Below are positions 1 through 64,000 of a stretch of 64,000 nt of DNA, one piece after another (the stretch's first letter is position 1; each line of letters begins with the position of its first letter). The translations under genes were made by a program, and so were the position numbers. The stretch is from Strigamia acuminata (lineage: Eukaryota; Arthropoda; Chilopoda; Geophilomorpha; Linotaeniidae). The stretch is taken from contig OX442314.1 of assembly GCA_949358305.1 (NCBI GenBank), positions 27,761,118 through 27,825,117 of the forward strand. Reading direction: 5' to 3'. The notes beneath the pieces were generated by a model that did no database searches, was not told the DNA's origin, and saw only the letters and a list, made by a program, of their open reading frames with translations.

Positions 1-61
1 TTTGGTTTAATATACCACAAGAATTACTGCCCATTTCTTTCGGCATCCCAAGGGCAACACT

Positions 62-565
62 CTAGAAAGAGTACAATCGTGCGGGAGAACGTGCAACTGC
101 TTCACTAATCAACAAATGTTGAAATGTGTTGCACTCAGTGTTCCGGTTCAACTCCAACAAATCGTATACGGTTTCGTCGTCCAAATGTTGCAGTTTAATC
201 TTCTGCAATAACCGAACGGCAGCACGCTCTCTATTCCGATCGCCGTTGCATTTCCACTTGAAAATGCACCGAGCGATCGCATTGGAGCAAGAAACGTCGT
301 TGCCACATTCAATTAAATAACTCTTTTCGGATTCACTCAACAATTGAATGCTTTCACTCCCTGCAAGTGCCTCAATGTTACTCAGAAATTGTAATAATTT
401 ACAATCTCGTCGGCAGAGATCGTATTGAGTGGCCAAACTCCAAACTTTGGGGAACGTTTCCACACTGACGTCATCAGCTAATCGGTCCCAGCAATGGCGA
501 AGCAAATCATGAATTCGCATCAAATGACAGGTGGAAATTAACTCTGTCAGCAGACGGTAAGTCAC
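62..565 (-). pseudogene. BTB/BACK (kelch-like) domain fragment, copy A
   Basis: The minus strand is open for 167 residues. The N-terminal part (LLTELISTCHLMRIHDLL) looks like the end of a BTB fold. The rest resembles a BACK domain, with helical repeats ending in RAAVRLLQKIKLQHLDDETV. BTB-BACK proteins normally act as substrate adaptors for cullin-3 ubiquitin ligases. I see no BTB core and no kelch repeats in the following kilobases, so this is one exon of a larger gene or a stranded fragment. The AG just 5' of AGTTAATTTCC (minus strand) could be a splice acceptor. The last residues before the stop near 62 differ from copy B, so the copy A end may lie past a duplication breakpoint. It is transcribed away from the DEG/ENaC exons. 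Family assignment is moderate. Confidence 0.5.
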
Positions 566-1934
566 AAACCACTCATTACAATTCTCAGAAATCTCATGAA
601 TTATTTAAAATACAGAGTAGTAATTACTTGTCAACTTTCACAAAACATCAATATAGCTGCAATGCGGTGTTTTTCAGTGGATCGAGTGCCACGTTTTCAC
701 CTGAGTGGACTTTAAAACCGTATGTATTTTTTCATGTCTATATTCAATTCATTATGAGCTTATGAGAGAGATATTCAATTATATTCGAGTTTTGCAAATC
801 TGGATCAAATCATAGTAAAAAAAAAGCACTGGATTTGCAAAATAACATTCAAATTTATGTGAATCCCACTCTCTCAATACTATCAATAGTCAGTATTTCA
901 ACAAGAATGTAATTATCACACGGTTTTAAGTTCTGTTTTTTTTTTAATGAAAGACATCAGTTGCATTAATTTCGGATTGCTGTGACAACCGAAGCTACGA
1001 CATTTGCCCGAATGCACCGTAACGTGTTTTGAAAGGTTCCTGAATAAACCAATCAGAACGAGCGGTGTAGCATGGGTTGCCATCAAGCGGAGCAAAACTG
1101 GTATTGTGCTCCCCTACCCAGGTAGTATTCCCTTCCACCTTGGCACAAGAGGTGCCCCCTTAGGACTCTGAATTTCATGGGCCCCTAATTCCAAAAATAA
1201 AATATTGTGACGGTCTGGTCTTACCCATGGTAACCTGGGGTGGAACGCATTCTCACGTAAAATAAGACAAGGACTCCAGATTGTTGGGTTGTTGTCCTTT
1301 AATCGTTGTCTAGGGATTGGAGTCTCCAGTCTACCCACGTGTTGGCAAAGGCACGCCACACCAGCAACTGACCTGTCACACACAGGGAGGGATGCCCATG
1401 AATGACGTGGCGGGTTGGACATAACTATTCTGCTGTACTCACCTGTACAGCCCATGCAACTGCTTATGGAGGCTGTGGTGGTATTGACGTCTCACCACTG
1501 AGCGTCGCAGTGATGAATAGGGAGGAAAGCTGAGTCAGCACTGAGCACAACTGCTTTTGCTGGCTTCAGGACTTCAATTCACATGTCTGTCTCAGTTGAG
1601 ACCCAGCGCTTTTTTCTCTCCCTGCACCACTCAGCTCCCTCCTTCTTCGTACTGGGTAATCCAACTCCGCGAGGAGGGGTGACCTTGGGGCTATTGGGCG
1701 GAGTGTGGTAGTGCCGCAAGTCACACTTGGATGGCCAAGCGGCTACAAAATTAAGCAATTGCAAAGGGACACAGTCTATACTGTGCCAAACTTAGAACTA
1801 CGGATACATCCGGAGTGAGATAAAAGAATGTTTGGTTTGTTTATTTAAATGAGGTAGTGTGAGTTGAGAGTGAGGTTTTGTTGTTGTTTGTATTTGCTAT
1901 GAGTATTGGTTTGTGATCCCAGAATTATGAGATA
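566..1934. other. Non-coding spacer shared with copy B
   Basis: No convincing gene. The segment at about 1085-1800 is richer in GC than its surroundings and has short open frames. These are not conserved as protein between the copies, so it is probably an old repeat carried inside the duplication (matching 22560-23270). Confidence 0.4.
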
Positions 1935-2193
1935 CCGTATTTTACTGAATAAGAGTCGCCCTCGAATTGTAGCTGCCCTCGAATAAAAGCCGCGACTAAG
2001 AGAGGCGACTTGAAATAAGAGTCGCCCTCGAATACTAGCCGCGGCTTATGTTACGTTCAATGAACGTAACATTGACATTGGCCACTATTTGAAATAAAAT
2101 CCGCCCCCGAATTGGAGCCGCCCCCGATTTGGAGCTGCGGCTTAAAGTGCCCGTTTTGAATAAGAGCCGCGGCTCTTATTTGGTCAAATACGG
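1935..2193. mobile_element. 259-bp MITE with CCGTATTT termini, TA target
   Basis: Terminal inverted repeats begin CCGTATTTTACTGAATAAG and end in its imperfect complement (CAAATACGG). They are flanked by TA on both sides (1933-1934 and 2194-2195). Copy B has the exact empty site, with a single TA at 23400-23402, so the element landed after the duplication. The interior is an array of short GC-rich units of the type AATAAGAG(T/C)CGCC. The TA target suggests a Tc1/mariner-type origin. Confidence 0.85.
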
Positions 2194-3109
2194 TACTCTA
2201 TGATGTAGGAACATAGATTCCAACTGCCAAAAAGTTTAATGAAATAATGAAATATGGATATACAAGTACTGCTGTTGCTTCTATGTTGCTGTTGCAGTTT
2301 TTATAACTTAATATTAATATTTTATGTGTTTACACTTTCAAACCAAAATTATAAATTTGATTTGGAAGAAACCTGTCAGGAGAAAATAATAACACGGGAA
2401 ATGAGGCATCATTTTGACAAGCTAGAATTAAAAAACACAAAGTCTTGGAGTTGTTTTTGAGATTTTAGTTGGATTTTACGAGAATCATACACTGCAAAAA
2501 ATTTTGAATTTCCAAAAAAAAAGTCATTGGAAATTTAATGGTGAAATTGGATAAATTCCAGTTTGGAAATATAATAGAAAGGAAATGGGAAATATTTTAT
2601 GAAAAGTTGAATTTCTGTAAATTTACAACACTGAAAGATGATGATGTAAGTTTTTGTTAAATGTGTGGAAAGCTAATGTAAACTAGGTTTGGAAATTTAA
2701 ATTTCTATAAATTTTCAACACTGAAACATGTAATTGTATGGAATGTTAATGTAAATTAGATTTGGAAATTTGTATTTCCATTTATTTCACAAACCTAAAA
2801 ATTAATGACTAAAGGTTTCCAGCTTGTAAAATTTATGGGTTTATCACCAGATGGCGAACATAATTCAAAACTAATTCAAAATTTATATTTATTAAATATG
2901 GGATTGGTTTTATCATTTCTACTTCAACAAATAATTAGATTATTATTGTTAGAGTTAGATAAATTAAAAAGTTGACATAAATTTTGTAGTGTAACATTTT
3001 AATTTAATTCTAGAATTTGTTACACCATCATATCAATGCCAGTTTTTATCACTGCCTTCAGTTGATTTTGCTCATTTTTTGTATTAGGCTATGATTATAG
3101 CCTTGGTTT

Positions 3110-3272
3110 ATGAATTCAGGATTCAAAATTATTGGATTCAAGATTTATGAATTATGAATTCAGAATTCAGAATTTATGATTCAGGAATGAATTCAGGATT
3201 CAGGATTCAGAAATGAATTCAGGATTCAGTATTTAGGATTCAGAAACAAATTCAGGATTCAGGATACAGAAT
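3110..3272. repeat. Minisatellite of GAATTCAGGATTCAG-type units
   Basis: Variants of ATTCAGGATTCAGAATTCAG recur about ten times with irregular spacing, directly beside the MITE that starts at 3278. Not present in copy B. Confidence 0.7.
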
Positions 3273-3277
3273 TTTTA

Positions 3278-3687
3278 TTAACCTTCCCATAGCCATGGTG
3301 GGTCAAAAAAATTACAGAAGTGGAAAAATCACTGTAATTCTTTTTTTTCTGATAATTAATTAATGAGGTTAACTTGTATTCCTCAAAAACTTTTTTTTCT
3401 TATTTTATAATGTCTAAATACAAATAGTTTTTCAATTATTATTAAGATAATTTAATATTTATAACATAAAACACCCTTAATGGGAGCGCCGTACACTGCT
3501 TTGCCATCTAATTGCACTAGGTGGCGTATTAAAATTAGTCCTAAAACATGTGCTTTTACCAGGAAAAATGCGATTGCACCAGGAAAAATGTGATTCTGCA
3601 CATGCGCAGAAGCATTTTAAAAGAAGGCCGATTTGACCGACCACAGCTAGCAATGGTGGAAACTAGGCTTGGCTATGGGAAGGTTAA
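3278..3687. mobile_element. 410-bp MITE with perfect 17-bp TIRs
   Basis: It begins TTAACCTTCCCATAGCC and ends with the exact reverse complement GGCTATGGGAAGGTTAA. No coding capacity is visible. It lies within the 2.9-kb stretch missing from copy B. Confidence 0.75.
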
Positions 3688-3699
3688 AAAAGAAATATC

Positions 3700-4235
3700 A
3701 AATTTTATATTTGGAAACTTGTTATTTACTGATGGGAAACTCATATTTTACATTTGGAAATCTTAACTTTACTGGTTGAGAAATATGTGTTTAACTGTTT
3801 GGAAATTTAATATACGAGTATCATGCTATGAAAAGTCTTTTGGAAACGGTTGCATTCAGCGTTGGAAAGTCATTGGAAATTTGAAGTTTGTACAATTTGG
3901 AATATATAACTTTCGGGTTTGGAAATTTCGCATTTCAGTTAAATTTCCAGAATATTTTATGGACAAAAATCTAATTTTTTTTGCAGTAATACAGACTGTA
4001 TCGATATCAGGGCCCGTGCACATATTTCCACCTGAGGCGAGCAAGGCATATACCGCCCTTTTGAACAGTAAAAAATTTGTTTTTCCTTGATGTAAAGAAA
4101 TCAGATTGTGCGCCCAAAGACGCCGCCCCTGGAAATATGCTCCCTGAGGCGACCGCCTCACCGCCTCACCCTATGCACCGGCCCTGCGTGCGCTGACTGT
4201 AGTGGTAAATAATTCAAGCTTCGGGACAACAATGG
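3700..4235. other. AT-rich intergenic stretch, no gene seen
   Basis: Many short TTGGAAATTT repeats continue the pattern seen from 2500 onwards. Overlapping frames of about 100 residues on both strands have no recognisable domain and no counterpart in copy B, so they are not taken as genes. Confidence 0.3.
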
Positions 4236-4239
4236 CAAC

Positions 4240-4410
4240 ATAACTTTGTTTTGACAATGCTGCGAAGCCAGCCCTATCCCTCGGCCCGCCCGGACACTCA
4301 TACAGACGATGCCACCCGTTTACACGTGTACAGAACCCAGAACCCCGGTTTGTTTATAATAAACATAGTCATGTCCATTGTATCGTAAGTTCGTATTATT
4401 CAGTAGTTAT
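4240..4410 (-). repeat. Dispersed repeat, inverted third copy
   Basis: Reverse complement of a sequence found at about 9118-9296 and 52388-52575. The shared part includes a GC-rich block (GCCAGCCCTATCC, CGGCCCGCCCGGA) and TACGAACTTAC near one end. It abuts the foldback element at 4421. It could be an LTR or MITE fragment; termini were not resolved. Confidence 0.5.
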
Positions 4411-4776
4411 AATTCACTTACGAGGGGAACACCCGTATAAGATACTCACAGATTGTTGTAATAATAAACATGGAGAATTGTTGTATCATGCTGAATGAGA
4501 CCCTAAAATAATTTCATTCCATAAACAGTCAACAATGCAAACAATGAGCTCGAAGTTTGCACTATTTTGTCTGTGTATGCATCCAATCTGAGCAATCAGG
4601 CCTAGTGTATGAATACTGTAAACAACAGTTGCTAGGTAAAAAGTAGTTCCAAGATCAAAGTTGAATTTTATCATTTGAGATTCAATGATGTCATTTCCTC
4701 ATTTGATATCACATGACATTTGACATCAGAGCTTTGTTCACCAACATGACTGACTTCATGAAGACAACAATAGTTT

Positions 4777-4846
4777 GTAGTGGTGGTGCAGTGGTTAAGC
4801 AATGGACTAGGAATCTTTCCACACAGGTTCAAATCCTGCTGTCTGT
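4777..4846 (+). other. tRNA-Ser-like (SINE-type) sequence in foldback arm
   Basis: Box A-like TGGTGCAGTGG and box B-like GGTTCAAATCC are spaced as in a tRNA. The block GGTTAAGCAATGGACTAGGAATC resembles the D and anticodon arms of a serine tRNA with a GGA-like anticodon. The acceptor stem does not pair well and no variable arm is evident, so this is a tRNA-derived sequence rather than a functional tRNA. Confidence 0.55.
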
Positions 4847-5020
4847 GAAAATGTTTTACTTTTATTTTTTAATTTTTTGAGCAGTAATTTTAATGTTTTT
4901 AATGTTATGTTTGTTAAAAAATTAAAATTAATTAATTAAAGTTTTCTAAAAACAAACATAAAATTAAAAACATTAAAATTACTGCTCAAAAAATTAAAAA
5001 ATAAAAGTAAAAAATTTTTA

Positions 5021-5089
5021 CAGACAGCAGGATTTGAACCTGTGTGGAAAGATTCCTAGTCCATTGCTTAACCACTGCACCACCACTAC
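5021..5089 (-). other. tRNA-Ser-like sequence, opposite arm
   Basis: Mirror copy of the block at 4777-4846, read on the minus strand, with the same box A and box B motifs. Confidence 0.55.
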
Positions 5090-5877
5090 AAACTATTGTT
5101 GTCTTCATGAAGTCAGTCATGTTGGTGAACAAAGCTCTGATGTCAAATGTCATGTGATATCAAATGAGGAAATGACATCATTGAATCTCAAATGATAAAA
5201 TTCAACTTTGATCTTGGAACTACTTTTTACCTAGCAACTGTTGTTTACAGTATTCATACACTAAGCCTGATTGCTCAGATTGGATGCATACACAGACAAA
5301 ATAGTGCAAACTTTGAGCTCATTGTTTGCATTGTTGACTGTTTATGGAATGAAATTATTTTAGGGTCTCATTCAGCATGATACAACAATTCTCCATGTTT
5401 ATTATTACAACAATCTGTGAGTATCTTATACGGGTGTTCCCCTCGTTAGCGCACAATAGTTTAGCTTATCTCGGTTAGATTTGTATTATTTACCTATCAA
5501 AAGGTAAAATCGTCACACTCACTCAAAAACAACCATGATAAATCATACTTTTGAAATATCAATATTTAATTACAATTTTATGACTTTAGTTACTGTAGTT
5601 TACTGTTGCTCACAAATTGAAAACAAACATTATTTTTGAAAATTACATTTCTATATTTTGGTATAAAATTTTTTTTTCATGGAAAATTCAGTTGGAAACG
5701 AATTAATTTTCGAAGTTTTACAAGATACACATTTATGAGAAAAACAAATTAAACTAAATAAAAATTTTAATCCAAACAGACAAGTGAATTAATTTTTTTG
5801 ATAATTTATGTACCATCGATTGTTAAACTACGTACAAGTTACGTACTTTCATCTTTTAAACTTGATTTGCAGACAAA

Positions 5878-8791
5878 ATGCCCGCTCCTAAAGCTTTGCG
5901 CATCCGTTGGATCCGTATCCGTACTCGCCAATTTGTGCGACAAGAATTGGAAACTTCACTGTCGGGCAAAGATAGTTTGCAATATATAAACAAGATTGTC
6001 GAGAACACTGGAATAGTCCGTGCAGTTTGGTTGGTTGGTTGGTTGGTCTGTTTCAGCATTTGCGGTTATCAAACTTGGGAAAGATTACAATTCTACATGT
6101 CTGGACCCTTCAAAGTTGAAATTGATTTTGTTCCAATAGAAGAAAGTAGATTCTCTGAAACTAGATTAATGGCCCTTGATACTCCTCTGATGTCGGAGTA
6201 CTGGGACAAAATACCAGAAGGTAATTCAATTGATGATGTAAAAGAGATAATGAGAGCTTGCAGGGCCCCAGTGAGAGGAATCATTTCGAAGAAAGTCAAA
6301 GTTACAAATTACACACACTTGTGGGAACATTCCAACATTTCAGAAAATATGCAGCACTTTAAGGTCAGACAGGTAAGTAACCTTGGATAAGTAAAAGAGC
6401 CATATTAAAAAATATTCTTGTCAGTATTTTACTAATAACTATTATTTTAGGGAAAAACTGTATTGCTTGAGACCAAGATGAGAAGTGGCAATTACACAAA
6501 CCAGGAGACAACAGTTGAATTAAAATACAAGAATTCTGTTTTCGGCAGTACACTGATTATGAAAACAAGTAAAATTCATATAATCATATTTTCCATTTAT
6601 TATATACCTTAATCTTTTTGGCTGTATTTTTTTATTTTTTTATTTATTTAAGATTTACTACCGGTTCAAAAGAGAAAATTGCATATCCTTTTTAAAAAAA
6701 ATGGAACCTGTGACGAACCAGTGGTTGCAGTCAGTTCACTTTGTCAAATTGGGGATTCGTAATACGTGGAATATTTTTACGCGCGATAATACCAATCACA
6801 CCTAAGAATGGTGTTGCATAGTGCAAATATTCGTACCTGCGACGCGTACAAATTACGTAGGCATGTGTGCGCGCAATTAGCGGACGTACAAATCGGCCGA
6901 AAATGTCGGCGCCGACTCAAAGTCGCTTTGCTTGCGATGTTGGCACTGACTGCTACCAATCATGCACTGACCGCTCCACACTGGGGTGCGGTGTGCCTAC
7001 TGGCACCCCGCAACGGGTGACGGGATTCTCCATTCAAGTTACCTTGCCCCTAGACAACACATATTAAAGGCCAGCAACCAATAATAAGGAGTCTTTGTCA
7101 TTTATTCGTGAGTATGCGTTCCACACCAGGATAACCAGTCCCAGGGTTACCTTGGCGAAGACCATACCAATCACAATACTTACGATGTGCACATGTGCGA
7201 CGTCGCGCATGAACACACTTACAAAACTTGTTGTCGTGGTGTATGCATGCAAACATTATCGCAACGTCGCGAATAAGAATATCGCATGTATGATAGAGGC
7301 CCGTCAAATTGTTTCTCCTTCAAGGGAGTAGCATATTTTGTTCAATCCTGATCATATAAATTGTTCACACTACCGGTAACCTGATTTAGCATGGCTATCC
7401 GAATATACCATGAACAGTTTATGCGACTGGGATTGTACAATTGCGGCCATAACAATTGTTCATTGCACTTCCACCGTTTAATACTAGGTATCTCTGAAGG
7501 ATGGTGTCATGCCCTATCGTTACACTTTGCCAGTGCAGATGGGAATTGAAACTGAATATCAGTTTATTTTGCGCAAAGTGAGTTAATTGCTTGTTTCTTT
7601 AGTTCTTGCAATTTAATCAATGATGCAGCAAGATTTCAGATATCTTGTGACAGTTATTAATGTCGATATATTTAACAAAAATAGTGATATGGTATTTCTT
7701 TTCTGCAAGTATCAATTTTTGCCTTCAAGAAACCCCTACTGTGAGCCCAGCCTGATAAAGCAAACCCAATGTTATGAAAACTGTGTGTCAAAACAAACTC
7801 TAAAAAAACATCCACAATGCAGGTCTGTAAACTTAGTTCACTGAAACAACTGATAATGCTGATACTGTAGATTGTTTACTTAGGTTGCCTTACATGGCTG
7901 ACAAAAATCTGCCAGACTGCAGTTTAGAAGCAAACAAATCAATTGTGTTGAAAGTGTATGACGACTCCTACCATCCCGAAACATCCACACTGGCAACAAT
8001 TGAATGTGGTTGCCTAAGACCTTGTCAAGCGAGTGTTTATACCCTAATAGTGAAGACCGATACTAGTTAAGTCAAACGATATCATTTTTAGGTGTAATTA
8101 TAACAAAATTATTCATCTTTTACTGTTAGATTTTGAAGATGAACCCAGTAGTAAAGATTTAGCAAGTATAAATCTTAAAGTGATGGAAGAAACATTTGTC
8201 AGAATGACAGAAATCTACATTTACAAAATTTCTAATTTGGTGATCGATTTGGGTGGTAATCTAGGATTTTCTTTGGGATATTCGCTCCTCTCTATAATCG
8301 AAATTGTACAATTTGTTTCGCTTTTGTGCTACAATAAGTATATTAGACCTGTTCGACTACAAGCTCACATAAAAGTGAAAGTCATTAATCAAATTAGAAA
8401 GTCAAATTTGAAGATAAAGAAGGAAACTTTGCCTCAAGCCTCACCAATGCTACAATGCACGTTTTTCATTCTCATTTTTATTTGTGCTTTCTTAGCAATT
8501 TATGTGAGCAAAGAAAAAATTACATTATATCTGAGTGAACCAACAAGATATGTGGTAAATATTCAAGAAAATGACACATTATATATGCCCAACGTTATTG
8601 CATGTATGGATGGACCCTTAACAACACGCTATAGGAACCAATATGCCAAAATTACAGGCATTCCAGAATGCAAAATTCACTTTGTTGATTTAATGAATAC
8701 AACTATCAAAGGGAAAAAACCGTCACTGGAAGATGTATGGCGCTATCAAACACCTATAATGGATACTGTTACCATGGAGATTGCAGCAAGT
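5878..8791 (+). CDS. DEG/ENaC channel, copy A, exons 1-7 (module 1 plus start of module 2)
   Basis: Exons: 5878-6372, 6451-6568, 6653-6729, 7488-7577, 7710-7822, 7884-8065, 8130-8791. Lengths match copy B exactly except exon 7, which is 3 nt shorter, and every junction keeps phase. The family forms trimeric, amiloride-sensitive sodium channels of the plasma membrane. Exon 1 has TM1 (about residues 47-65). Exons 4-6 have the Cys-rich ectodomain, including YCEPSLIKQTQCYENC and CGCLRPC. Exon 7 has TM2 with GGNLGFSLGYSLLSIIEI (GxS selectivity filter GYS), a short linker and a second TM1 (FFILIFICAFLAIYVSKEKI). The start is the ATG in ACAAAATGCCC, just after a TTGCAG that may be a 5' UTR acceptor. 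No exons 8-13 are visible before or after the gap, so this copy is partial or shares the 3' exons of copy B. Exon 3 has a weaker donor (GTCAGT) than copy B (GTAAGT). Confidence 0.7.
6730..7487. other. Intron 3 of copy A
   Basis: This 758-bp intron holds old repeat sequence (for example a CCAATCACACCTAAGAATGG block and GC-rich segments). Open frames of 60-78 codons on both strands are not conserved as protein in copy B. In copy B the same intron has grown to 24.7 kb. Confidence 0.6.
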
Positions 8792-9354
8792 GTAAGTGTT
8801 TGGTCTGATGTCCAAAAGTGTAAAAGAACAGTAATCGTTGTCTTTATGTTTCATCCGTGGGATGGGATGACATTAAATCCTGGTTCTTAACTTTTGTAGC
8901 AGTTGGCAACCCTTGACTTTTGCAGTCTCTGCTCACAGCTCACCAAAGAAAAATATTTTTGAACTAAGTTTTTACTGGTGTTACTTAACCACTTCTGAAG
9001 TAGCTTTGTACCTCCAGAATATCTATCTTGCACCCCCAAGTGGTTGTAACAATTCTACTTTTGGCTGAATATATTAGCCGTTAAACCTAACCTACAAGTA
9101 TACGAGATAGACTAAGACTGTGCACTAAGTGAATAACAGAATAATACGAACTTACAATCTACAGGTAACGTGATTATGTTTATTACAAAGTACAACTGGG
9201 TTCAGGGCACGTGTAAACGGGCAGCATCGTCTGGTTGAGGATCCGGGCGGGCCAAGGAATAGGGCTGGCTTCGCGGCATCGTCACAATAACATTACGTGG
9301 CTGGAGTGTCCTACTCCATAGGTCAACCTTGACCAATTGTATCGTTTTGGCGCT

Positions 9355-9554
9355 NNNNNNNNNNNNNNNNNNNNNNNNNNNNNNNNNNNNNNNNNNNNNN
9401 NNNNNNNNNNNNNNNNNNNNNNNNNNNNNNNNNNNNNNNNNNNNNNNNNNNNNNNNNNNNNNNNNNNNNNNNNNNNNNNNNNNNNNNNNNNNNNNNNNNN
9501 NNNNNNNNNNNNNNNNNNNNNNNNNNNNNNNNNNNNNNNNNNNNNNNNNNNNNN
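9355..9554. other. Assembly gap (200 N)
   Basis: Exactly 200 unresolved bases, probably a default-size scaffold gap of unknown true length. It falls inside copy A intron 7 and could hide sequence, including the left end of the MITE whose right end starts at 9555. Confidence 0.99.
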
Positions 9555-9650
9555 TGAAATTACTTTAGGGTCTCATTCAGCATGATATAACAATCCTTCT
9601 TGTTTAATATGACAACAATCTGTGAGTGTGTTATTCATGTGCTCCCCTTG
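9555..9650. mobile_element. Right end of a Harbinger-like foldback MITE
   Basis: The sequence from ACTTTAGGGTCTCATTCAGC to GTGCTCCCCTTG matches the right arm of the 4421-5445 element and the terminus of the 51678-52387 element. The left part is lost in the gap. Confidence 0.65.
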
Positions 9651-9656
9651 TGAGTT

Positions 9657-9964
9657 ACAAAGCTGAGTAGACCAATGTTTCAAACCTTTTTTTCTCAAAA
9701 CTTTTCAGTAAGAGATAATTTTTTTAAGAACAGTTCTAGACTAATTAGATGGTTCTCTACAACTTTGCAATTGACATTTTTTGTGTAGCATTGTTGGTTT
9801 AAAAGTTACGAGTTGCAAAACAGTGATGCAACAATGTCACATGAATTTAACATGTTTCATTGAATTCGTCACATGTCAGTTCCTTCAATTCATAATCAAA
9901 AGTTTTTTTGAATTAACATGATTATGAAATAATTCACCTGGTAGGTGTTCGGCGAGACACCCTG
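9657..9964. mobile_element. Half of a CAGGGTG-type foldback element
   Basis: It ends GACACCCTG followed by TA, like the three complete elements downstream. The left part, with CTCAAAACTTTTCAGTAAG, matches the inner arm of the 12927-13691 element. Only one arm is present, so it is truncated or runs into the gap. Confidence 0.6.
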
Positions 9965-10132
9965 TATAACAATTATCCAAATGGTCAAATTAAATCTTAA
10001 AAGTTATCCAATTCTCAAAAGCCATGTTCTATTCCGCACGTCCCAGTCCCAGACCCAGTCCCAGCTTGTGGTCCCAATTCTGCGCCAAGTGATAGAATTG
10101 CATGTGCACCAAATTTGTGCAGACCCAATCTA

Positions 10133-10886
10133 CAGGGTGAACAAAAAGTCTATCACTATAGTAAATATTTCTGAAAGTGCTGACAATTCATCTGATCTAA
10201 TGATGGTAAAGTATCAAAGTTGAGTGGAGCAATCTTTTGGTGATCTGAAATTTGACCTTGGGATGTTCCTTCAAGGTCATTGGGAAATTATCTCGGAAAC
10301 CGTTAGAGATAGACAGAAATTTCCAATTGTAAACTTGTAGAGCAACATTAGTTTAGTCTAAAAATGACTAATTCTCAAAACTTTTGTACTAAAAAATTTT
10401 AAGAAAATCGCAATTGAGAAGTAGTTTTGAAAAGAAAAAGTCATAAAAAAATTCAGTTTTCTGCCCATATCTCTGCAACGGTGCCAGATATACAAATTCT
10501 GACCAGGAGAATCGATTTTTTGGGTCATTTTACATCTAATCAGCACGTTTTTGGCACTTTTTCAATTTTGGCCATGTTATCCTTTGACTTGTGTCTACTT
10601 TTTCAATTGCGATTTTCTTAAAAATTTTAGTACAAAAGATTTGAGAATTAGTCATTTTTAGACTAAACTAATGTTGCTCTACAAGTTTACAATTGGAAAT
10701 TTCTGTCTATCTCTAACGGTTTCCGAGATAATTTCCCAATGACCTTAAAGGAACATCCCAAGGTCAAATTTCGAGTCACCAAAAGATTGCCCCACCCAAC
10801 TTTAATACTTTACCATCATTAGATCAGATGAATTGTCAGCACTTTCAGAAATATTTACTATAGTGATAGACTTTTTGTTCACCCTG
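10133..10886. mobile_element. 754-bp foldback MITE, TA-CAGGGTG...CACCCTG-TA
   Basis: Arms of about 290 bp are near-perfect reverse complements (left from CAGGGTGAACAAAAAGTC, right ending in its complement) around a loop of roughly 180 bp. TA flanks both ends (10131-10132, 10887-10888), as expected of mariner-type transposition. The interior includes the family core TTGTAGAGCAACATTAG. No protein is encoded. Confidence 0.85.
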
Positions 10887-11040
10887 TATAACGTAGTATA
10901 TCTTATTTAATATCAAAAATAAATACCGATGACGCCGAATTGAAACGACGCAGAATAGGGACTGCGCAAAATAGTGATGCTTAGGCGCCGAAATGGAACG
11001 TGCTGAATCGGTGCTAGCAGGTGCAGCACGACGCACTTAC

Positions 11041-11764
11041 CCACAGTTTTTGCCAATTGCTCTAAAAACAAAAAATGAAAGATGTTTTGTTAATCACTGA
11101 AACACACATTAAGTCTATAGTTTGAATTGAATAACTTACTGGTTTCTGCTGTCAAAGCAGCTAATTTGTTTTCAATTTCCTTGGTTTTGGCAGATTGTTG
11201 AATTTGTTGTTGAGTTTGTTGTTCAGTTTGTCGGTCTGTAACAATTATCCAAATGGTCAAATTAAATCCCACAATTTATCCAATTCTCTACACAATATAT
11301 GTATAAATTTTACCTTTGCTTTTAGCATAATCTTCCTCAAATTTCTTTCTTTCCATTTTATGGCCATCTAAGAATAATTTAAATAGCACAATTAAAGTGA
11401 TGAGAAATAGATAAGTAGGCAACATTTTTCCAAAAGTTTCTCCAGCTCCTTTTGTTCATTCGTCAGATGATCCATCTTGACTTTGAACAAATTCTTGCTT
11501 TCATCTAAAACAAAGTGATCAACTTGGTTTGAAGCCAAATTCTTTACCAACTACTCCAAACCCAGACATCGTTCCATCAATTCACTTTCTTTACTTTTCT
11601 TTACTTTCTTTACTTGCATGAATTAATTTCCAATTCTTGGCATCAATTTAATAATTTCCATTAAAATCATCGTTACAAAAACGCGAGAAGAGAAAACATA
11701 ATAAATTTACCGAGACGTTTCTCCACGGCATCAATTCTTTCTTCTAACTTCTTTTTGCCATTAA
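11041..11764 (-). CDS. Coiled-coil protein gene fragment, short phase-1 exons
   Basis: On the minus strand a run of short exons has good splice signals: 11711-11764, about 11424-11504, about 11314-11370, 11140-11235 and a 21-bp microexon 11041-11061. Each starts after an AG and (except the second, whose GTTGCC donor is poor) ends at GTAA. They enter and leave in phase 1, so the frame is kept. The translation is highly charged and heptad-like: KKKLEERIDAVEKR, HLTNEQKELEKLL, then QQTQQQIQQSAKTKEIENK, then KQLAKTV. That predicts a long coiled coil with no enzymatic motif. Neither a start nor a stop exon was found. A foldback element at 10133-10886 sits just downstream, so the gene may be truncated. 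Family unknown. Confidence 0.4.
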
Positions 11765-12003
11765 CTGAAACAAAATGTCAAATTTAGTTTGTTACATGAT
11801 ATACAGATAAATATTACAGAAGTAAAGAAACTTTCAGTAATATCAGAGTATTTAATTTTAATCTAAGATGACATGATGGTCAACATTAGTTGAAACTTAT
11901 ATTGCGTATTGTATGTTATTTAAAAATCATTTATTATAGTAGGAGTTATTTCTACGATATAACGGCAAATCTAATTCAATACCATCAAAATACCTATGTT
12001 ATA

Positions 12004-12758
12004 CAGGGTGTTTCGTTTAAGATGCCCAGTCAATTTCCAGAATAATTATATGCATTTTTAAAAAACCAAGCAGACTATCCTATAGAAAAGTAGGGATGAC
12101 GAATCCAATGGTGTAATCAAATTTTATGCCAGACATGTAACAATGCACTTTTCATTCGCTAACTCGTTAACTGGTTGAGATAGAGCAAAATTTCCAATTA
12201 CAAAGTTGTAGAGCATCATCAAATTAGTACTATCCAACTTATCTTAGTCTTCTTAAGTTAAATTTTCTCATTTTAAAATGAAAACAAATCAGCTGAAATA
12301 AAGCCAGCCATTGTGGCAAAAATTAAATTTCTACTACAAAAGTACTGAATTTCTTCAATAACTGTATTCAAATTTGCATTATTATGCAAGTAAACAAGAA
12401 AAACCACTGTATTTTTTTATGCCTAAATTATTTTATTTTCTAAGAATAAAAATTTTCAATTTGCTGATTTGTTTTTCTTTTTTTTTTTTAAAAAAAACAG
12501 TTAACTTAAGGTGACTAAGATCAGTTGGATAGTACTAATTTTATGATTTTCTACAACTTTGTAATTTGAAATTTTGCTCTATATCCACCAGCTAACGAGT
12601 TAGCAAATGAAAAGTGCATTGTTGCATGTCTGGCATGAAATTTGATTACACCATTGGATTCGGCATCCATACTTTGCTATAGGATAGTCTGCTTGGTTTT
12701 TTAAAAAAGCATGTACTTATTCTGAAAATTGACTGGGCATTTTAAACGAAACACCCTG
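12004..12758. mobile_element. 755-bp foldback MITE, TA-CAGGGTGTTTCG type
   Basis: Begins CAGGGTGTTTCGTTTAAGATG and ends in the reverse complement, flanked by TA (12002-12003, 12759-12760). Arms are about 260 bp and contain the family core GTTGTAGAGCATCATCAAATTAG. Confidence 0.85.
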
Positions 12759-12926
12759 TATACAATTAGTTGCAACTGGATATGCTGGAGATATCAATGT
12801 TTCATTCTCGAAATCAAATAAAAATTTATTTAGTTTGAACCCATTATCACAACACCATACCACATACCATACCATTATCACATCTTCGATACATAACAAC
12901 CGATCTCCATACTGTATGGTGATATA

Positions 12927-13691
12927 CAGGGTGGTCAGAAAGTCTGGTTCTATGTAAATAATTCCCAAACTGTTCTAGATGTTGATTCAGCAAAATTATT
13001 ATAAGGGTAGTATGTCGGAGGAAATCCAATTATGACATCCAACATGACCTCAGAGGTCATCTTCAAGGTCATCCATATTGTAACTCGAGAACCGTGACAG
13101 ATAGAGAGAAAAAGTGAATTAGAAAGTTGTAGAGCATCATCTAATTAGTCTAGAACTGTTCTTAAAAAAATTATCTCTTACCGAAAAGTTTTGAGAAAAA
13201 AAGGTTTGAAATGTTAGTCTACTCAGCTTTGTAACCTAAAACAATCATGTTGGAATGTATTTCTAAAATAAATTATTTCTTTTCTTTTGTGTTTCCTCTT
13301 TTCCACTTACAAGTATGACCAAATAAAGTGTCCTAATTGAGGATTAGCTTGGTTGCCTCTATAGTTTTAGGTTACAAAGCTGAGTTACAATGCTGAGTAG
13401 ACTAATGTTTCAGACCTTTTTTCTCAAAACTTTTCAGTAAGAAATAATTTTTTTAAGAACGGTTCTAGACTAATTGGATGATGCTCTACAACTTTCTAAT
13501 TCACCTTTTCTCTCTATCTGTCACGGTTCTCGAGTTACAATATGGATAACCTTGAAGATGACCTCTGAGGTCAAATTAGATGTCATAATTGGATTTCCTC
13601 CTACATACTACCCTTACAATAATCTTGCTGAATCAACATCTAGAACAGTTTGGGAATTATTTACATAGAACCAGACTTTCTGACCACCCTG
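12927..13691. mobile_element. 765-bp foldback MITE, TA-CAGGGTGGTCAG type
   Basis: Begins CAGGGTGGTCAGAAAGTCTG and ends in its complement, with TA on both sides (12925-12926, 13692-13693). Arms exceed 300 bp and contain GTTGTAGAGCATCATCTAATTAG. The short central part (about 13235-13380) is unrelated AT-rich sequence. Confidence 0.85.
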
Positions 13692-13840
13692 TATAATTAA
13701 CGCTAATGTCATATTTCTTATCTCCTAATTCTTGAATGGTGGATTGTCTACACCAATTGGACATGTCAAGGTCCTTAAAGTGACTTGATCCACCGTCATC
13801 CAGCAATAAATTCATAATAGAATTTGACCGATACTCATTA

Positions 13841-14651
13841 GGGGGTTTCATTATATGAATGATTTTTCAATTTTGTGATTTTGCATTAATCACAAAATCA
13901 TTATTTTTTGATGCCTCCAAAAATGGGATTACATTGAATTAACCCAGTCAATTTTGCAATTGTGTGATCTGGACAACTTTGTGATTTTTGAGTATTGTCA
14001 TGTGATATCTGTTCTCCCAATCACATTCACATTCACTAAAGTACAAGAGAGTGAAAACACAAAATCCCAAAATCATCTAAAAGGTAGTTTTTGTGATTTT
14101 GATGAGAAGTGATTTTGAGGCTTGTGAAAGTCAAAACAAAATGGAGGCATCCAAGCTCTATCTAAGTGGCCAACTTGTATCCTTGTATATCATCAATATG
14201 CTGATGCATCCATGACTGTATAACAGCTAGGAAACTCAATTAATGGCTCTGGTACAATCTGTGAAACTTATATTTATTAAAATGCACCTTATTAAAAAAA
14301 ATTTTGTTCCATCACACAAATAGAACTAGTTATTTTGCATCACATTTTAAAATTGGTTGGGTATAACTAAAACCCAATATGGTGGATAGGAAGTCATGTG
14401 ACTATTTAAATAATTGTTTTTGCACCTAATTGTTAATCACAATTTGTGATGGCCACTTGGATTGAGCTTGGCTGCTGTCATTTTGTCAAAATAGCAAAAC
14501 TACCTTTGATTTTGTGTTTTGTGTATTTTTTCTGTTTTGTGTTTTTGCAATTATGCACATGATTGGTGGAACTGATACCATGTGACAAATCCAAAAGTGC
14601 AAAATTGCTAAAGTTGCAAAATTACAAAATTGTTTAATTAATGAAACCCCC
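13841..14651. mobile_element. 811-bp MITE with GGGGGTTTCATTA termini
   Basis: Starts GGGGGTTTCATTA, ends TAATGAAACCCCC, and is flanked by TA (13839-13840, 14652-14653). Subterminal sequences (CAATTTTGTGATTTTGCA) are imperfectly inverted too. No coding capacity. Confidence 0.75.
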
Positions 14652-14959
14652 TATTGTTGTATGAAAAATATTGATAAGCATGTGATGGTAAGCGACATTT
14701 TTATCTTTTACTTGACCTCTCTCACACATAGTCACAAGCCACATATGCTCAGCAGATGTGACATACTTGTCCCTATTTTTTAACATTGTTCTCCTCGAGC
14801 ATTTTTATTGGTTGACATGACTAAGGAAAGGAAAGGGATTAAAATCTTGACCTATTTTTCTACCTACTTTGAAATTTCAACAGGAAACTGCAGCAATTGT
14901 TTATTACCACAGGTAAAATTTTAATATTTCTTTAAAATATTCTACATCATTATGTTTTT

Positions 14960-15135
14960 CAACTTTATGATGACTTTGATTGAACTTTTGATAGATTTGA
15001 TAGAATTTTTGATAAATTTGATAGAATTTTTGATAAATTTGATAGAATTTTTGGTAAATTTAATGGATTTTTTGATGGATTTAATGGAGTTTTTGATAGA
15101 TTTAATAGAATTTTTGATAAATTTAATTAAAATTT
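14960..15135. repeat. Minisatellite, about 24-bp unit
   Basis: Units of the type TTGATAGAATTTTTGATAAA repeat about seven times. Both strands stay open across it, giving low-complexity frames (FIKNSIKSIKNSIK on the minus strand) that are artefacts of the repeat length being a multiple of three. Confidence 0.8.
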
Positions 15136-15189
15136 CTGAAAGATTTCTTTCTGTTTTAACAAAAGAAATTAACATAAATTAACAATTTT

Positions 15190-15540
15190 GATGAATTTTT
15201 GCGATTTCTGAAAAGATTTAGTGATTTCCAATGAACTTTAGTGATTTTCGATAAACTTTAGTGATTTCCGATGAACGTTAGTGATTTCCGATGAACGTTA
15301 ATGATTTCAATAAAATTTAGTGATGATTTCCGATGAGGTTCAGCGATTTCCAATGAGATTTAGCGATTTCCGATAAGATTTAGCAATTCCCGAATGAATT
15401 TTTATGAAAATCGCTAAATTTTATCAGAAATCACTTAAGCTCATCAAAAATCACCAAAGCTGATAGAAAATCACAAAAGTTCATTGGAAATCACTAAATT
15501 TTTTCATAAATTACTAAATTTCATCGGAAATTGTTACATT
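15190..15540. repeat. Degenerate minisatellite with an inverted second half
   Basis: Units near AGTGATTTCCGATGAACTTT run forward to about 15385. From about 15405 the complement (AAATCGCTAAATTTTATCAG, AAATCACTAAATTT) continues, giving a loosely palindromic array. Confidence 0.65.
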
Positions 15541-16154
15541 TCTATGAATTGCCTTCCAAAATTTTTCTTAATAAATTCGATATTTGTATACTTTTTTAAC
15601 TATACTGTTTCAGAAAAGTTATTAATTGGTAAACACCGGATATTTATGCAAAAAAATTTGCTTTATGCACATACAATTTGCAAAAAAAAACCTATTTTAT
15701 GCAGTAAAAAATATAAAAATATTCTAAAGCTTCAAATAAATGCCTAGATTGAATTAGAACTTTCTAGAATGTGTTGGAGGGAATGCCCACTGCACGTCAC
15801 TGATTATGAGGGGGAAATAGTGTGGGGAATGACCTGCACACCTCTAGCCTAAGGCATCCAATGGAATGCTAATCTGTTTCCATATTCATCAATGTGTACT
15901 GTGTTTGTTTACACTGGACAGCCTCATTTTGAATCAAGGGTGACGTCATTGGTAAACACTGCCATTCCAGCTCAATTATTTTGCTAATTAGACATCTGCC
16001 ATTATTTTAAAATATGTTTACATTTTTTGTATAGTATTTCTTATTTTTTAAAATTTAATTTAATATTAAAAAAAATTTATTATTTATCTCCAAAGATCCA
16101 GTTGTTTCATTCTCAGAATGTCATCATGTCATTACCAATTGAAGGAAAGTGAAA

Positions 16155-16946
16155 TGAGCGAAATTTTACATAACAGTAAACATGACGACTCATTTGTAAG
16201 TAAAATATACACCTCAAAGGTATTACAATCTAACTAATCTTCTTTTTGAATAATTTTCAGGAAAGTTCAATGAATATTAATGCAGAATCATCAGGATTTG
16301 GTAAGAAAGGTATTAAAAAGATTAGTAATAAAAATTATTTACAGGGATCAAAGAGACCACCTGTAACTGATGACAACAATCCATTATTGCGGTCATCTTT
16401 AAGTGAAAGAGAGGCTAAAAAAGTTGCAAAATATTTAAAGGTAGACAATTCAGACAGAAGATGGAAGAATTAAAATATGTCAATTATTCTTTATTTATAA
16501 TTTGTTTAGAACCAACCATTTGCAAGAAAACACTTGGAATTTAATAATGCAGAAGAACAAGGAACCAGTATGCCTTCAGTATGTATGCCTTCAGTTCAAT
16601 AACAAAAAACATCATTTAAACATTCTTAAATTCAATATTGTTTCAGCTTATCATTGCTTTTGTTCAAGAGAACAAATCAGCAATGAAGATCCTCCAAAAA
16701 AAATACGTAGCCTAAAAAAGAAGCAACCTAAGGAAAGCAGACAGCAGCAGGAAATAATTAGTAGGCCACCAAATAAAACAGTTGCACCAGAAATTAGTGT
16801 AAATCAACTTGTCATTAATTTAATATACTTTAAAGCATAAATCTAATATATATATATTTTTTGCTTTTATTTTTTAGGAATGTGTGAGAATGGCATACAG
16901 AGTACAAGTGATCAGGAAAAGATTGGAATATTGGTTCACAATTTAA
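16155..16946 (+). CDS. Small lysine-rich hypothetical protein, five-exon model
   Basis: Exons 16155-16196, 16261-16440, 16510-16567, 16647-16798 and 16878-16946 have GT/AG borders, compatible phases and sum to 501 nt (166 aa plus TAA). The start is ATGAGCGAAATTTTACATAAC. The protein is charged, with DDNNPLLRSSLSEREAKKVA, a basic stretch KKIRSLKKKQPKE that could be a nuclear signal, and a C-terminal RVQVIRKRLEYW. No family is recognised. A possible 44-bp intron inside exon 2 would break the frame, so it is treated as coding. Further exon-like pieces (17023-17080, 17172-17300) follow but contain in-frame stops, so the locus may be a decayed part of a longer gene. Confidence 0.4.
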
Positions 16947-17299
16947 GTTAGTCTACAGTCAAAGTTATTATACCATAGTAATATTTTTAAAGAAATAATT
17001 AAATATTTATAATTTTTTTCAGTATTTTTAAACCTGAAAATCAAGCATTGACGAAGTACATTAAGGATTACGTCTAAGCGGATAAACCAAATGTCACAGA
17101 ATTAGAAATTGACTGTAAGCATAATAGTCTTTTTGATTTTGTTTGTGTAATAACATATAATTTTAATCCTAGTGGCAATGAAGTGTTCTTATTTATCCCA
17201 GAAGGAAAAAGCATGTCGGCAAAACGAACGGATGGAGCAATTCATTTATAGCAATTCATGTCCTCCTAAAAATGCACCTGCGTGGACAGTTGAATTAAA

Positions 17300-17850
17300 T
17301 CATATAAGTTAGGTTTTGATGTGGTTTTCCTAAATGATTAAAAACAGTTGGCCACATTAATATATTTTCATTCTCCCAACTATGTTTTAAAAAAAATGTA
17401 AAAAAATTTTTCAATTAAAAGAATATTTTCAATTATTTATGACTGATGGTGGTTATTTATTTCACATTTTTTAAAAACATTTTCAAGCCTGAATCAAAAT
17501 TAAAATCTTTTTTTTCACATTTAATGTTGTAAATATGCAGAAAAGGTTAAAAAGTTCACTTAAATTTCTTGGAATGTTTGTGTAAATTTACAGAAATTTT
17601 CTGGAATTCATTAGCAAATGTACTGTAAATCCAATTTAAATTTACTGTAAATATCATGACAAACTTAATTAAACTTGTTGTAAATATGCAGTAAAATCTG
17701 TTTGTAAAGTGTCTGTTTACAAGATGATAAATCCTTGTTAAATTCCGTATTTAACAATCATTGTAAACGCAGTTAAACGTATGTAAAGTTGATGTTTACA
17801 ATATGTTTACAAGAATTTTACAATTTGTAAATATTAATTTTCAAGCAGTG
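17300..17850. other. AT-rich spacer, no gene seen
   Basis: Contains repeated TTTACTGTAAAT and TTACAAGA words between the small gene and the BEL/Pao pol. Nothing else recognised. Confidence 0.3.
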
Positions 17851-17870
17851 TTAGACAGTCAGCAACCCAC

Positions 17871-20800
17871 GTGAATCTTGTGCAGTATGAAGACCGACTC
17901 GACCACCTTCTTCAACGTTTTTGGGAGTTGGAGGCAGTAGGCATTCCCCACGAAACTCTCACCAGCGCCCAGGACGAAGATGATCAAGCAGTAGCAAAGT
18001 TTAAAGAGTCCATCAACTGGACGGGAGAACGGTACGAGGTACGACTGCCTTGGTTGCTGGACAAATCAGAGTTGGACAGCAACTATCAAATTGCACTTAA
18101 GAGACTGTGGAATCTTGTTCGCAAGTTTAAACAAAATCCGGACTTGTACCATCGCTATAAGAAGGTTCTGGACGACCAGAAAATTGCTGGAATAATCGAA
18201 ACGGCCCCAGAAGTCGCCAACCAGAGTGGGTGTTACTACCTCCCGCATCGACCAGTAATTCGAGAGCGGCGAAGCACCACAAAATTGAGAATAGTCTACG
18301 ACGCTTCGTCACACGCGCAGAAGAGTCGCTCTCTCAATGACTGCCTGTTTACAGGACCCAATCTCCTACCAGAATTAATCAACGCCCTTTTATTTTTCAG
18401 ACAATATATTGTGGCAATGATTGGCGACATCAAACAGGCATTCCATCAAATTTTGCTGGCTTTGGCTGACCGAGACGCGGTGAGGTTTCTGTGGATCGCA
18501 GACGGATGGGACGTTGAAGGACCAATCGTGTTGGAGATTCTCCGACAAACCAGAGTCCTGTTTGGGGCATCTCCAAGTCCCTACCTGTTGAATGGAACAA
18601 TACAACACCATCTCGAACAATATTCAGATCGTTTTCCCAAATTAATTGTCAAATTGCTAAAGAGATTTTATGTGGATGACTTTTTAAACAGCGAAAAAAC
18701 GACAACAGAAGCCATTGACGTCTACAAGAAGACATCAACCATCATGCTCGAGGCCAACATGGAGCTGGTGAAATGGTACAGCAATTCCCCAGTGCTACGA
18801 GAGCAATTTGCTGTTGACCACCCAACTGCAACGTTCGAAAGTGAGCAAAAGGTGTTGGGCCTGAAGTGGAATGGCGAGAGAGACGACTTGTCACTAGAAC
18901 TCGAGGATGTGAAAGCAACTTTGGAACGTGAATCGAACACTAAACGGCAGGTTATTCAATTGGTTGCGCAGATCTTCGATCCGTTAGGATTTGCGTCGCC
19001 GTTTACAGTTTCAGGAAAGCTGTTTTTCCAGCAGTTGTGGAAATTGCAGATTGGATGGGACAGTCGTCTTCCCCTCGAACTTCTCGAACAGTGGGAGAAA
19101 TGGAAAAAGCAGTTGCCATTGTTGGAAAATATTTGCGTGCCACGACATTTTGGCTTGGATGCAGACTTGAATAATCACGAAATCCATCTGTTTTGTGATG
19201 CGAGCCCCTTAGCGTACGGGGTGGTGGCGTACAATCGTGTGCGTCACCCAAATGGAAGTTGTAATGTATTTTTTATTCTTTCCAAATGCAGGATCGCGCC
19301 AATTAAGACGATTACATTGCCCAGACTCGAGTTGATGGGAGCTTTGCTGCTAGCCAGAATTGCACACAGACTGAAACAATTCACGACCGCGAAGGTCACA
19401 GCTTGGACAGATTCGACAATTGTTTTGTGTTGGCTAAACGAGAAAAGGAAAGCCATTCCATTCGTAGCCAGGAGAGTGGAAGAAATCCAAACGCACGTAC
19501 CTTTTTCGAATTGGCGACACTGTCCAGAAGTCCAAAATCCAGCAGATCTCCTAACACGTGGAATAGATGCAGAGGCGTTGATTCAAGCGAGTGCGTGGTG
19601 GAGTGGCCCCGAGTGGCTCACGAAGGACGAGAATGAATGGCCAAGCAGTAAAATAGACGAGAATAGCGACGAGATCGATTCAGAGGACTATTTGGCAGCA
19701 ACAGTCGTGATTCCAGAGCCACCATTGATGGACAAGCCATCAAAATACGGCAGCTGGAGGCGATTAATACGAATAACCGGATGGGTGAAAAGATTTATCC
19801 AAAATAGCAGAGACAAAGTTCGAAATGGCGCACCGTTGACAGTGGATGAATTGTTAGCAGCTGAACTTTATTGGTTTCGTGCAATTCAACAATCAAACTT
19901 TGCAACAGAACTCACAACTCTCAGCCATCGTCAGGAGTTCGCTCCTAACTCTTTTTTGAACAAAGTGACATGTTATATAGACGAAAATGGTTTAATGCGA
20001 TTGAATACCAGATTGCGATGGGCAGCAGTCAACAGCGACTTGAAAAACCCATATGTTTTGCCCTCAAATCACATTTTAACCACTCTTATCGTTTCAGAAG
20101 CACATCAAAGAATTTTCCACGGTGGACTTGGAGAAACTTTGGCAGAAATTCGTCAAAGGTTCTGGATGCCAAAGTTGAGAAGGACAGTAAAAAGCGTGTT
20201 GCACAAATGTTTCGTGTGCAAGCGAGTGCAAGGACGTTTCGTGCGCCAGACAGAATCATCATTGCCACCAGATCGTGTCACTCAAGCAGAGCCATTTCAA
20301 GTCGTTGGAATCGATTTCGCTGGCCCCCTGTACCAACGTAGTGGAGAAAAATGCTACATCGTCGTGTTCACGTGTGCGGTTGTTCGAGCCGTGCACTTGG
20401 AATTAGTTTCAAACATGAATACGGAGCAATTCATTCAGGCATTGAAACGATTTTTTGCACGTCGAGGAGTTCCGAGCACGATTTACTCCGACAATGCGTT
20501 GACTTTCAAGCGAACGGAGAAAGAACTTTGCGTTTTGTTGAATGCAGTGAGAGGCGAACAAATGCAGGGATTTCTGACCGAACGAGGCGTGAGATGGCAG
20601 TATATCGTCGAACGTGCGCCATGGTGGGGTGGCTTTTGGGAGCGTATGGTGAAGTCAACAAAGTCCAGTTTAAAGAAAGTTTTGGGGAAATCGTCTCTTG
20701 ACTTTGAAGAGTTAACCACTGTTCTTGCAGAAGTTGAGTCATGCATAAACTCACGCCCCCTCTCTTACGTGTATACAGAAGACGAAAATAATTACCCATT

Positions 20801-21239
20801 AACTCCAGCTCATTTTTTAGTCGGAAAACGAAGCTGTACATTGCCAGACCCCAGCCAAAAAACCATTCAACAGTTGCCATCGACATCAGTCACGATTTTG
20901 AAGCGTTGGAAACTCCGTCAACTGAAGTTAGGACATTGGTGGACGCGATGGCAAAAGGAATATCTCACCGAATTGAGAGTTCACCGTAAGAATGACAAGA
21001 ATTCACGAGAAGTTCAACAAGGAGATGTTGTTCTCGTAGAAGAGTTAAACCAGCCCAGGATGACCTGGAAAATAGGAAGAGTCGTCGAAATATTCCGAGG
21101 ACGAGACGGTCGTGTTCGTGCATGCGAGATAAAATTATCAGTCGGGAAGAACTTGCGGCGACCCGTACAGCGATTGTGCGTTCTGGAAACTCACGACATG
21201 GAAGAGTTGAGTGGTGATACCACTCTGGCCCCAGTGTAA
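17871..21239 (+). CDS. pol: BEL/Pao retrotransposon Pol, 5'-truncated (RT-RNase H-integrase)
   Basis: One open frame of 1122 codons with no ATG at its start. It copies element RNA into DNA and integrates it. Reverse transcriptase has YVDDF near residue 268. A Pao-type RNase H follows (LFCDASPLAYGVVAY, TWTDSTIVLCWL in outline). The integrase zinc finger has H-H-C-C (HQRIFHGG to CFVCKRVQG), and the catalytic core shows VGIDFAGPLY and YSDNALTFKR with a downstream Glu. Gag and the aspartic protease are missing upstream, and no LTRs were found on either side. An AATAAA at about 21442 and roughly 300 nt of 3' sequence follow the stop before copy B begins at 21536. The frame is intact, so the copy is recent, but it cannot be autonomous. 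The bases are less AT-rich than the flanks. Confidence 0.85.
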   Translation: MNLVQYEDRLDHLLQRFWELEAVGIPHETLTSAQDEDDQAVAKFKESINWTGERYEVRLPWLLDKSELDSNYQIALKRLWNLVRKFKQNPDLYHRYKKVLDDQKIAGIIETAPEVANQSGCYYLPHRPVIRERRSTTKLRIVYDASSHAQKSRSLNDCLFTGPNLLPELINALLFFRQYIVAMIGDIKQAFHQILLALADRDAVRFLWIADGWDVEGPIVLEILRQTRVLFGASPSPYLLNGTIQHHLEQYSDRFPKLIVKLLKRFYVDDFLNSEKTTTEAIDVYKKTSTIMLEANMELVKWYSNSPVLREQFAVDHPTATFESEQKVLGLKWNGERDDLSLELEDVKATLERESNTKRQVIQLVAQIFDPLGFASPFTVSGKLFFQQLWKLQIGWDSRLPLELLEQWEKWKKQLPLLENICVPRHFGLDADLNNHEIHLFCDASPLAYGVVAYNRVRHPNGSCNVFFILSKCRIAPIKTITLPRLELMGALLLARIAHRLKQFTTAKVTAWTDSTIVLCWLNEKRKAIPFVARRVEEIQTHVPFSNWRHCPEVQNPADLLTRGIDAEALIQASAWWSGPEWLTKDENEWPSSKIDENSDEIDSEDYLAATVVIPEPPLMDKPSKYGSWRRLIRITGWVKRFIQNSRDKVRNGAPLTVDELLAAELYWFRAIQQSNFATELTTLSHRQEFAPNSFLNKVTCYIDENGLMRLNTRLRWAAVNSDLKNPYVLPSNHILTTLIVSEAHQRIFHGGLGETLAEIRQRFWMPKLRRTVKSVLHKCFVCKRVQGRFVRQTESSLPPDRVTQAEPFQVVGIDFAGPLYQRSGEKCYIVVFTCAVVRAVHLELVSNMNTEQFIQALKRFFARRGVPSTIYSDNALTFKRTEKELCVLLNAVRGEQMQGFLTERGVRWQYIVERAPWWGGFWERMVKSTKSSLKKVLGKSSLDFEELTTVLAEVESCINSRPLSYVYTEDENNYPLTPAHFLVGKRSCTLPDPSQKTIQQLPSTSVTILKRWKLRQLKLGHWWTRWQKEYLTELRVHRKNDKNSREVQQGDVVLVEELNQPRMTWKIGRVVEIFRGRDGRVRACEIKLSVGKNLRRPVQRLCVLETHDMEELSGDTTLAPV

Positions 21240-21535
21240 AAACTGGCGTTGTTAGAAGCAGCAAGGTCGCACGTACTCGAGGGGAAAAGCACAGCGCAGC
21301 GCAGAGAAGCCAACCTGCAGGAGGTGTTTTTGAGTGATATTGGATGACGCGTGACCGGAAGTGCTGTAAAAGTGTCATAAATTATCTTGTTTCACCTTTT
21401 GTTCCCCTGATTTTGTATTTGCGACCCCCAGAAATTACAATAAACTTGTTCTTAACCCAAAAAAGACATGCTTTATTTCGAGAATTCATAAAAGTTAGAA
21501 CAGTAGTAAATTTACACAGTTTTAGTCAAAATTAG

Positions 21536-22032
21536 TTACAAATCGACTTTACGAATCTTCAAAACTGCTTCACTAATCAACAAATGATGAAATGTGTTGC
21601 AGTCAGTGTTCCGGTTCAACTCCAACATTCTGTAAACGGTTTCGTCGTCCAAATGTTGCAGTTTAATCATCTGCAATAACCGGACGGCAGCACGCTCTCT
21701 ATTACGATCGCCGTTGCATTTCCACTTGAAAATGCACCGAGCAATCGCATTGCAGCGAGAAACGTCGTTGCCACATTCAATTAAATAACGCATTTCGGGT
21801 TCACTCAACAATTGAATGCTTTCATTCCCTGCTAGTGCTCAATGTTACTCAGAAATTGTAATAATTTACAATCTCGTCGGCAGAGATCGTATTGAGTGGC
21901 CAAACTCCAAACTTTGGGGAACGTTTCCACACTGACGTCATCAGCTAATCGGTCCCAGCAATGGCGAAGCAAATCATGAATTCGCATCAAATGACAGGTG
22001 GAAATTAACTCTGTCAGCAGACGGTAAGTCAC
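21536..22032 (-). pseudogene. BTB/BACK fragment, copy B, frameshifted
   Basis: Duplicate of the fragment at 62-565. Near 21839 one base is missing relative to copy A (AGTGCTCAATG versus AGTGCCTCAATG), which splits the frame into 21832-22032 and 21536-21811. Most substitutions elsewhere are conservative. The domain call is as for copy A. Confidence 0.6.
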
Positions 22033-24133
22033 GAACCACTCATTACAATTCTCAGAAATCTCATGAATTATTTAAAATACACAGTAGTAATTACTTGTCA
22101 ACTTTCACAAAACATCAATATAGCTGCAATGCGGTGTTTTTGAGTGGATCGAGTGCCACGTTTTCACCTCAGTGGAGTTTAAAACCGTATGTATTTTTTC
22201 ATGTCTATATTCAATTGATTATGAGCTTATGAGAGAGATATTCAATCATATTCGAGTTTTGCAAATCTGGATCAAATCATAATAAAAAAAAAGCACTGGA
22301 TTTGCAAAATAACATTCAAATTTATGTGAATCCCACTCTCTCAATACTATCAATAGTCAGTATATCAACAAGAATGTAATTATCACACGGCTTTAAGTTC
22401 TGTTATTTTTTTAATGAAAGACGTCAGTTGCATTATTTTCGGATTGCTGTGACAACCGAAGCTACGACATTTGCCCGAATGCACCGTAACGTGTTTTGAA
22501 AGGTTCCTGAATAAACCAATCAGAACGAGCGGTGTAGCATGGGTTGCCATCAAGCAGAGCAAAACTGGTATTGTGCTCCCCTACCCAGGTAGTATTCCCT
22601 TCCACCTTGGCACAAGAGGTGCCCCCTTAGGACTCTGAATTTCATGGGCCCCTAATTCCAAAAATAAAATATTTTGACGGTATGGTCTTACCCATGGTAA
22701 CCTGGGGTGGAACGCATTCTCACGTAAAATAAGACAAGGACTCCAGATTGTTGGGTTGTTGTCCTTTAATCGTTGTCTAGGGATTGGAGTCTCCAGTCTA
22801 CCCACTTGTTGGCGAAGGCACGCCACACCAGCAACTGACCTGTAACACACAGGGAGGGATCCCCATGAATGACGTGGCCGGTTGGACATAACTATTCTGC
22901 TGTACTCACCTGTACAGCCCATGCAACTGCTTATGGAGGCTGTAGTGGTATTGACGTCTCACCACTAAGCGTCGCAGTGGTGAATAGGGAGGAAAGCTGA
23001 GTCAGCACAGAGCACAACTGCTTTTGCTGGTTTCAGGACTTCACTTCACATGTCTGTCTCAGTTGAGACCCAGCGCTCTTTTCTCTCCCTGCACCATTCA
23101 GCTCCCTCCTTCTCCGTACTGGGTAATCCAACTCCGCGAGGAGGGGTGACCTTGGGGCTGTTGGGCAGAGTGTGGTAGTGCCGCAAGTCACACTCGGGTG
23201 ACCAAGCGGCCACAAAATTAAGCAATTGCAAAGGGACACAGTCTATACTGTGCCGAAACTTAGAACTACGGGTGCATCCGGAGTAAGATAAAAGAATGTT
23301 TGGTTTGTTTATTTAGATGAGGTAGTGTGAGTTGAGAGTGAGGTATTGTTGTTGTTTGTATTTGCTGTGAGTATTGGTTTGTGATCCCAGAATTATGAGA
23401 TACTCTATGATGTAGGAACATAGATTCTAACTGCCAAAAAGTTTACTAAAATAATGAAATATGGATATACAAGTACTGCTATTGCTTCTATGTTGCTGTT
23501 GCTGTTTTTATAACTTAATATTAATATTTTATGTGTTTACACTTTCAAACCAAAATTATAAATTGATTTGGAAGAAACCTGTGAGGCATCATTTTGACAA
23601 GCTAGAATTAAAAAACACAAAGTCTTGGAGTTGTTATTCAGATTTTAGTTGGATTTTACGAGAATCATACACTGCAAAAAATTTTGGATTTCCAAAAATA
23701 AAGTTATTGGAAATTTAATGGTGAAATTGGATAAATTCCAGTTTGGAAATATAATAGAAAGGAAATGAGAAATATTTCATGGAAAGTTGAATTTCTGTAA
23801 ATTTACAACACTGAAAGATGATGTTGTAAGTTTTTGTTAAATGTATGGAAAGCTAATGTAAATTAGGTTTGGAAATTTAAATTTATGTAAATTTTCAACA
23901 CTGAAAGATGGTGTTGCAAATTATTGTAATTGTATGGAAAATTAAGTTGGAAACAAATTAATTTTTGAAGTTTTACAACCATAAACATTTATGGGAAAAA
24001 CAAATTAAATTAAATAAAAATTTTAATCCAAAAAAACAAGTTTATTAATTTTTCTGATCATTTATGTACCATCGATTGTTAAACTACATACAAGTTACGT
24101 ACTTTTATCTTTTAACCTTGATTTGTAGACAAA

Positions 24134-27100
24134 ATGCCCGCTCCTAAAGCTTTGCGCATCCGTTGGATCCGTATCCGTACTCGCCAATTTGTGCGACAAG
24201 AATTGCAAACTTCACTGTCGGGCAAAGATAGTTTGCAATATATAAACAAAGTTGTCGAGAACACTGGAATAGTTCGTGCACTTTGGTTGGTTGGTTGGTT
24301 GGTTTGTTTCGGCATTTGCGGTTATCAAACATGGGAAAGATTACAATTCTACATGTCTGGACCCTACAAAGTTGAAATTGATTTTGTTCCAATTCAAGAA
24401 AGTAGATTCGCTGAAATTAGACTCATGGCGCTTGATACTCCTCTGATGTCGGAGTACTGGGACAAAATACCAGAAGGTAATTCAATTGATGATGTAAAAG
24501 AAAGAATGAGAGCTTGCAGCATCCCAGTGAGAGGAATCATTTCGAAGAAAGTCAAAGTTAAAAATTACACACACTTGTGGGAGCATTCCAATATTTCAGA
24601 AAATATGCAGCACTCTAAGTTGAGACAAGTAAGTAACCTTGGATAAATAAAAGAGCTATATGAAAAAAATTAGACTTTGACCGATACCGGTATCGGTATT
24701 GGCTATCGGCCGATATTTCGGTATTCACCGATATCGGATCCGATATTTTTTGGCCTGGCCGACACCGATATTGCCACGTTACTAAAACGTTTTAGACTAA
24801 ACGATACGTTTTAGAAACGCTTTTGAAGCAGTATAAATTATATACTGTTTCTAAAACATAAAATAAATTAATAAACGCAATTTTAATTTAATTTTTTTTT
24901 ATTTTGGGGGGTGGTGGAGGGGGTCGGACATTTTAATTTTAATATCGGCGCAGGTATCGGTATCGGCCGATATTCGGTTGCCGATTATCGGTATAGGCGA
25001 TACTGCAAAAGATCAATATGGGTCAAAGTCTAAGAAAAATATTGTTGCCAGTATTTTGTTAATTACTACTTTTTCAGGGCAAAACTGTATTACTTGAGAC
25101 CAAGATGAGAAATGGCAATTACACAAACCAAGAGACAACAGTTGAAATAAAATACAAGAATTCTGTTTTCGGCAGTACACTGATTGGGAAAACAGGTAAA
25201 ATTAATATAATCATATTTTCCATTTATTATATAATCTTTTTTGGCTGTATTTTTTTCTTTTTTATTTTTTTTTAGATTTACTACCGGTTCAAAAGAGAAA
25301 ATTGCATATCCTTTTTAAAAAAAATGGAACCTGTGACGTACCAATGGTTGCAGTAAGTTCACTTTGTCAAATTGGGAATTCGTAATATGTGCAATATTCT
25401 TAAGCGCAATTATACCAATCACACTTAAGAATGGTGTTGCATAGTGCAAATATTCGTACCTGTGACGCGTACAAATTACGTAGGCATGCGTTTGCTCAAT
25501 TAGCGGATGCCTAAATCGGCCGAAAATGTCGGCGCCGACTCGAAGTCGCTTTGCTTGCAATGTTGGCACTGACTTCTCCCAATCATGCATTGACCGCTCC
25601 ACACTGCAACGATCCGGGTCTTTCTATTTAATATTCGGAAGGAATAATAAATAATCACCTTTGAGATGCCGTATTGAACTTTGTTACCGCTTGGCCACCC
25701 AGGGTCACCTGCGTCACTGCCACACACCACCTTACAGCCCCAAAGTCATCCCCTTTATGGGTGGACTGACCTAGCCTAGGAGAGGAGGGAGCTGAGTGGT
25801 GTGGTGGAGACTCAAGTGTGAGAGGTGAGAGAGAGAGGTTGGTTTGTCTCTCTGTCTGTGACCGGTCGTGCTAGAGAGAGGTGAGTCTCTCTCCGACTGT
25901 GAGGGAGAGAGGAGCTGTGATCATCGAGGGGACAAGAAGTGTCCCGGGCTATCGTGGACTCTGCACTCCTTGCCATTCACCACAGCAAAGCTCAGTACTA
26001 TGGCGGTCTCCTTAGTGCACCCTCCATGAGTGGCTGCATGGGTCATGAGTGAGTACGACATGAATGTTATGTTTGTCGCGCCCCTACTTCGCTCTTGCAG
26101 ACTCGTGGGTTGATTACTTAATTCGACTAACTCACTACCGCTTTGTTCGAGCGGTTTACCCAAAGAAATGATTACACAGATATAAAAGGTAAAATATAAT
26201 ATAGATTTATTCTGTGGGACAATGTACAGATATATCTTATATATATATATGAAAGGTAAGTAAAAGGTAAATCGGAATGGGTGATGGGAATGGAAAGGTA
26301 AAGGTAAGATGAAAGCTGGCTGGAATCGGCGAGGTCGTCTGTTGTCTCGTTCGTGTTTAAGATGGCGTCCTCGTTGTGGCAACGTGATGTCGTCTTGGGC
26401 CGGCGTGGCAATATGGCGTCCTCGACTCGTCTCTGGCTGGTCCTTCGGGCTCACGCTGGTCAGGCGCGAGTGAATGCTTAGTTAAAAGGCTTACTTCGGT
26501 CTGTTGTCTAGGTTTTTGTGTGGTGTCCGGCGATCACACAGCGGCGGACTCTTCTGGCTCCCGGCGGTCACACAGCGGCGGGAACGCTCGTCGTTGTTTT
26601 ACTGCAGTTTAGGCTTGTGCGACCGTTTGTCTGCACAACTCGCTAAACTGGAGTGGTTTTTACTATTTCTAGCTGGTGTGCTAAAATAGTGTGGTAATCT
26701 TATCTCGCAGGTTACTCTGCGGAGTTTGACACTGACCAAACGTACTCACGGTAAATTGTCCTTTGTCCTTGGTCAATCCCAGTATATTTACTTGGGCCTG
26801 ATCTTGTAGGACGACGGGTTTTACGTGTGTTTCTCGTTTGATGGTTGTGTTGGTTCTGCCCGCTCAGTGCAAGGCACATTCCTTTGCACAAAGCGGGGTT
26901 GACAGGTGACCGGAATCACCCAATGGTGGGGTGGACGAGCCATCCCCACTCCCTCAGGGCAGACGCCTGTCCATTGACTAGATGTCAATGCACTGAGGGA
27001 AGGGAGACGCGCTTGCGGCTCCCCTTACACTCGAAACGAGGTCACGAGAGAAACTCTTCGTTGACCCCGGTCCAGTCGGGTCACAACACTTCCCCCTCCG

Positions 27101-30100
27101 AGCTCAGACCGTGGGGCTGAGCGATCACTTCTTTTTTGGGGGACCCGACACTGAGTCCGTCACCTGGGCGTAACTCACTCCAGGGACAGGCGGTTGAGTG
27201 CCGGGTGGCGCGGATAGATCGCCTACTAGCGCCGAGGACCGATCGCGGGGGTCCTCATGCTCCGTAATGAAACATAGTGCATGGCCGTCAACTGGCTCAT
27301 GCGGGGCACGCGTCCTCTCGTGCAACCAAACGCTCGGGATGTAGGCGGAGAAGCCGGTGTTCGTATGCCGGATGGCATTGGCTTCCGCTGGCGTCACTGG
27401 CGCACGGTGGGCTCTCAGCAACCTCTGGTGGAAGATGAGGTCTTTAGTCTTCCGTATCTGGTTGTGAAGCCAGATGAAGACCGATTTGCCTTTGTCCCGC
27501 TGTGCGAGGATAAACCTCCTGGTCGCCGTTGTCATCGAAAGATGGGGAAACTCGTTGATGATTCGCCCATAATAGTCTGGTGGAGGCGGTGCCGGCTTCG
27601 GCTTCTGGGTGGCCGCGGGAATCACGGCTTGCGTCGTTGTCGCCGCTCGGGCCGGTGGGGTCCCGGGCGGTGTCGGCTTCGTTTGCTCGACGGACCTGAC
27701 GGGTGGCGTTCGGCACAGTAAGCGCTTTGGTTTACCCGCCACTTCGAACAGGGCGGGTCCTTGCGGGGACATCTTCGCAGGCATCGGTGGCGGAATCGGA
27801 ACTCCGCTCGTCGGCGAGATCATCATTTCCACTTCCTCTGCCGGTTCTTCCGTCTGGACGGTCAAGGCGCGCAGTTGTTGGGTGGGCGCCGCTGTCCAGG
27901 TGGCGGAGGTGTAACGAAACGCCGTGCTTCGTAACTTGTACCCTTCAAATTCTGGGTTTACCACATCCCTGGTTAGCTCGTAGCGAGTCAACACAGGGTC
28001 GGGCAGAATGGAGCTCCACTCTGCGAGGAGTGCACGGGGAACCTGTACACCCTCTCTGTCCACGGCAGACCATGCGGCCATCGACTGACGCCCTTCTCCG
28101 AAGAGTGCTGGGGTTAGCAGCTGCATCATGACCTTGGTCAATGATAACTGTAGGCTGCGACGATTCACTGGATTCGATCGCTCTGAATCCTCAGTGAAGG
28201 CACGCGAGAGCTTACTCATCATCGTGATTGCCCATTCGATAAAATATCGCTGTGTTTGATCCACACCTCGCAAGGCAGGTGCGGAGACTCTTGGGTCTTC
28301 CATCACGAAACGAAACGCTGAGAGCTCGGAGATAGTCGGGTTGGCGGCTTCTCTCGCGAGTCGCGCTTCTTCGTCTCGCCTCTCGAAGAACAGGGCAGAG
28401 GAACCGGGTCGGGGTCGGCTCGGCCTGTAAATGTCGGTCAAATTGTTTCGACATTCCTGCAAAATGCTCTGTCCGACGGGGAGAAGGACTGAGCGGTCGG
28501 TGGGTAAATCCGGCGGATCGCTCGAATTCAGCAACGACGGCGGCGGCAGGTTCGGAGGCGGCTGCGTCTTGGTCGGCAGCGTTGGCGTCGGCAGCGGTGG
28601 TGGTGGCTGCGTCGGCGGTGGTGGCGTCTCCGTCGTCTGCACCCCAGTCATTGCGACTTGGGGCGCCGGGAGATGTTGTTCGGAGCTTGAGGGCTGTACG
28701 ATGGCGGTTGGCATGCCATCGGGTCGCGGTCGCGAATTTATGTAGTCTGCGAGCCACCTTGCCACCTCGTGTGGGGTCACCATCCCGTCGGTGACAACAC
28801 CCATCTTCCTGGCGTGTTTCATAGTTGGATCGAAACGTGTCAGTTTTGTCCGCTTCATCTGGGTCAGAATCTCGCGAAGGTCCCGCGTATCTGCCGCTGG
28901 GACGCTTCGCTCACCTGACTGGCTACCACTTCGTCGACCCGCTCTTTTGGAGATGTAGGCGGGTTCGGGGATGGGACGGCCCCGAGCTTCGCACCTCGCG
29001 AAGTATCGCTCCTTGCGATCTCTTCTCCGCTGCTCGCGATGAGTCAGCGGACGTCTAGAAGTGCTGGGACGGGAGACTCGCTCTTCGTCGCCAGACATCC
29101 AAACCTCCTTGCACTCCTTACCGTCTTTAATCTGACGGTTTACGAAAATTCGCGGTCGGGAATACTGCGAAGGGTCACGCACCGTACTAGTGGATGGCCC
29201 AGCTTCGTTGCCTTCAGTCGTGTTTTGAATGACACGCTGCTTCTTGGTTGTCACCGGGGAACGCGACTGGCTGTTCCCGGCGCCTTTGGAGCGCTTGCGC
29301 TTCCGCGGGTAGCTGCTTTTGGGCCCCAAAATCCCCAGGTGGTGGAGCTGCCACATCTCGGCTTGGGACGTTAAAACTCCCATCCGAGGTCTCCACTGGG
29401 GCGTACTCTCCCCCAATCGCAGCCTCTCAAACCACAGATGAATATCATCCGCGGTCATCCCCTCGTTTTGGAGGATGCGCTCGGCCACTGCCGTAGCGGT
29501 ATCCACCAGCTGTTGCCTATACTGCTGATAGATGGCCTCACGGGCCTCTTCTGTCTCGGCTGCTTGCCACGCATACAGCACGTGTTCCTCCGCCGGATTG
29601 CCAGTGTACTGACTTGACAATCCGGGGTGGAAAATTGGCGATTTCGGGTCATCGTCACGAGCTAACTCTGTGGCGATGCCTTCGCGCATCCCCTCCGGGA
29701 ACGTGTCCAGGAGCGTGCAGTCTCGTACCCAACGTCGGGCGATGCATCGGGAATGTAGTATTCGCAGGCGCCAAGGGTCGGCGTCCTCGCCGAAACATCG
29801 TCGGTAAAATTCGGGCAGCGCGCCTCGAAATATCCCGCCACGAGCGATGCAAGCGGGGTCTAATGGTCCCCATGTTCTACGTAATGCCATCTGGAAGGAT
29901 GGAGAAATAAACAATTAATAAAAAGTTAATATTAAATACGTAGATAAATGGTTGGTTTCGAGGGACGTTGCCGATACGTGCAGCCGTCCGTCGAGACCGA
30001 TTCCTGTCTATCGGTGCAAACGTAGGACGAATTGTCCCTCGTCGGATAGAAAAAGAGAAGTCATCACGTAAAAAATCTGTCTCATGTCCAAAACGCACAG

Positions 30101-33100
30101 CGAGACGGAATCGAGCCTTTAATCCGGATTTTTATCATCAGATTTTACTTCACATTAATTCTAACGTTAATTAGAACATTACTAATAATTAAATTAATAA
30201 TTATCAGTCATTCGTAAAAAGAATTCGTCGGGTGTAAATTATTACTAAAAATGCACAATGAAAGTGCTTGTCGAAATTGTATTAAATAAATAAATCCAAT
30301 AAAGAATTATTCCGAAGTCGGACTTTGTCTAATTTTTTTTTTACAAAAGTTAAAGTCAAATTAAATTTATCCAACACACCAAAAAATTCATCGTACGAAT
30401 GTTAAGTTGCATCAATTCGATGCGTCAAATTACTTGTGGAGAAAATATTCTTTTTACAGAATATTCTCCCCTTGTCATAAAATTATTTATGGCTCGAGCC
30501 CATTGTCTCGCTCGTGACTCATGTCATGAGGAATTTTCGAGACGCGAGGCGACGTGAAGTCTGCGATCGCATCCCGAAAACAAATTAACAAGGAAAAAAT
30601 ACGATCGTGTGAGCGATCGCGGTTAATAATCAGTTATACGCTATTGCGAGTGCAAAGCACTCATGTCAGGTATTAGTCAAACAAAATTTCTTCTTCAGCA
30701 GCACGGAAATAATTCTCGTGCGCCAATGCCGACTTCTACCTGATCGGGTGGAACTTGGTTTACATCGTGGTCCCAATTTGCCTCATCCTCGTGCTCGATG
30801 GCAAGCACGTCGTTCTCTTCCTCGTCCATGGCGAGGAGCGCGCACAAAAAGCTCAATCACGATTAAAAAGGATGATAAAACTATCTCAAAAACTCGGTAA
30901 AAAACTCGGTAAAAATGTTAAAAACGAGGATCACGCACGGACGCAGCGATCAGCTGTGAAAAGCGGAAGTCCGTGTGAACACGAGGTAATCGCGATGGAT
31001 TCTGGGTAATATACTCCAGAACCCGGGTGTTTGAGACTAGTGCGCACTTACCCGTGCGCATGTTACGCTACGGGTCTCCTTGGTTTTCACTCCCGTGCGC
31101 GATTGCTGCTACGGTGTCTTTTGCACGCGGTTTCCGACCCGTGGCGACGATTTTCCTACGGGTCCCGCATTTCACGCCATCTCGTGACGTGAATTCGACC
31201 GATATCCGCTTTGTTGGACTTAGCGAAATTTTTGTAGAGTCTCGGATTTTGATGGCTAGCGCTGTCGATCGATCAATTTTTTTTTTTTTTTTTTTTTTTG
31301 TTTTTCAGCGTCGCCATCGACTCGTAACGTTTTTTACTCCTTTCCTACGACCTTTCCGTCTTTTATAAATGGATTACTTCTACGGGGCCGCAGGTGATGA
31401 GTCGAGACAGGTACGACGTTTTTTGTTTTTAGTGTCTGTACCTCCTCATTATTGTTTTCTTTTTTATCCGTGTTTTTTGTGTTTGTTTCAGGAGTTTCTC
31501 CTGTTTCCCCCCCGACCAAAATTTGATCCGGAACGGATTCAACGATCTCGTTGACCGGAGGTGAAGGGGCGTCGAAATACTCCTCGTTGTCACTTGGCGG
31601 TGCTTTTTCCGACTCGCCAGCGAACATATCGACGATTTGGCCGTCAGTTTTTGACTTGACTTGGCCCTTGGCCCACATTTCTTGCGGGAATTCCGGAATG
31701 TACGGAGTTAACTCTCGTACTTGTATCGATTTATGCTCGGTATTGTCCTCGAGCTTACGTAATTTATACGCGTTACCGCTGTGACGGTGACGACCACAAC
31801 TCCCATTTAACAATGGTACCGGGAAGAGATCGCAATAAATAAACAGTGAATACAATACGAGATAAATACAAGACAGTTTATTGTTGGCAAACAATATGGA
31901 TGAGCTAAATTATACATAGGACTAATGCCGACATTTGGCAAGTTAAATCAGCTATTAAACTATACAAAGAATTGGCCAACTGGCCCTAGAATAATATCAC
32001 TACGGGTCTGGAATATGGGAGCGGTTTCCCCATCGCTCGACCTGATTATAGATGTCATCTTAAGCCGGATGGCTGTGTCCTGGAGTCCGATACGGCTTCG
32101 CTGGTTTCCTTGGTTCGCTGTGTAAACTATCGCACGTCGATAAATCGAATGATCTGAGCATTGCGGTTGACTTTGTCTGCACCGCCACAACTTTGGGAGG
32201 ATATTGGTGTAAGTAAATGTATTCATTTACTTATCAATATTCCACTTATGAATTATATTTAATTCATATCGTTGTGAATTCTTATTTAGATATTTCGGGA
32301 ATAAGTTGTCGTCAACTTATCGGTTATATTGAGTTCAATATGAGATTAAGTCTTCTGACTTGATTTTGGTCCAACTGGTTGTCGAGTTTAAGTTTTGCTG
32401 TTATAAATAAAATGAAGATTAAGCTTCCCGTCGCAACACACAATTGCCATCGATTAGAATATACGCCTTGCCATGCAGAACGGTATCAAGCGTCCCCGGC
32501 GTCGCAGCACGGTCGTCCATCGAGTGGTTGACGGTACCACGTACACAGGGGTCGATAGCTCGCGGCTCCGCACAGCAGTTTTATCTCTCGCGGTACTAAT
32601 AATAGACCGACTGCTTTGGCATCGAATACCATGAGAATCAGCTTGCCAAACACTTGGTGCTACTCGTGGTTACTGTAAAACAGACTGCTTTGGCACCATC
32701 AGGTGAAGGAACCGATTCTCAACAATACCGATGCTACTCGTGGTAACGGAATACGTTCATACCGAAAAAGACAACTTGGTCCTGTCCGGAGGATACTGAA
32801 TTGCACAACGGCGGGTTCTCCTTCGGCGTCGCAACCGTAGACTGTAACATTTATGCAACATAATAATCCCAGCACTTCGACTTCAATTGCCGGCGGTGGC
32901 ATGATTCTGTAGAATCATGCAACGGTTCTTTGCGAATAAATCAACAAAGAACCAAAAGGTTTTTTTACGTGAACAACGAATCATATTTCTTAAGTAACAA
33001 TACCAAACAGAAAATAATCAAACAGAGCTGCGGAATGGCCGATTGTTTGGGTTTATATAACCTGACTGGATTTAAGGATTAATCCAGTCATCCAATTGGA

Positions 33101-36100
33101 ACATGGGTTCCACGAATCCCTCCAATCCCGTATCACCGGAAGTGGATACGGAGGAGCATTTATGCAAATTATGCTAATCCTTGTTACAACCGGAACTGGA
33201 TACCCAGGACCGGAAATGGGTTCCACCAATCAGATTGATCGGTTGACCGATTGATCGCTAAACATTCTGTCCCGCAGAAATGGAAGTTACATTGTATTTA
33301 ACAATGTCAGATACTTAATATATATTTATATTAATATTTAACACAATTTATTCACTTGATTAAATATACGTTTATATTTAATCATGAGGTTTTCAAGTTC
33401 GTATTCGAATTTATCGCTAATTGCGATCGCGCCATCTAGTGGCAATATGGAGCATTGACAAATGCGGGTTTTAGCAGACGAATCTTCGTAATTATGCCGT
33501 GATACTTTAGTATCATGTGGAAATTAGTGTTTATTCTTAATAAACGAACATCTTTGTATTTGAAACATCATAAATGACTTTATTCTAGACATTTATCAGT
33601 TTTACACAGAATATTGTAAAAATACCATCATATTGGCGCAACAGCGCTTTCTTGATAGAAAATAGGCATTTATAGCCATTGTAAACCGTCATACATCCCC
33701 CTTAATAACACAACTATATAATATTTTATAGAGTTTTCGTTATTCTCCTAATTAGCATAAATGCTATTTTCGGACTTGATGTATCTTGGAGATACCGTGA
33801 CTTCCAATTTCGAATTTGAGTTTACATAAACTAACTTGAATTATCTAAGTTCTGATTTTCTGCCGAAATAATCTTTTCTAATAGCCTAAATTCAAGTCCA
33901 GAATTTATTTCCAAGTCTTCTTTTTGAAGAAACTTTCGTCATACATAAAATCATCATTTGTGTTATCACAAAATATTTATTTCATATGCCTAGTCAGATG
34001 TATCGCTATAAATATACAATAAATAGCTTTTAGATGATAAGAGTTGACAATTTAAGAATCAAAATGTCCCCCTTAATTGTCATGACCGGAGTCACTTGGT
34101 ATTCTTTGTACAATTGACTAATTTTAATTTAAACTAGTTGTCTTTTAATACTGTAATATTACTTTTCGAGAATTGTTAATTTTAACTTTATATTTTGTCC
34201 CCCTTTTCTTTAGAAGAGAGGTCATGATTTTTAGAAGAGGATTTTCTGTTTACACTATAATCGGGGAATCTTTGTGTATCATATCATGTTAATCAACATG
34301 ATTCTTTGCTAAATATTGAGCTCGCATATTTGCGAATTTCCGAGATCTCTCAGCCTGCTGTACTGATTTCTTTCGACGTTTTTCCTTTGGGCAGTTACAT
34401 ACAGTGTACTGACTTGGCAGTGTAAATGACCGTGACGACCCAACTTTTTGTTTTAGGTCATCTCTGGAAAACCATACATGAATGGGACCCTCATTGGAAA
34501 ACCATACGTGGAAAGGACCCATATTTGGAATTGTGAAATCCCGCAACAAACGAGGGGATCTATATTTGACTCTAAGTCGTGGAACTGATGATTGGAAACC
34601 TGGGTTTTCAGTCAGTTTTTGAACATGTTGGTTTGTACTTGAAGTTTCTTCATCACCAGCTGGACTTGGTGACCGAAAACGCTTTTTTGAAGTTCTTAAT
34701 TCCTCTCGTTGAGATGAATTATTCTGGATATTGCAGGGTTGCTTTCCAGACGCAAATTGTTGTATCTCCGTCAGATTGACGACTGGGACGGGTTTTAGTC
34801 GTTGGTTACGGTATTGATTTCGAAATACGAATTGTTGCGCTTCGTTTATATTTTTAAATTCAGCTGAATTTAACTGGTATTGTTTACAATACTGTTCGAA
34901 TTGATACCGGATCTCCCGTGGGTTAGTCAAAAAACTTTCTTTTTTAGGTTTAAAATCATTCTCATTATCGTGTTGGTAATACTTTTTCAAGGGAAAAGTT
35001 TGCTTGACTTTTTTTCGATTTGAAATGGGCGTTAGGTAGAATTGTCTTGGCTGGGGACTCTTCTTGGTAGACAAATCATACGTCCGCAAACATGAGTTTG
35101 TGATCGGCGATCGGGCACGTTGTTGTACGTTATTTGACTGCAAATGTTTGTTTGGAGTCCGAATATCTTTCCTTTGCGTTGATATTGGTGGCCCAAAACT
35201 TTTGTTTACGGTTCCCAATTCTTTTGATAGCGGTAGGTTAATCGACAGATTAAGGCTAGCCACATATCGTTGTGCTTCAGCTGGATTAGCATATCGAACT
35301 GAAATTAGCTGATCTCGATTGTAAACGAGTTTTAATTTGTTCTGAACAACCGACTGGTTAGTTAACGAACTCTCTGGATGAGAATTATTAGGTTTATAAT
35401 TCTCTTCCCCCTTATCTACCGAATTAGGTGGTTTAAACTTTTCTAACTTAGATCCCCTACTGGATGTTTGAAACATAGTATGAGAATCTTGATTCACTAA
35501 GTTTCGGCTGTATGTTTGTGGATTCCGTACTGGATCTTGATGTGAAGATTGAGATTGGGTACGATCTCGCCAGTTCCTAGCTTTTACATAGTCTGAAGCT
35601 TCGATTATATTTTTAAACTTGGTTTTATCCAGTCCATGACGATTACAATACAGAGTAAAATGATCGGGAATCTTTTCTGTTTGATCGCCAAGTGGTACAG
35701 AACTTAAATTTAAGTTTGTCTGCTTATTATTTCCTTTTGGATCGATCATATTCAATGGTTTTTGAGCCATAAAAAAATTCAAAATCTGACGATTTTAATT
35801 CTTTAATTTATAAAGAAGACGAATATAATACACTTTTCAACAAGAAACACTTCTAAACTTTACTTTTGACAAAATAAAATTAAACTTCGCGTTTGTTTGA
35901 CACGTGTTAGCTTTTGCAGGTTACACGGCACACAAAATTCGAATCGTGACTGAAATCGGGACGGCGTGGTCAAGATGACTCTGGAACACGTCTTCTGGTC
36001 TGGTCTGGATGCGAATGATCAGTATCTGATCTGGTCCTCCTTTAATAGCAGGGGGCTGGGGATCCCTAGATCTCCCAACTTCTGATTGGCGGATGTTAGT

Positions 36101-39100
36101 GTCGGCCAATGGTATAAAGGACGTTACATCTATTTAGTAGTTCTCTACTAAGTCCGTTCCCTTCGAGATTCAATTTTACCGATAAAATAAAATTCCTTCG
36201 GGAAGACATTCGTAAAATATTGTATTTTTCAAATGAAAATAAAATAAACTTACTTCAATCTTCTTGAACTTTGGGATTTTTACCAATCCAAATAATTAAA
36301 TAACTTTTCTTCAAAAAATATTTTTCTTTGATTATTCCGTTTAGTGTGTAATATCATTACAACCACAGTTTTAATAAAGTTTTCTCAAACTCTCAATTTT
36401 TCTTATTCTTATTCAATTATCGTTCAAATAATCATTCCTTTGTAATTGAAATCTATTTTCGATTCCCAACATTGTGTATTCATTTCCAATAGGAAGAATA
36501 ATTTGACCAAGTCTTTACTTTTTCGGGTTTAAATTCCATTTTTCGAGTGTGAAAAAATAAATTTTCACCATCCATCTCCCCCTTTTTAACAAATTTTTTT
36601 AACAAATAAAAATTCGTTAAAATTCTTTAAATTTGTTTTGCGAGAAAAATTATCTAATTCTCTAATCTTCCAAAAGAAAATATTCGAAATTTTACTTTAA
36701 ACGATAAAGTTATTGGTACAAATGTGTACTTGTTTTTCGGGAGAAAACTATTCGACAATCCTTTAGACTTTTGGGTAAAAATTATTCATCAAATCTTTCT
36801 TTTTTGATGACAATTGCTTTGATTTTTCGAAAGAAAATATCTAGCTAAATTCCACTTTTCCTGAGCGGACAATTGTTTTCACAATTAGTTATTCCTTTGC
36901 GATATTTACGAAGGACGTGTCTTTGATTATTCGTTTTAATAATTTTCGTCCCCCTTATCTCTAATAACGAGATGTTTTTGCAGAGATCTTTTATCTTTTG
37001 AATGAAAGAATATTTAAATCTCAATTGTCGTAAATACCTTCATCTGCTGCAGCATTTCCTCAATTTGAACTTTTCAAATGAAAAGACAAATCTGGAGAAC
37101 TTTCACTGTCAAACTTCTATTCCTATCGCGCCAAAATTCGTAATTCACTGGTTTGGAATTCCGTATAACACGTGACACAATAACAGTATCGATGTCACAA
37201 TTAAGCAGTTTACTACTCGGTCCGCGCGAGGACATGTAAATTACTTTTTTCCGATAAAAATAATTTTTCTTTGAAAAATATTTGAAATTGATTTTTCACA
37301 ACTACTTTTGAATGAAATAAAATGAAGTTATTCCAACTTTTCGTTAATTGCTCACACATAACATTCCCTTTACTGTGGGATTTGCATCGAAATTCCATTT
37401 TTAAAGAACCTTTCTTTTACTTATCGCAAATAAAACATATTCAATCGTTTTTCTGATTAAACTTTAACACGTAAATTACGAACGAAATATATGATGACAT
37501 TCCATTAACCTTTAGGAAAATTGACTAAATTCTTAATTTTTAGAGAAAAATAATGTATCTAGAATCTTTCCTTTTCCGAATAAAATCTATGTTCAAAATA
37601 GAAGATAAATCTTGTGCAATTCTTAGTTTTTTCGAATGGAAAAATACAACTTTTCATCAGCGGTGATTTATTTGATTTTTCCGAAAGAAAAATAATTACT
37701 TTGAAACTTATTTTCTTCGTTTAAATCAGCTATCTGATTTTAAAGCTTCAATCCAATCAAAAAATATTCGCTCCGTAAATATTTCATGTGGCAAAGTTCA
37801 TAGCCACAAATGGATTTGTTATTCCGGTTTTAAGAAATCATGTGGGAAAATGTCCGATTAGATTACTAAAAATATTCGTTGTTTTTCAAACAGCTAAATT
37901 TCATTTAGAAATTCTCAAAATTTGGGAGACCCAAATATCGTTGGAAACTTAAAACACTTGTTAAATTTCCGAAAGGAAAGATTGAATGAAATCCTTTTAC
38001 TTTTCCGAGGGAAAGCGTTTATCGTGATTCGTAACTTTCAATGTAAAAAATACTATTCTATGTGGTCGGCAACTTCATTCGCCGCCATTTTATATTTTCT
38101 TAATTTCCATTGTCCCGAAGGAAAAAATGTACTTTTTGTGAAAATAGTTAATTCCTTCAAATAAAGGTAATATTCATTTCGATTTGCAAATCTTTTCTGC
38201 GAAATGGAGTGTGTTGTTTTTCTCCAACAACTAAATTATCTTTGGTACCGATGGCAGTGGAAAAATTAGTTCGCGACACTTAAATAAATCTCTACGAACC
38301 TTCTGTAACATTTCTCCGCTGTCTTTTATCTGTTGTCCGCCATAATTTCCAAGCATTCGTTCGCACCTTGCGTTGAAGGTTTGAGTAGCTTCCCTGCTGC
38401 GTTTGATACGGAGATCGACGCGTATTGCTATGGCGCGTGGTCGCTGGCTATCGGTGTCGACGTACAGTTACAAGAAACTTAATTTCTTGTAAATATTTCC
38501 AAATAGTTGCGGTGTTTTCTTCGTTTTAACTTTTCAGGTGGAAAGATAAATTCGTAAGAAGTCCGCCTTCTAAACTTGTATGTTTTTAGCTTTTCGAAAT
38601 AAAACAAACTTCGAAAAAAATATCTGTATTCTTATTTCACTCGAAACTTTTTTTTGATTTCTTATTTAAAATACTTCGTATTCCTTAAATTGTCGAACGA
38701 AAATAGTAAAGAGAGTTCACTAAACGTTTCCATTTCGTCAGTTTAACTTTTCACATGAAAATATAAACTGAAAATCTATTTGTCTGTTTTAACTAAAATT
38801 TTTTTGTTAATATCGGATTCAAGATTCGCTTTTGCAATTCGATCGAATTAATTTGCAACCTATTTCAGTGATCGTGTGATAGGTCTATAACTTCCGAAAT
38901 TCCTAGTTAAAGGACAGTTTTGGTGTTTCTCAAGAAAATAAACATGGTTTGAAACTGGTCTGTTTTTTAACTAAATCTTTTAGTTAAATATTTATCTCAA
39001 AATTCACTTTTACAATTCTATCGAATTTAATTGCAACCTAATCTCGGTGGGACCTCCACGTGTGAGATTAGGTGGTAGTCTTTGAAATCCCTAAAATCTT

Positions 39101-42100
39101 CAAACGAAAATAATGAAGGAAAATCTACTACGTATTTCTATTTCATCAGTTTAACTTCTTCACATGGAAATATAAACTGAGAATTTAATCTGTCTATTTT
39201 TAACTTAAATCTTTTAGTTAAATATTTATCTCCAATATTCACTGTTGCAATTCAATCGAATTTAATTGCAACCTAATCTCGGTGGGACCTCCACGTGTGA
39301 GATTAGGTGGTAGTCTTTGAAATCCCTAAAATCTTCAAACGAAAATAATGAAGGAAAATCTACTACGTATTTCTATTTCATCAGTTTAACTTCTTCACAT
39401 GGAAATATAAACTGAGAATTTAATCTGTCTATTTTTAACTTAAATCTTTTAGTTAAATATTTATCTCCAATATTCACTGTTGCAATTCAATCGAATTTAA
39501 TTGCAACCTAATCTCGGTGGGACCTCCACGTGTGACGGTGACGACCACAACTCCCATTTAACAATGGTACCGGGAAGAGATCGCAATAAATAAACAGTGA
39601 ATACAATACGAGATAAATACAAGACAGTTTATTGTTGGCAAACAATATGGATGAGCTAAATTATACATAGGACTAATGCCGACATTTGGCAAGTTAAATC
39701 AGCTATTAAACTATACAAAGAATTGGCCAACTGGCCCTAGAATAATATCACTACGGGTCTGGAATATGGGAGCGGTTTCCCCATCGCTCGACCTGATTAT
39801 AGATGTCATCTTAAGCCGGATGGCTGTGTCCTGGAGTCCGATACGGCTTCGCTGGTTTCCTTGGTTCGCTGTGTAAACTATCGCACGTCGATAAATCGAA
39901 TGATCTGAGCATTGCGGTTGACTTTGTCTGCACCGCCACAACTTTGGGAGGATATTGGTGTAAGTAAATGTATTCATTTACTTATCAATATTCCACTTAT
40001 GAATTATATTTAATTCATATCGTTGTGAATTCTTATTTAGATATTTCGGGAATAAGTTGTCGTCAACTTATCGGTTATATTGAGTTCAATATGAGATTAA
40101 GTCTTCTGACTTGATTTTGGTCCAACTGGTTGTCGAGTTTAAGTTTTGCTGTTATAAATAAAATGAAGATTAAGCTTCCCGTCGCAACACACAATTGCCA
40201 TCGATTAGAATATACGCCTTGCCATGCAGAACGGTATCAAGCGTCCCCGGCGTCGCAGCACGGTCGTCCATCGAGTGGTTGACGGTACCACGTACACAGG
40301 GGTCGATAGCTCGCGGCTCCGCACAGCAGTTTTATCTCTCGCGGTACTAATAATAGACCGACTGCTTTGGCATCGAATACCATGAGAATCAGCTTGCCAA
40401 ACACTTGGTGCTACTCGTGGTTACTGTAAAACAGACTGCTTTGGCACCATCAGGTGAAGGAACCGATTCTCAACAATACCGATGCTACTCGTGGTAACGG
40501 AATACGTTCATACCGAAAAAGACAACTTGGTCCTGTCCGGAGGATACTGAATTGCACAACGGCGGGTTCTCCTTCGGCGTCGCAACCGTAGACTGTAACA
40601 TTTATGCAACATAATAATCCCAGCACTTCGACTTCAATTGCCGGCGGTGGCATGATTCTGTAGAATCATGCAACGGTTCTTTGCGAATAAATCAACAAAG
40701 AACCAAAAGGTTTTTTTACGTGAACAACGAATCATATTTCTTAAGTAACAATACCAAACAGAAAATAATCAAACAGAGCTGCGGAATGGCCGATTGTTTG
40801 GGTTTATATAACCTGACTGGATTTAAGGATTAATCCAGTCATCCAATTGGAACATGGGTTCCACGAATCCCTCCAATCCCGTATCACCGGAAGTGGATAC
40901 GGAGGAGCATTTATGCAAATTATGCTAATCCTTGTTACAACCGGAACTGGATACCCAGGACCGGAAATGGGTTCCACCAATCAGATTGATCGGTTGACCG
41001 ATTGATCGCTAAACATTCTGTCCCGCAGAAATGGAAGTTACATTGTATTTAACAATGTCAGATACTTAATATATATTTATATTAATATTTAACACAATTT
41101 ATTCACTTGATTAAATATACGTTTATATTTAATCATGAGGTTTTCAAGTTCGTATTCGAATTTATCGCTAATTGCGATCGCGCCATCTAGTGGCAATATG
41201 GAGCATTGACAAATGCGGGTTTTAGCAGACGAATCTTCGTAATTATGCCGTGATACTTTAGTATCATGTGGAAATTAGTGTTTATTCTTAATAAACGAAC
41301 ATCTTTGTATTTGAAACATCATAAATGACTTTATTCTAGACATTTATCAGTTTTACACAGAATATTGTAAAAATACCATCATATTGGCGCAACAGCGCTT
41401 TCTTGATAGAAAATAGGCATTTATAGCCATTGTAAACCGTCATACCGCCATGCTTGCCGATGATCACATACGGACCATCTCTCTTGTCGGCCAAGCTGGC
41501 GGTGATTCCTCTCGCTGCATTTGAGAGGGTGTGTGCATCTTTCCACACCAAATCATTGATCTCGAAATTCACGAATTTTCCACCGCTTTTATCTTGTAAA
41601 ATGCGGTCGCGCATGTTAAAAATGTGCGCCATCATATGTTTGTATGTGCTCGAAATTGTTTGCTCCAATTTATACACATACTCATGTGGTTTCTCTGGGT
41701 CCACCACATTTACCGACTCTGCCACTCGCGGGTCCCAAGGCACTCGTAGCTCTCGGGCGAAGTTGAGGTAGGCCGGAGAAAAATCTCTCGTCCTCGAGAC
41801 TGTTGTTCGTATGCTGAACGCGATCTCCCTCAAGTATTCATCCCACCGATTGTGGATGTCAGTGAATATACTTAATGCATATTTGATATCCCTGTTGAGT
41901 CGCTCAACGGGATTTGTTCTGGGGTTGTAGGTCGAAGTATGTGACGCCACAATCCCGAACTTCTCACAAAATTTACCCCAAATTTTCGAGATAAATTGGG
42001 GTCCGTTATCGGATATTATTTTACGTGGAAATCCGTAACGTAACGCCGCGTCGTAGATACATTCAACGATTTTCTCTGCTGAAGGTCTAGCGACGGCGTA

Positions 42101-45100
42101 CAACTCGGGCCAACGAGTCGCCACGTCCATTATAACGATAATGTACGCATTTTTATTTCCCGTAACGGGTTTTGGGCCCATCACATCGACAGTTAAACAA
42201 TCAAAAGGCGCGTAAGGCCCTAAGAAAATAGTTTCGAATGGTGATTTACTCCTCGGCTTGCACGCTTGACATCGCTGACATTGGTGGACAAAAAGAGCAA
42301 TATCTTTTTTCATCCCTGTCCAGTGAAAAAGCTGTGTAGCACGATAGAGTGTTCTGCTTACTCCCGCATGGCTTGCAAGCGGGTGCCCGTGTAACAACCA
42401 CAGCACGCGACCGATTAAGGAAGCAGGTATTACTACCTTTACTGCGGTGTCCGATTCACTCAAGTCATCTTGGTGATTTGGGTGATGTTTCACCAAAAGG
42501 CCGTCATCCAATAGATAATCTATGGATTCGTGTGCATAACGACGCTTCTGCCTTCTGGTTAAGTTGGGCGGATATTTTCCTGTCAGTACGAATCTAGCTC
42601 TGTCCTGACATTTTTTGTTTAATTTTTGTTGCACAATTATTTCCTCCCTTGTTGGGGGATTGCTTTTCATTTGCTTGCCGACACGAGCGTGGAAGGCGCT
42701 TAGAAGCGAGTCATTTATTCTCTGCTCTAGCTTAAATTCCTTCTTTGCATTTGGGTAATTGTCAGCAGCTGGTTGGTATAACCGCGTCCAGAATCCACAG
42801 AATTTTACGTCTGCCGGAGACGCGGTGGGAATTTCATTCATCTTCCTTAAATCCCAACGGTGACAACTCGTAGGGCAATAAATGATGCGGGAGTCATCCT
42901 CGCCATCATCGTCAGCGTCGATTGGATCTGACACTGGTGCCCGTGACAGAGCGTCAGCCACGACGTTATATTTGCCGGGCTTGTATTGAATGGTCAAGTC
43001 GCATGCCATCAGTTCTAACTGCCATCTGGCTAGTCGACCGGCTGGCTCCTTTAATTTCATCAGCCATTGTAACGCTTGATGATCTGTGTGGACCACAAAT
43101 TTGGTATATTCGAGATAATCTCTGAATTTCCTTATGGCCCACACAACGGCCAAACACTCCAACTCGGTGGCATTGTAATTTTTTTCAGCGCCTTGGAGTT
43201 TGCGACTTATAAACATGCACGGCAGGTCTTGTTCGACTCCGTCGCGCACGTGTGTTTGAAGCAACGCGGCTCCCAACCCAACTCTGCTGGCGTCCGTATG
43301 TAATATGAACGGCCGGTTTAGGTCGGGTAGAGGCATTACGCCGACTTTCGTCAGCATCCTCTTTATCGCATTAAATGCGATGTTGCACTCATTTGACCAT
43401 ACAAATTCGTTTTCATTCTTCAGGAGGTCGGTAACTGGGGCTGCCACTTCAGCTAGACCCGGTAGCAACCTGCCGAAGAAGTTTATCATTCCCATAAACC
43501 GTTGGACACCTTTAACGTCCTCGGGTGGTGGGAAACGATTAATCGCATCGATTTTTTCGGGGCCAATAGCTAAACCATTGAATCCAATGCGATAACCCAG
43601 GAAGGCAAGCTCCTTTCGACAGAACTTGCTCTTGCCCGGGTGAACGTGTAACCCAGCTTTTGCCAGCCGGGTGAGCACTTGGTCGATGTGCTCAATGTGC
43701 TCTTTGAATGTTTTGGAGGCAATAACTATGTCATCTAGGTATGCCCACACAAACTGATGCAGGATATCACCCAATACGCTTTCGATTAGTCTCTGAAAGG
43801 TACTGGGAGCGTTCACTAAACCAAATGGCATGACGTTGAACATCAACCGTCCAATTGGCGAGTAAAATGCTGTTTTTATCTTATCCTCTGGCCTCATCTC
43901 AACTTGCCAGTATCCCTTCGACAGATCCATCGTTGTAACCCAAGAAAAGGGGCTAAGCTCTCTCAAAATGGATTCGATAGACGGCATCTGTATGGGATCT
44001 ATCTCTGTCACCGCGTTTAATGGGCGGTAATCAATGCATAGGCGTGGGTCCGAGCCCGGGCGCATCACGAGCACAACTCGCGTCGCGTATTCTCCCTGGG
44101 CCTCGGAGACAATGCCACTGTCTAGCATTTCTTGGCACATTTTTTGCACTATTTCACGTTTTTGCGGGTTCATTCCCTTATACGCAACTCGTATAGGTTT
44201 ATTATCCGTCAATTTAATTTCGTGAATAGCCCTATTCGTTCGGCCCGGTTTTTTCGACAGGATCCCCTCATATTTAAGTAGGACCCTTCGTAGAGCTGCC
44301 GCTTCGTTTAATTCTAAAGCGGCGTCGGCGACAAGCGTTTCCACTACATTGTCCCGTTGCAATTCTGTTACGAATGCTTTAAAATCGTAGTCTTGAACGA
44401 ATTTCTTTAGGCCTTTCTCCCACTGTGTCTTGTCGGCCGCTTCTTTTACAAGAGCTGGTGGCACGACAATTGCGGGTCTTTCCTTGTCATTTCTGATATA
44501 ATTCCAAGATTTCGTTATTGGATTTGGTTGTATTTCCATTGACGCCATGAGGTCTAAGCCCAACAGAAAAATTCTGTCGCATGTGGGCAGGACCAGGAAA
44601 GGGTGCTGTTCTACCCCTCCGAGCCACTCCATGGTCAATAATATAAATCCTTTTGGACGCGCCATTCCGTTGGCGGTTTTTAGACGTATATTTTTATTAA
44701 CGCCTTTTATCTTATCGGCGAGACCCAATGATGCTACTATGTCTTCGGAAACGAACGAGCGATCTGCTCCCGAGTCTAATAGTCCCATAATTTTTTCGCG
44801 TTCTATTGTCATGGGCAGCATACATAGGCGGCTGGTGTATTCGACCGCCACGTTGCACATGAAAACACGAAATTCTTCTGTCTCTTCGACTACTTGAGGT
44901 AATTCTTCAAGCAGTAGGTTCGGTTCTTCCGCCTCAGCGTTTGCGGTGATTACCTGCAAAGCGTTGTTGGCCCTGTCTTGAATTTGGGCGTTGGCTATGT
45001 CACTACCCATTTCTTTGACTGGTGGCGGCTTATCGAACCCTTTGTTAAACCCCTTCTTCTTCATGAATGGCGCAGACGGTCGAGAAGTTATTTCTTCGCC

Positions 45101-48100
45101 GCCTGCGCTGACTCGTTTTTTGACTCGTTTTTTGCCATGGCGAGTTTAATCTCTGCCATCTGCTTCATTATCGCGTCAAACTTCGCGTCTTCTTTCGCTG
45201 TTCTTGGGCACTCTTTGGAGTAGTGGCCCGGTTGGTTACACTTGAAACAGCGAATATTTGATTTGTCTCTTGGGGCTTCAGTCGATTTTTTCTTTTCAGG
45301 GTCTGCTTTCGACGGTGGCGTGTAATTTTTTCGAAAATACTTCGGAATTCGGCCGGCATTTGGTTTTAACCTGGCGCGAAATTCTTCTACCGCTCTATCT
45401 CGATGGATGAGATGTACTAGCGGTCCTTCCTCATCGCAACCCGTTGATAAGGTATCGCGATAGCTTCGTATTTCTTCGTCCGTCGAATAATCGTCTTTTT
45501 CTTCTTTTTCGTCTGATTTTCCGGCATCTTGTCCGGCTTCCTCCCCCTCCTTGACCTCCTCCAGTGTCGCTTGCATGGCTGACGCTGTCGGTGCCTTTTT
45601 AGGGGCGGCCAAAGGGTTGGAAGGCAGCGTGAATGTCAGTTTATTTTTTATTTGCAAACCAACGCTAGCTTCTGCCAGCTCCATTATACCGCTAAGATAT
45701 TCAGTAGGGCGCATAATCTTATCTGTCCCCCCATATCTTTCCGCACTCAACTTGAGACGGTTTGCGGTTGCTGCTTTCTCCGCTTCTGGTAAAGCGGAAT
45801 AATACCTCTTCTCGATATCTATCGTGTTCTCGAACAGGAAGGCGCTCATCTCCTCGTAGCTGCCTCCTGTCGGTGCCCTTTCTTCAAGTAACACCCGTTG
45901 CGAGTACTCCGACAAACCGCCGAGGAAGAAAAGGTTGAATCCCGTGGCATGAAATTCCATCGGGGCCTTTTCAAACAACAATCTGGCGCGAATGTCGTAA
46001 TCCATTATGGTTTCACCAGGCATCTGGCGAAAACCTCGCATCTTTCGGCTCACCTCTTCGGGTGTCTCGCCGTAGCGCAGGTCGAATCTCATTAAAAAGT
46101 CGTCCCAATTGACGCCTTTCAATCCTTGGTACCACTCACGTGCCGAGCCTGTCATTAGCTCGACAATACCGTGGGTGAGCATGTCTCCTACGGTGGCTTT
46201 AGTGGCAGTCTTAATTCGAATTACTTCGTCAAGGAAGCGATCTCCCGCTTTCCATGACCCGTCGAAACGGTTCTGAATATAAAACTGCCACCTAATATTC
46301 CCGGTAATACTCATGGTGTCACGTCGGGAGACAGCGTATTTTTTCTTTACGCGGTCGCCAGTGCTACGATTACGATCGTTTCGTTTGCTCAGATCGATTC
46401 CCTCGGCTTTTAACGAGCCAAGTAGTGCTCTTCCAAGCTCTCCCATCGTATACTGCCGACCCGTCGAATCGGTAAACGCGCTTTGTCGGGGAAGGTCCTG
46501 AAACTCCTCCCGTCGGTGGTCGCTATTTTCCGATCGACGTCGTTTCTCTCTATCACGCGGAGAGTTGGATCTCTTCCGGCGATTACTTGATTTATCCTTT
46601 CGTCTGTCGTCGTTGGATGAGGGGTCGGAGCTGGGGTCGGGGGACGGTGAGCGGCGTGGCGGGTTGCGCCGTGAAGAGTTTGACTCTTTCCGGCCCCTAC
46701 GACGGTCGTCACGTTCCTTTTCCCTGCGTTCATCGCGTTCTCTTTCCCTTCGTCTTTCTCCGGAACCTCTCTCCGAATCGTGATGACTGGGTGCATTTGA
46801 CTCCAGTCCATCTGACGACGAATCACTATTTCCGTAGTGATAATATTTCGGTCTTTCATCGCGTTTGCCTTCTTCTCGCGAAAAGGTGCGATCATGCGAT
46901 TGTCTCCTTGACGACTCGTCGTCTTCAAGGATGGGCACTGGTTGTTGCCACTCAGTCCCTTGCGGATTATCATGCTGTTGGCTTGTGAGAGCTTGCTCTT
47001 CATTTCGCTTAGCATTATTAGCGTTGATTAACCGCGTTATCGCATTATTTGTGGCTGAATCGAGAGCTTGCATGCGGGGCCGAGTTTGTTGTTCTCTGGC
47101 CGACGCATCTCTTTTGCGCGGAGTAGCTGGCGTTGCCCTCTCCGGCTGGGGTTTGGGTTTGGCCTTCGGCGTGCGCTTTGGGTCTCCCTCTAGGCTCTCG
47201 TCGGACAGCTCGGATGAACTGACCTCTGGTTTGCGAACGGATTTCGGGTCATCTCGTCGCAATCTGGCCATAAATGCTCGCTCTGCTTCTTGTTGCGAGT
47301 GGAAAGCATATCGATGTGCTCTCAGGGCTCGGTCAACTATTTCTACCTCCTCGGGAGTAGTCGGATTGGGCTGGGTTCTGCCGTACTCGAGAGCTTGCGC
47401 TTCTCTTTCCGCCAGCTTCCTCCGTCTCTCGCGAATGGCTTGTCGAGCCTCATTCTCTGCATCCGCTTCAAATTGAGCGGAATCAACCAATTGTTGAGCG
47501 TATGCACCTTCAACAATGGTGATTTGTGGGGATACACTGTGCGCTTTTAAAGCTGCACGTACGATCTGTAACGTTTCGTACACGGTAATCTTCCCCGTCG
47601 GAAGGGTGTATCTCACTCCCTCCGCTTGTGCCAATTGCATCGCATCAATCAAGGTGCCCGAGACGCTGTAAGGCTGGCTTGAAACACGCTTGACAGAGGA
47701 CGAGTTGGACTTGTGCCCTTCAGACATTACCGAGGCTGGTCGACTGTGCGTAATTGGCGTGTTTAGTGCTGAATTCGCTGTCGTGTCGGACGCCATCCTT
47801 TGTATCGAAGACGTCGCTCTCGGATCGCTCACCTCGGTATCGTGCGTTAGGCGAGGCGATTGGTTACGGGATAAAACCTCGTTTCCGCTCGTCTCGCCGT
47901 CACGATTGGGACGCGGCGGTTTGGGGTGGGACGGATCCTCACTCCGCTCCGTCTCGTCTAATCGCTGCCTCGTTTCGGCGTGAGACGGGTGCGATGCCTC
48001 CGAAGCGCTTCGTCGGTCTGGCTTGGCCTTGCGGCGTTTTTGCCTAGACTCGTGCGCTGAGGCTTTGGGCAAAGGACCTCCCGACCTCAAATGATAGTCG

Positions 48101-51100
48101 GTTCCTTTGCGACTACCGGCTCGTTTGTTAACGTCTGAGTCGGAGTCCGTTACTCGAGTATTATCTGCCATTTCTTGCTTTGGGTATGATGTAATCACAG
48201 GTTAGAATCAGTTATTCAACTTGATCCCGGACAGGCCCCCACGTGTCGCGCCCCTACTTCGCTCTTGCAGACTCGTGGGTTGATTACTTAATTCGACTAA
48301 CTCACTACCGCTTTGTTCGAGCGGTTTACCCAAAGAAATGATTACACAGATATAAAAGGTAAAATATAATATAGATTTATTCTGTGGGACAATGTACAGA
48401 TATATCTTATATATATATATGAAAGGTAAGTAAAAGGTAAATCGGAATGGGTGATGGGAATGGAAAGGTAAAGGTAAGATGAAAGCTGGCTGGAATCGGC
48501 GAGGTCGTCTGTTGTCTCGTTCGTGTCCAAGATGGCGTCCTCGTTGTGGCAACGTGATGTCGTCTTGGGCCAACGTGGCAATATGGCGTCCTCGACTCGT
48601 CTCTGGCTGGTCCTTCGGGCTCACGCTGGTCAGGCGCGAGTGAATGCTTAGTTAAAAGGCTTACTTCGGTCTGTTGTCTAGGTTTTTGTGTGGTGTCCGG
48701 CGATCACACAGCGGCGGACTCTTCTGGCTCCCGGCGGTCACACAGCGGCGGGAACGCTCGTCGTTGTTTTACTGCAGTTTAGGCTTGTGCGACCGTTTGT
48801 CTGCACAACTCGCTAAACTGGAGTGGTTTTTACTATTTCTAGCTGGTGTGCTAAAATAGTGTGGTAATCTTATCTCGCAGGTTACTCTGCGGAGTTTGAC
48901 ACTGACCAAACGTACTCACGGTAAATTGTCCTTTGTCCTTGGTCAATCCCAGTATATTTACTTGGGCCTGATCTTGTAGGACGACGGGTTTTACGTGTGT
49001 TTCTCGTTTGATGGTTGTGTTGGTTCTGCCCGCTCAGTGCAAGGCACATTCCTTTGCACAAAGCGGGGTTGACAGGTGACCGGAATCACCCAATGGTGGG
49101 GTGGACGAGCCATCCCCACTCCCTCAGGGCAGACGCCTGTCCATTGACTAGATGTCAATGCACTGAGGGAAGGGAGACGCGCTTGCGGCTCCCCTTACAC
49201 TCGAAACGAGGTCACGAGAGAAACTCTTCGTTGACCCCGGTCCAGTCGGGTCACAACATGTTGAACCGACCACATCACCCATGGGGCTCACACCCTGTGT
49301 GTGACGGGTAGGTTACCGGTGCGGTGTGCCTATTGGCATCCCTGCAACGGGTGACAGGATTCCCCATACCCCTTGACAACACATATTAAAGGCCAACAAC
49401 CAATAATAGGGATTCTTTGTCATTTATTCGTGAGTATGCGTCCCACACCAGGATAACCAGTTCCTGAGTTACCTTGGCAAAGGCCATATCAGTCACAATA
49501 CTTACAATGTGCACATGTGCGACGTCGCACAAAACTTGTCGTCGCGGTGTATGCATGCAAACATTATCGTAATGTAAACTATCTCAAACTGAGACTAGCT
49601 GACCCGAAAGTAACATGACACACACACCGCCAGTTAAATTCAAAAGTAACTTTGTTCAACAATAACCCTATTTAAATATCACACTGGTCGGTTCCCATTG
49701 GTTAATTACCACGGAACAGCCCCGATTGGCTGTTTACACTTAAAACGTTTATCGGACGTATTTGTGTACGTCCGCCCGCCCCCTGGCGACACGTTGTCGC
49801 CCGTCAAAACCCGAAAAACTCCACAGTAACATCGCGAGTAAGAATATCGCATGTATGATGGAAGCCCGTCAAATTGTTTTTCCTTCAAGGGGGTGGCATA
49901 TTTCGTTCAATCCTGATCATATAAATTGTTCACACTAACCTGATTTAGCGTGGCTAGCCGAATATATCATGAACAGTTTATGCAACTGGGATTGTATGTA
50001 CAATTGCGGCCATAAAAATTGTTCATTACACTTCCACCGTTTAATACTAGGTATCTCTGAAGGATGGTGTCATGCCCTATCGATACACTTTGCCCGTGCA
50101 GATGGGAATTGAAGCTGAATTTCAATTTATTTTGCGCAAAGTGAGTTAATTGCTTGTTTCTTTAGTTCTTGCAATTTGTTCAGTGATGCAGCAACATTAC
50201 AGATATCTTGTGACAGTTATTATTGTGGATACATTCAACAAAAATAGTGATATAGTATTTCTTTTCTGCAAGTATCAATTTTTACCTTCAAGAAACCCCT
50301 ACTGTGAACCCAGCCTTATAAAGCAAACCCAATGTTATGAAGACTGTGTGTCAAAACAAACTCTAAAAAAATATCCACAATGCAGGTCTGTAAACTTAGT
50401 TCACTGAAACGATTGATAATGCTGATACTGTAGATTGTTTACTTAGATTGCCTTACATGGCTGACAAAAATCTGCCAGACTGCAGTTTAGAAGCAAACAA
50501 ATCAATTGTGCTTAAAGTGTATGACGACTCCTACCATCCCGAAACATCCACGCTGGCAACAATTGAATGTGGTTGCCTAAGACCTTGTCAAACGAGTGTT
50601 TATCACCTAATAGTGCAGACTGATACTTGTTAAGTCAAACAATTTTATTTTTACGCGTAATTATAACAAAATTAATCATCTTTTACTGTTAGATTTTGAA
50701 GATGAACCCAGTAGTAAAGATTTAGTAAGTTTGAATGTTAAAGTGATGGAAGAAACATTTGTCAGAATGACAGAAATCTACATTTACAAAATTTCTAATT
50801 TGGTCATCGATTTTGGCGGTAATCTAGGATTTTCTTTGGGATATTCGCTCCTCTCTATAATCGAAATTGTACAATTTGTTTCGCTTTTGTGCTACAATAA
50901 GTATATTAGACCTGTTCGACTACAAACTCACATTAAAACAAAAGTCATTTATCAAATTAAAATGTCAAATTTGAAGAAAAAGGCAAAGAAGACTTTGACT
51001 CAAACCTCGCCCATGCTACAACACACGTTTTTCATTCTCATTTTGATTTGTGCTTTCTTAGCAGTTTATGTGAGCAAAGAAAGAATTACATTATATCTGA

Positions 51101-54100
51101 GTGAACCAACAAGATATGTGGTAAATATTCAAGAAAATGACACATTATATATGCCCAACATTATTGCATGTATGGACGGACCCTTAACAACACGATACAG
51201 GAACCGATATGCCAAAATTACAGGCATTCCAGAATGCAAAATTCACTTTGTTGATTTAATGAATACAACTATCAACAGAAAAAAGCCATCAATGGAAGAT
51301 GTATGGCGCTATCAAACACCTATAATGGACACTGTTTCCATGGAGACTGCAGCAAGTGTAAGTGTATGGTCTGATGTCCAAAAGTGTAAAAGAACAGTAA
51401 TCGTTGTCTTTATGACATGAAATCCTGGTTCTTAACCTTTGTAGCAGTTGGCAACCCTTGACTTTTGCAGTCTCTGCTCACAGCTGACCAAAGGAAAATA
51501 TTTTTGAACTAAGTTTTTACTGGTGTTACTTAACCACTTCTGAAGTAGCTTTGTACCCCCAGAATATCTATCTTGCACCCCCAGGTGGTTGTGACGATTG
51601 TACTTTTGGCTGAATATACAGTATTAGCTTTTAAAGATAAACCTAACCTACAGAGATAGACTAAAACTGTGTGCTAACAAGGGGAGTGCACCAATATGAC
51701 TCTTCAGTCATGACCAAAATTTTTGAGGAATTTATTTACCTTAAACAGGTCCCCAAATGTTTTTATGCCATAAACAAGCAGAACAAGCATGAACAAGCAG
51801 TTATTTTAATGTTTGTAATTTTATATTTGTTAAAAAAGTAAAATTAATTAAATTAAAATTTTCTGATAAATATAAATATAAATATAAATATAAAATTACA
51901 AACATTAAAATTACTGCTAAAAATAAATAAAAAAATTAAGTAAAAATTTTCACACACATCAGGATTTGAATCTGTGTGGAAAGATACCTAGTCCATTGCT
52001 TTAACCACTGGACCACCACTACAAACTATTGTTGTCTTCATGAAAACAGTCATGTTGGTGAACAAAGTTCTGATGTCATGACATCATTGAATCTCAAATG
52101 ATGAAATGACATCATTGAATATCAAATGATAAAATTCAACCTGGATCTTGGAACTATTTTTTACCTAGCAACAGTTGTTTACAATATTCCTCCACAAGCC
52201 TAATTACTCCCAAAAGTGCACTATCACCATAGAAAGAGTCCGAATTTAATGTTTGATTTATTTCATTCTGCCTGTTCATGGCATAAAAACATTTGGGCAG
52301 CTTATTTACCTGTTTGAGCTAAATAAATTCCTCAAAAATTTTGGTCATGACTCATGACCAAAGAGTCTTATTGGTGCACTCCCCTTGTAAGTGAATAACA
52401 GAATAATACGAACAAACAATGTACAGGTAACGTGATTATGTTTATTATAGAGTACGACTGGGTTCTCGGTTCTGGGCACGTGTAAACAGGCAGCATCGTC
52501 TAGTTGAGGATCTGGACGGGCCAAGGGATAGGGCTGGATTCGCGGCATCGTCACAATAACATTACATGGCCGTATTCGGCCACGTGGCTAAAATGCACAA
52601 AGATGCGGAGAATCCTCTGCATTTACCGAGATTTATAACATCGATTATTCAATTGACGGAATCGTGATTCGAACAATACTAAACTATAAAAATATAACAA
52701 ATAAACGTTAGATATTATTCCATATTAATATTATTAGCGGGGTCAGTCACGATGGTTTTAAGGCCATCGCGGGAGGTTATTACACCCCCATCCGCCACAT
52801 AGTCATAACAACTAAGAGCCATGACGGTCGTAGAATCATGAATGATCCATGGCTGGGAGGATTTATTGTCCGGGTATTCCTTCCCGCATGATAACAGTAT
52901 AACACTTTATAAATACAACAGCAATTCAATTACTCGGGCGAGCTATTGCCGGAACACACAGACTATCCAGTATGCTAGTGCTAGATCAAACTAGTCCTTT
53001 CTACTAAATTCAATCATTTACAGGATAATTGTGCATAAAATGTATTTTCTTAACAGAACATGGGAATAAAAGCAAATGCATCTTGGAGCAAAATAGCTAT
53101 GCACACAGGAACATGCTATCAATCTCGAATAGGTAATTAAAAATTTTTACAAAAATTATAATTGTATAACAATTACTACCGTCTTTCCCCGAATATAACA
53201 CCATGGTGATGTATTCGAATATAACACCACCCTAGTGTTGTATTCGTATACAACACCATGGTGTTGTATTCGTCAAATAACATGTAAGTTTGTAAAAAAA
53301 AATTGTTTCCCAAATTGATTTATAAACATGATAGCCTCTCTCTCATTGGCATCAGCATACACATATGAAACAGGTCGCGAGTTCACTGTAGCTTCCACTT
53401 CGCACAAAGTGTGGTTAGTTCTTCAAAGGTTAACACACGACGCCCCAAAATTTTCTTTAGTGATACTTTAACCGTTCTCACCATCCTCTCCCAAAAACCC
53501 CCCCACCATGCTGCCCGCTCAACAATAAACTTCCACGTGATATGTTGTTGATCGAATGGCCCCCGTCAAGACTCTCAACTCAGCATCGGCCCTCTTAAAC
53601 GTTTTGGCGTTGTCTGAATATATTATTTCTGGTACACAGCGACGAGCAAAAAATCTTCTCAACGCCATCATAAAATCTTCGGTATTCATCGAGGACACTA
53701 ATTTTAAATGAATGGCTCTTGTCACTGCGCAAGTTTTGAGAGCAATATAACACTTGTTTCTGGTACGCTGGTAAAGAGGGCCGGCAAAGTCTATCCCTAC
53801 TATTTGAAAAGGGTCAGCTTTCTTGACTTGATCGATTGGCAAAGGTGCTTCTATTTGTCGCATCAAGCGTCCCTGAACCTTCCTACAAATAAAGCAATTT
53901 CGAATTATCTTTTTCACGTACAATCTCGCACGTGGAACCCAAAAACACGTTTGAACTTCCGCGAGAGTGTCGCCGAGACCCCCGTGAAAAACTCTTCGGT
54001 GTGAATCTAACACGTTCGGTCACTCGCTGTCCCCCTGGTAACACCCACGGTCCTTTGGCTTCTTTCCTAACCTCGCCCCATTCGACTCTCGTTCGCACGT

Positions 54101-57100
54101 GCAGCAGATGGTGGTCGTCAAACGCGCAGTCAACTTGGCTCAATATGGAATCTGTCTCGACTCGTCGTCCCACTTTTATCGAATTAATTACACTCGGGAA
54201 ATAACGTTGTTGTACAGCTCCAATCCAGTAACGTTCGGCGTGGAGCAGCTCGTCTAATGACAATGGTGAACCATTGCATTCGTTTTGTTTCAAATTGTCT
54301 GTGAATCGTCGCACCCACCCGGTTATGCGCAACAACCTCGTCCACGAACTGCACGTGTTTAAATCAATCAAAAGTTCCTTCAATGGTGGTTCTTTATCAA
54401 CTACGACATTGATTTGTTAGTCGGCTTTGTCTTCGAATTCGTATTCAATGTCTATTTGTGGCCAAGTGTTCTCGTTTTGTGATAACCATTTTGGCCCCTT
54501 CAACCAAATTTGACTATCCACCATCTTTTGAGCGTCTATTCCCCGAGTGAGCAAATCAGCCGGATTTTCTCGGCCTGGCACGTGTCTCCATTCCACATCT
54601 GGAGCATTGTTGCGGATTTCTTCGATTCGTCGTGTCACGAATAAGTCTGTATGTCCGTTTATCTGCACTATCCAAGCCAAAACAATTGTAGAGTCAGTCC
54701 AACAAACCACTCGTGATGCTGGCAATTGACTCAACCAGACCACCAGACGTGACGTCAACAAGGCACCCATCAATTCCAGACGCGGAAGCGTTATTGTCTT
54801 GACGGGGGCAATCCTGGACTTGGACAAAATAAACGAAATATGATTATTACACTCGTCTCTTGTTTTTGAATATGCGACGACTCCGTAGGCCAACGGACTT
54901 GCGTCACAAAACAAATGAATTTCCGCATTAGAATTGTCCAATCCAAATCCAATCCATCTTGGTAAATTAACATGTTGCAAATCTGGTATTTGACGTTTCC
55001 AATCGTTCCATTTCTTTTCTTCTGTTGTCGACAGTTTGTCATTCCAACCCAATCCTAATTTCCACAAACTTTAGAAAATCATTTTGCCTGTTCTAGAGAA
55101 TGGGGCACAGAATCCGAGTGGATCGAAAATGCTGGCAACGAGTCGGATTACCTGACGTTTCGTTTCGCCCTCTAGTAATTGTAACTTCATTATTTTGCTC
55201 ATTTCCAAACTTAAGCAGTTTTTTTTAACGTCCCAAATTTGCCCAAAAACTTTTGTGTATTTTTTTGGGTCCTCCACACTTCCATTCATTGCCGTCTGAA
55301 CTTGGTCTGAATTTGAAATCCACTTGGTGAGTTTCAATGTGTGCCTCGCTCAAAATGGTGGTGATCTCTTGGCAGGTTCTTTGCAATTTATTCTTATCAG
55401 GTTGGCTATCAATGAAGTCATCAACGTAAAATTTATCATCTACCTGTTCCACCGTGTCTTTGAATTAATCCTCAAACTTTTTTATACGCTCGTCAATGGT
55501 GGCGTTCAGCAGGAAAGGGCTCGGCGTCGCTCCGAACAGCACACGTGTGTATCGCAGTATTCGTAGTCGTATGGACCCCTTTCCGTCCCACTCCACGTGC
55601 AACCAAAAAATCCTCAAACAGTCCCTGTCTTCGACATGCACTTCAATCTGGTGAAACGCCTTTTCCACATCTCGGGTGGCTGCAAATATGTAAGCTCGAA
55701 AATTAATTAAAACGTTGATCAGTTCGGACAACAAATTGGGTCCCGTAAAAAGACAGTCATTTAGCGATTTATTGTGTGCCCCGTGAGATGAAGCGTCGCA
55801 AACCACACGCAACTTAGTAGTTTCACGATTTTCTTTTATGACGGGGAGTGAGGTAAATAATAACAGTTTTTTCCTTTTTCAGCTTCAAATGGCATTTTTT
55901 CTAAGATTCCCTCGGCGAGTTGAGCTTCGATCACTGCTTTATACTGTTCGTACATTTTTAAATCTTGTTTGAATTTCCTTACTAAATTCCAAAATCGTCG
56001 TAACGCTACTGTATAATTATCGGCTAACTCAGATTTATTTATGAGCCAAGGCAGCTTCACTTCGTAACGCGTCCCGTTCCAACTTAATGAATTGCGAAAA
56101 CTTGCCAGCGCCTGCATCTCCTCATCACACTTACTACTGTTGGACTCGTGTTTCATCCCGATGGCATCTAATTCCCAAAACAATTGCAATTGTCTATCTA
56201 GTTTTTCCTCATAATTAACCAAATTGACCGGAACTATTAAACATTTGTTGTTGCCGCTCGAAATCCGTTCGACCCGTGGATCGTCCACCCGAACAATGTG
56301 TCCAAACCCACCAAACCGGACCCCAGTCTTTCAATTCGTCCACTAACTATCTGCCAAAAATAGTCCGTGCCCACCAAAATTGATATTGCACCGCACCGTC
56401 ACTGAACCAAATTTTCCTCAATTTGTATCCCGCGTTCGTTCAGCATGGCACGCACATCCTCGTGAACGGGTTTCGCTACGGAGCTCGTTATCCACGGCAC
56501 GACGATGGCGTTGACCTCGATCCGTCCCTCCTTCCCGTTCCTCGCTCGAAGTGTGATTTGCACCTGCCTACGAATTGTTGATTTTGAGCTTTGTTCTCCG
56601 AATGGTGTGATGGTCATTTTTTGCTGGCTGGTCTCGGGCGCGTCCAATTCGTCGGCCAACTTCTCGGTGATGAAGGTTCGGTGGCTGCCACCATCAAAAA
56701 AACACTGTACCGTCTTTTGTCTCGTCTCTGACTCAACATCCACCATCAGCACCTGGAAATATAATTCATTTTTGTTAACTTCCAGCACGGCTGTTGACTT
56801 GGCTTTCTCCGTGTCGTTGTCCTCGCAGATCTGTGTGTGATGACGCCGATTGCACCTCTCGCATCTTTTTTTTGCTGCGCATTTGGTCACTCAATGCCCT
56901 TTGTCGAAGCATAAAAAGCACCGCCCCGCTCTCATCAAATTTCTCCGTTTTTTGTGGGACAGCAGTGGGCAGGCTTCGGTTGCTTGCTCGATGACCTCGC
57001 AATAAATACATTCGTTTGTGTTGATGGCGAGTGCACCCACCGATGGCAAAGTTGTTTTCTTTTTGCTCCATTCAGTGTTTTTAGTGAACGGAGGTCGACT

Positions 57101-60100
57101 CGATTTCCTTTCCTCTTGGTTCAATTCTTTGCCATAATTGTTGGCGGCTGCTGTTCGTTCCCTCAACCCGATTTGTTTATTTAAATACGCGAGGAAGGCT
57201 TTGATATCCGTTTTGACGTCATTATCGTGGCGATCTGGGCGGTAATGGCCTGCTGGTTTAACAACATCTGGGCGACAATTGCGTCCTCAAGCTTTTTTGG
57301 TTGGCTGCCGCTGTTGCCTCGTTTGCTTGACCCATCTCGGCTCTTCGTATTTCCTCTGCATGCTGAGTCAAATCCTCCGTTTGATCGATTAATCGTTTTT
57401 GATAAATATCCGCCGTTTCTCGGTCGGCCATGTAAGGTTTAAAGCGATAAATATGGAAACACATTTTGTAAAACTTTGTAAAATTTAATTGAATTAATTG
57501 ATAGCAAGCATGCGCTAACGACAAAACGATGTAACGTGATATACATAACAATGTACAATATAAAAAGGAACAGAATGTAAATAACAGAAATCAGAACTCT
57601 AAATCATATAACGAGATGAATGAAAACATGTTACAAAATTGATGTTAAATGTATGTGAGCGAATCATCGTGGCTACTGAAATAAAAACCACAACTGCAAT
57701 GAAGTTAATCGATTGAAGTTCATCCAAAATACATAACATGCTGGCGACGAGCGTAAACGGATCGAATCCACTGTTTATCGCGGTAACCCTAATGCTTACA
57801 ACATAAAAATTCGAGAGTTTACATAAAGAATTACGTCTGAAATGGGCCATTGGTTATGTCGTTGTGAATGGAGAGACGAATCAAATTTCGAATGAGGAAA
57901 AACGATGGCCACGATTGAACAGACCCGCGACGAACTCAATTCGTCCATGGACTCCAAGCGTAAAAAACTGGACGACATGCTAAAACGTAAGCGCAACGAA
58001 CTCGTCCTGCAAATCCAATTAGAACGGGACCAACTGCTCGCGGAAATCGTGCAAGTTTGCACCGAACAACCGAATGGTGCAACTCGAACGAGCGAATTTA
58101 CTCGTGGCGCTTGAGGAAGGATTCAAAAACGACAACACGAATCGCCTGGCGCAACTGAAGAAGAGTTTGAAACGTAAGCAGGACGTGGACTCGAGCAACG
58201 AGAAGAACTTTGAGAAGTGGTTCACCAAATTGGCCAAAAACAAGAAATCGATTAATTACGTGGATTACTGGCGAGCTAATGTAGACAGACGTCAAACTGA
58301 CGAGATTGAAAACCTCAACATGAACAGATTGCGTGTGCAAATTGCTCTAGATAGCTTAAATTTGTACACGGATATTGTGAATCAATGTCTGACATTGAGA
58401 GGCCAACAAGAGGAAATCAACCTTGTGCACGATGGAGTTCAAGAAAATCTGCTAAATGAACGAGATGACATCGTGGGAGTCAAAGGGATGTTTCAGCATG
58501 ACAAAGAGAAATTATTCGAGCAAATTCGATTCAACTGTTGCGCCCATTACTTCCTTGAAAACAATTTAGGCGACAATATGATTGCAATCCGAGCGGACAA
58601 CTTCGCTGTCAACATGACCTTGTACGGAAAAGGTTTACTCGACAACTCCTGTGTGAATCGCGAGCCGTATTTAGCTCCTGCCAAGCAGCCCGCCATGAAT
58701 CTGGGCCAAGAACAAGAGTTTTCCATGCATGATTGGCAAAAAGTGATTTCAGCCGTCCTTAACAAAGCGTAACTAGAATTGAACCAATCGCCGCAACTGC
58801 TTGGTGTAATAGACTGGTTTTGGAGTCATGCCGCCGAAGACTTGTACTACGAACTAAACGCCACGGAACAGGTGTTTTATAGTCGCATCGGTGAAAAGAA
58901 GGTTGTCGTCAGTCATCTAAAGTTCGAGCACCAAGTCAAAGCTATACAATTCAACATAGAAAACCTGCTCAAAACGATCGCGAAAATTGTGCGACCGCTA
59001 ATTTGTGAGCAAGGTTACACAGTGCTGCAAACGAAACGACCCAACATTGAGTTTTGCATTGCTGGACTTCAAGTGGGTCACAACTCGGATGTTGAGCAGT
59101 TAACGTACTCACTAAATAGCTTGAAGAAAAAACCGCAAGAGACTGAACACATGCTGCATAAATTAATTTGCAACAAATTGGATGTGGTGGGTGACATAAA
59201 AGTGAAGAAAAAATTGATTTGCATCGACCAACGTGCGACCGAGGCAAAACATGTCAGCCAGAGAATCGAATTCGGCGTCGCAACTGCGGTCGACGAACCC
59301 CAGAACCATAGGATCGAAATAGGCGAACGTTTTAGTGAGATAATCGAAATGACCAAACGCACGAGCGTCGAATTGAAGCTCGGCACAAATACGAGCTGTA
59401 CAGGCGTGCGAGCATCGAGCATCCACATCGGGATTGCACAAACAACGAGATCAACGAGCAACGAAGCAACGACAACAACAACAATAACAACAGCAACAAC
59501 AACAGCAACAACAATAACAACAGCAACAACAACAGCAACAACAATAACAACAGCAACAGAAAATGTAAAGGAAATTAGCAAGCTAGATTTCCGGGGAGAT
59601 GTAAGGTTTAAAGCGATAAATATGGAAACACATTTTGTAAAACTTTGTAAAATTTAATTGAATTAATTGATAGCAAGCATGCGCTAACGACAAAACGATG
59701 TAACGTGATATACATAACAATGTACAATATAAAAAGGAACAGAATGTAAATAACAGAAATCAGAACTCTAAATCATATAACGAGATGAATGAAAACATGT
59801 TACAAAATTGATGTTAAATGTATGTGAGCGAATCATCGTGGCTACTGAAATAAAAACCACAACTGCAATGAAGTTAATCGATTGAAGTTCATCCAAAATA
59901 CATAACAGGCCACAGCTTCGTCATCATCGGCGATTAAATTGCTTATTCTTTCGTCTAATCCTGCCAAAATTTCCTTCTTGGCTAGGAGTTGGGCCTTGTG
60001 TCGAGCCAATTTTTTCAAATCGACCGGCACCTCAGCGAGTAGGCCGCCTGTCGCGTTAGTCAGTCGGGTGCACGCCGTTCTCGCGGTCGTGCGATTTTGC

Positions 60101-63100
60101 TTCAACTTGTCTATTTCCGAAATTTCGGCCATTTTACACGCAAAATACATTTAACACTCACGTTTAACACAATTTTTCAGGCCGGTTTAAATTAATGTTT
60201 CCGGGTTTCGGCACCATGTGAAATCCAGTAGCGCAAATGTTGTAAAGTTCTCCTTTTTGGTGAAGTAATGTTTCAGGTTTAAAAAATGTTCGGTTTTTTT
60301 CAGTGTTTGAGTTTTTCAGTGGTTGAATACAATAAATTTCTAGGTGCTCAGCAAGAGCAGCTCTCCTCGTTTAAGGTGAAATGTGTACTACTTTATTCAT
60401 GTTAAGAAACGAAGTTATATGCAAAAAATAATTGGTTGTTCTCAGAAATGTGAACAAAAGACAAAAAAAAAAGTCAAAAACCCTAATACAATACAAACGT
60501 CACCACATCTGGTGAAAATTATAAATTATCAGAAAACATAACAAAGACTCACTTTTTCCCTTCAAAATTTCACAGAAAGCAATTAAATCCCAAAATACCA
60601 TCACCAATTTAATTAAAATCAAATTCATTAAAACCCTAGTTTTCACAAGCATATACACGAACGCTCACGTCCTAAAAACATTATTTTTATTTCATCAGCA
60701 AAAAAAAAATTGGATTATATGGATCGATTTCAGTTTTTTCAAACATCCCAATCCGAAATGTACGGATAAAAATTTGGAATATCCAATCCGATTAAAAAAA
60801 ACGGATTGCTTTGAGGCCATCTGAAACCGATTCAATCCAATCCGAATTCGGTTTGAATCAGATTGCATTCGATCCGACCCCACCCTTAAATAACACTAAC
60901 TTGAATTCACACATTTCTAAACAACCCTGTTTGCACCACTGCACAACACACCTTCAATAAACAAATTTGTTAAATGTGTATGTTTAATATGTAAAATCCA
61001 GTGCACGTTTCGGTAGCGTTTTGGAAGCGTGCACTGTACGTCTTTCATACTTTTCTAAAAATTCGAATATAACACCATGGTGTTATAGCTGAAGTGGTGA
61101 TATATTCGAATTTTTGCTCAATGTTTACAAACTTGCCATTTTGAGCAAAACTCGAATACAACACAATGGTGTTATTTTCGGGGGAAGACGGTAGTGTAAT
61201 GACATTATTTTCTTAGAACCACTAACGTATGCAGGAGTTGCTTCAGCAATATTTTTTAGTTTTCGACCGAACAAAGATCAAATCTGTCAGCAAAATGAGT
61301 ACGAGGTAATGAACACATTCCATTTGTCATCAACTCTTGAATTTTGCACGGGACTCGAATAAATACACAAGTTGCACAATACTTATCCACTGGGCGGACA
61401 AGAATCGCCGTCAAGAGTCATAGTAATTCATCATTTTGATAAATTACTAAAGACATTTGCAGTAAGCACTGAGATGAAATGTACTGTCACGTGCATAGTT
61501 TTCATCCCTTTTCTAATTTATTAGATTTTCTCATTTTATTATTTTTCTAATTTAACCTATTTTTATTTCTATTATTTCTGCAAGTGATCTTTTATAATGT
61601 ATGCGCAGATACTTCTTTGCGCATCACATTATTTTCTGATTCATCTTTAGTTCTGCCCCACCCCTGATCACAATTAACATTACCTGCCAATCATGTGATC
61701 AGAGCTGATTTCTGGGCTAACAGGCATGTAAAATTCACTTTCTGGCTTGATTGTCGACAGAATACATCTCTCTGGAATTTCAGTTAGTTAGTCACTTTTC
61801 TTTTAAACCCTGGCACAACACAGAACCTTGGTTAAAACCCAAGTCATCTGCTAGTGCATTTAAAGGTGGATTTCACAACTGAATAAGCCATTTCTTTGTG
61901 CCTTAAACAAGCGCACTCCATCCAATTTCTAACAGTATCGTGCCTATTTCCCCACTATGTTAAGCCATGCTTACTGATCATTCTCCATCCCTAATGAAGT
62001 TTGAGACCCGAGTCAAACCCTTTCTTTTCGGTTAGTCAACACTAACAAAACACTCAAATCTTGCATGTACAAAATAGTGTTGTAAACTTCAGCGAATTGG
62101 GATTTCTCGACCGCCTGACGTCCTTATTAAATGGCGGCCATCTTTGGGACTACCCACAAACCTGGACCCACGCGCGAACTTCCACTTGCGCGTAGTAAAG
62201 TTATTTAAATCCACCACCAACCGGATTGAACGTGACAGTACTTACACCAGCTTGTATTTTTGTTAATTGTAGGGGTGTTTGATCAGAATTGACTTCATGC
62301 TAAATATCAAGAATACGATAACTGTAGTTTTCTTTCTGTAGGTGTACTTTAAACAAAGCGAAGCAACAATTCCATCAATTCCCTCAATACTAAGAAGCAG
62401 AAGAAGTATTAAAAGAGACACCTTTACCATTCTCACATTCAAAATGTTTAAAGTATGTGTGCAGACAATTATTTAAACAAAACTGCTAAATCAATTGTTT
62501 TAATTTAGACCATTCGATTAAATCTGAAATCTCAACCTTGCCTTGACCATGACAAATACATGAGATGCCAAGATGATTGCTACGAACAAAAGATTTATAA
62601 TATAATTCAGTGCAAGTGAGTATTTCTTTTTCTTTTTATATGTATGTGACATTTAGGGAGTTACTGTACGAGTGCTGTCATCACTTTTCACACTTGTAAA
62701 AATCTGTGTTTTGGACATTAAGAAAACCAACAGATGAAATTTTTAAACTTTACGTGATGTAGTTTGCAATACATGTTATTTAAACATTTTTAGGTTACCA
62801 TTTTTGGTCAACATCAATAAGAATAATTGCACCAACTTTCAAGACATTAAAACTTCATTGGCATCGTTCATAAACAGTTCATTAACTACCGATACAATGA
62901 TTGACTGCGGTTGCCATCCCCCTTGTGAAGAGCCAGTGTTTGACACATTCGTTTTCTTTCAAGACACAAATGCATGGCCACTCAACATTCTCGCTATAAT
63001 TCCAATGAACAACATAATTGAAAAGTTTAAGCAAATATTATCTTACACTGAAGTTGCATTGTGCTGCGACATTGGAAATTGTTTTTCACTAATGCTTGGC

Positions 63101-63175
63101 CTTTCAATTCTTGCAATTCCACAGCTATCGCAAAAAATGTTCTTGCAATTTATGCGACTAACCAGAAAAAACTGA
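24134..63175 (+). CDS. Two-module (tandem) DEG/ENaC channel subunit, 13 exons, 864 aa
   Basis: Exons: 24134-24628, 25078-25195, 25276-25352, 50051-50140, 50273-50385, 50447-50628, 50693-51357, 53057-53132, 61217-61305, 61372-61461, 62342-62452, 62509-62615, 62794-63175. All have GT/AG borders, phases agree, and the total is 2595 nt. Module 1: TM1 near 47-65, Cys-rich ectodomain, CGCLRPC at 339-345, TM2 near 399-425 with filter GYS. Module 2: TM1 near 471-487, HTGTCYQSRI (the CYTFN-like site), SRVIVIHHF (family GIKVxIH-like strand), CLDHDKYMRCQDDC, CGCHPPC at 776-782, and TM2 near 831-850 with filter GLS. Known members of the family carry one module and assemble as trimers at the plasma membrane. 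Here both lie in one chain joined by about 45 residues. The His-Gly motif before TM1 is not evident in either module. The start is the ATG after a possible 5' UTR acceptor; the stop is TGA at 63173. Introns 3 (24.7 kb) and 8 (8.1 kb) are swollen by retrotransposons. Confidence 0.75.
24670..25033. mobile_element. 364-bp MITE in intron 1 of copy B
   Basis: Perfect 13-bp TIRs, TTAGACTTTGACC and GGTCAAAGTCTAA. The interior is dominated by CGGTATCGGCCGATAT-type palindromic words, like some known hAT-type MITEs. GAAAAA borders both ends, and copy A has the empty site at about 6403. Confidence 0.8.
25611..26073. other. Copy-B-only sequence left of the giant retrotransposon
   Basis: Copy A reads straight through at about 6990, whereas copy B has this 463-bp block plus about 55 bp on the other side of the LTR element (49263-49317). 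It is probably an older insertion into which the retrotransposon landed. It contains a GAGAGAGAGG-rich stretch (25800-25915). No gene seen. Confidence 0.45.
26074..27088 (-). repeat. 3' LTR of the giant Ty3 element
   Basis: Runs TGTCGCGCCCC to GGGTCACAACA on the plus strand. Near-identical to 48244-49258; differences seen include TTTAAG/TCCAAG and CCGGCG/CCAACG. Confidence 0.95.
27089..27100 (-). promoter_or_regulatory. Polypurine tract of the giant Ty3 element
   Basis: Minus strand CGGAGGGGGAAG directly abuts the 3' LTR, the expected second-strand primer site. Confidence 0.8.
27125..29890 (-). CDS. Third ORF of the Ty3 element, 921 aa, function unknown
   Basis: It lies downstream of pol, where some retroelements carry env. 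The first ATG (29890) directly follows a pyrimidine-rich stretch ending in CAG, so it looks made for translation from a spliced subgenomic RNA. The upstream extension of the open frame has no ATG. The N-terminal third includes RRCFGEDADPWRLRILHSRC. The middle is basic and serine-rich (YPRKRKRSKGAGNSQSRS), followed by a proline-rich stretch near 430-460 and a more globular C-terminal half (YFIEWAITMMSKLSRAF). No signal peptide, transmembrane segment, zinc finger or polymerase motif is visible, so it is not an obvious envelope protein. It could be a second Gag-like protein, a nucleic-acid-binding factor or a captured host gene. The open frame over 2.7 kb indicates recent constraint or recent insertion. 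Confidence 0.8.
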   Translation of the reverse strand: MALRRTWGPLDPACIARGGIFRGALPEFYRRCFGEDADPWRLRILHSRCIARRWVRDCTLLDTFPEGMREGIATELARDDDPKSPIFHPGLSSQYTGNPAEEHVLYAWQAAETEEAREAIYQQYRQQLVDTATAVAERILQNEGMTADDIHLWFERLRLGESTPQWRPRMGVLTSQAEMWQLHHLGILGPKSSYPRKRKRSKGAGNSQSRSPVTTKKQRVIQNTTEGNEAGPSTSTVRDPSQYSRPRIFVNRQIKDGKECKEVWMSGDEERVSRPSTSRRPLTHREQRRRDRKERYFARCEARGRPIPEPAYISKRAGRRSGSQSGERSVPAADTRDLREILTQMKRTKLTRFDPTMKHARKMGVVTDGMVTPHEVARWLADYINSRPRPDGMPTAIVQPSSSEQHLPAPQVAMTGVQTTETPPPPTQPPPPLPTPTLPTKTQPPPNLPPPSLLNSSDPPDLPTDRSVLLPVGQSILQECRNNLTDIYRPSRPRPGSSALFFERRDEEARLAREAANPTISELSAFRFVMEDPRVSAPALRGVDQTQRYFIEWAITMMSKLSRAFTEDSERSNPVNRRSLQLSLTKVMMQLLTPALFGEGRQSMAAWSAVDREGVQVPRALLAEWSSILPDPVLTRYELTRDVVNPEFEGYKLRSTAFRYTSATWTAAPTQQLRALTVQTEEPAEEVEMMISPTSGVPIPPPMPAKMSPQGPALFEVAGKPKRLLCRTPPVRSVEQTKPTPPGTPPARAATTTQAVIPAATQKPKPAPPPPDYYGRIINEFPHLSMTTATRRFILAQRDKGKSVFIWLHNQIRKTKDLIFHQRLLRAHRAPVTPAEANAIRHTNTGFSAYIPSVWLHERTRAPHEPVDGHALCFITEHEDPRDRSSALVGDLSAPPGTQPPVPGVSYAQVTDSVSGPPKKK
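29891..31333. other. Non-coding spacer between pol and ORF3
   Basis: About 1.4 kb with no sustained minus-strand frame. It contains an AT-rich part (29920-30460), a more GC-rich part (30500-31250) and a T-tract at about 31276-31298. The splice-acceptor-like site for ORF3 (minus TCCATCCTTCCAG) is at 29891. Confidence 0.5.
31334..31779 (-). pseudogene. pol: 3' fragment of Ty3 pol, separated by the nested element
   Basis: Continues the integrase C-terminal region in frame with 41449 and above once the nested insertion is disregarded. It begins with the target duplication, then a YKLRKLEDN stretch typical of an integrase tail, then an acidic, proline-rich tail ending near KDGKVVGKE. The apparent N-terminus that can be read upstream comes from the nested LTR and is not genuine. 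Confidence 0.75.
31780..33691 (-). repeat. 3' LTR of the nested element
   Basis: Plus strand TGTGACGGTG to AACCGTCA. Short open frames inside (for example 31925-32125) recur identically in the other LTR and are not genes. Confidence 0.95.
33692..33706 (-). promoter_or_regulatory. Polypurine tract of the nested element
   Basis: Minus strand ATTAAGGGGGATGTA abuts the 3' LTR. Confidence 0.65.
34289..35770 (-). CDS. Orphan ORF of the nested LTR element, 493 aa
   Basis: The only long ORF of the element; the first ATG is at 35770 (MAQKPLNMIDPK). It is rich in Asn, Gln, Ser and Lys. A motif recurs: YCNRHGLDKTKFKNIIEA near 42-59 and YCKQYQLNSAEFKNINEAQQ near 290, with a weaker third version near 155 (NPAEAQRYV). 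Near the C-terminus two adjacent copies of HVWFS occur. No zinc knuckle, protease or polymerase motif is visible. It may be a divergent Gag-like or RNA-binding protein. No family recognised. Confidence 0.7.
   Translation of the reverse strand: MAQKPLNMIDPKGNNKQTNLNLSSVPLGDQTEKIPDHFTLYCNRHGLDKTKFKNIIEASDYVKARNWRDRTQSQSSHQDPVRNPQTYSRNLVNQDSHTMFQTSSRGSKLEKFKPPNSVDKGEENYKPNNSHPESSLTNQSVVQNKLKLVYNRDQLISVRYANPAEAQRYVASLNLSINLPLSKELGTVNKSFGPPISTQRKDIRTPNKHLQSNNVQQRARSPITNSCLRTYDLSTKKSPQPRQFYLTPISNRKKVKQTFPLKKYYQHDNENDFKPKKESFLTNPREIRYQFEQYCKQYQLNSAEFKNINEAQQFVFRNQYRNQRLKPVPVVNLTEIQQFASGKQPCNIQNNSSQREELRTSKKRFRSPSPAGDEETSSTNQHVQKLTENPGFQSSVPRLRVKYRSPRLLRDFTIPNMGPFHVWFSNEGPIHVWFSRDDLKQKVGSSRSFTLPSQYTVCNCPKEKRRKKSVQQAERSRKFANMRAQYLAKNHVD
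36200..39190 (-). other. Long leader with dispersed short hairpins (nested element)
   Basis: More than 20 short inverted repeats of the form TTTTC-N(2-6)-GAAAA are spread over this stretch, for example near 36228, 36735, 36830, 37069, 37571, 37632, 37674, 37965, 38000, 38533, 38590, 38750 and 39168. Loop sequences vary (CG, CGAA, CAAAT). Nothing coding. It is the 5' untranslated leader between PBS and ORF. Confidence 0.5.
39041..39510. repeat. 235-bp tandem repeats containing extra primer-binding-site copies
   Basis: Two full units (39041-39275, 39276-39510) are followed by the start of a third that abuts the LTR at 39531. Each starts with the same 20 bases as the functional PBS (ATCTCGGTGGGACCTCCACG on the plus strand). 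A diverged copy lies near 38840-38890. Confidence 0.9.
39511..39528 (-). promoter_or_regulatory. Primer binding site, tRNA-Gln type (nested element)
   Basis: Plus-strand ATCTCGGTGGGACCTCCA equals the 3' end (T arm, acceptor strand and CCA) expected of a glutamine tRNA. Two bases (CG) separate it from the LTR. Confidence 0.8.
39531..41442 (-). repeat. 5' LTR of the nested element
   Basis: Same length (1912 bp) as 31780-33691 and apparently identical. The first bases past its outer end are the target duplication inside pol. Confidence 0.95.
41443..45064 (-). pseudogene. pol: Ty3/gypsy Pol (protease-RT-RNase H-integrase), interrupted
   Basis: Starts near MKKKGFNKGF (ATG at 45064). The frame is open further upstream into the end of gag in the -1 phase, so expression by frameshifting is plausible. 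Protease LLDSGADRSF lies near residue 95-105. Reverse transcriptase has YLDDIVIAS near 443. RNase H starts HTDASRVGLGAAL near 586. The integrase HHCC zinc finger spans about 890-935 (HGHPLASHAG to CQRCQACK), and the catalytic Asp, Asp, Glu lie near 960, 1022 and 1056 (VDVMG, ISDNGPQF, NPVERLN). About 1205 residues are genuine. After 41443 the frame runs into the nested LTR and stops at 41336. The rest of the integrase tail is at 31334-31779. This copy can no longer make intact Pol. Confidence 0.9.
45088..48171 (-). CDS. gag: Ty3/gypsy Gag, unusually long (1027 aa)
   Basis: The first ATG is at 48171 (MADNTRVTDSDSD); the frame is open further upstream without an ATG. Residues 1-400 are polar and low complexity. 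About 430-600 is rich in Arg/Glu/Ser dipeptides (RRRERERDERREKERDDRRR), resembling RS/RE proteins. The capsid-type gag domain spans about 620-790 (RWQFYIQNRFDGSWKAG to MSGFRQMPGETIMDYD-like). One CCHC zinc knuckle, CFKCNQPGHYSKEC, lies near 974-987. A short Lys/Ala-rich tail follows. Typical Ty3 Gags are 300-500 residues, so the N-terminal half is an extension. The stop at 45088 is 24 nt before the pol ATG. Confidence 0.88.
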   Translation of the reverse strand: MADNTRVTDSDSDVNKRAGSRKGTDYHLRSGGPLPKASAHESRQKRRKAKPDRRSASEASHPSHAETRQRLDETERSEDPSHPKPPRPNRDGETSGNEVLSRNQSPRLTHDTEVSDPRATSSIQRMASDTTANSALNTPITHSRPASVMSEGHKSNSSSVKRVSSQPYSVSGTLIDAMQLAQAEGVRYTLPTGKITVYETLQIVRAALKAHSVSPQITIVEGAYAQQLVDSAQFEADAENEARQAIRERRRKLAEREAQALEYGRTQPNPTTPEEVEIVDRALRAHRYAFHSQQEAERAFMARLRRDDPKSVRKPEVSSSELSDESLEGDPKRTPKAKPKPQPERATPATPRKRDASAREQQTRPRMQALDSATNNAITRLINANNAKRNEEQALTSQQHDNPQGTEWQQPVPILEDDESSRRQSHDRTFSREEGKRDERPKYYHYGNSDSSSDGLESNAPSHHDSERGSGERRRERERDERREKERDDRRRGRKESNSSRRNPPRRSPSPDPSSDPSSNDDRRKDKSSNRRKRSNSPRDREKRRRSENSDHRREEFQDLPRQSAFTDSTGRQYTMGELGRALLGSLKAEGIDLSKRNDRNRSTGDRVKKKYAVSRRDTMSITGNIRWQFYIQNRFDGSWKAGDRFLDEVIRIKTATKATVGDMLTHGIVELMTGSAREWYQGLKGVNWDDFLMRFDLRYGETPEEVSRKMRGFRQMPGETIMDYDIRARLLFEKAPMEFHATGFNLFFLGGLSEYSQRVLLEERAPTGGSYEEMSAFLFENTIDIEKRYYSALPEAEKAATANRLKLSAERYGGTDKIMRPTEYLSGIMELAEASVGLQIKNKLTFTLPSNPLAAPKKAPTASAMQATLEEVKEGEEAGQDAGKSDEKEEKDDYSTDEEIRSYRDTLSTGCDEEGPLVHLIHRDRAVEEFRARLKPNAGRIPKYFRKNYTPPSKADPEKKKSTEAPRDKSNIRCFKCNQPGHYSKECPRTAKEDAKFDAIMKQMAEIKLAMAKNESKNESAQAAKK
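48224..48241 (-). promoter_or_regulatory. Primer binding site, tRNA-Pro-like (giant Ty3 element)
   Basis: Minus-strand TGGGGGCCTGTCCGGGAT differs at two positions from the complement of a proline tRNA 3' end. Two bases (CG) separate it from the LTR. Confidence 0.7.
48244..49258 (-). repeat. 5' LTR of the giant Ty3 element
   Basis: Pairs with 26074-27088 (about 99.6 percent identical by eye). The promoter is expected here, driving gag and pol on the minus strand. An ATATATATATA stretch is at about 48410-48420. Confidence 0.95.
50693..51357 (+). CDS. Exon 7: fusion exon joining the two DEG/ENaC modules
   Basis: A single uninterrupted exon encodes module 1 TM2 (GGNLGFSLGYSLLSIIEI), a basic cytoplasmic linker, module 2 TM1 (FFILILICAFLAVYVSKE) and the start of ectodomain 2 (YLSEPTRYVVNIQENDTLYM). 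The donor is GTAAGT at 51358. Copy A (8130-8791) has the same exon without a stop, differing by one codon in length. This exon is the main evidence that the two modules are one protein. Confidence 0.8.
51678..52387. mobile_element. 710-bp Harbinger-like MITE, TAA target, with exact empty site in copy A
   Basis: TIRs CAAGGGGAGTGCACCAATA and its complement, flanked by TAA (51675-51677, 52388-52390). Copy A has a single TAA at about 9133-9136, so insertion followed the duplication. The interior shares the tRNA-Ser-like block and flanks (CTATTGTTGTCTTCATGAA) with the 4421-5445 foldback. Two TTTTTGAGGAATTTATT-type subterminal repeats are inverted. Confidence 0.88.
51955..52022 (-). other. tRNA-Ser-like sequence, third copy
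   Basis: Minus-strand version of the 4777-4846 block with a few changes (box B GATTCAAATCC). Probably a SINE-type module carried inside the MITE family. Confidence 0.5.
52391..53056. other. Remainder of intron 7, repeat-derived
   Basis: The first 185 bp is the dispersed repeat also at 9118-9296 and inverted at 4240-4410. The rest (to exon 8) includes a GC-rich, LTR-like stretch at about 52735-52810 (GGAGGTTATTACACCCCCATC). No coding exon seen apart from exon 8 at 53057-53132. Confidence 0.4.
53320..57425 (-). pseudogene. Decayed BEL/Pao gag-pol (minus strand)
   Basis: Read from right to left, pieces in shifting frames give: Gag remainder (57258-57425 and 56891-57166, the latter ending in a CFLCFDKGH zinc-knuckle start), aspartic protease with FFDGGSHRTFI (56399-56890), RT leader and palm (55836-56288, 55465-55812, then YVDDFIDS in 55225-55452), RNase H LFCDASPLAYGVVAYS (54417-55067), and integrase with HRRVFHGG, CFICRKVQG, VGIDFAGPLY and YSDNAKTFKR (53519-54383), continuing to about 53320. 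At least five frameshifts or stops are present, and the 3' end of integrase and the 3' LTR are missing. It is clearly a relative of the pol at 17871-21239, but older. Confidence 0.85.
57431..57738 (+). repeat. 5' LTR, 308 bp
   Basis: Begins TGTAAGGTTTAAAGCG and ends CAAAATACATAACA. Confidence 0.92.
57905..58114 (+). CDS. Short coiled-coil ORF of the 2.5-kb LTR element
   Basis: 69 residues from ATGGCCACG, almost entirely predicted helix (KRKKLDDMLKRKRNELVLQI). It overlaps the next ORF by 41 nt in another frame. It may be the true N-terminus of the larger protein, separated by a one-base change or joined by frameshifting. Confidence 0.5.
   Translation: MATIEQTRDELNSSMDSKRKKLDDMLKRKRNELVLQIQLERDQLLAEIVQVCTEQPNGATRTSEFTRGA
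58074..59657 (+). pseudogene. Orphan ORF of the 2.5-kb LTR element with one in-frame stop
   Basis: Frame open from ATG 58074 to TAA at 58770-58772, then open again to 59655 in the same frame, about 525 codons in all. The first part is charged and helical (LKRKQDVDSSNEKNFEKW), then more globular (MIAIRADNFAVNMTLYGKG). The second part starts near NQSPQLLGVIDWFWSHAAED and ends in a threonine-rich tail encoded by an ACA/ACG repeat, running a few codons into the 3' LTR. No RT, protease, integrase or zinc-knuckle motif. It may be a divergent Gag or a captured gene; the family is unknown. The stop may be decay or a programmed read-through. Confidence 0.55.
59460..59560. repeat. ACA/AAC trinucleotide repeat
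   Basis: Units ACAACAACAATAACAACAGC recur about three times inside the orphan ORF, encoding poly-Thr with Ile and Ala. Confidence 0.85.
59600..59907 (+). repeat. 3' LTR, 308 bp
   Basis: Copy of 57431-57738; preceded by CCGGGGAGA. Confidence 0.92.
59913..60132 (-). pseudogene. gag: BEL/Pao Gag N-terminus, separated by the nested element
   Basis: The ATG at 60132 starts MAEISEIDKLKQNRTTARTA and runs to DDDEAVA, where the 2.5-kb LTR element entered. Gag resumes below 57425. The helical, charged sequence is typical of BEL/Pao Gag N-termini. Confidence 0.7.
60199..60216 (-). promoter_or_regulatory. Primer binding site of the BEL/Pao element, tRNA-Phe type
   Basis: Minus strand TGGTGCCGAAACCCGGAA matches the complement of a phenylalanine tRNA 3' end with one mismatch. 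It marks the inner end of the 5' LTR, which starts at 60217 (plus-strand TGTGAAATCC). Confidence 0.7.
60217..60950 (-). repeat. Putative 5' LTR of the BEL/Pao element (outer end not resolved)
   Basis: Placed by the adjacent primer site. No second LTR copy exists in the window, so the outer boundary is a guess between about 60850 and 61000. AT-rich, no genes. Confidence 0.4.
61462..62341. other. Intron 10 of the tandem DEG/ENaC gene
   Basis: 880 bp between GTAAGC at 61462 and CTGTAG at 62336-62341. No exon-like or transposon structure recognised. Confidence 0.6.
62794..63175 (+). CDS. Exon 13: C-terminal exon of the tandem DEG/ENaC gene
   Basis: The acceptor is TTTTTAG at 62787-62793, completing a split AAG codon. 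It encodes the ectodomain CGCHPPCEEPVFDTF and TM2 CCDIGNCFSLMLGLSILAI, then a short basic tail (MRLTRKN) and TGA. The acidic residue that often follows the filter in TM2 is replaced (LAIPQL). Exon 12 (62509-62615) carries the paired cysteines aligned with module 1 exon 5. Confidence 0.8.
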
Positions 63176-63255
63176 AATCTGCCATCACATTTCCCAAAGA
63201 ATATACACTAATATAAATCAGAAATTAAACAACAATTAAATCTAAAGCACACCCT

Positions 63256-63261
63256 AATAAA
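63256..63261 (+). terminator. Polyadenylation signal of the tandem DEG/ENaC gene
   Basis: AATAAA 81 bp after the stop codon, followed by further AAATAAATAAG signals to about 63295. Confidence 0.6.
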
Positions 63262-63299
63262 TAATACGAACGTAAATAAATAAGTAAATAAATATAACA

Positions 63300-64000
63300 A
63301 AAAATCAACACACAGACGATGGTACAAAGAAGCATGGCTAACGGTCACTAATCCACACAATGCAGCTAAACTTTTCTATAAATCAAACTCAGTTTCACTT
63401 AAGAAACAACTTTAAATATTATCTTTTAATTTGACATAAACTCGGACGACTTTTGTCAGCATAACGTACTGTTGTCTGTTGTTTCACAAACGTTTAGTTG
63501 TTATAGAGTGGGAAAAGATCTTAAAGATGTTTAAAAACTAAAAAAAAGTGTCATTTTAGAAGAATTTAGCCTTTCGGTTTGTATTTTAAGACATTAATTT
63601 TTCAGCTACTACTACTGTAATATAATATTCTATCTATTGCATCATGCGATTATGGACTTTACCATATTATATATTTTTAATCTTAAAAATTGATCCTCCG
63701 ATAGTGGGCTACGCTAACTAGTTACGCTATCCTATTACACTGTGCTATTATACTATACTACACTGTATTATTAAATATACTATTACAGCACTGTTTATTA
63801 TTCCGTAGTATTTATATTTATTAATCAACTCTGTTTTTACTTTCCATTTAATCGTTTCTGCAGCAATTTAATCCATCATAGTTGCATACATTTTTTAAAA
63901 TTGCTTTTCCCAGTCAGTCCACCTCTTAAAATTAACTTCACAATCAAATAACAAACTTATTGTTAGAACTACCATCTTTTACTTTCATTAGTTTGAAAAT
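63300..64000. other. AT-rich 3' flank, no gene seen
   Basis: No sustained open frame or repeat with recognisable ends; short TATTATACTATACTACACTG words at about 63740-63790. Confidence 0.4.

Follow-up and report, generated by a model that had tools for sequence, protein, structure and literature searches.

To our knowledge, the DEG/ENaC channels described so far assemble as trimers in which every subunit has one module, and they carry a sodium-selective, often amiloride-sensitive current. The solved structures closest to the Strigamia acuminata gene described here are those of BRTNaC1 (broad-range thermal receptor 1) and PDPNaC1, both from centipede antennae according to the available portions of PMC12804983 and PMC12714832. 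For both modules of our gene the best solved match is BRTNaC1 (PDB 8ymr; E = 5.9e-16 for the first module, M1, and 2.8e-11 for the second, M2), followed by PDPNaC1 (PDB 9jf7; 9.5e-07 and 1.1e-08, respectively). The BRTNaC1 chain, with 431 residues in the structure, corresponds to about one of these modules; unlike our gene, it has one module per chain, and its 4 entries contain 12 chains, three in each. Heat- or proton-dependent gating is a trait of the BRTNaC1-like channels. PDPNaC1 of Scolopendra also differs from our gene, being described in the accessible part of PMC12714832 as a homotrimer of 421 residues encoded by nine exons. In the spider mite Tetranychus urticae 136 ENaCs have been proposed as chemoreceptors (PMC8269058, PMC7738191, in the portions available), and for the S. 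maritima genome sodium transport is named among the functions enriched in lineage-specific duplicates; in the main text of the latter paper, as far as it was available, the words 'degenerin', 'pickpocket' and 'sodium channel' are absent (PMC4244043). No description of a tandem DEG/ENaC was found in the literature searched, the scope of which excluded preprints, most subscription journals and supplements, and within that literature the statement of a first-pass annotation of this DNA, that it knew of no described channel of this kind, stands.

The window, by which we mean the whole stretch of 64,000 nucleotides analysed (C1:27761118-27825117), belongs to the S. acuminata assembly of 237,517,015 bases in 157 contigs in which all genome searches were carried out. 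An independent rebuild of the gene in this window gave a spliced sequence of 2595 nt in 13 exons, with 864 codons plus a stop (24134-63175, + strand), and GT-AG boundaries at all 12 introns of the splice model. The features are as follows, with the evidence for each in brackets.

24134-24628, + strand: exon 1, with the start codon, M1 TM1 (24266-24322) and the start of the M1 ectodomain (splice model; 37 genome copies at E<=1e-30)
25078-25195, + strand: exon 2, M1 ectodomain, phases as in exon 8 (splice model; match in L051)
25276-25352, + strand: exon 3, M1 ectodomain, phases as in exon 9 (splice model; match in L051)
50051-50140, + strand: exon 4, M1 ectodomain, 90 nt, phases as in exon 10 (splice model; match in L051)
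50273-50385, + strand: exon 5, M1 ectodomain, phases as in exon 12 (splice model; boundary match in L050)
50447-50628, + strand: exon 6, M1 ectodomain with CGCLRPC (splice model; match in L051)
50693-51357, + strand: exon 7, the junction exon, with M1 TM2, linker, M2 TM1 and the start of the M2 ectodomain in one open frame (splice model and family junctions)
50836-50892, + strand: M1 TM2, with the filter GYS at 50839-50847 (within exon 7)
50902-51006, + strand: linker between the modules, 35 residues, net positive (by the linker rule used on 40 junctions)
51016-51072, + strand: M2 TM1 (within exon 7)
53057-53132, + strand: exon 8, M2 ectodomain with GTCYQ (splice model; further genome copies)
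61217-61305, + strand: exon 9, M2 ectodomain (splice model; further genome copies)
61372-61461, + strand: exon 10, M2 ectodomain (splice model; 5 other stop-free copies; no match in L051)
62342-62452, + strand: exon 11, M2 ectodomain, no M1 counterpart (splice model; further genome copies)
62509-62615, + strand: exon 12, M2 ectodomain (splice model; found after 36 of 38 junctions)
62794-63175, + strand: exon 13, M2 ectodomain with CGCHPPC, M2 TM2 (63062-63118, filter GLS at 63098-63106) and stop (splice model; match in L051)

Hydropathy identifies exactly four transmembrane regions (residues ~45-63, 407-425, 467-485 and 828-846), and exon 7 runs in a single frame from M1 TM2 through the linker to M2 TM1. 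The rebuild thus arrived at the same 13 exons and 864 codons as the first-pass annotation, which had also proposed the order of the two modules with filters GYS and GLS and a stop-free exon 7 across their junction; both of these proposals are borne out. The phases computed from the exon lengths are 0,1,0,0,2,1 for introns 1-6, in M1, and 0,1,0,0,0,2 for introns 7-12, in M2. Entry and exit phases are shared between exons 2 and 8, 3 and 9, 4 and 10, and 5 and 12, and exons 4 and 10 are also equal in length; exon 11 lacks a counterpart in M1, while the phase 1 intron 6 is extra in M1 and absent from M2. Three splice boundaries are weaker, namely the acceptors of exon 5 (aag) and exon 10 (acaag) and the donor of exon 6 (gttaag); the paralogue L050 has a matching exon 5 boundary, and the genome search gave 5 other stop-free copies of exon 10, although L051 has no match to this exon. 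A longer exon 5, using the open frame upstream of 50273, was rejected, as the corresponding stretch is only ~60 nt long in L050 and is interrupted by a stop in L038.

Each module consists of TM1, a large cysteine-rich ectodomain and TM2. Searched singly, both modules score above the PF00858 cut-off of 23.6 bits (79.4 bits for M1, 40.6 bits for M2); when searched with the whole chain the same profile matches three stretches. GYS and GLS fit GxS, which we take to be the filter motif of DEG/ENaC TM2. A His-Gly motif before TM1 is common, though not universal, in DEG/ENaC channels; looked for in the translated sequence, it is absent before TM1 of both M1 and M2, and BRTNaC1 has IHG at this point of the alignment. 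Where DEG/ENaC subunits have one module per polypeptide, the window gene has two in one frame. With His-Gly considered a common trait and no condition of membership, the modules are classed, by sequence, as DEG/ENaC-type and the predicted chain is not classed as an ordinary subunit. The two modules share 27% identity over 143 residues, in keeping with the earlier claim that they are unlike. A protein database search with the 864-residue chain returned none of 4089 candidates at E<=0.01, which is no evidence of absence elsewhere. A match of the chain to QueC was weak, below the QueC cut-off, and was set aside. In the junction loci L055-L074 the residue before the Asp of M1 TM2, the degenerin site, is Ile, Val, Ser, Thr, Cys, Ala, Leu or Gly and varies widely between subfamilies.

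The reading of two modules in one chain has to be weighed against that of two adjacent genes misread as one, with separate transcripts, the second starting at a Met in the linker. The linker of the window gene does contain a Met. We therefore compared 40 fetched junctions, a non-random set made up of the 20 best matches of the window-exon search and 20 picked among stop-free rows. All 40 have a linker frame that is open and free of stops, while across the linker the other two frames contain 82 and 93 stops in total and stay open in 6 and 1 of these junctions, respectively. Linkers are 24 to 44 residues long and net positive in every case; their lengths differ between paralogues, with the frame always kept. 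Met is absent from 11 of the 40 and its position varies in the others, which argues against a start codon within the linker. The linker also appears to be under selection, with dN/dS of 0.58, 0.59 and 0.29 in paralogue sets of 8, 9 and 3 loci; the flanking segments are tighter (0.00-0.38), but the linker is still below 1. A single-module array at C4:7.36 Mb served as control: here a stop closes the TM2 exon, and a new Met, that of the following TM1 exon, comes ~570-670 nt on; neither such a stop nor such a spacer is present at the junction. An AlphaFold model of the junction exon alone shows long helices but, with a pLDDT of 73 and a pTM of 0.30, is too poor to count as evidence. Together with the frame that stays open across 300 of 338 junction places, the linker data and the single-module control make two misread genes very improbable, and to the reading from sequence that the window gene encodes a tandem polypeptide, with two modules in one chain, we assign a probability of roughly 0.93.

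The junction places just cited come from genome searches. The junction exon of the window gene as query gave at least 150 scored places, and the union with six more junction queries from other subfamilies gave at least 338 places with a junction exon, of which 300 (the window gene included) span TM2, linker and TM1 without a stop, 21 have a stop and 17 are partial. This tally rests on hand-copied positions and labels, counts near-identical copies (e.g. on C32 and C50), and refers to open frames, not to full gene models; as the best 150 candidates per query were scored, subfamilies may be missing from it. A full gene model was built for the window gene, and the exons of L051, L052 and L053 were read by eye. 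When places are counted irrespective of label, the largest arrays lie at C6:3.7-4.3 Mb (43) and C1:5.3-6.4 Mb (37), followed by C1:7.3-7.8 Mb (20) and C1:27.3-27.9 Mb (20, including the window gene). Within the window subfamily each of the 37 copies of exon 1 (E<=1e-30) precedes a junction exon on the same strand before the next exon 1, and exon 12 follows 36 of 38 junctions before the next gene; the two junctions without it are located at C1:29.24 Mb and, within the window, in a copy upstream of the gene. On the strength of these sequence patterns the window gene probably belongs to a large family of two-module genes composed of M1, a short basic linker and M2. The first-pass annotation missed that the genome contains about 300 such places, this gene among them; a stop or frameshift in exon 7, which it had named as evidence against its reading, is absent here and in the 300 open junction places alike. 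Between exons of the tandem channel gene L052, at ~2.1-2.6 kb on its reverse strand, there is a short tandem repeat without stops in any of the three frames.

A genuine family could nonetheless include a window copy that is silent or dying. Several features point in this direction: intron 3 is 24.7 kb long and contains retroelements, intron 8 is 8.1 kb long and contains a tektin-like insert, the distance from exon 1 to the junction is 26.6 kb here vs at most 4.1 kb in 31 of 37 subfamily copies, and a neighbouring upstream copy lacks exons 8-12. This copy is located as follows.

5878-8752, + strand: upstream copy, from exon 1 (5878-6372) to the junction exon (8204-8752), with DNA 90-93% identical (genome searches)

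Since exons 8-12 were not found in the sequence searched after it (8753-17800), and no M2 TM2 frame is present in the list of open reading frames, the upstream copy looks truncated; ~230 bases in its flank, near 9320-9550, are masked. In the window gene itself none of the 13 exons is damaged, and its splice sites are GT-AG. With its very long introns the gene may be silent, which we consider less likely than not.

The insertions were also inspected in their own right. Intron 3 (25353-50050) holds a nest of LTR-type retroelements, with a Gypsy-like pol (41336-45145, - strand) and gag (45088-48201, - strand); its long direct repeat pairs at 26074/48244 and 31780/39531 are 99% and 100% identical, suggesting recent insertions. 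An open Pao/BEL retroelement frame of 1133 codons (17838-21239) lies between the two tandem channel copies. The tektin-like sequence of intron 8 (58023-59657) consists of two adjacent intron-free frames and is probably a processed copy.

The origin of the two-module arrangement was approached with trees built on the C-terminal domain of the M1 and M2 modules. In a first tree M1 and M2 each formed one group (support 64/88 and 82/93, respectively); in a second tree, from which one mis-extracted row of the first (M1_L049) was left out and to which one M1 and two M2 rows were added, both groups split, at weak deep forks. In neither tree are the M1 and M2 of any one gene paired with each other, from which it appears that the modules were already unlike before the sampled genes parted. 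The common junction exon suggests a single fusion; the trees do not bear this out and, because their deep forks are weak, a single fusion is not demonstrated. Under such a scheme the ancestral neighbours would have been single-module genes in a head-to-tail array; loss of a stop codon and of the spacer to the next start would have joined the last exon of one to the first exon of the other, and the family would have radiated after this fusion.

A natural two-module chain raises a direct question of stoichiometry, because in the DEG/ENaC channels known to us three subunits of one module each assemble. The first-pass annotation put it that a trimeric pore would take its three modules from one and a half chains unless the stoichiometry were new, which is sound as reasoning. 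In the assembly that we propose, the linker would be cytosolic and each chain would act as a covalent dimer of unlike subunits, filling two neighbouring sites of a trimeric cation pore, while the third would be taken by a separate single-module subunit (2+1). A single-module partner is preferred because genes of this kind occur in the genome, including two close to BRTNaC1, and because in Scolopendra BRTNaC1 is reported from numerous antennal neuron groups, whereas the distribution of PDPNaC1 is restricted (PMC12714832, in the part available). The best S. acuminata matches of the BRTNaC1 stretch are the genes at C6:3.525 and 3.527 Mb (43% and 42% identity over the last exon); these adjacent genes, L006 and L023, are single-module, with TM2 exons that end in a stop, and by sequence are likely S. 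acuminata kin of the thermal receptor. Many further matches of the same search, lying in open frames 113-190 residues long, resemble single-module genes. That both modules line the pore is fairly likely; the 2+1 assembly itself is put forward tentatively, at less than even odds.

The alternatives to 2+1 differ in how they use the second module. M2 could lie outside the pore and serve as a tethered regulator or as a part that binds a ligand: in all six genes that were read (the window gene, L051, L052, L053, L010 and L025) the entrance of M2 TM2 is GN or GS instead of the usual GG, and M2 scores lower than M1 against PF00858. M2 is, however, a full module that keeps the GxS filter motif, and we regard a place outside the pore as rather unlikely. 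A new stoichiometry, with a four-module pore formed by two chains, would have the symmetry of two chains of two modules that other two-domain channels possess, but of the nearest solved relatives BRTNaC1 has three chains in each entry and PDPNaC1 is described as a homotrimer, which makes it distinctly unlikely. The chain could also be a polyprotein, later cut in its linker to supply equal amounts of two subunits for an ordinary trimer. The basic linkers in 40 of 40 junctions and their looser constraint relative to the flanks are in line with such a cut; a common cleavage motif is not evident by eye among the 40, the linker is probably cytosolic, and we consider cleavage improbable. Finally, three chains could form two joined trimers, one all M1 and one all M2, both regular and with every module used; by a geometric estimate, linkers of 24-44 residues look short for reaching the far subunits of two neighbouring trimers, and this arrangement too seems to us improbable.

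The size of the family and its arrays suggest that the two-module genes encode sensory, perhaps chemosensory, receptors, a role towards which we lean. A broader picture, in which the ~300 loci would form a geophilomorph sensory superfamily of built-in unlike dimers with a shared BRTNaC1-like co-subunit, comparable to the insect odorant co-receptor, is offered as a rather unlikely extension.

In comparison with known systems, the ENaCs of the spider mite are likewise a lineage-specific expansion of DEG/ENaC genes, but in the available part of PMC8269058 no two-module chains are described, and their number, 136, is exceeded by the ~300 stop-free junction places of this one genome. The two-module family is thus a candidate for one of the principal sets of sensory receptors in a soil centipede, and its new feature with respect to known DEG/ENaC channels is the presence of two modules in one polypeptide. 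A parallel to this design is found in the engineered subunit concatemers of trimeric channels, in which a cytosolic linker connects the tail of one subunit to the head of the next: whereas those are laboratory-made, the family of the window gene would offer channel engineering a concatemer of natural origin, with linker variants in the hundreds.
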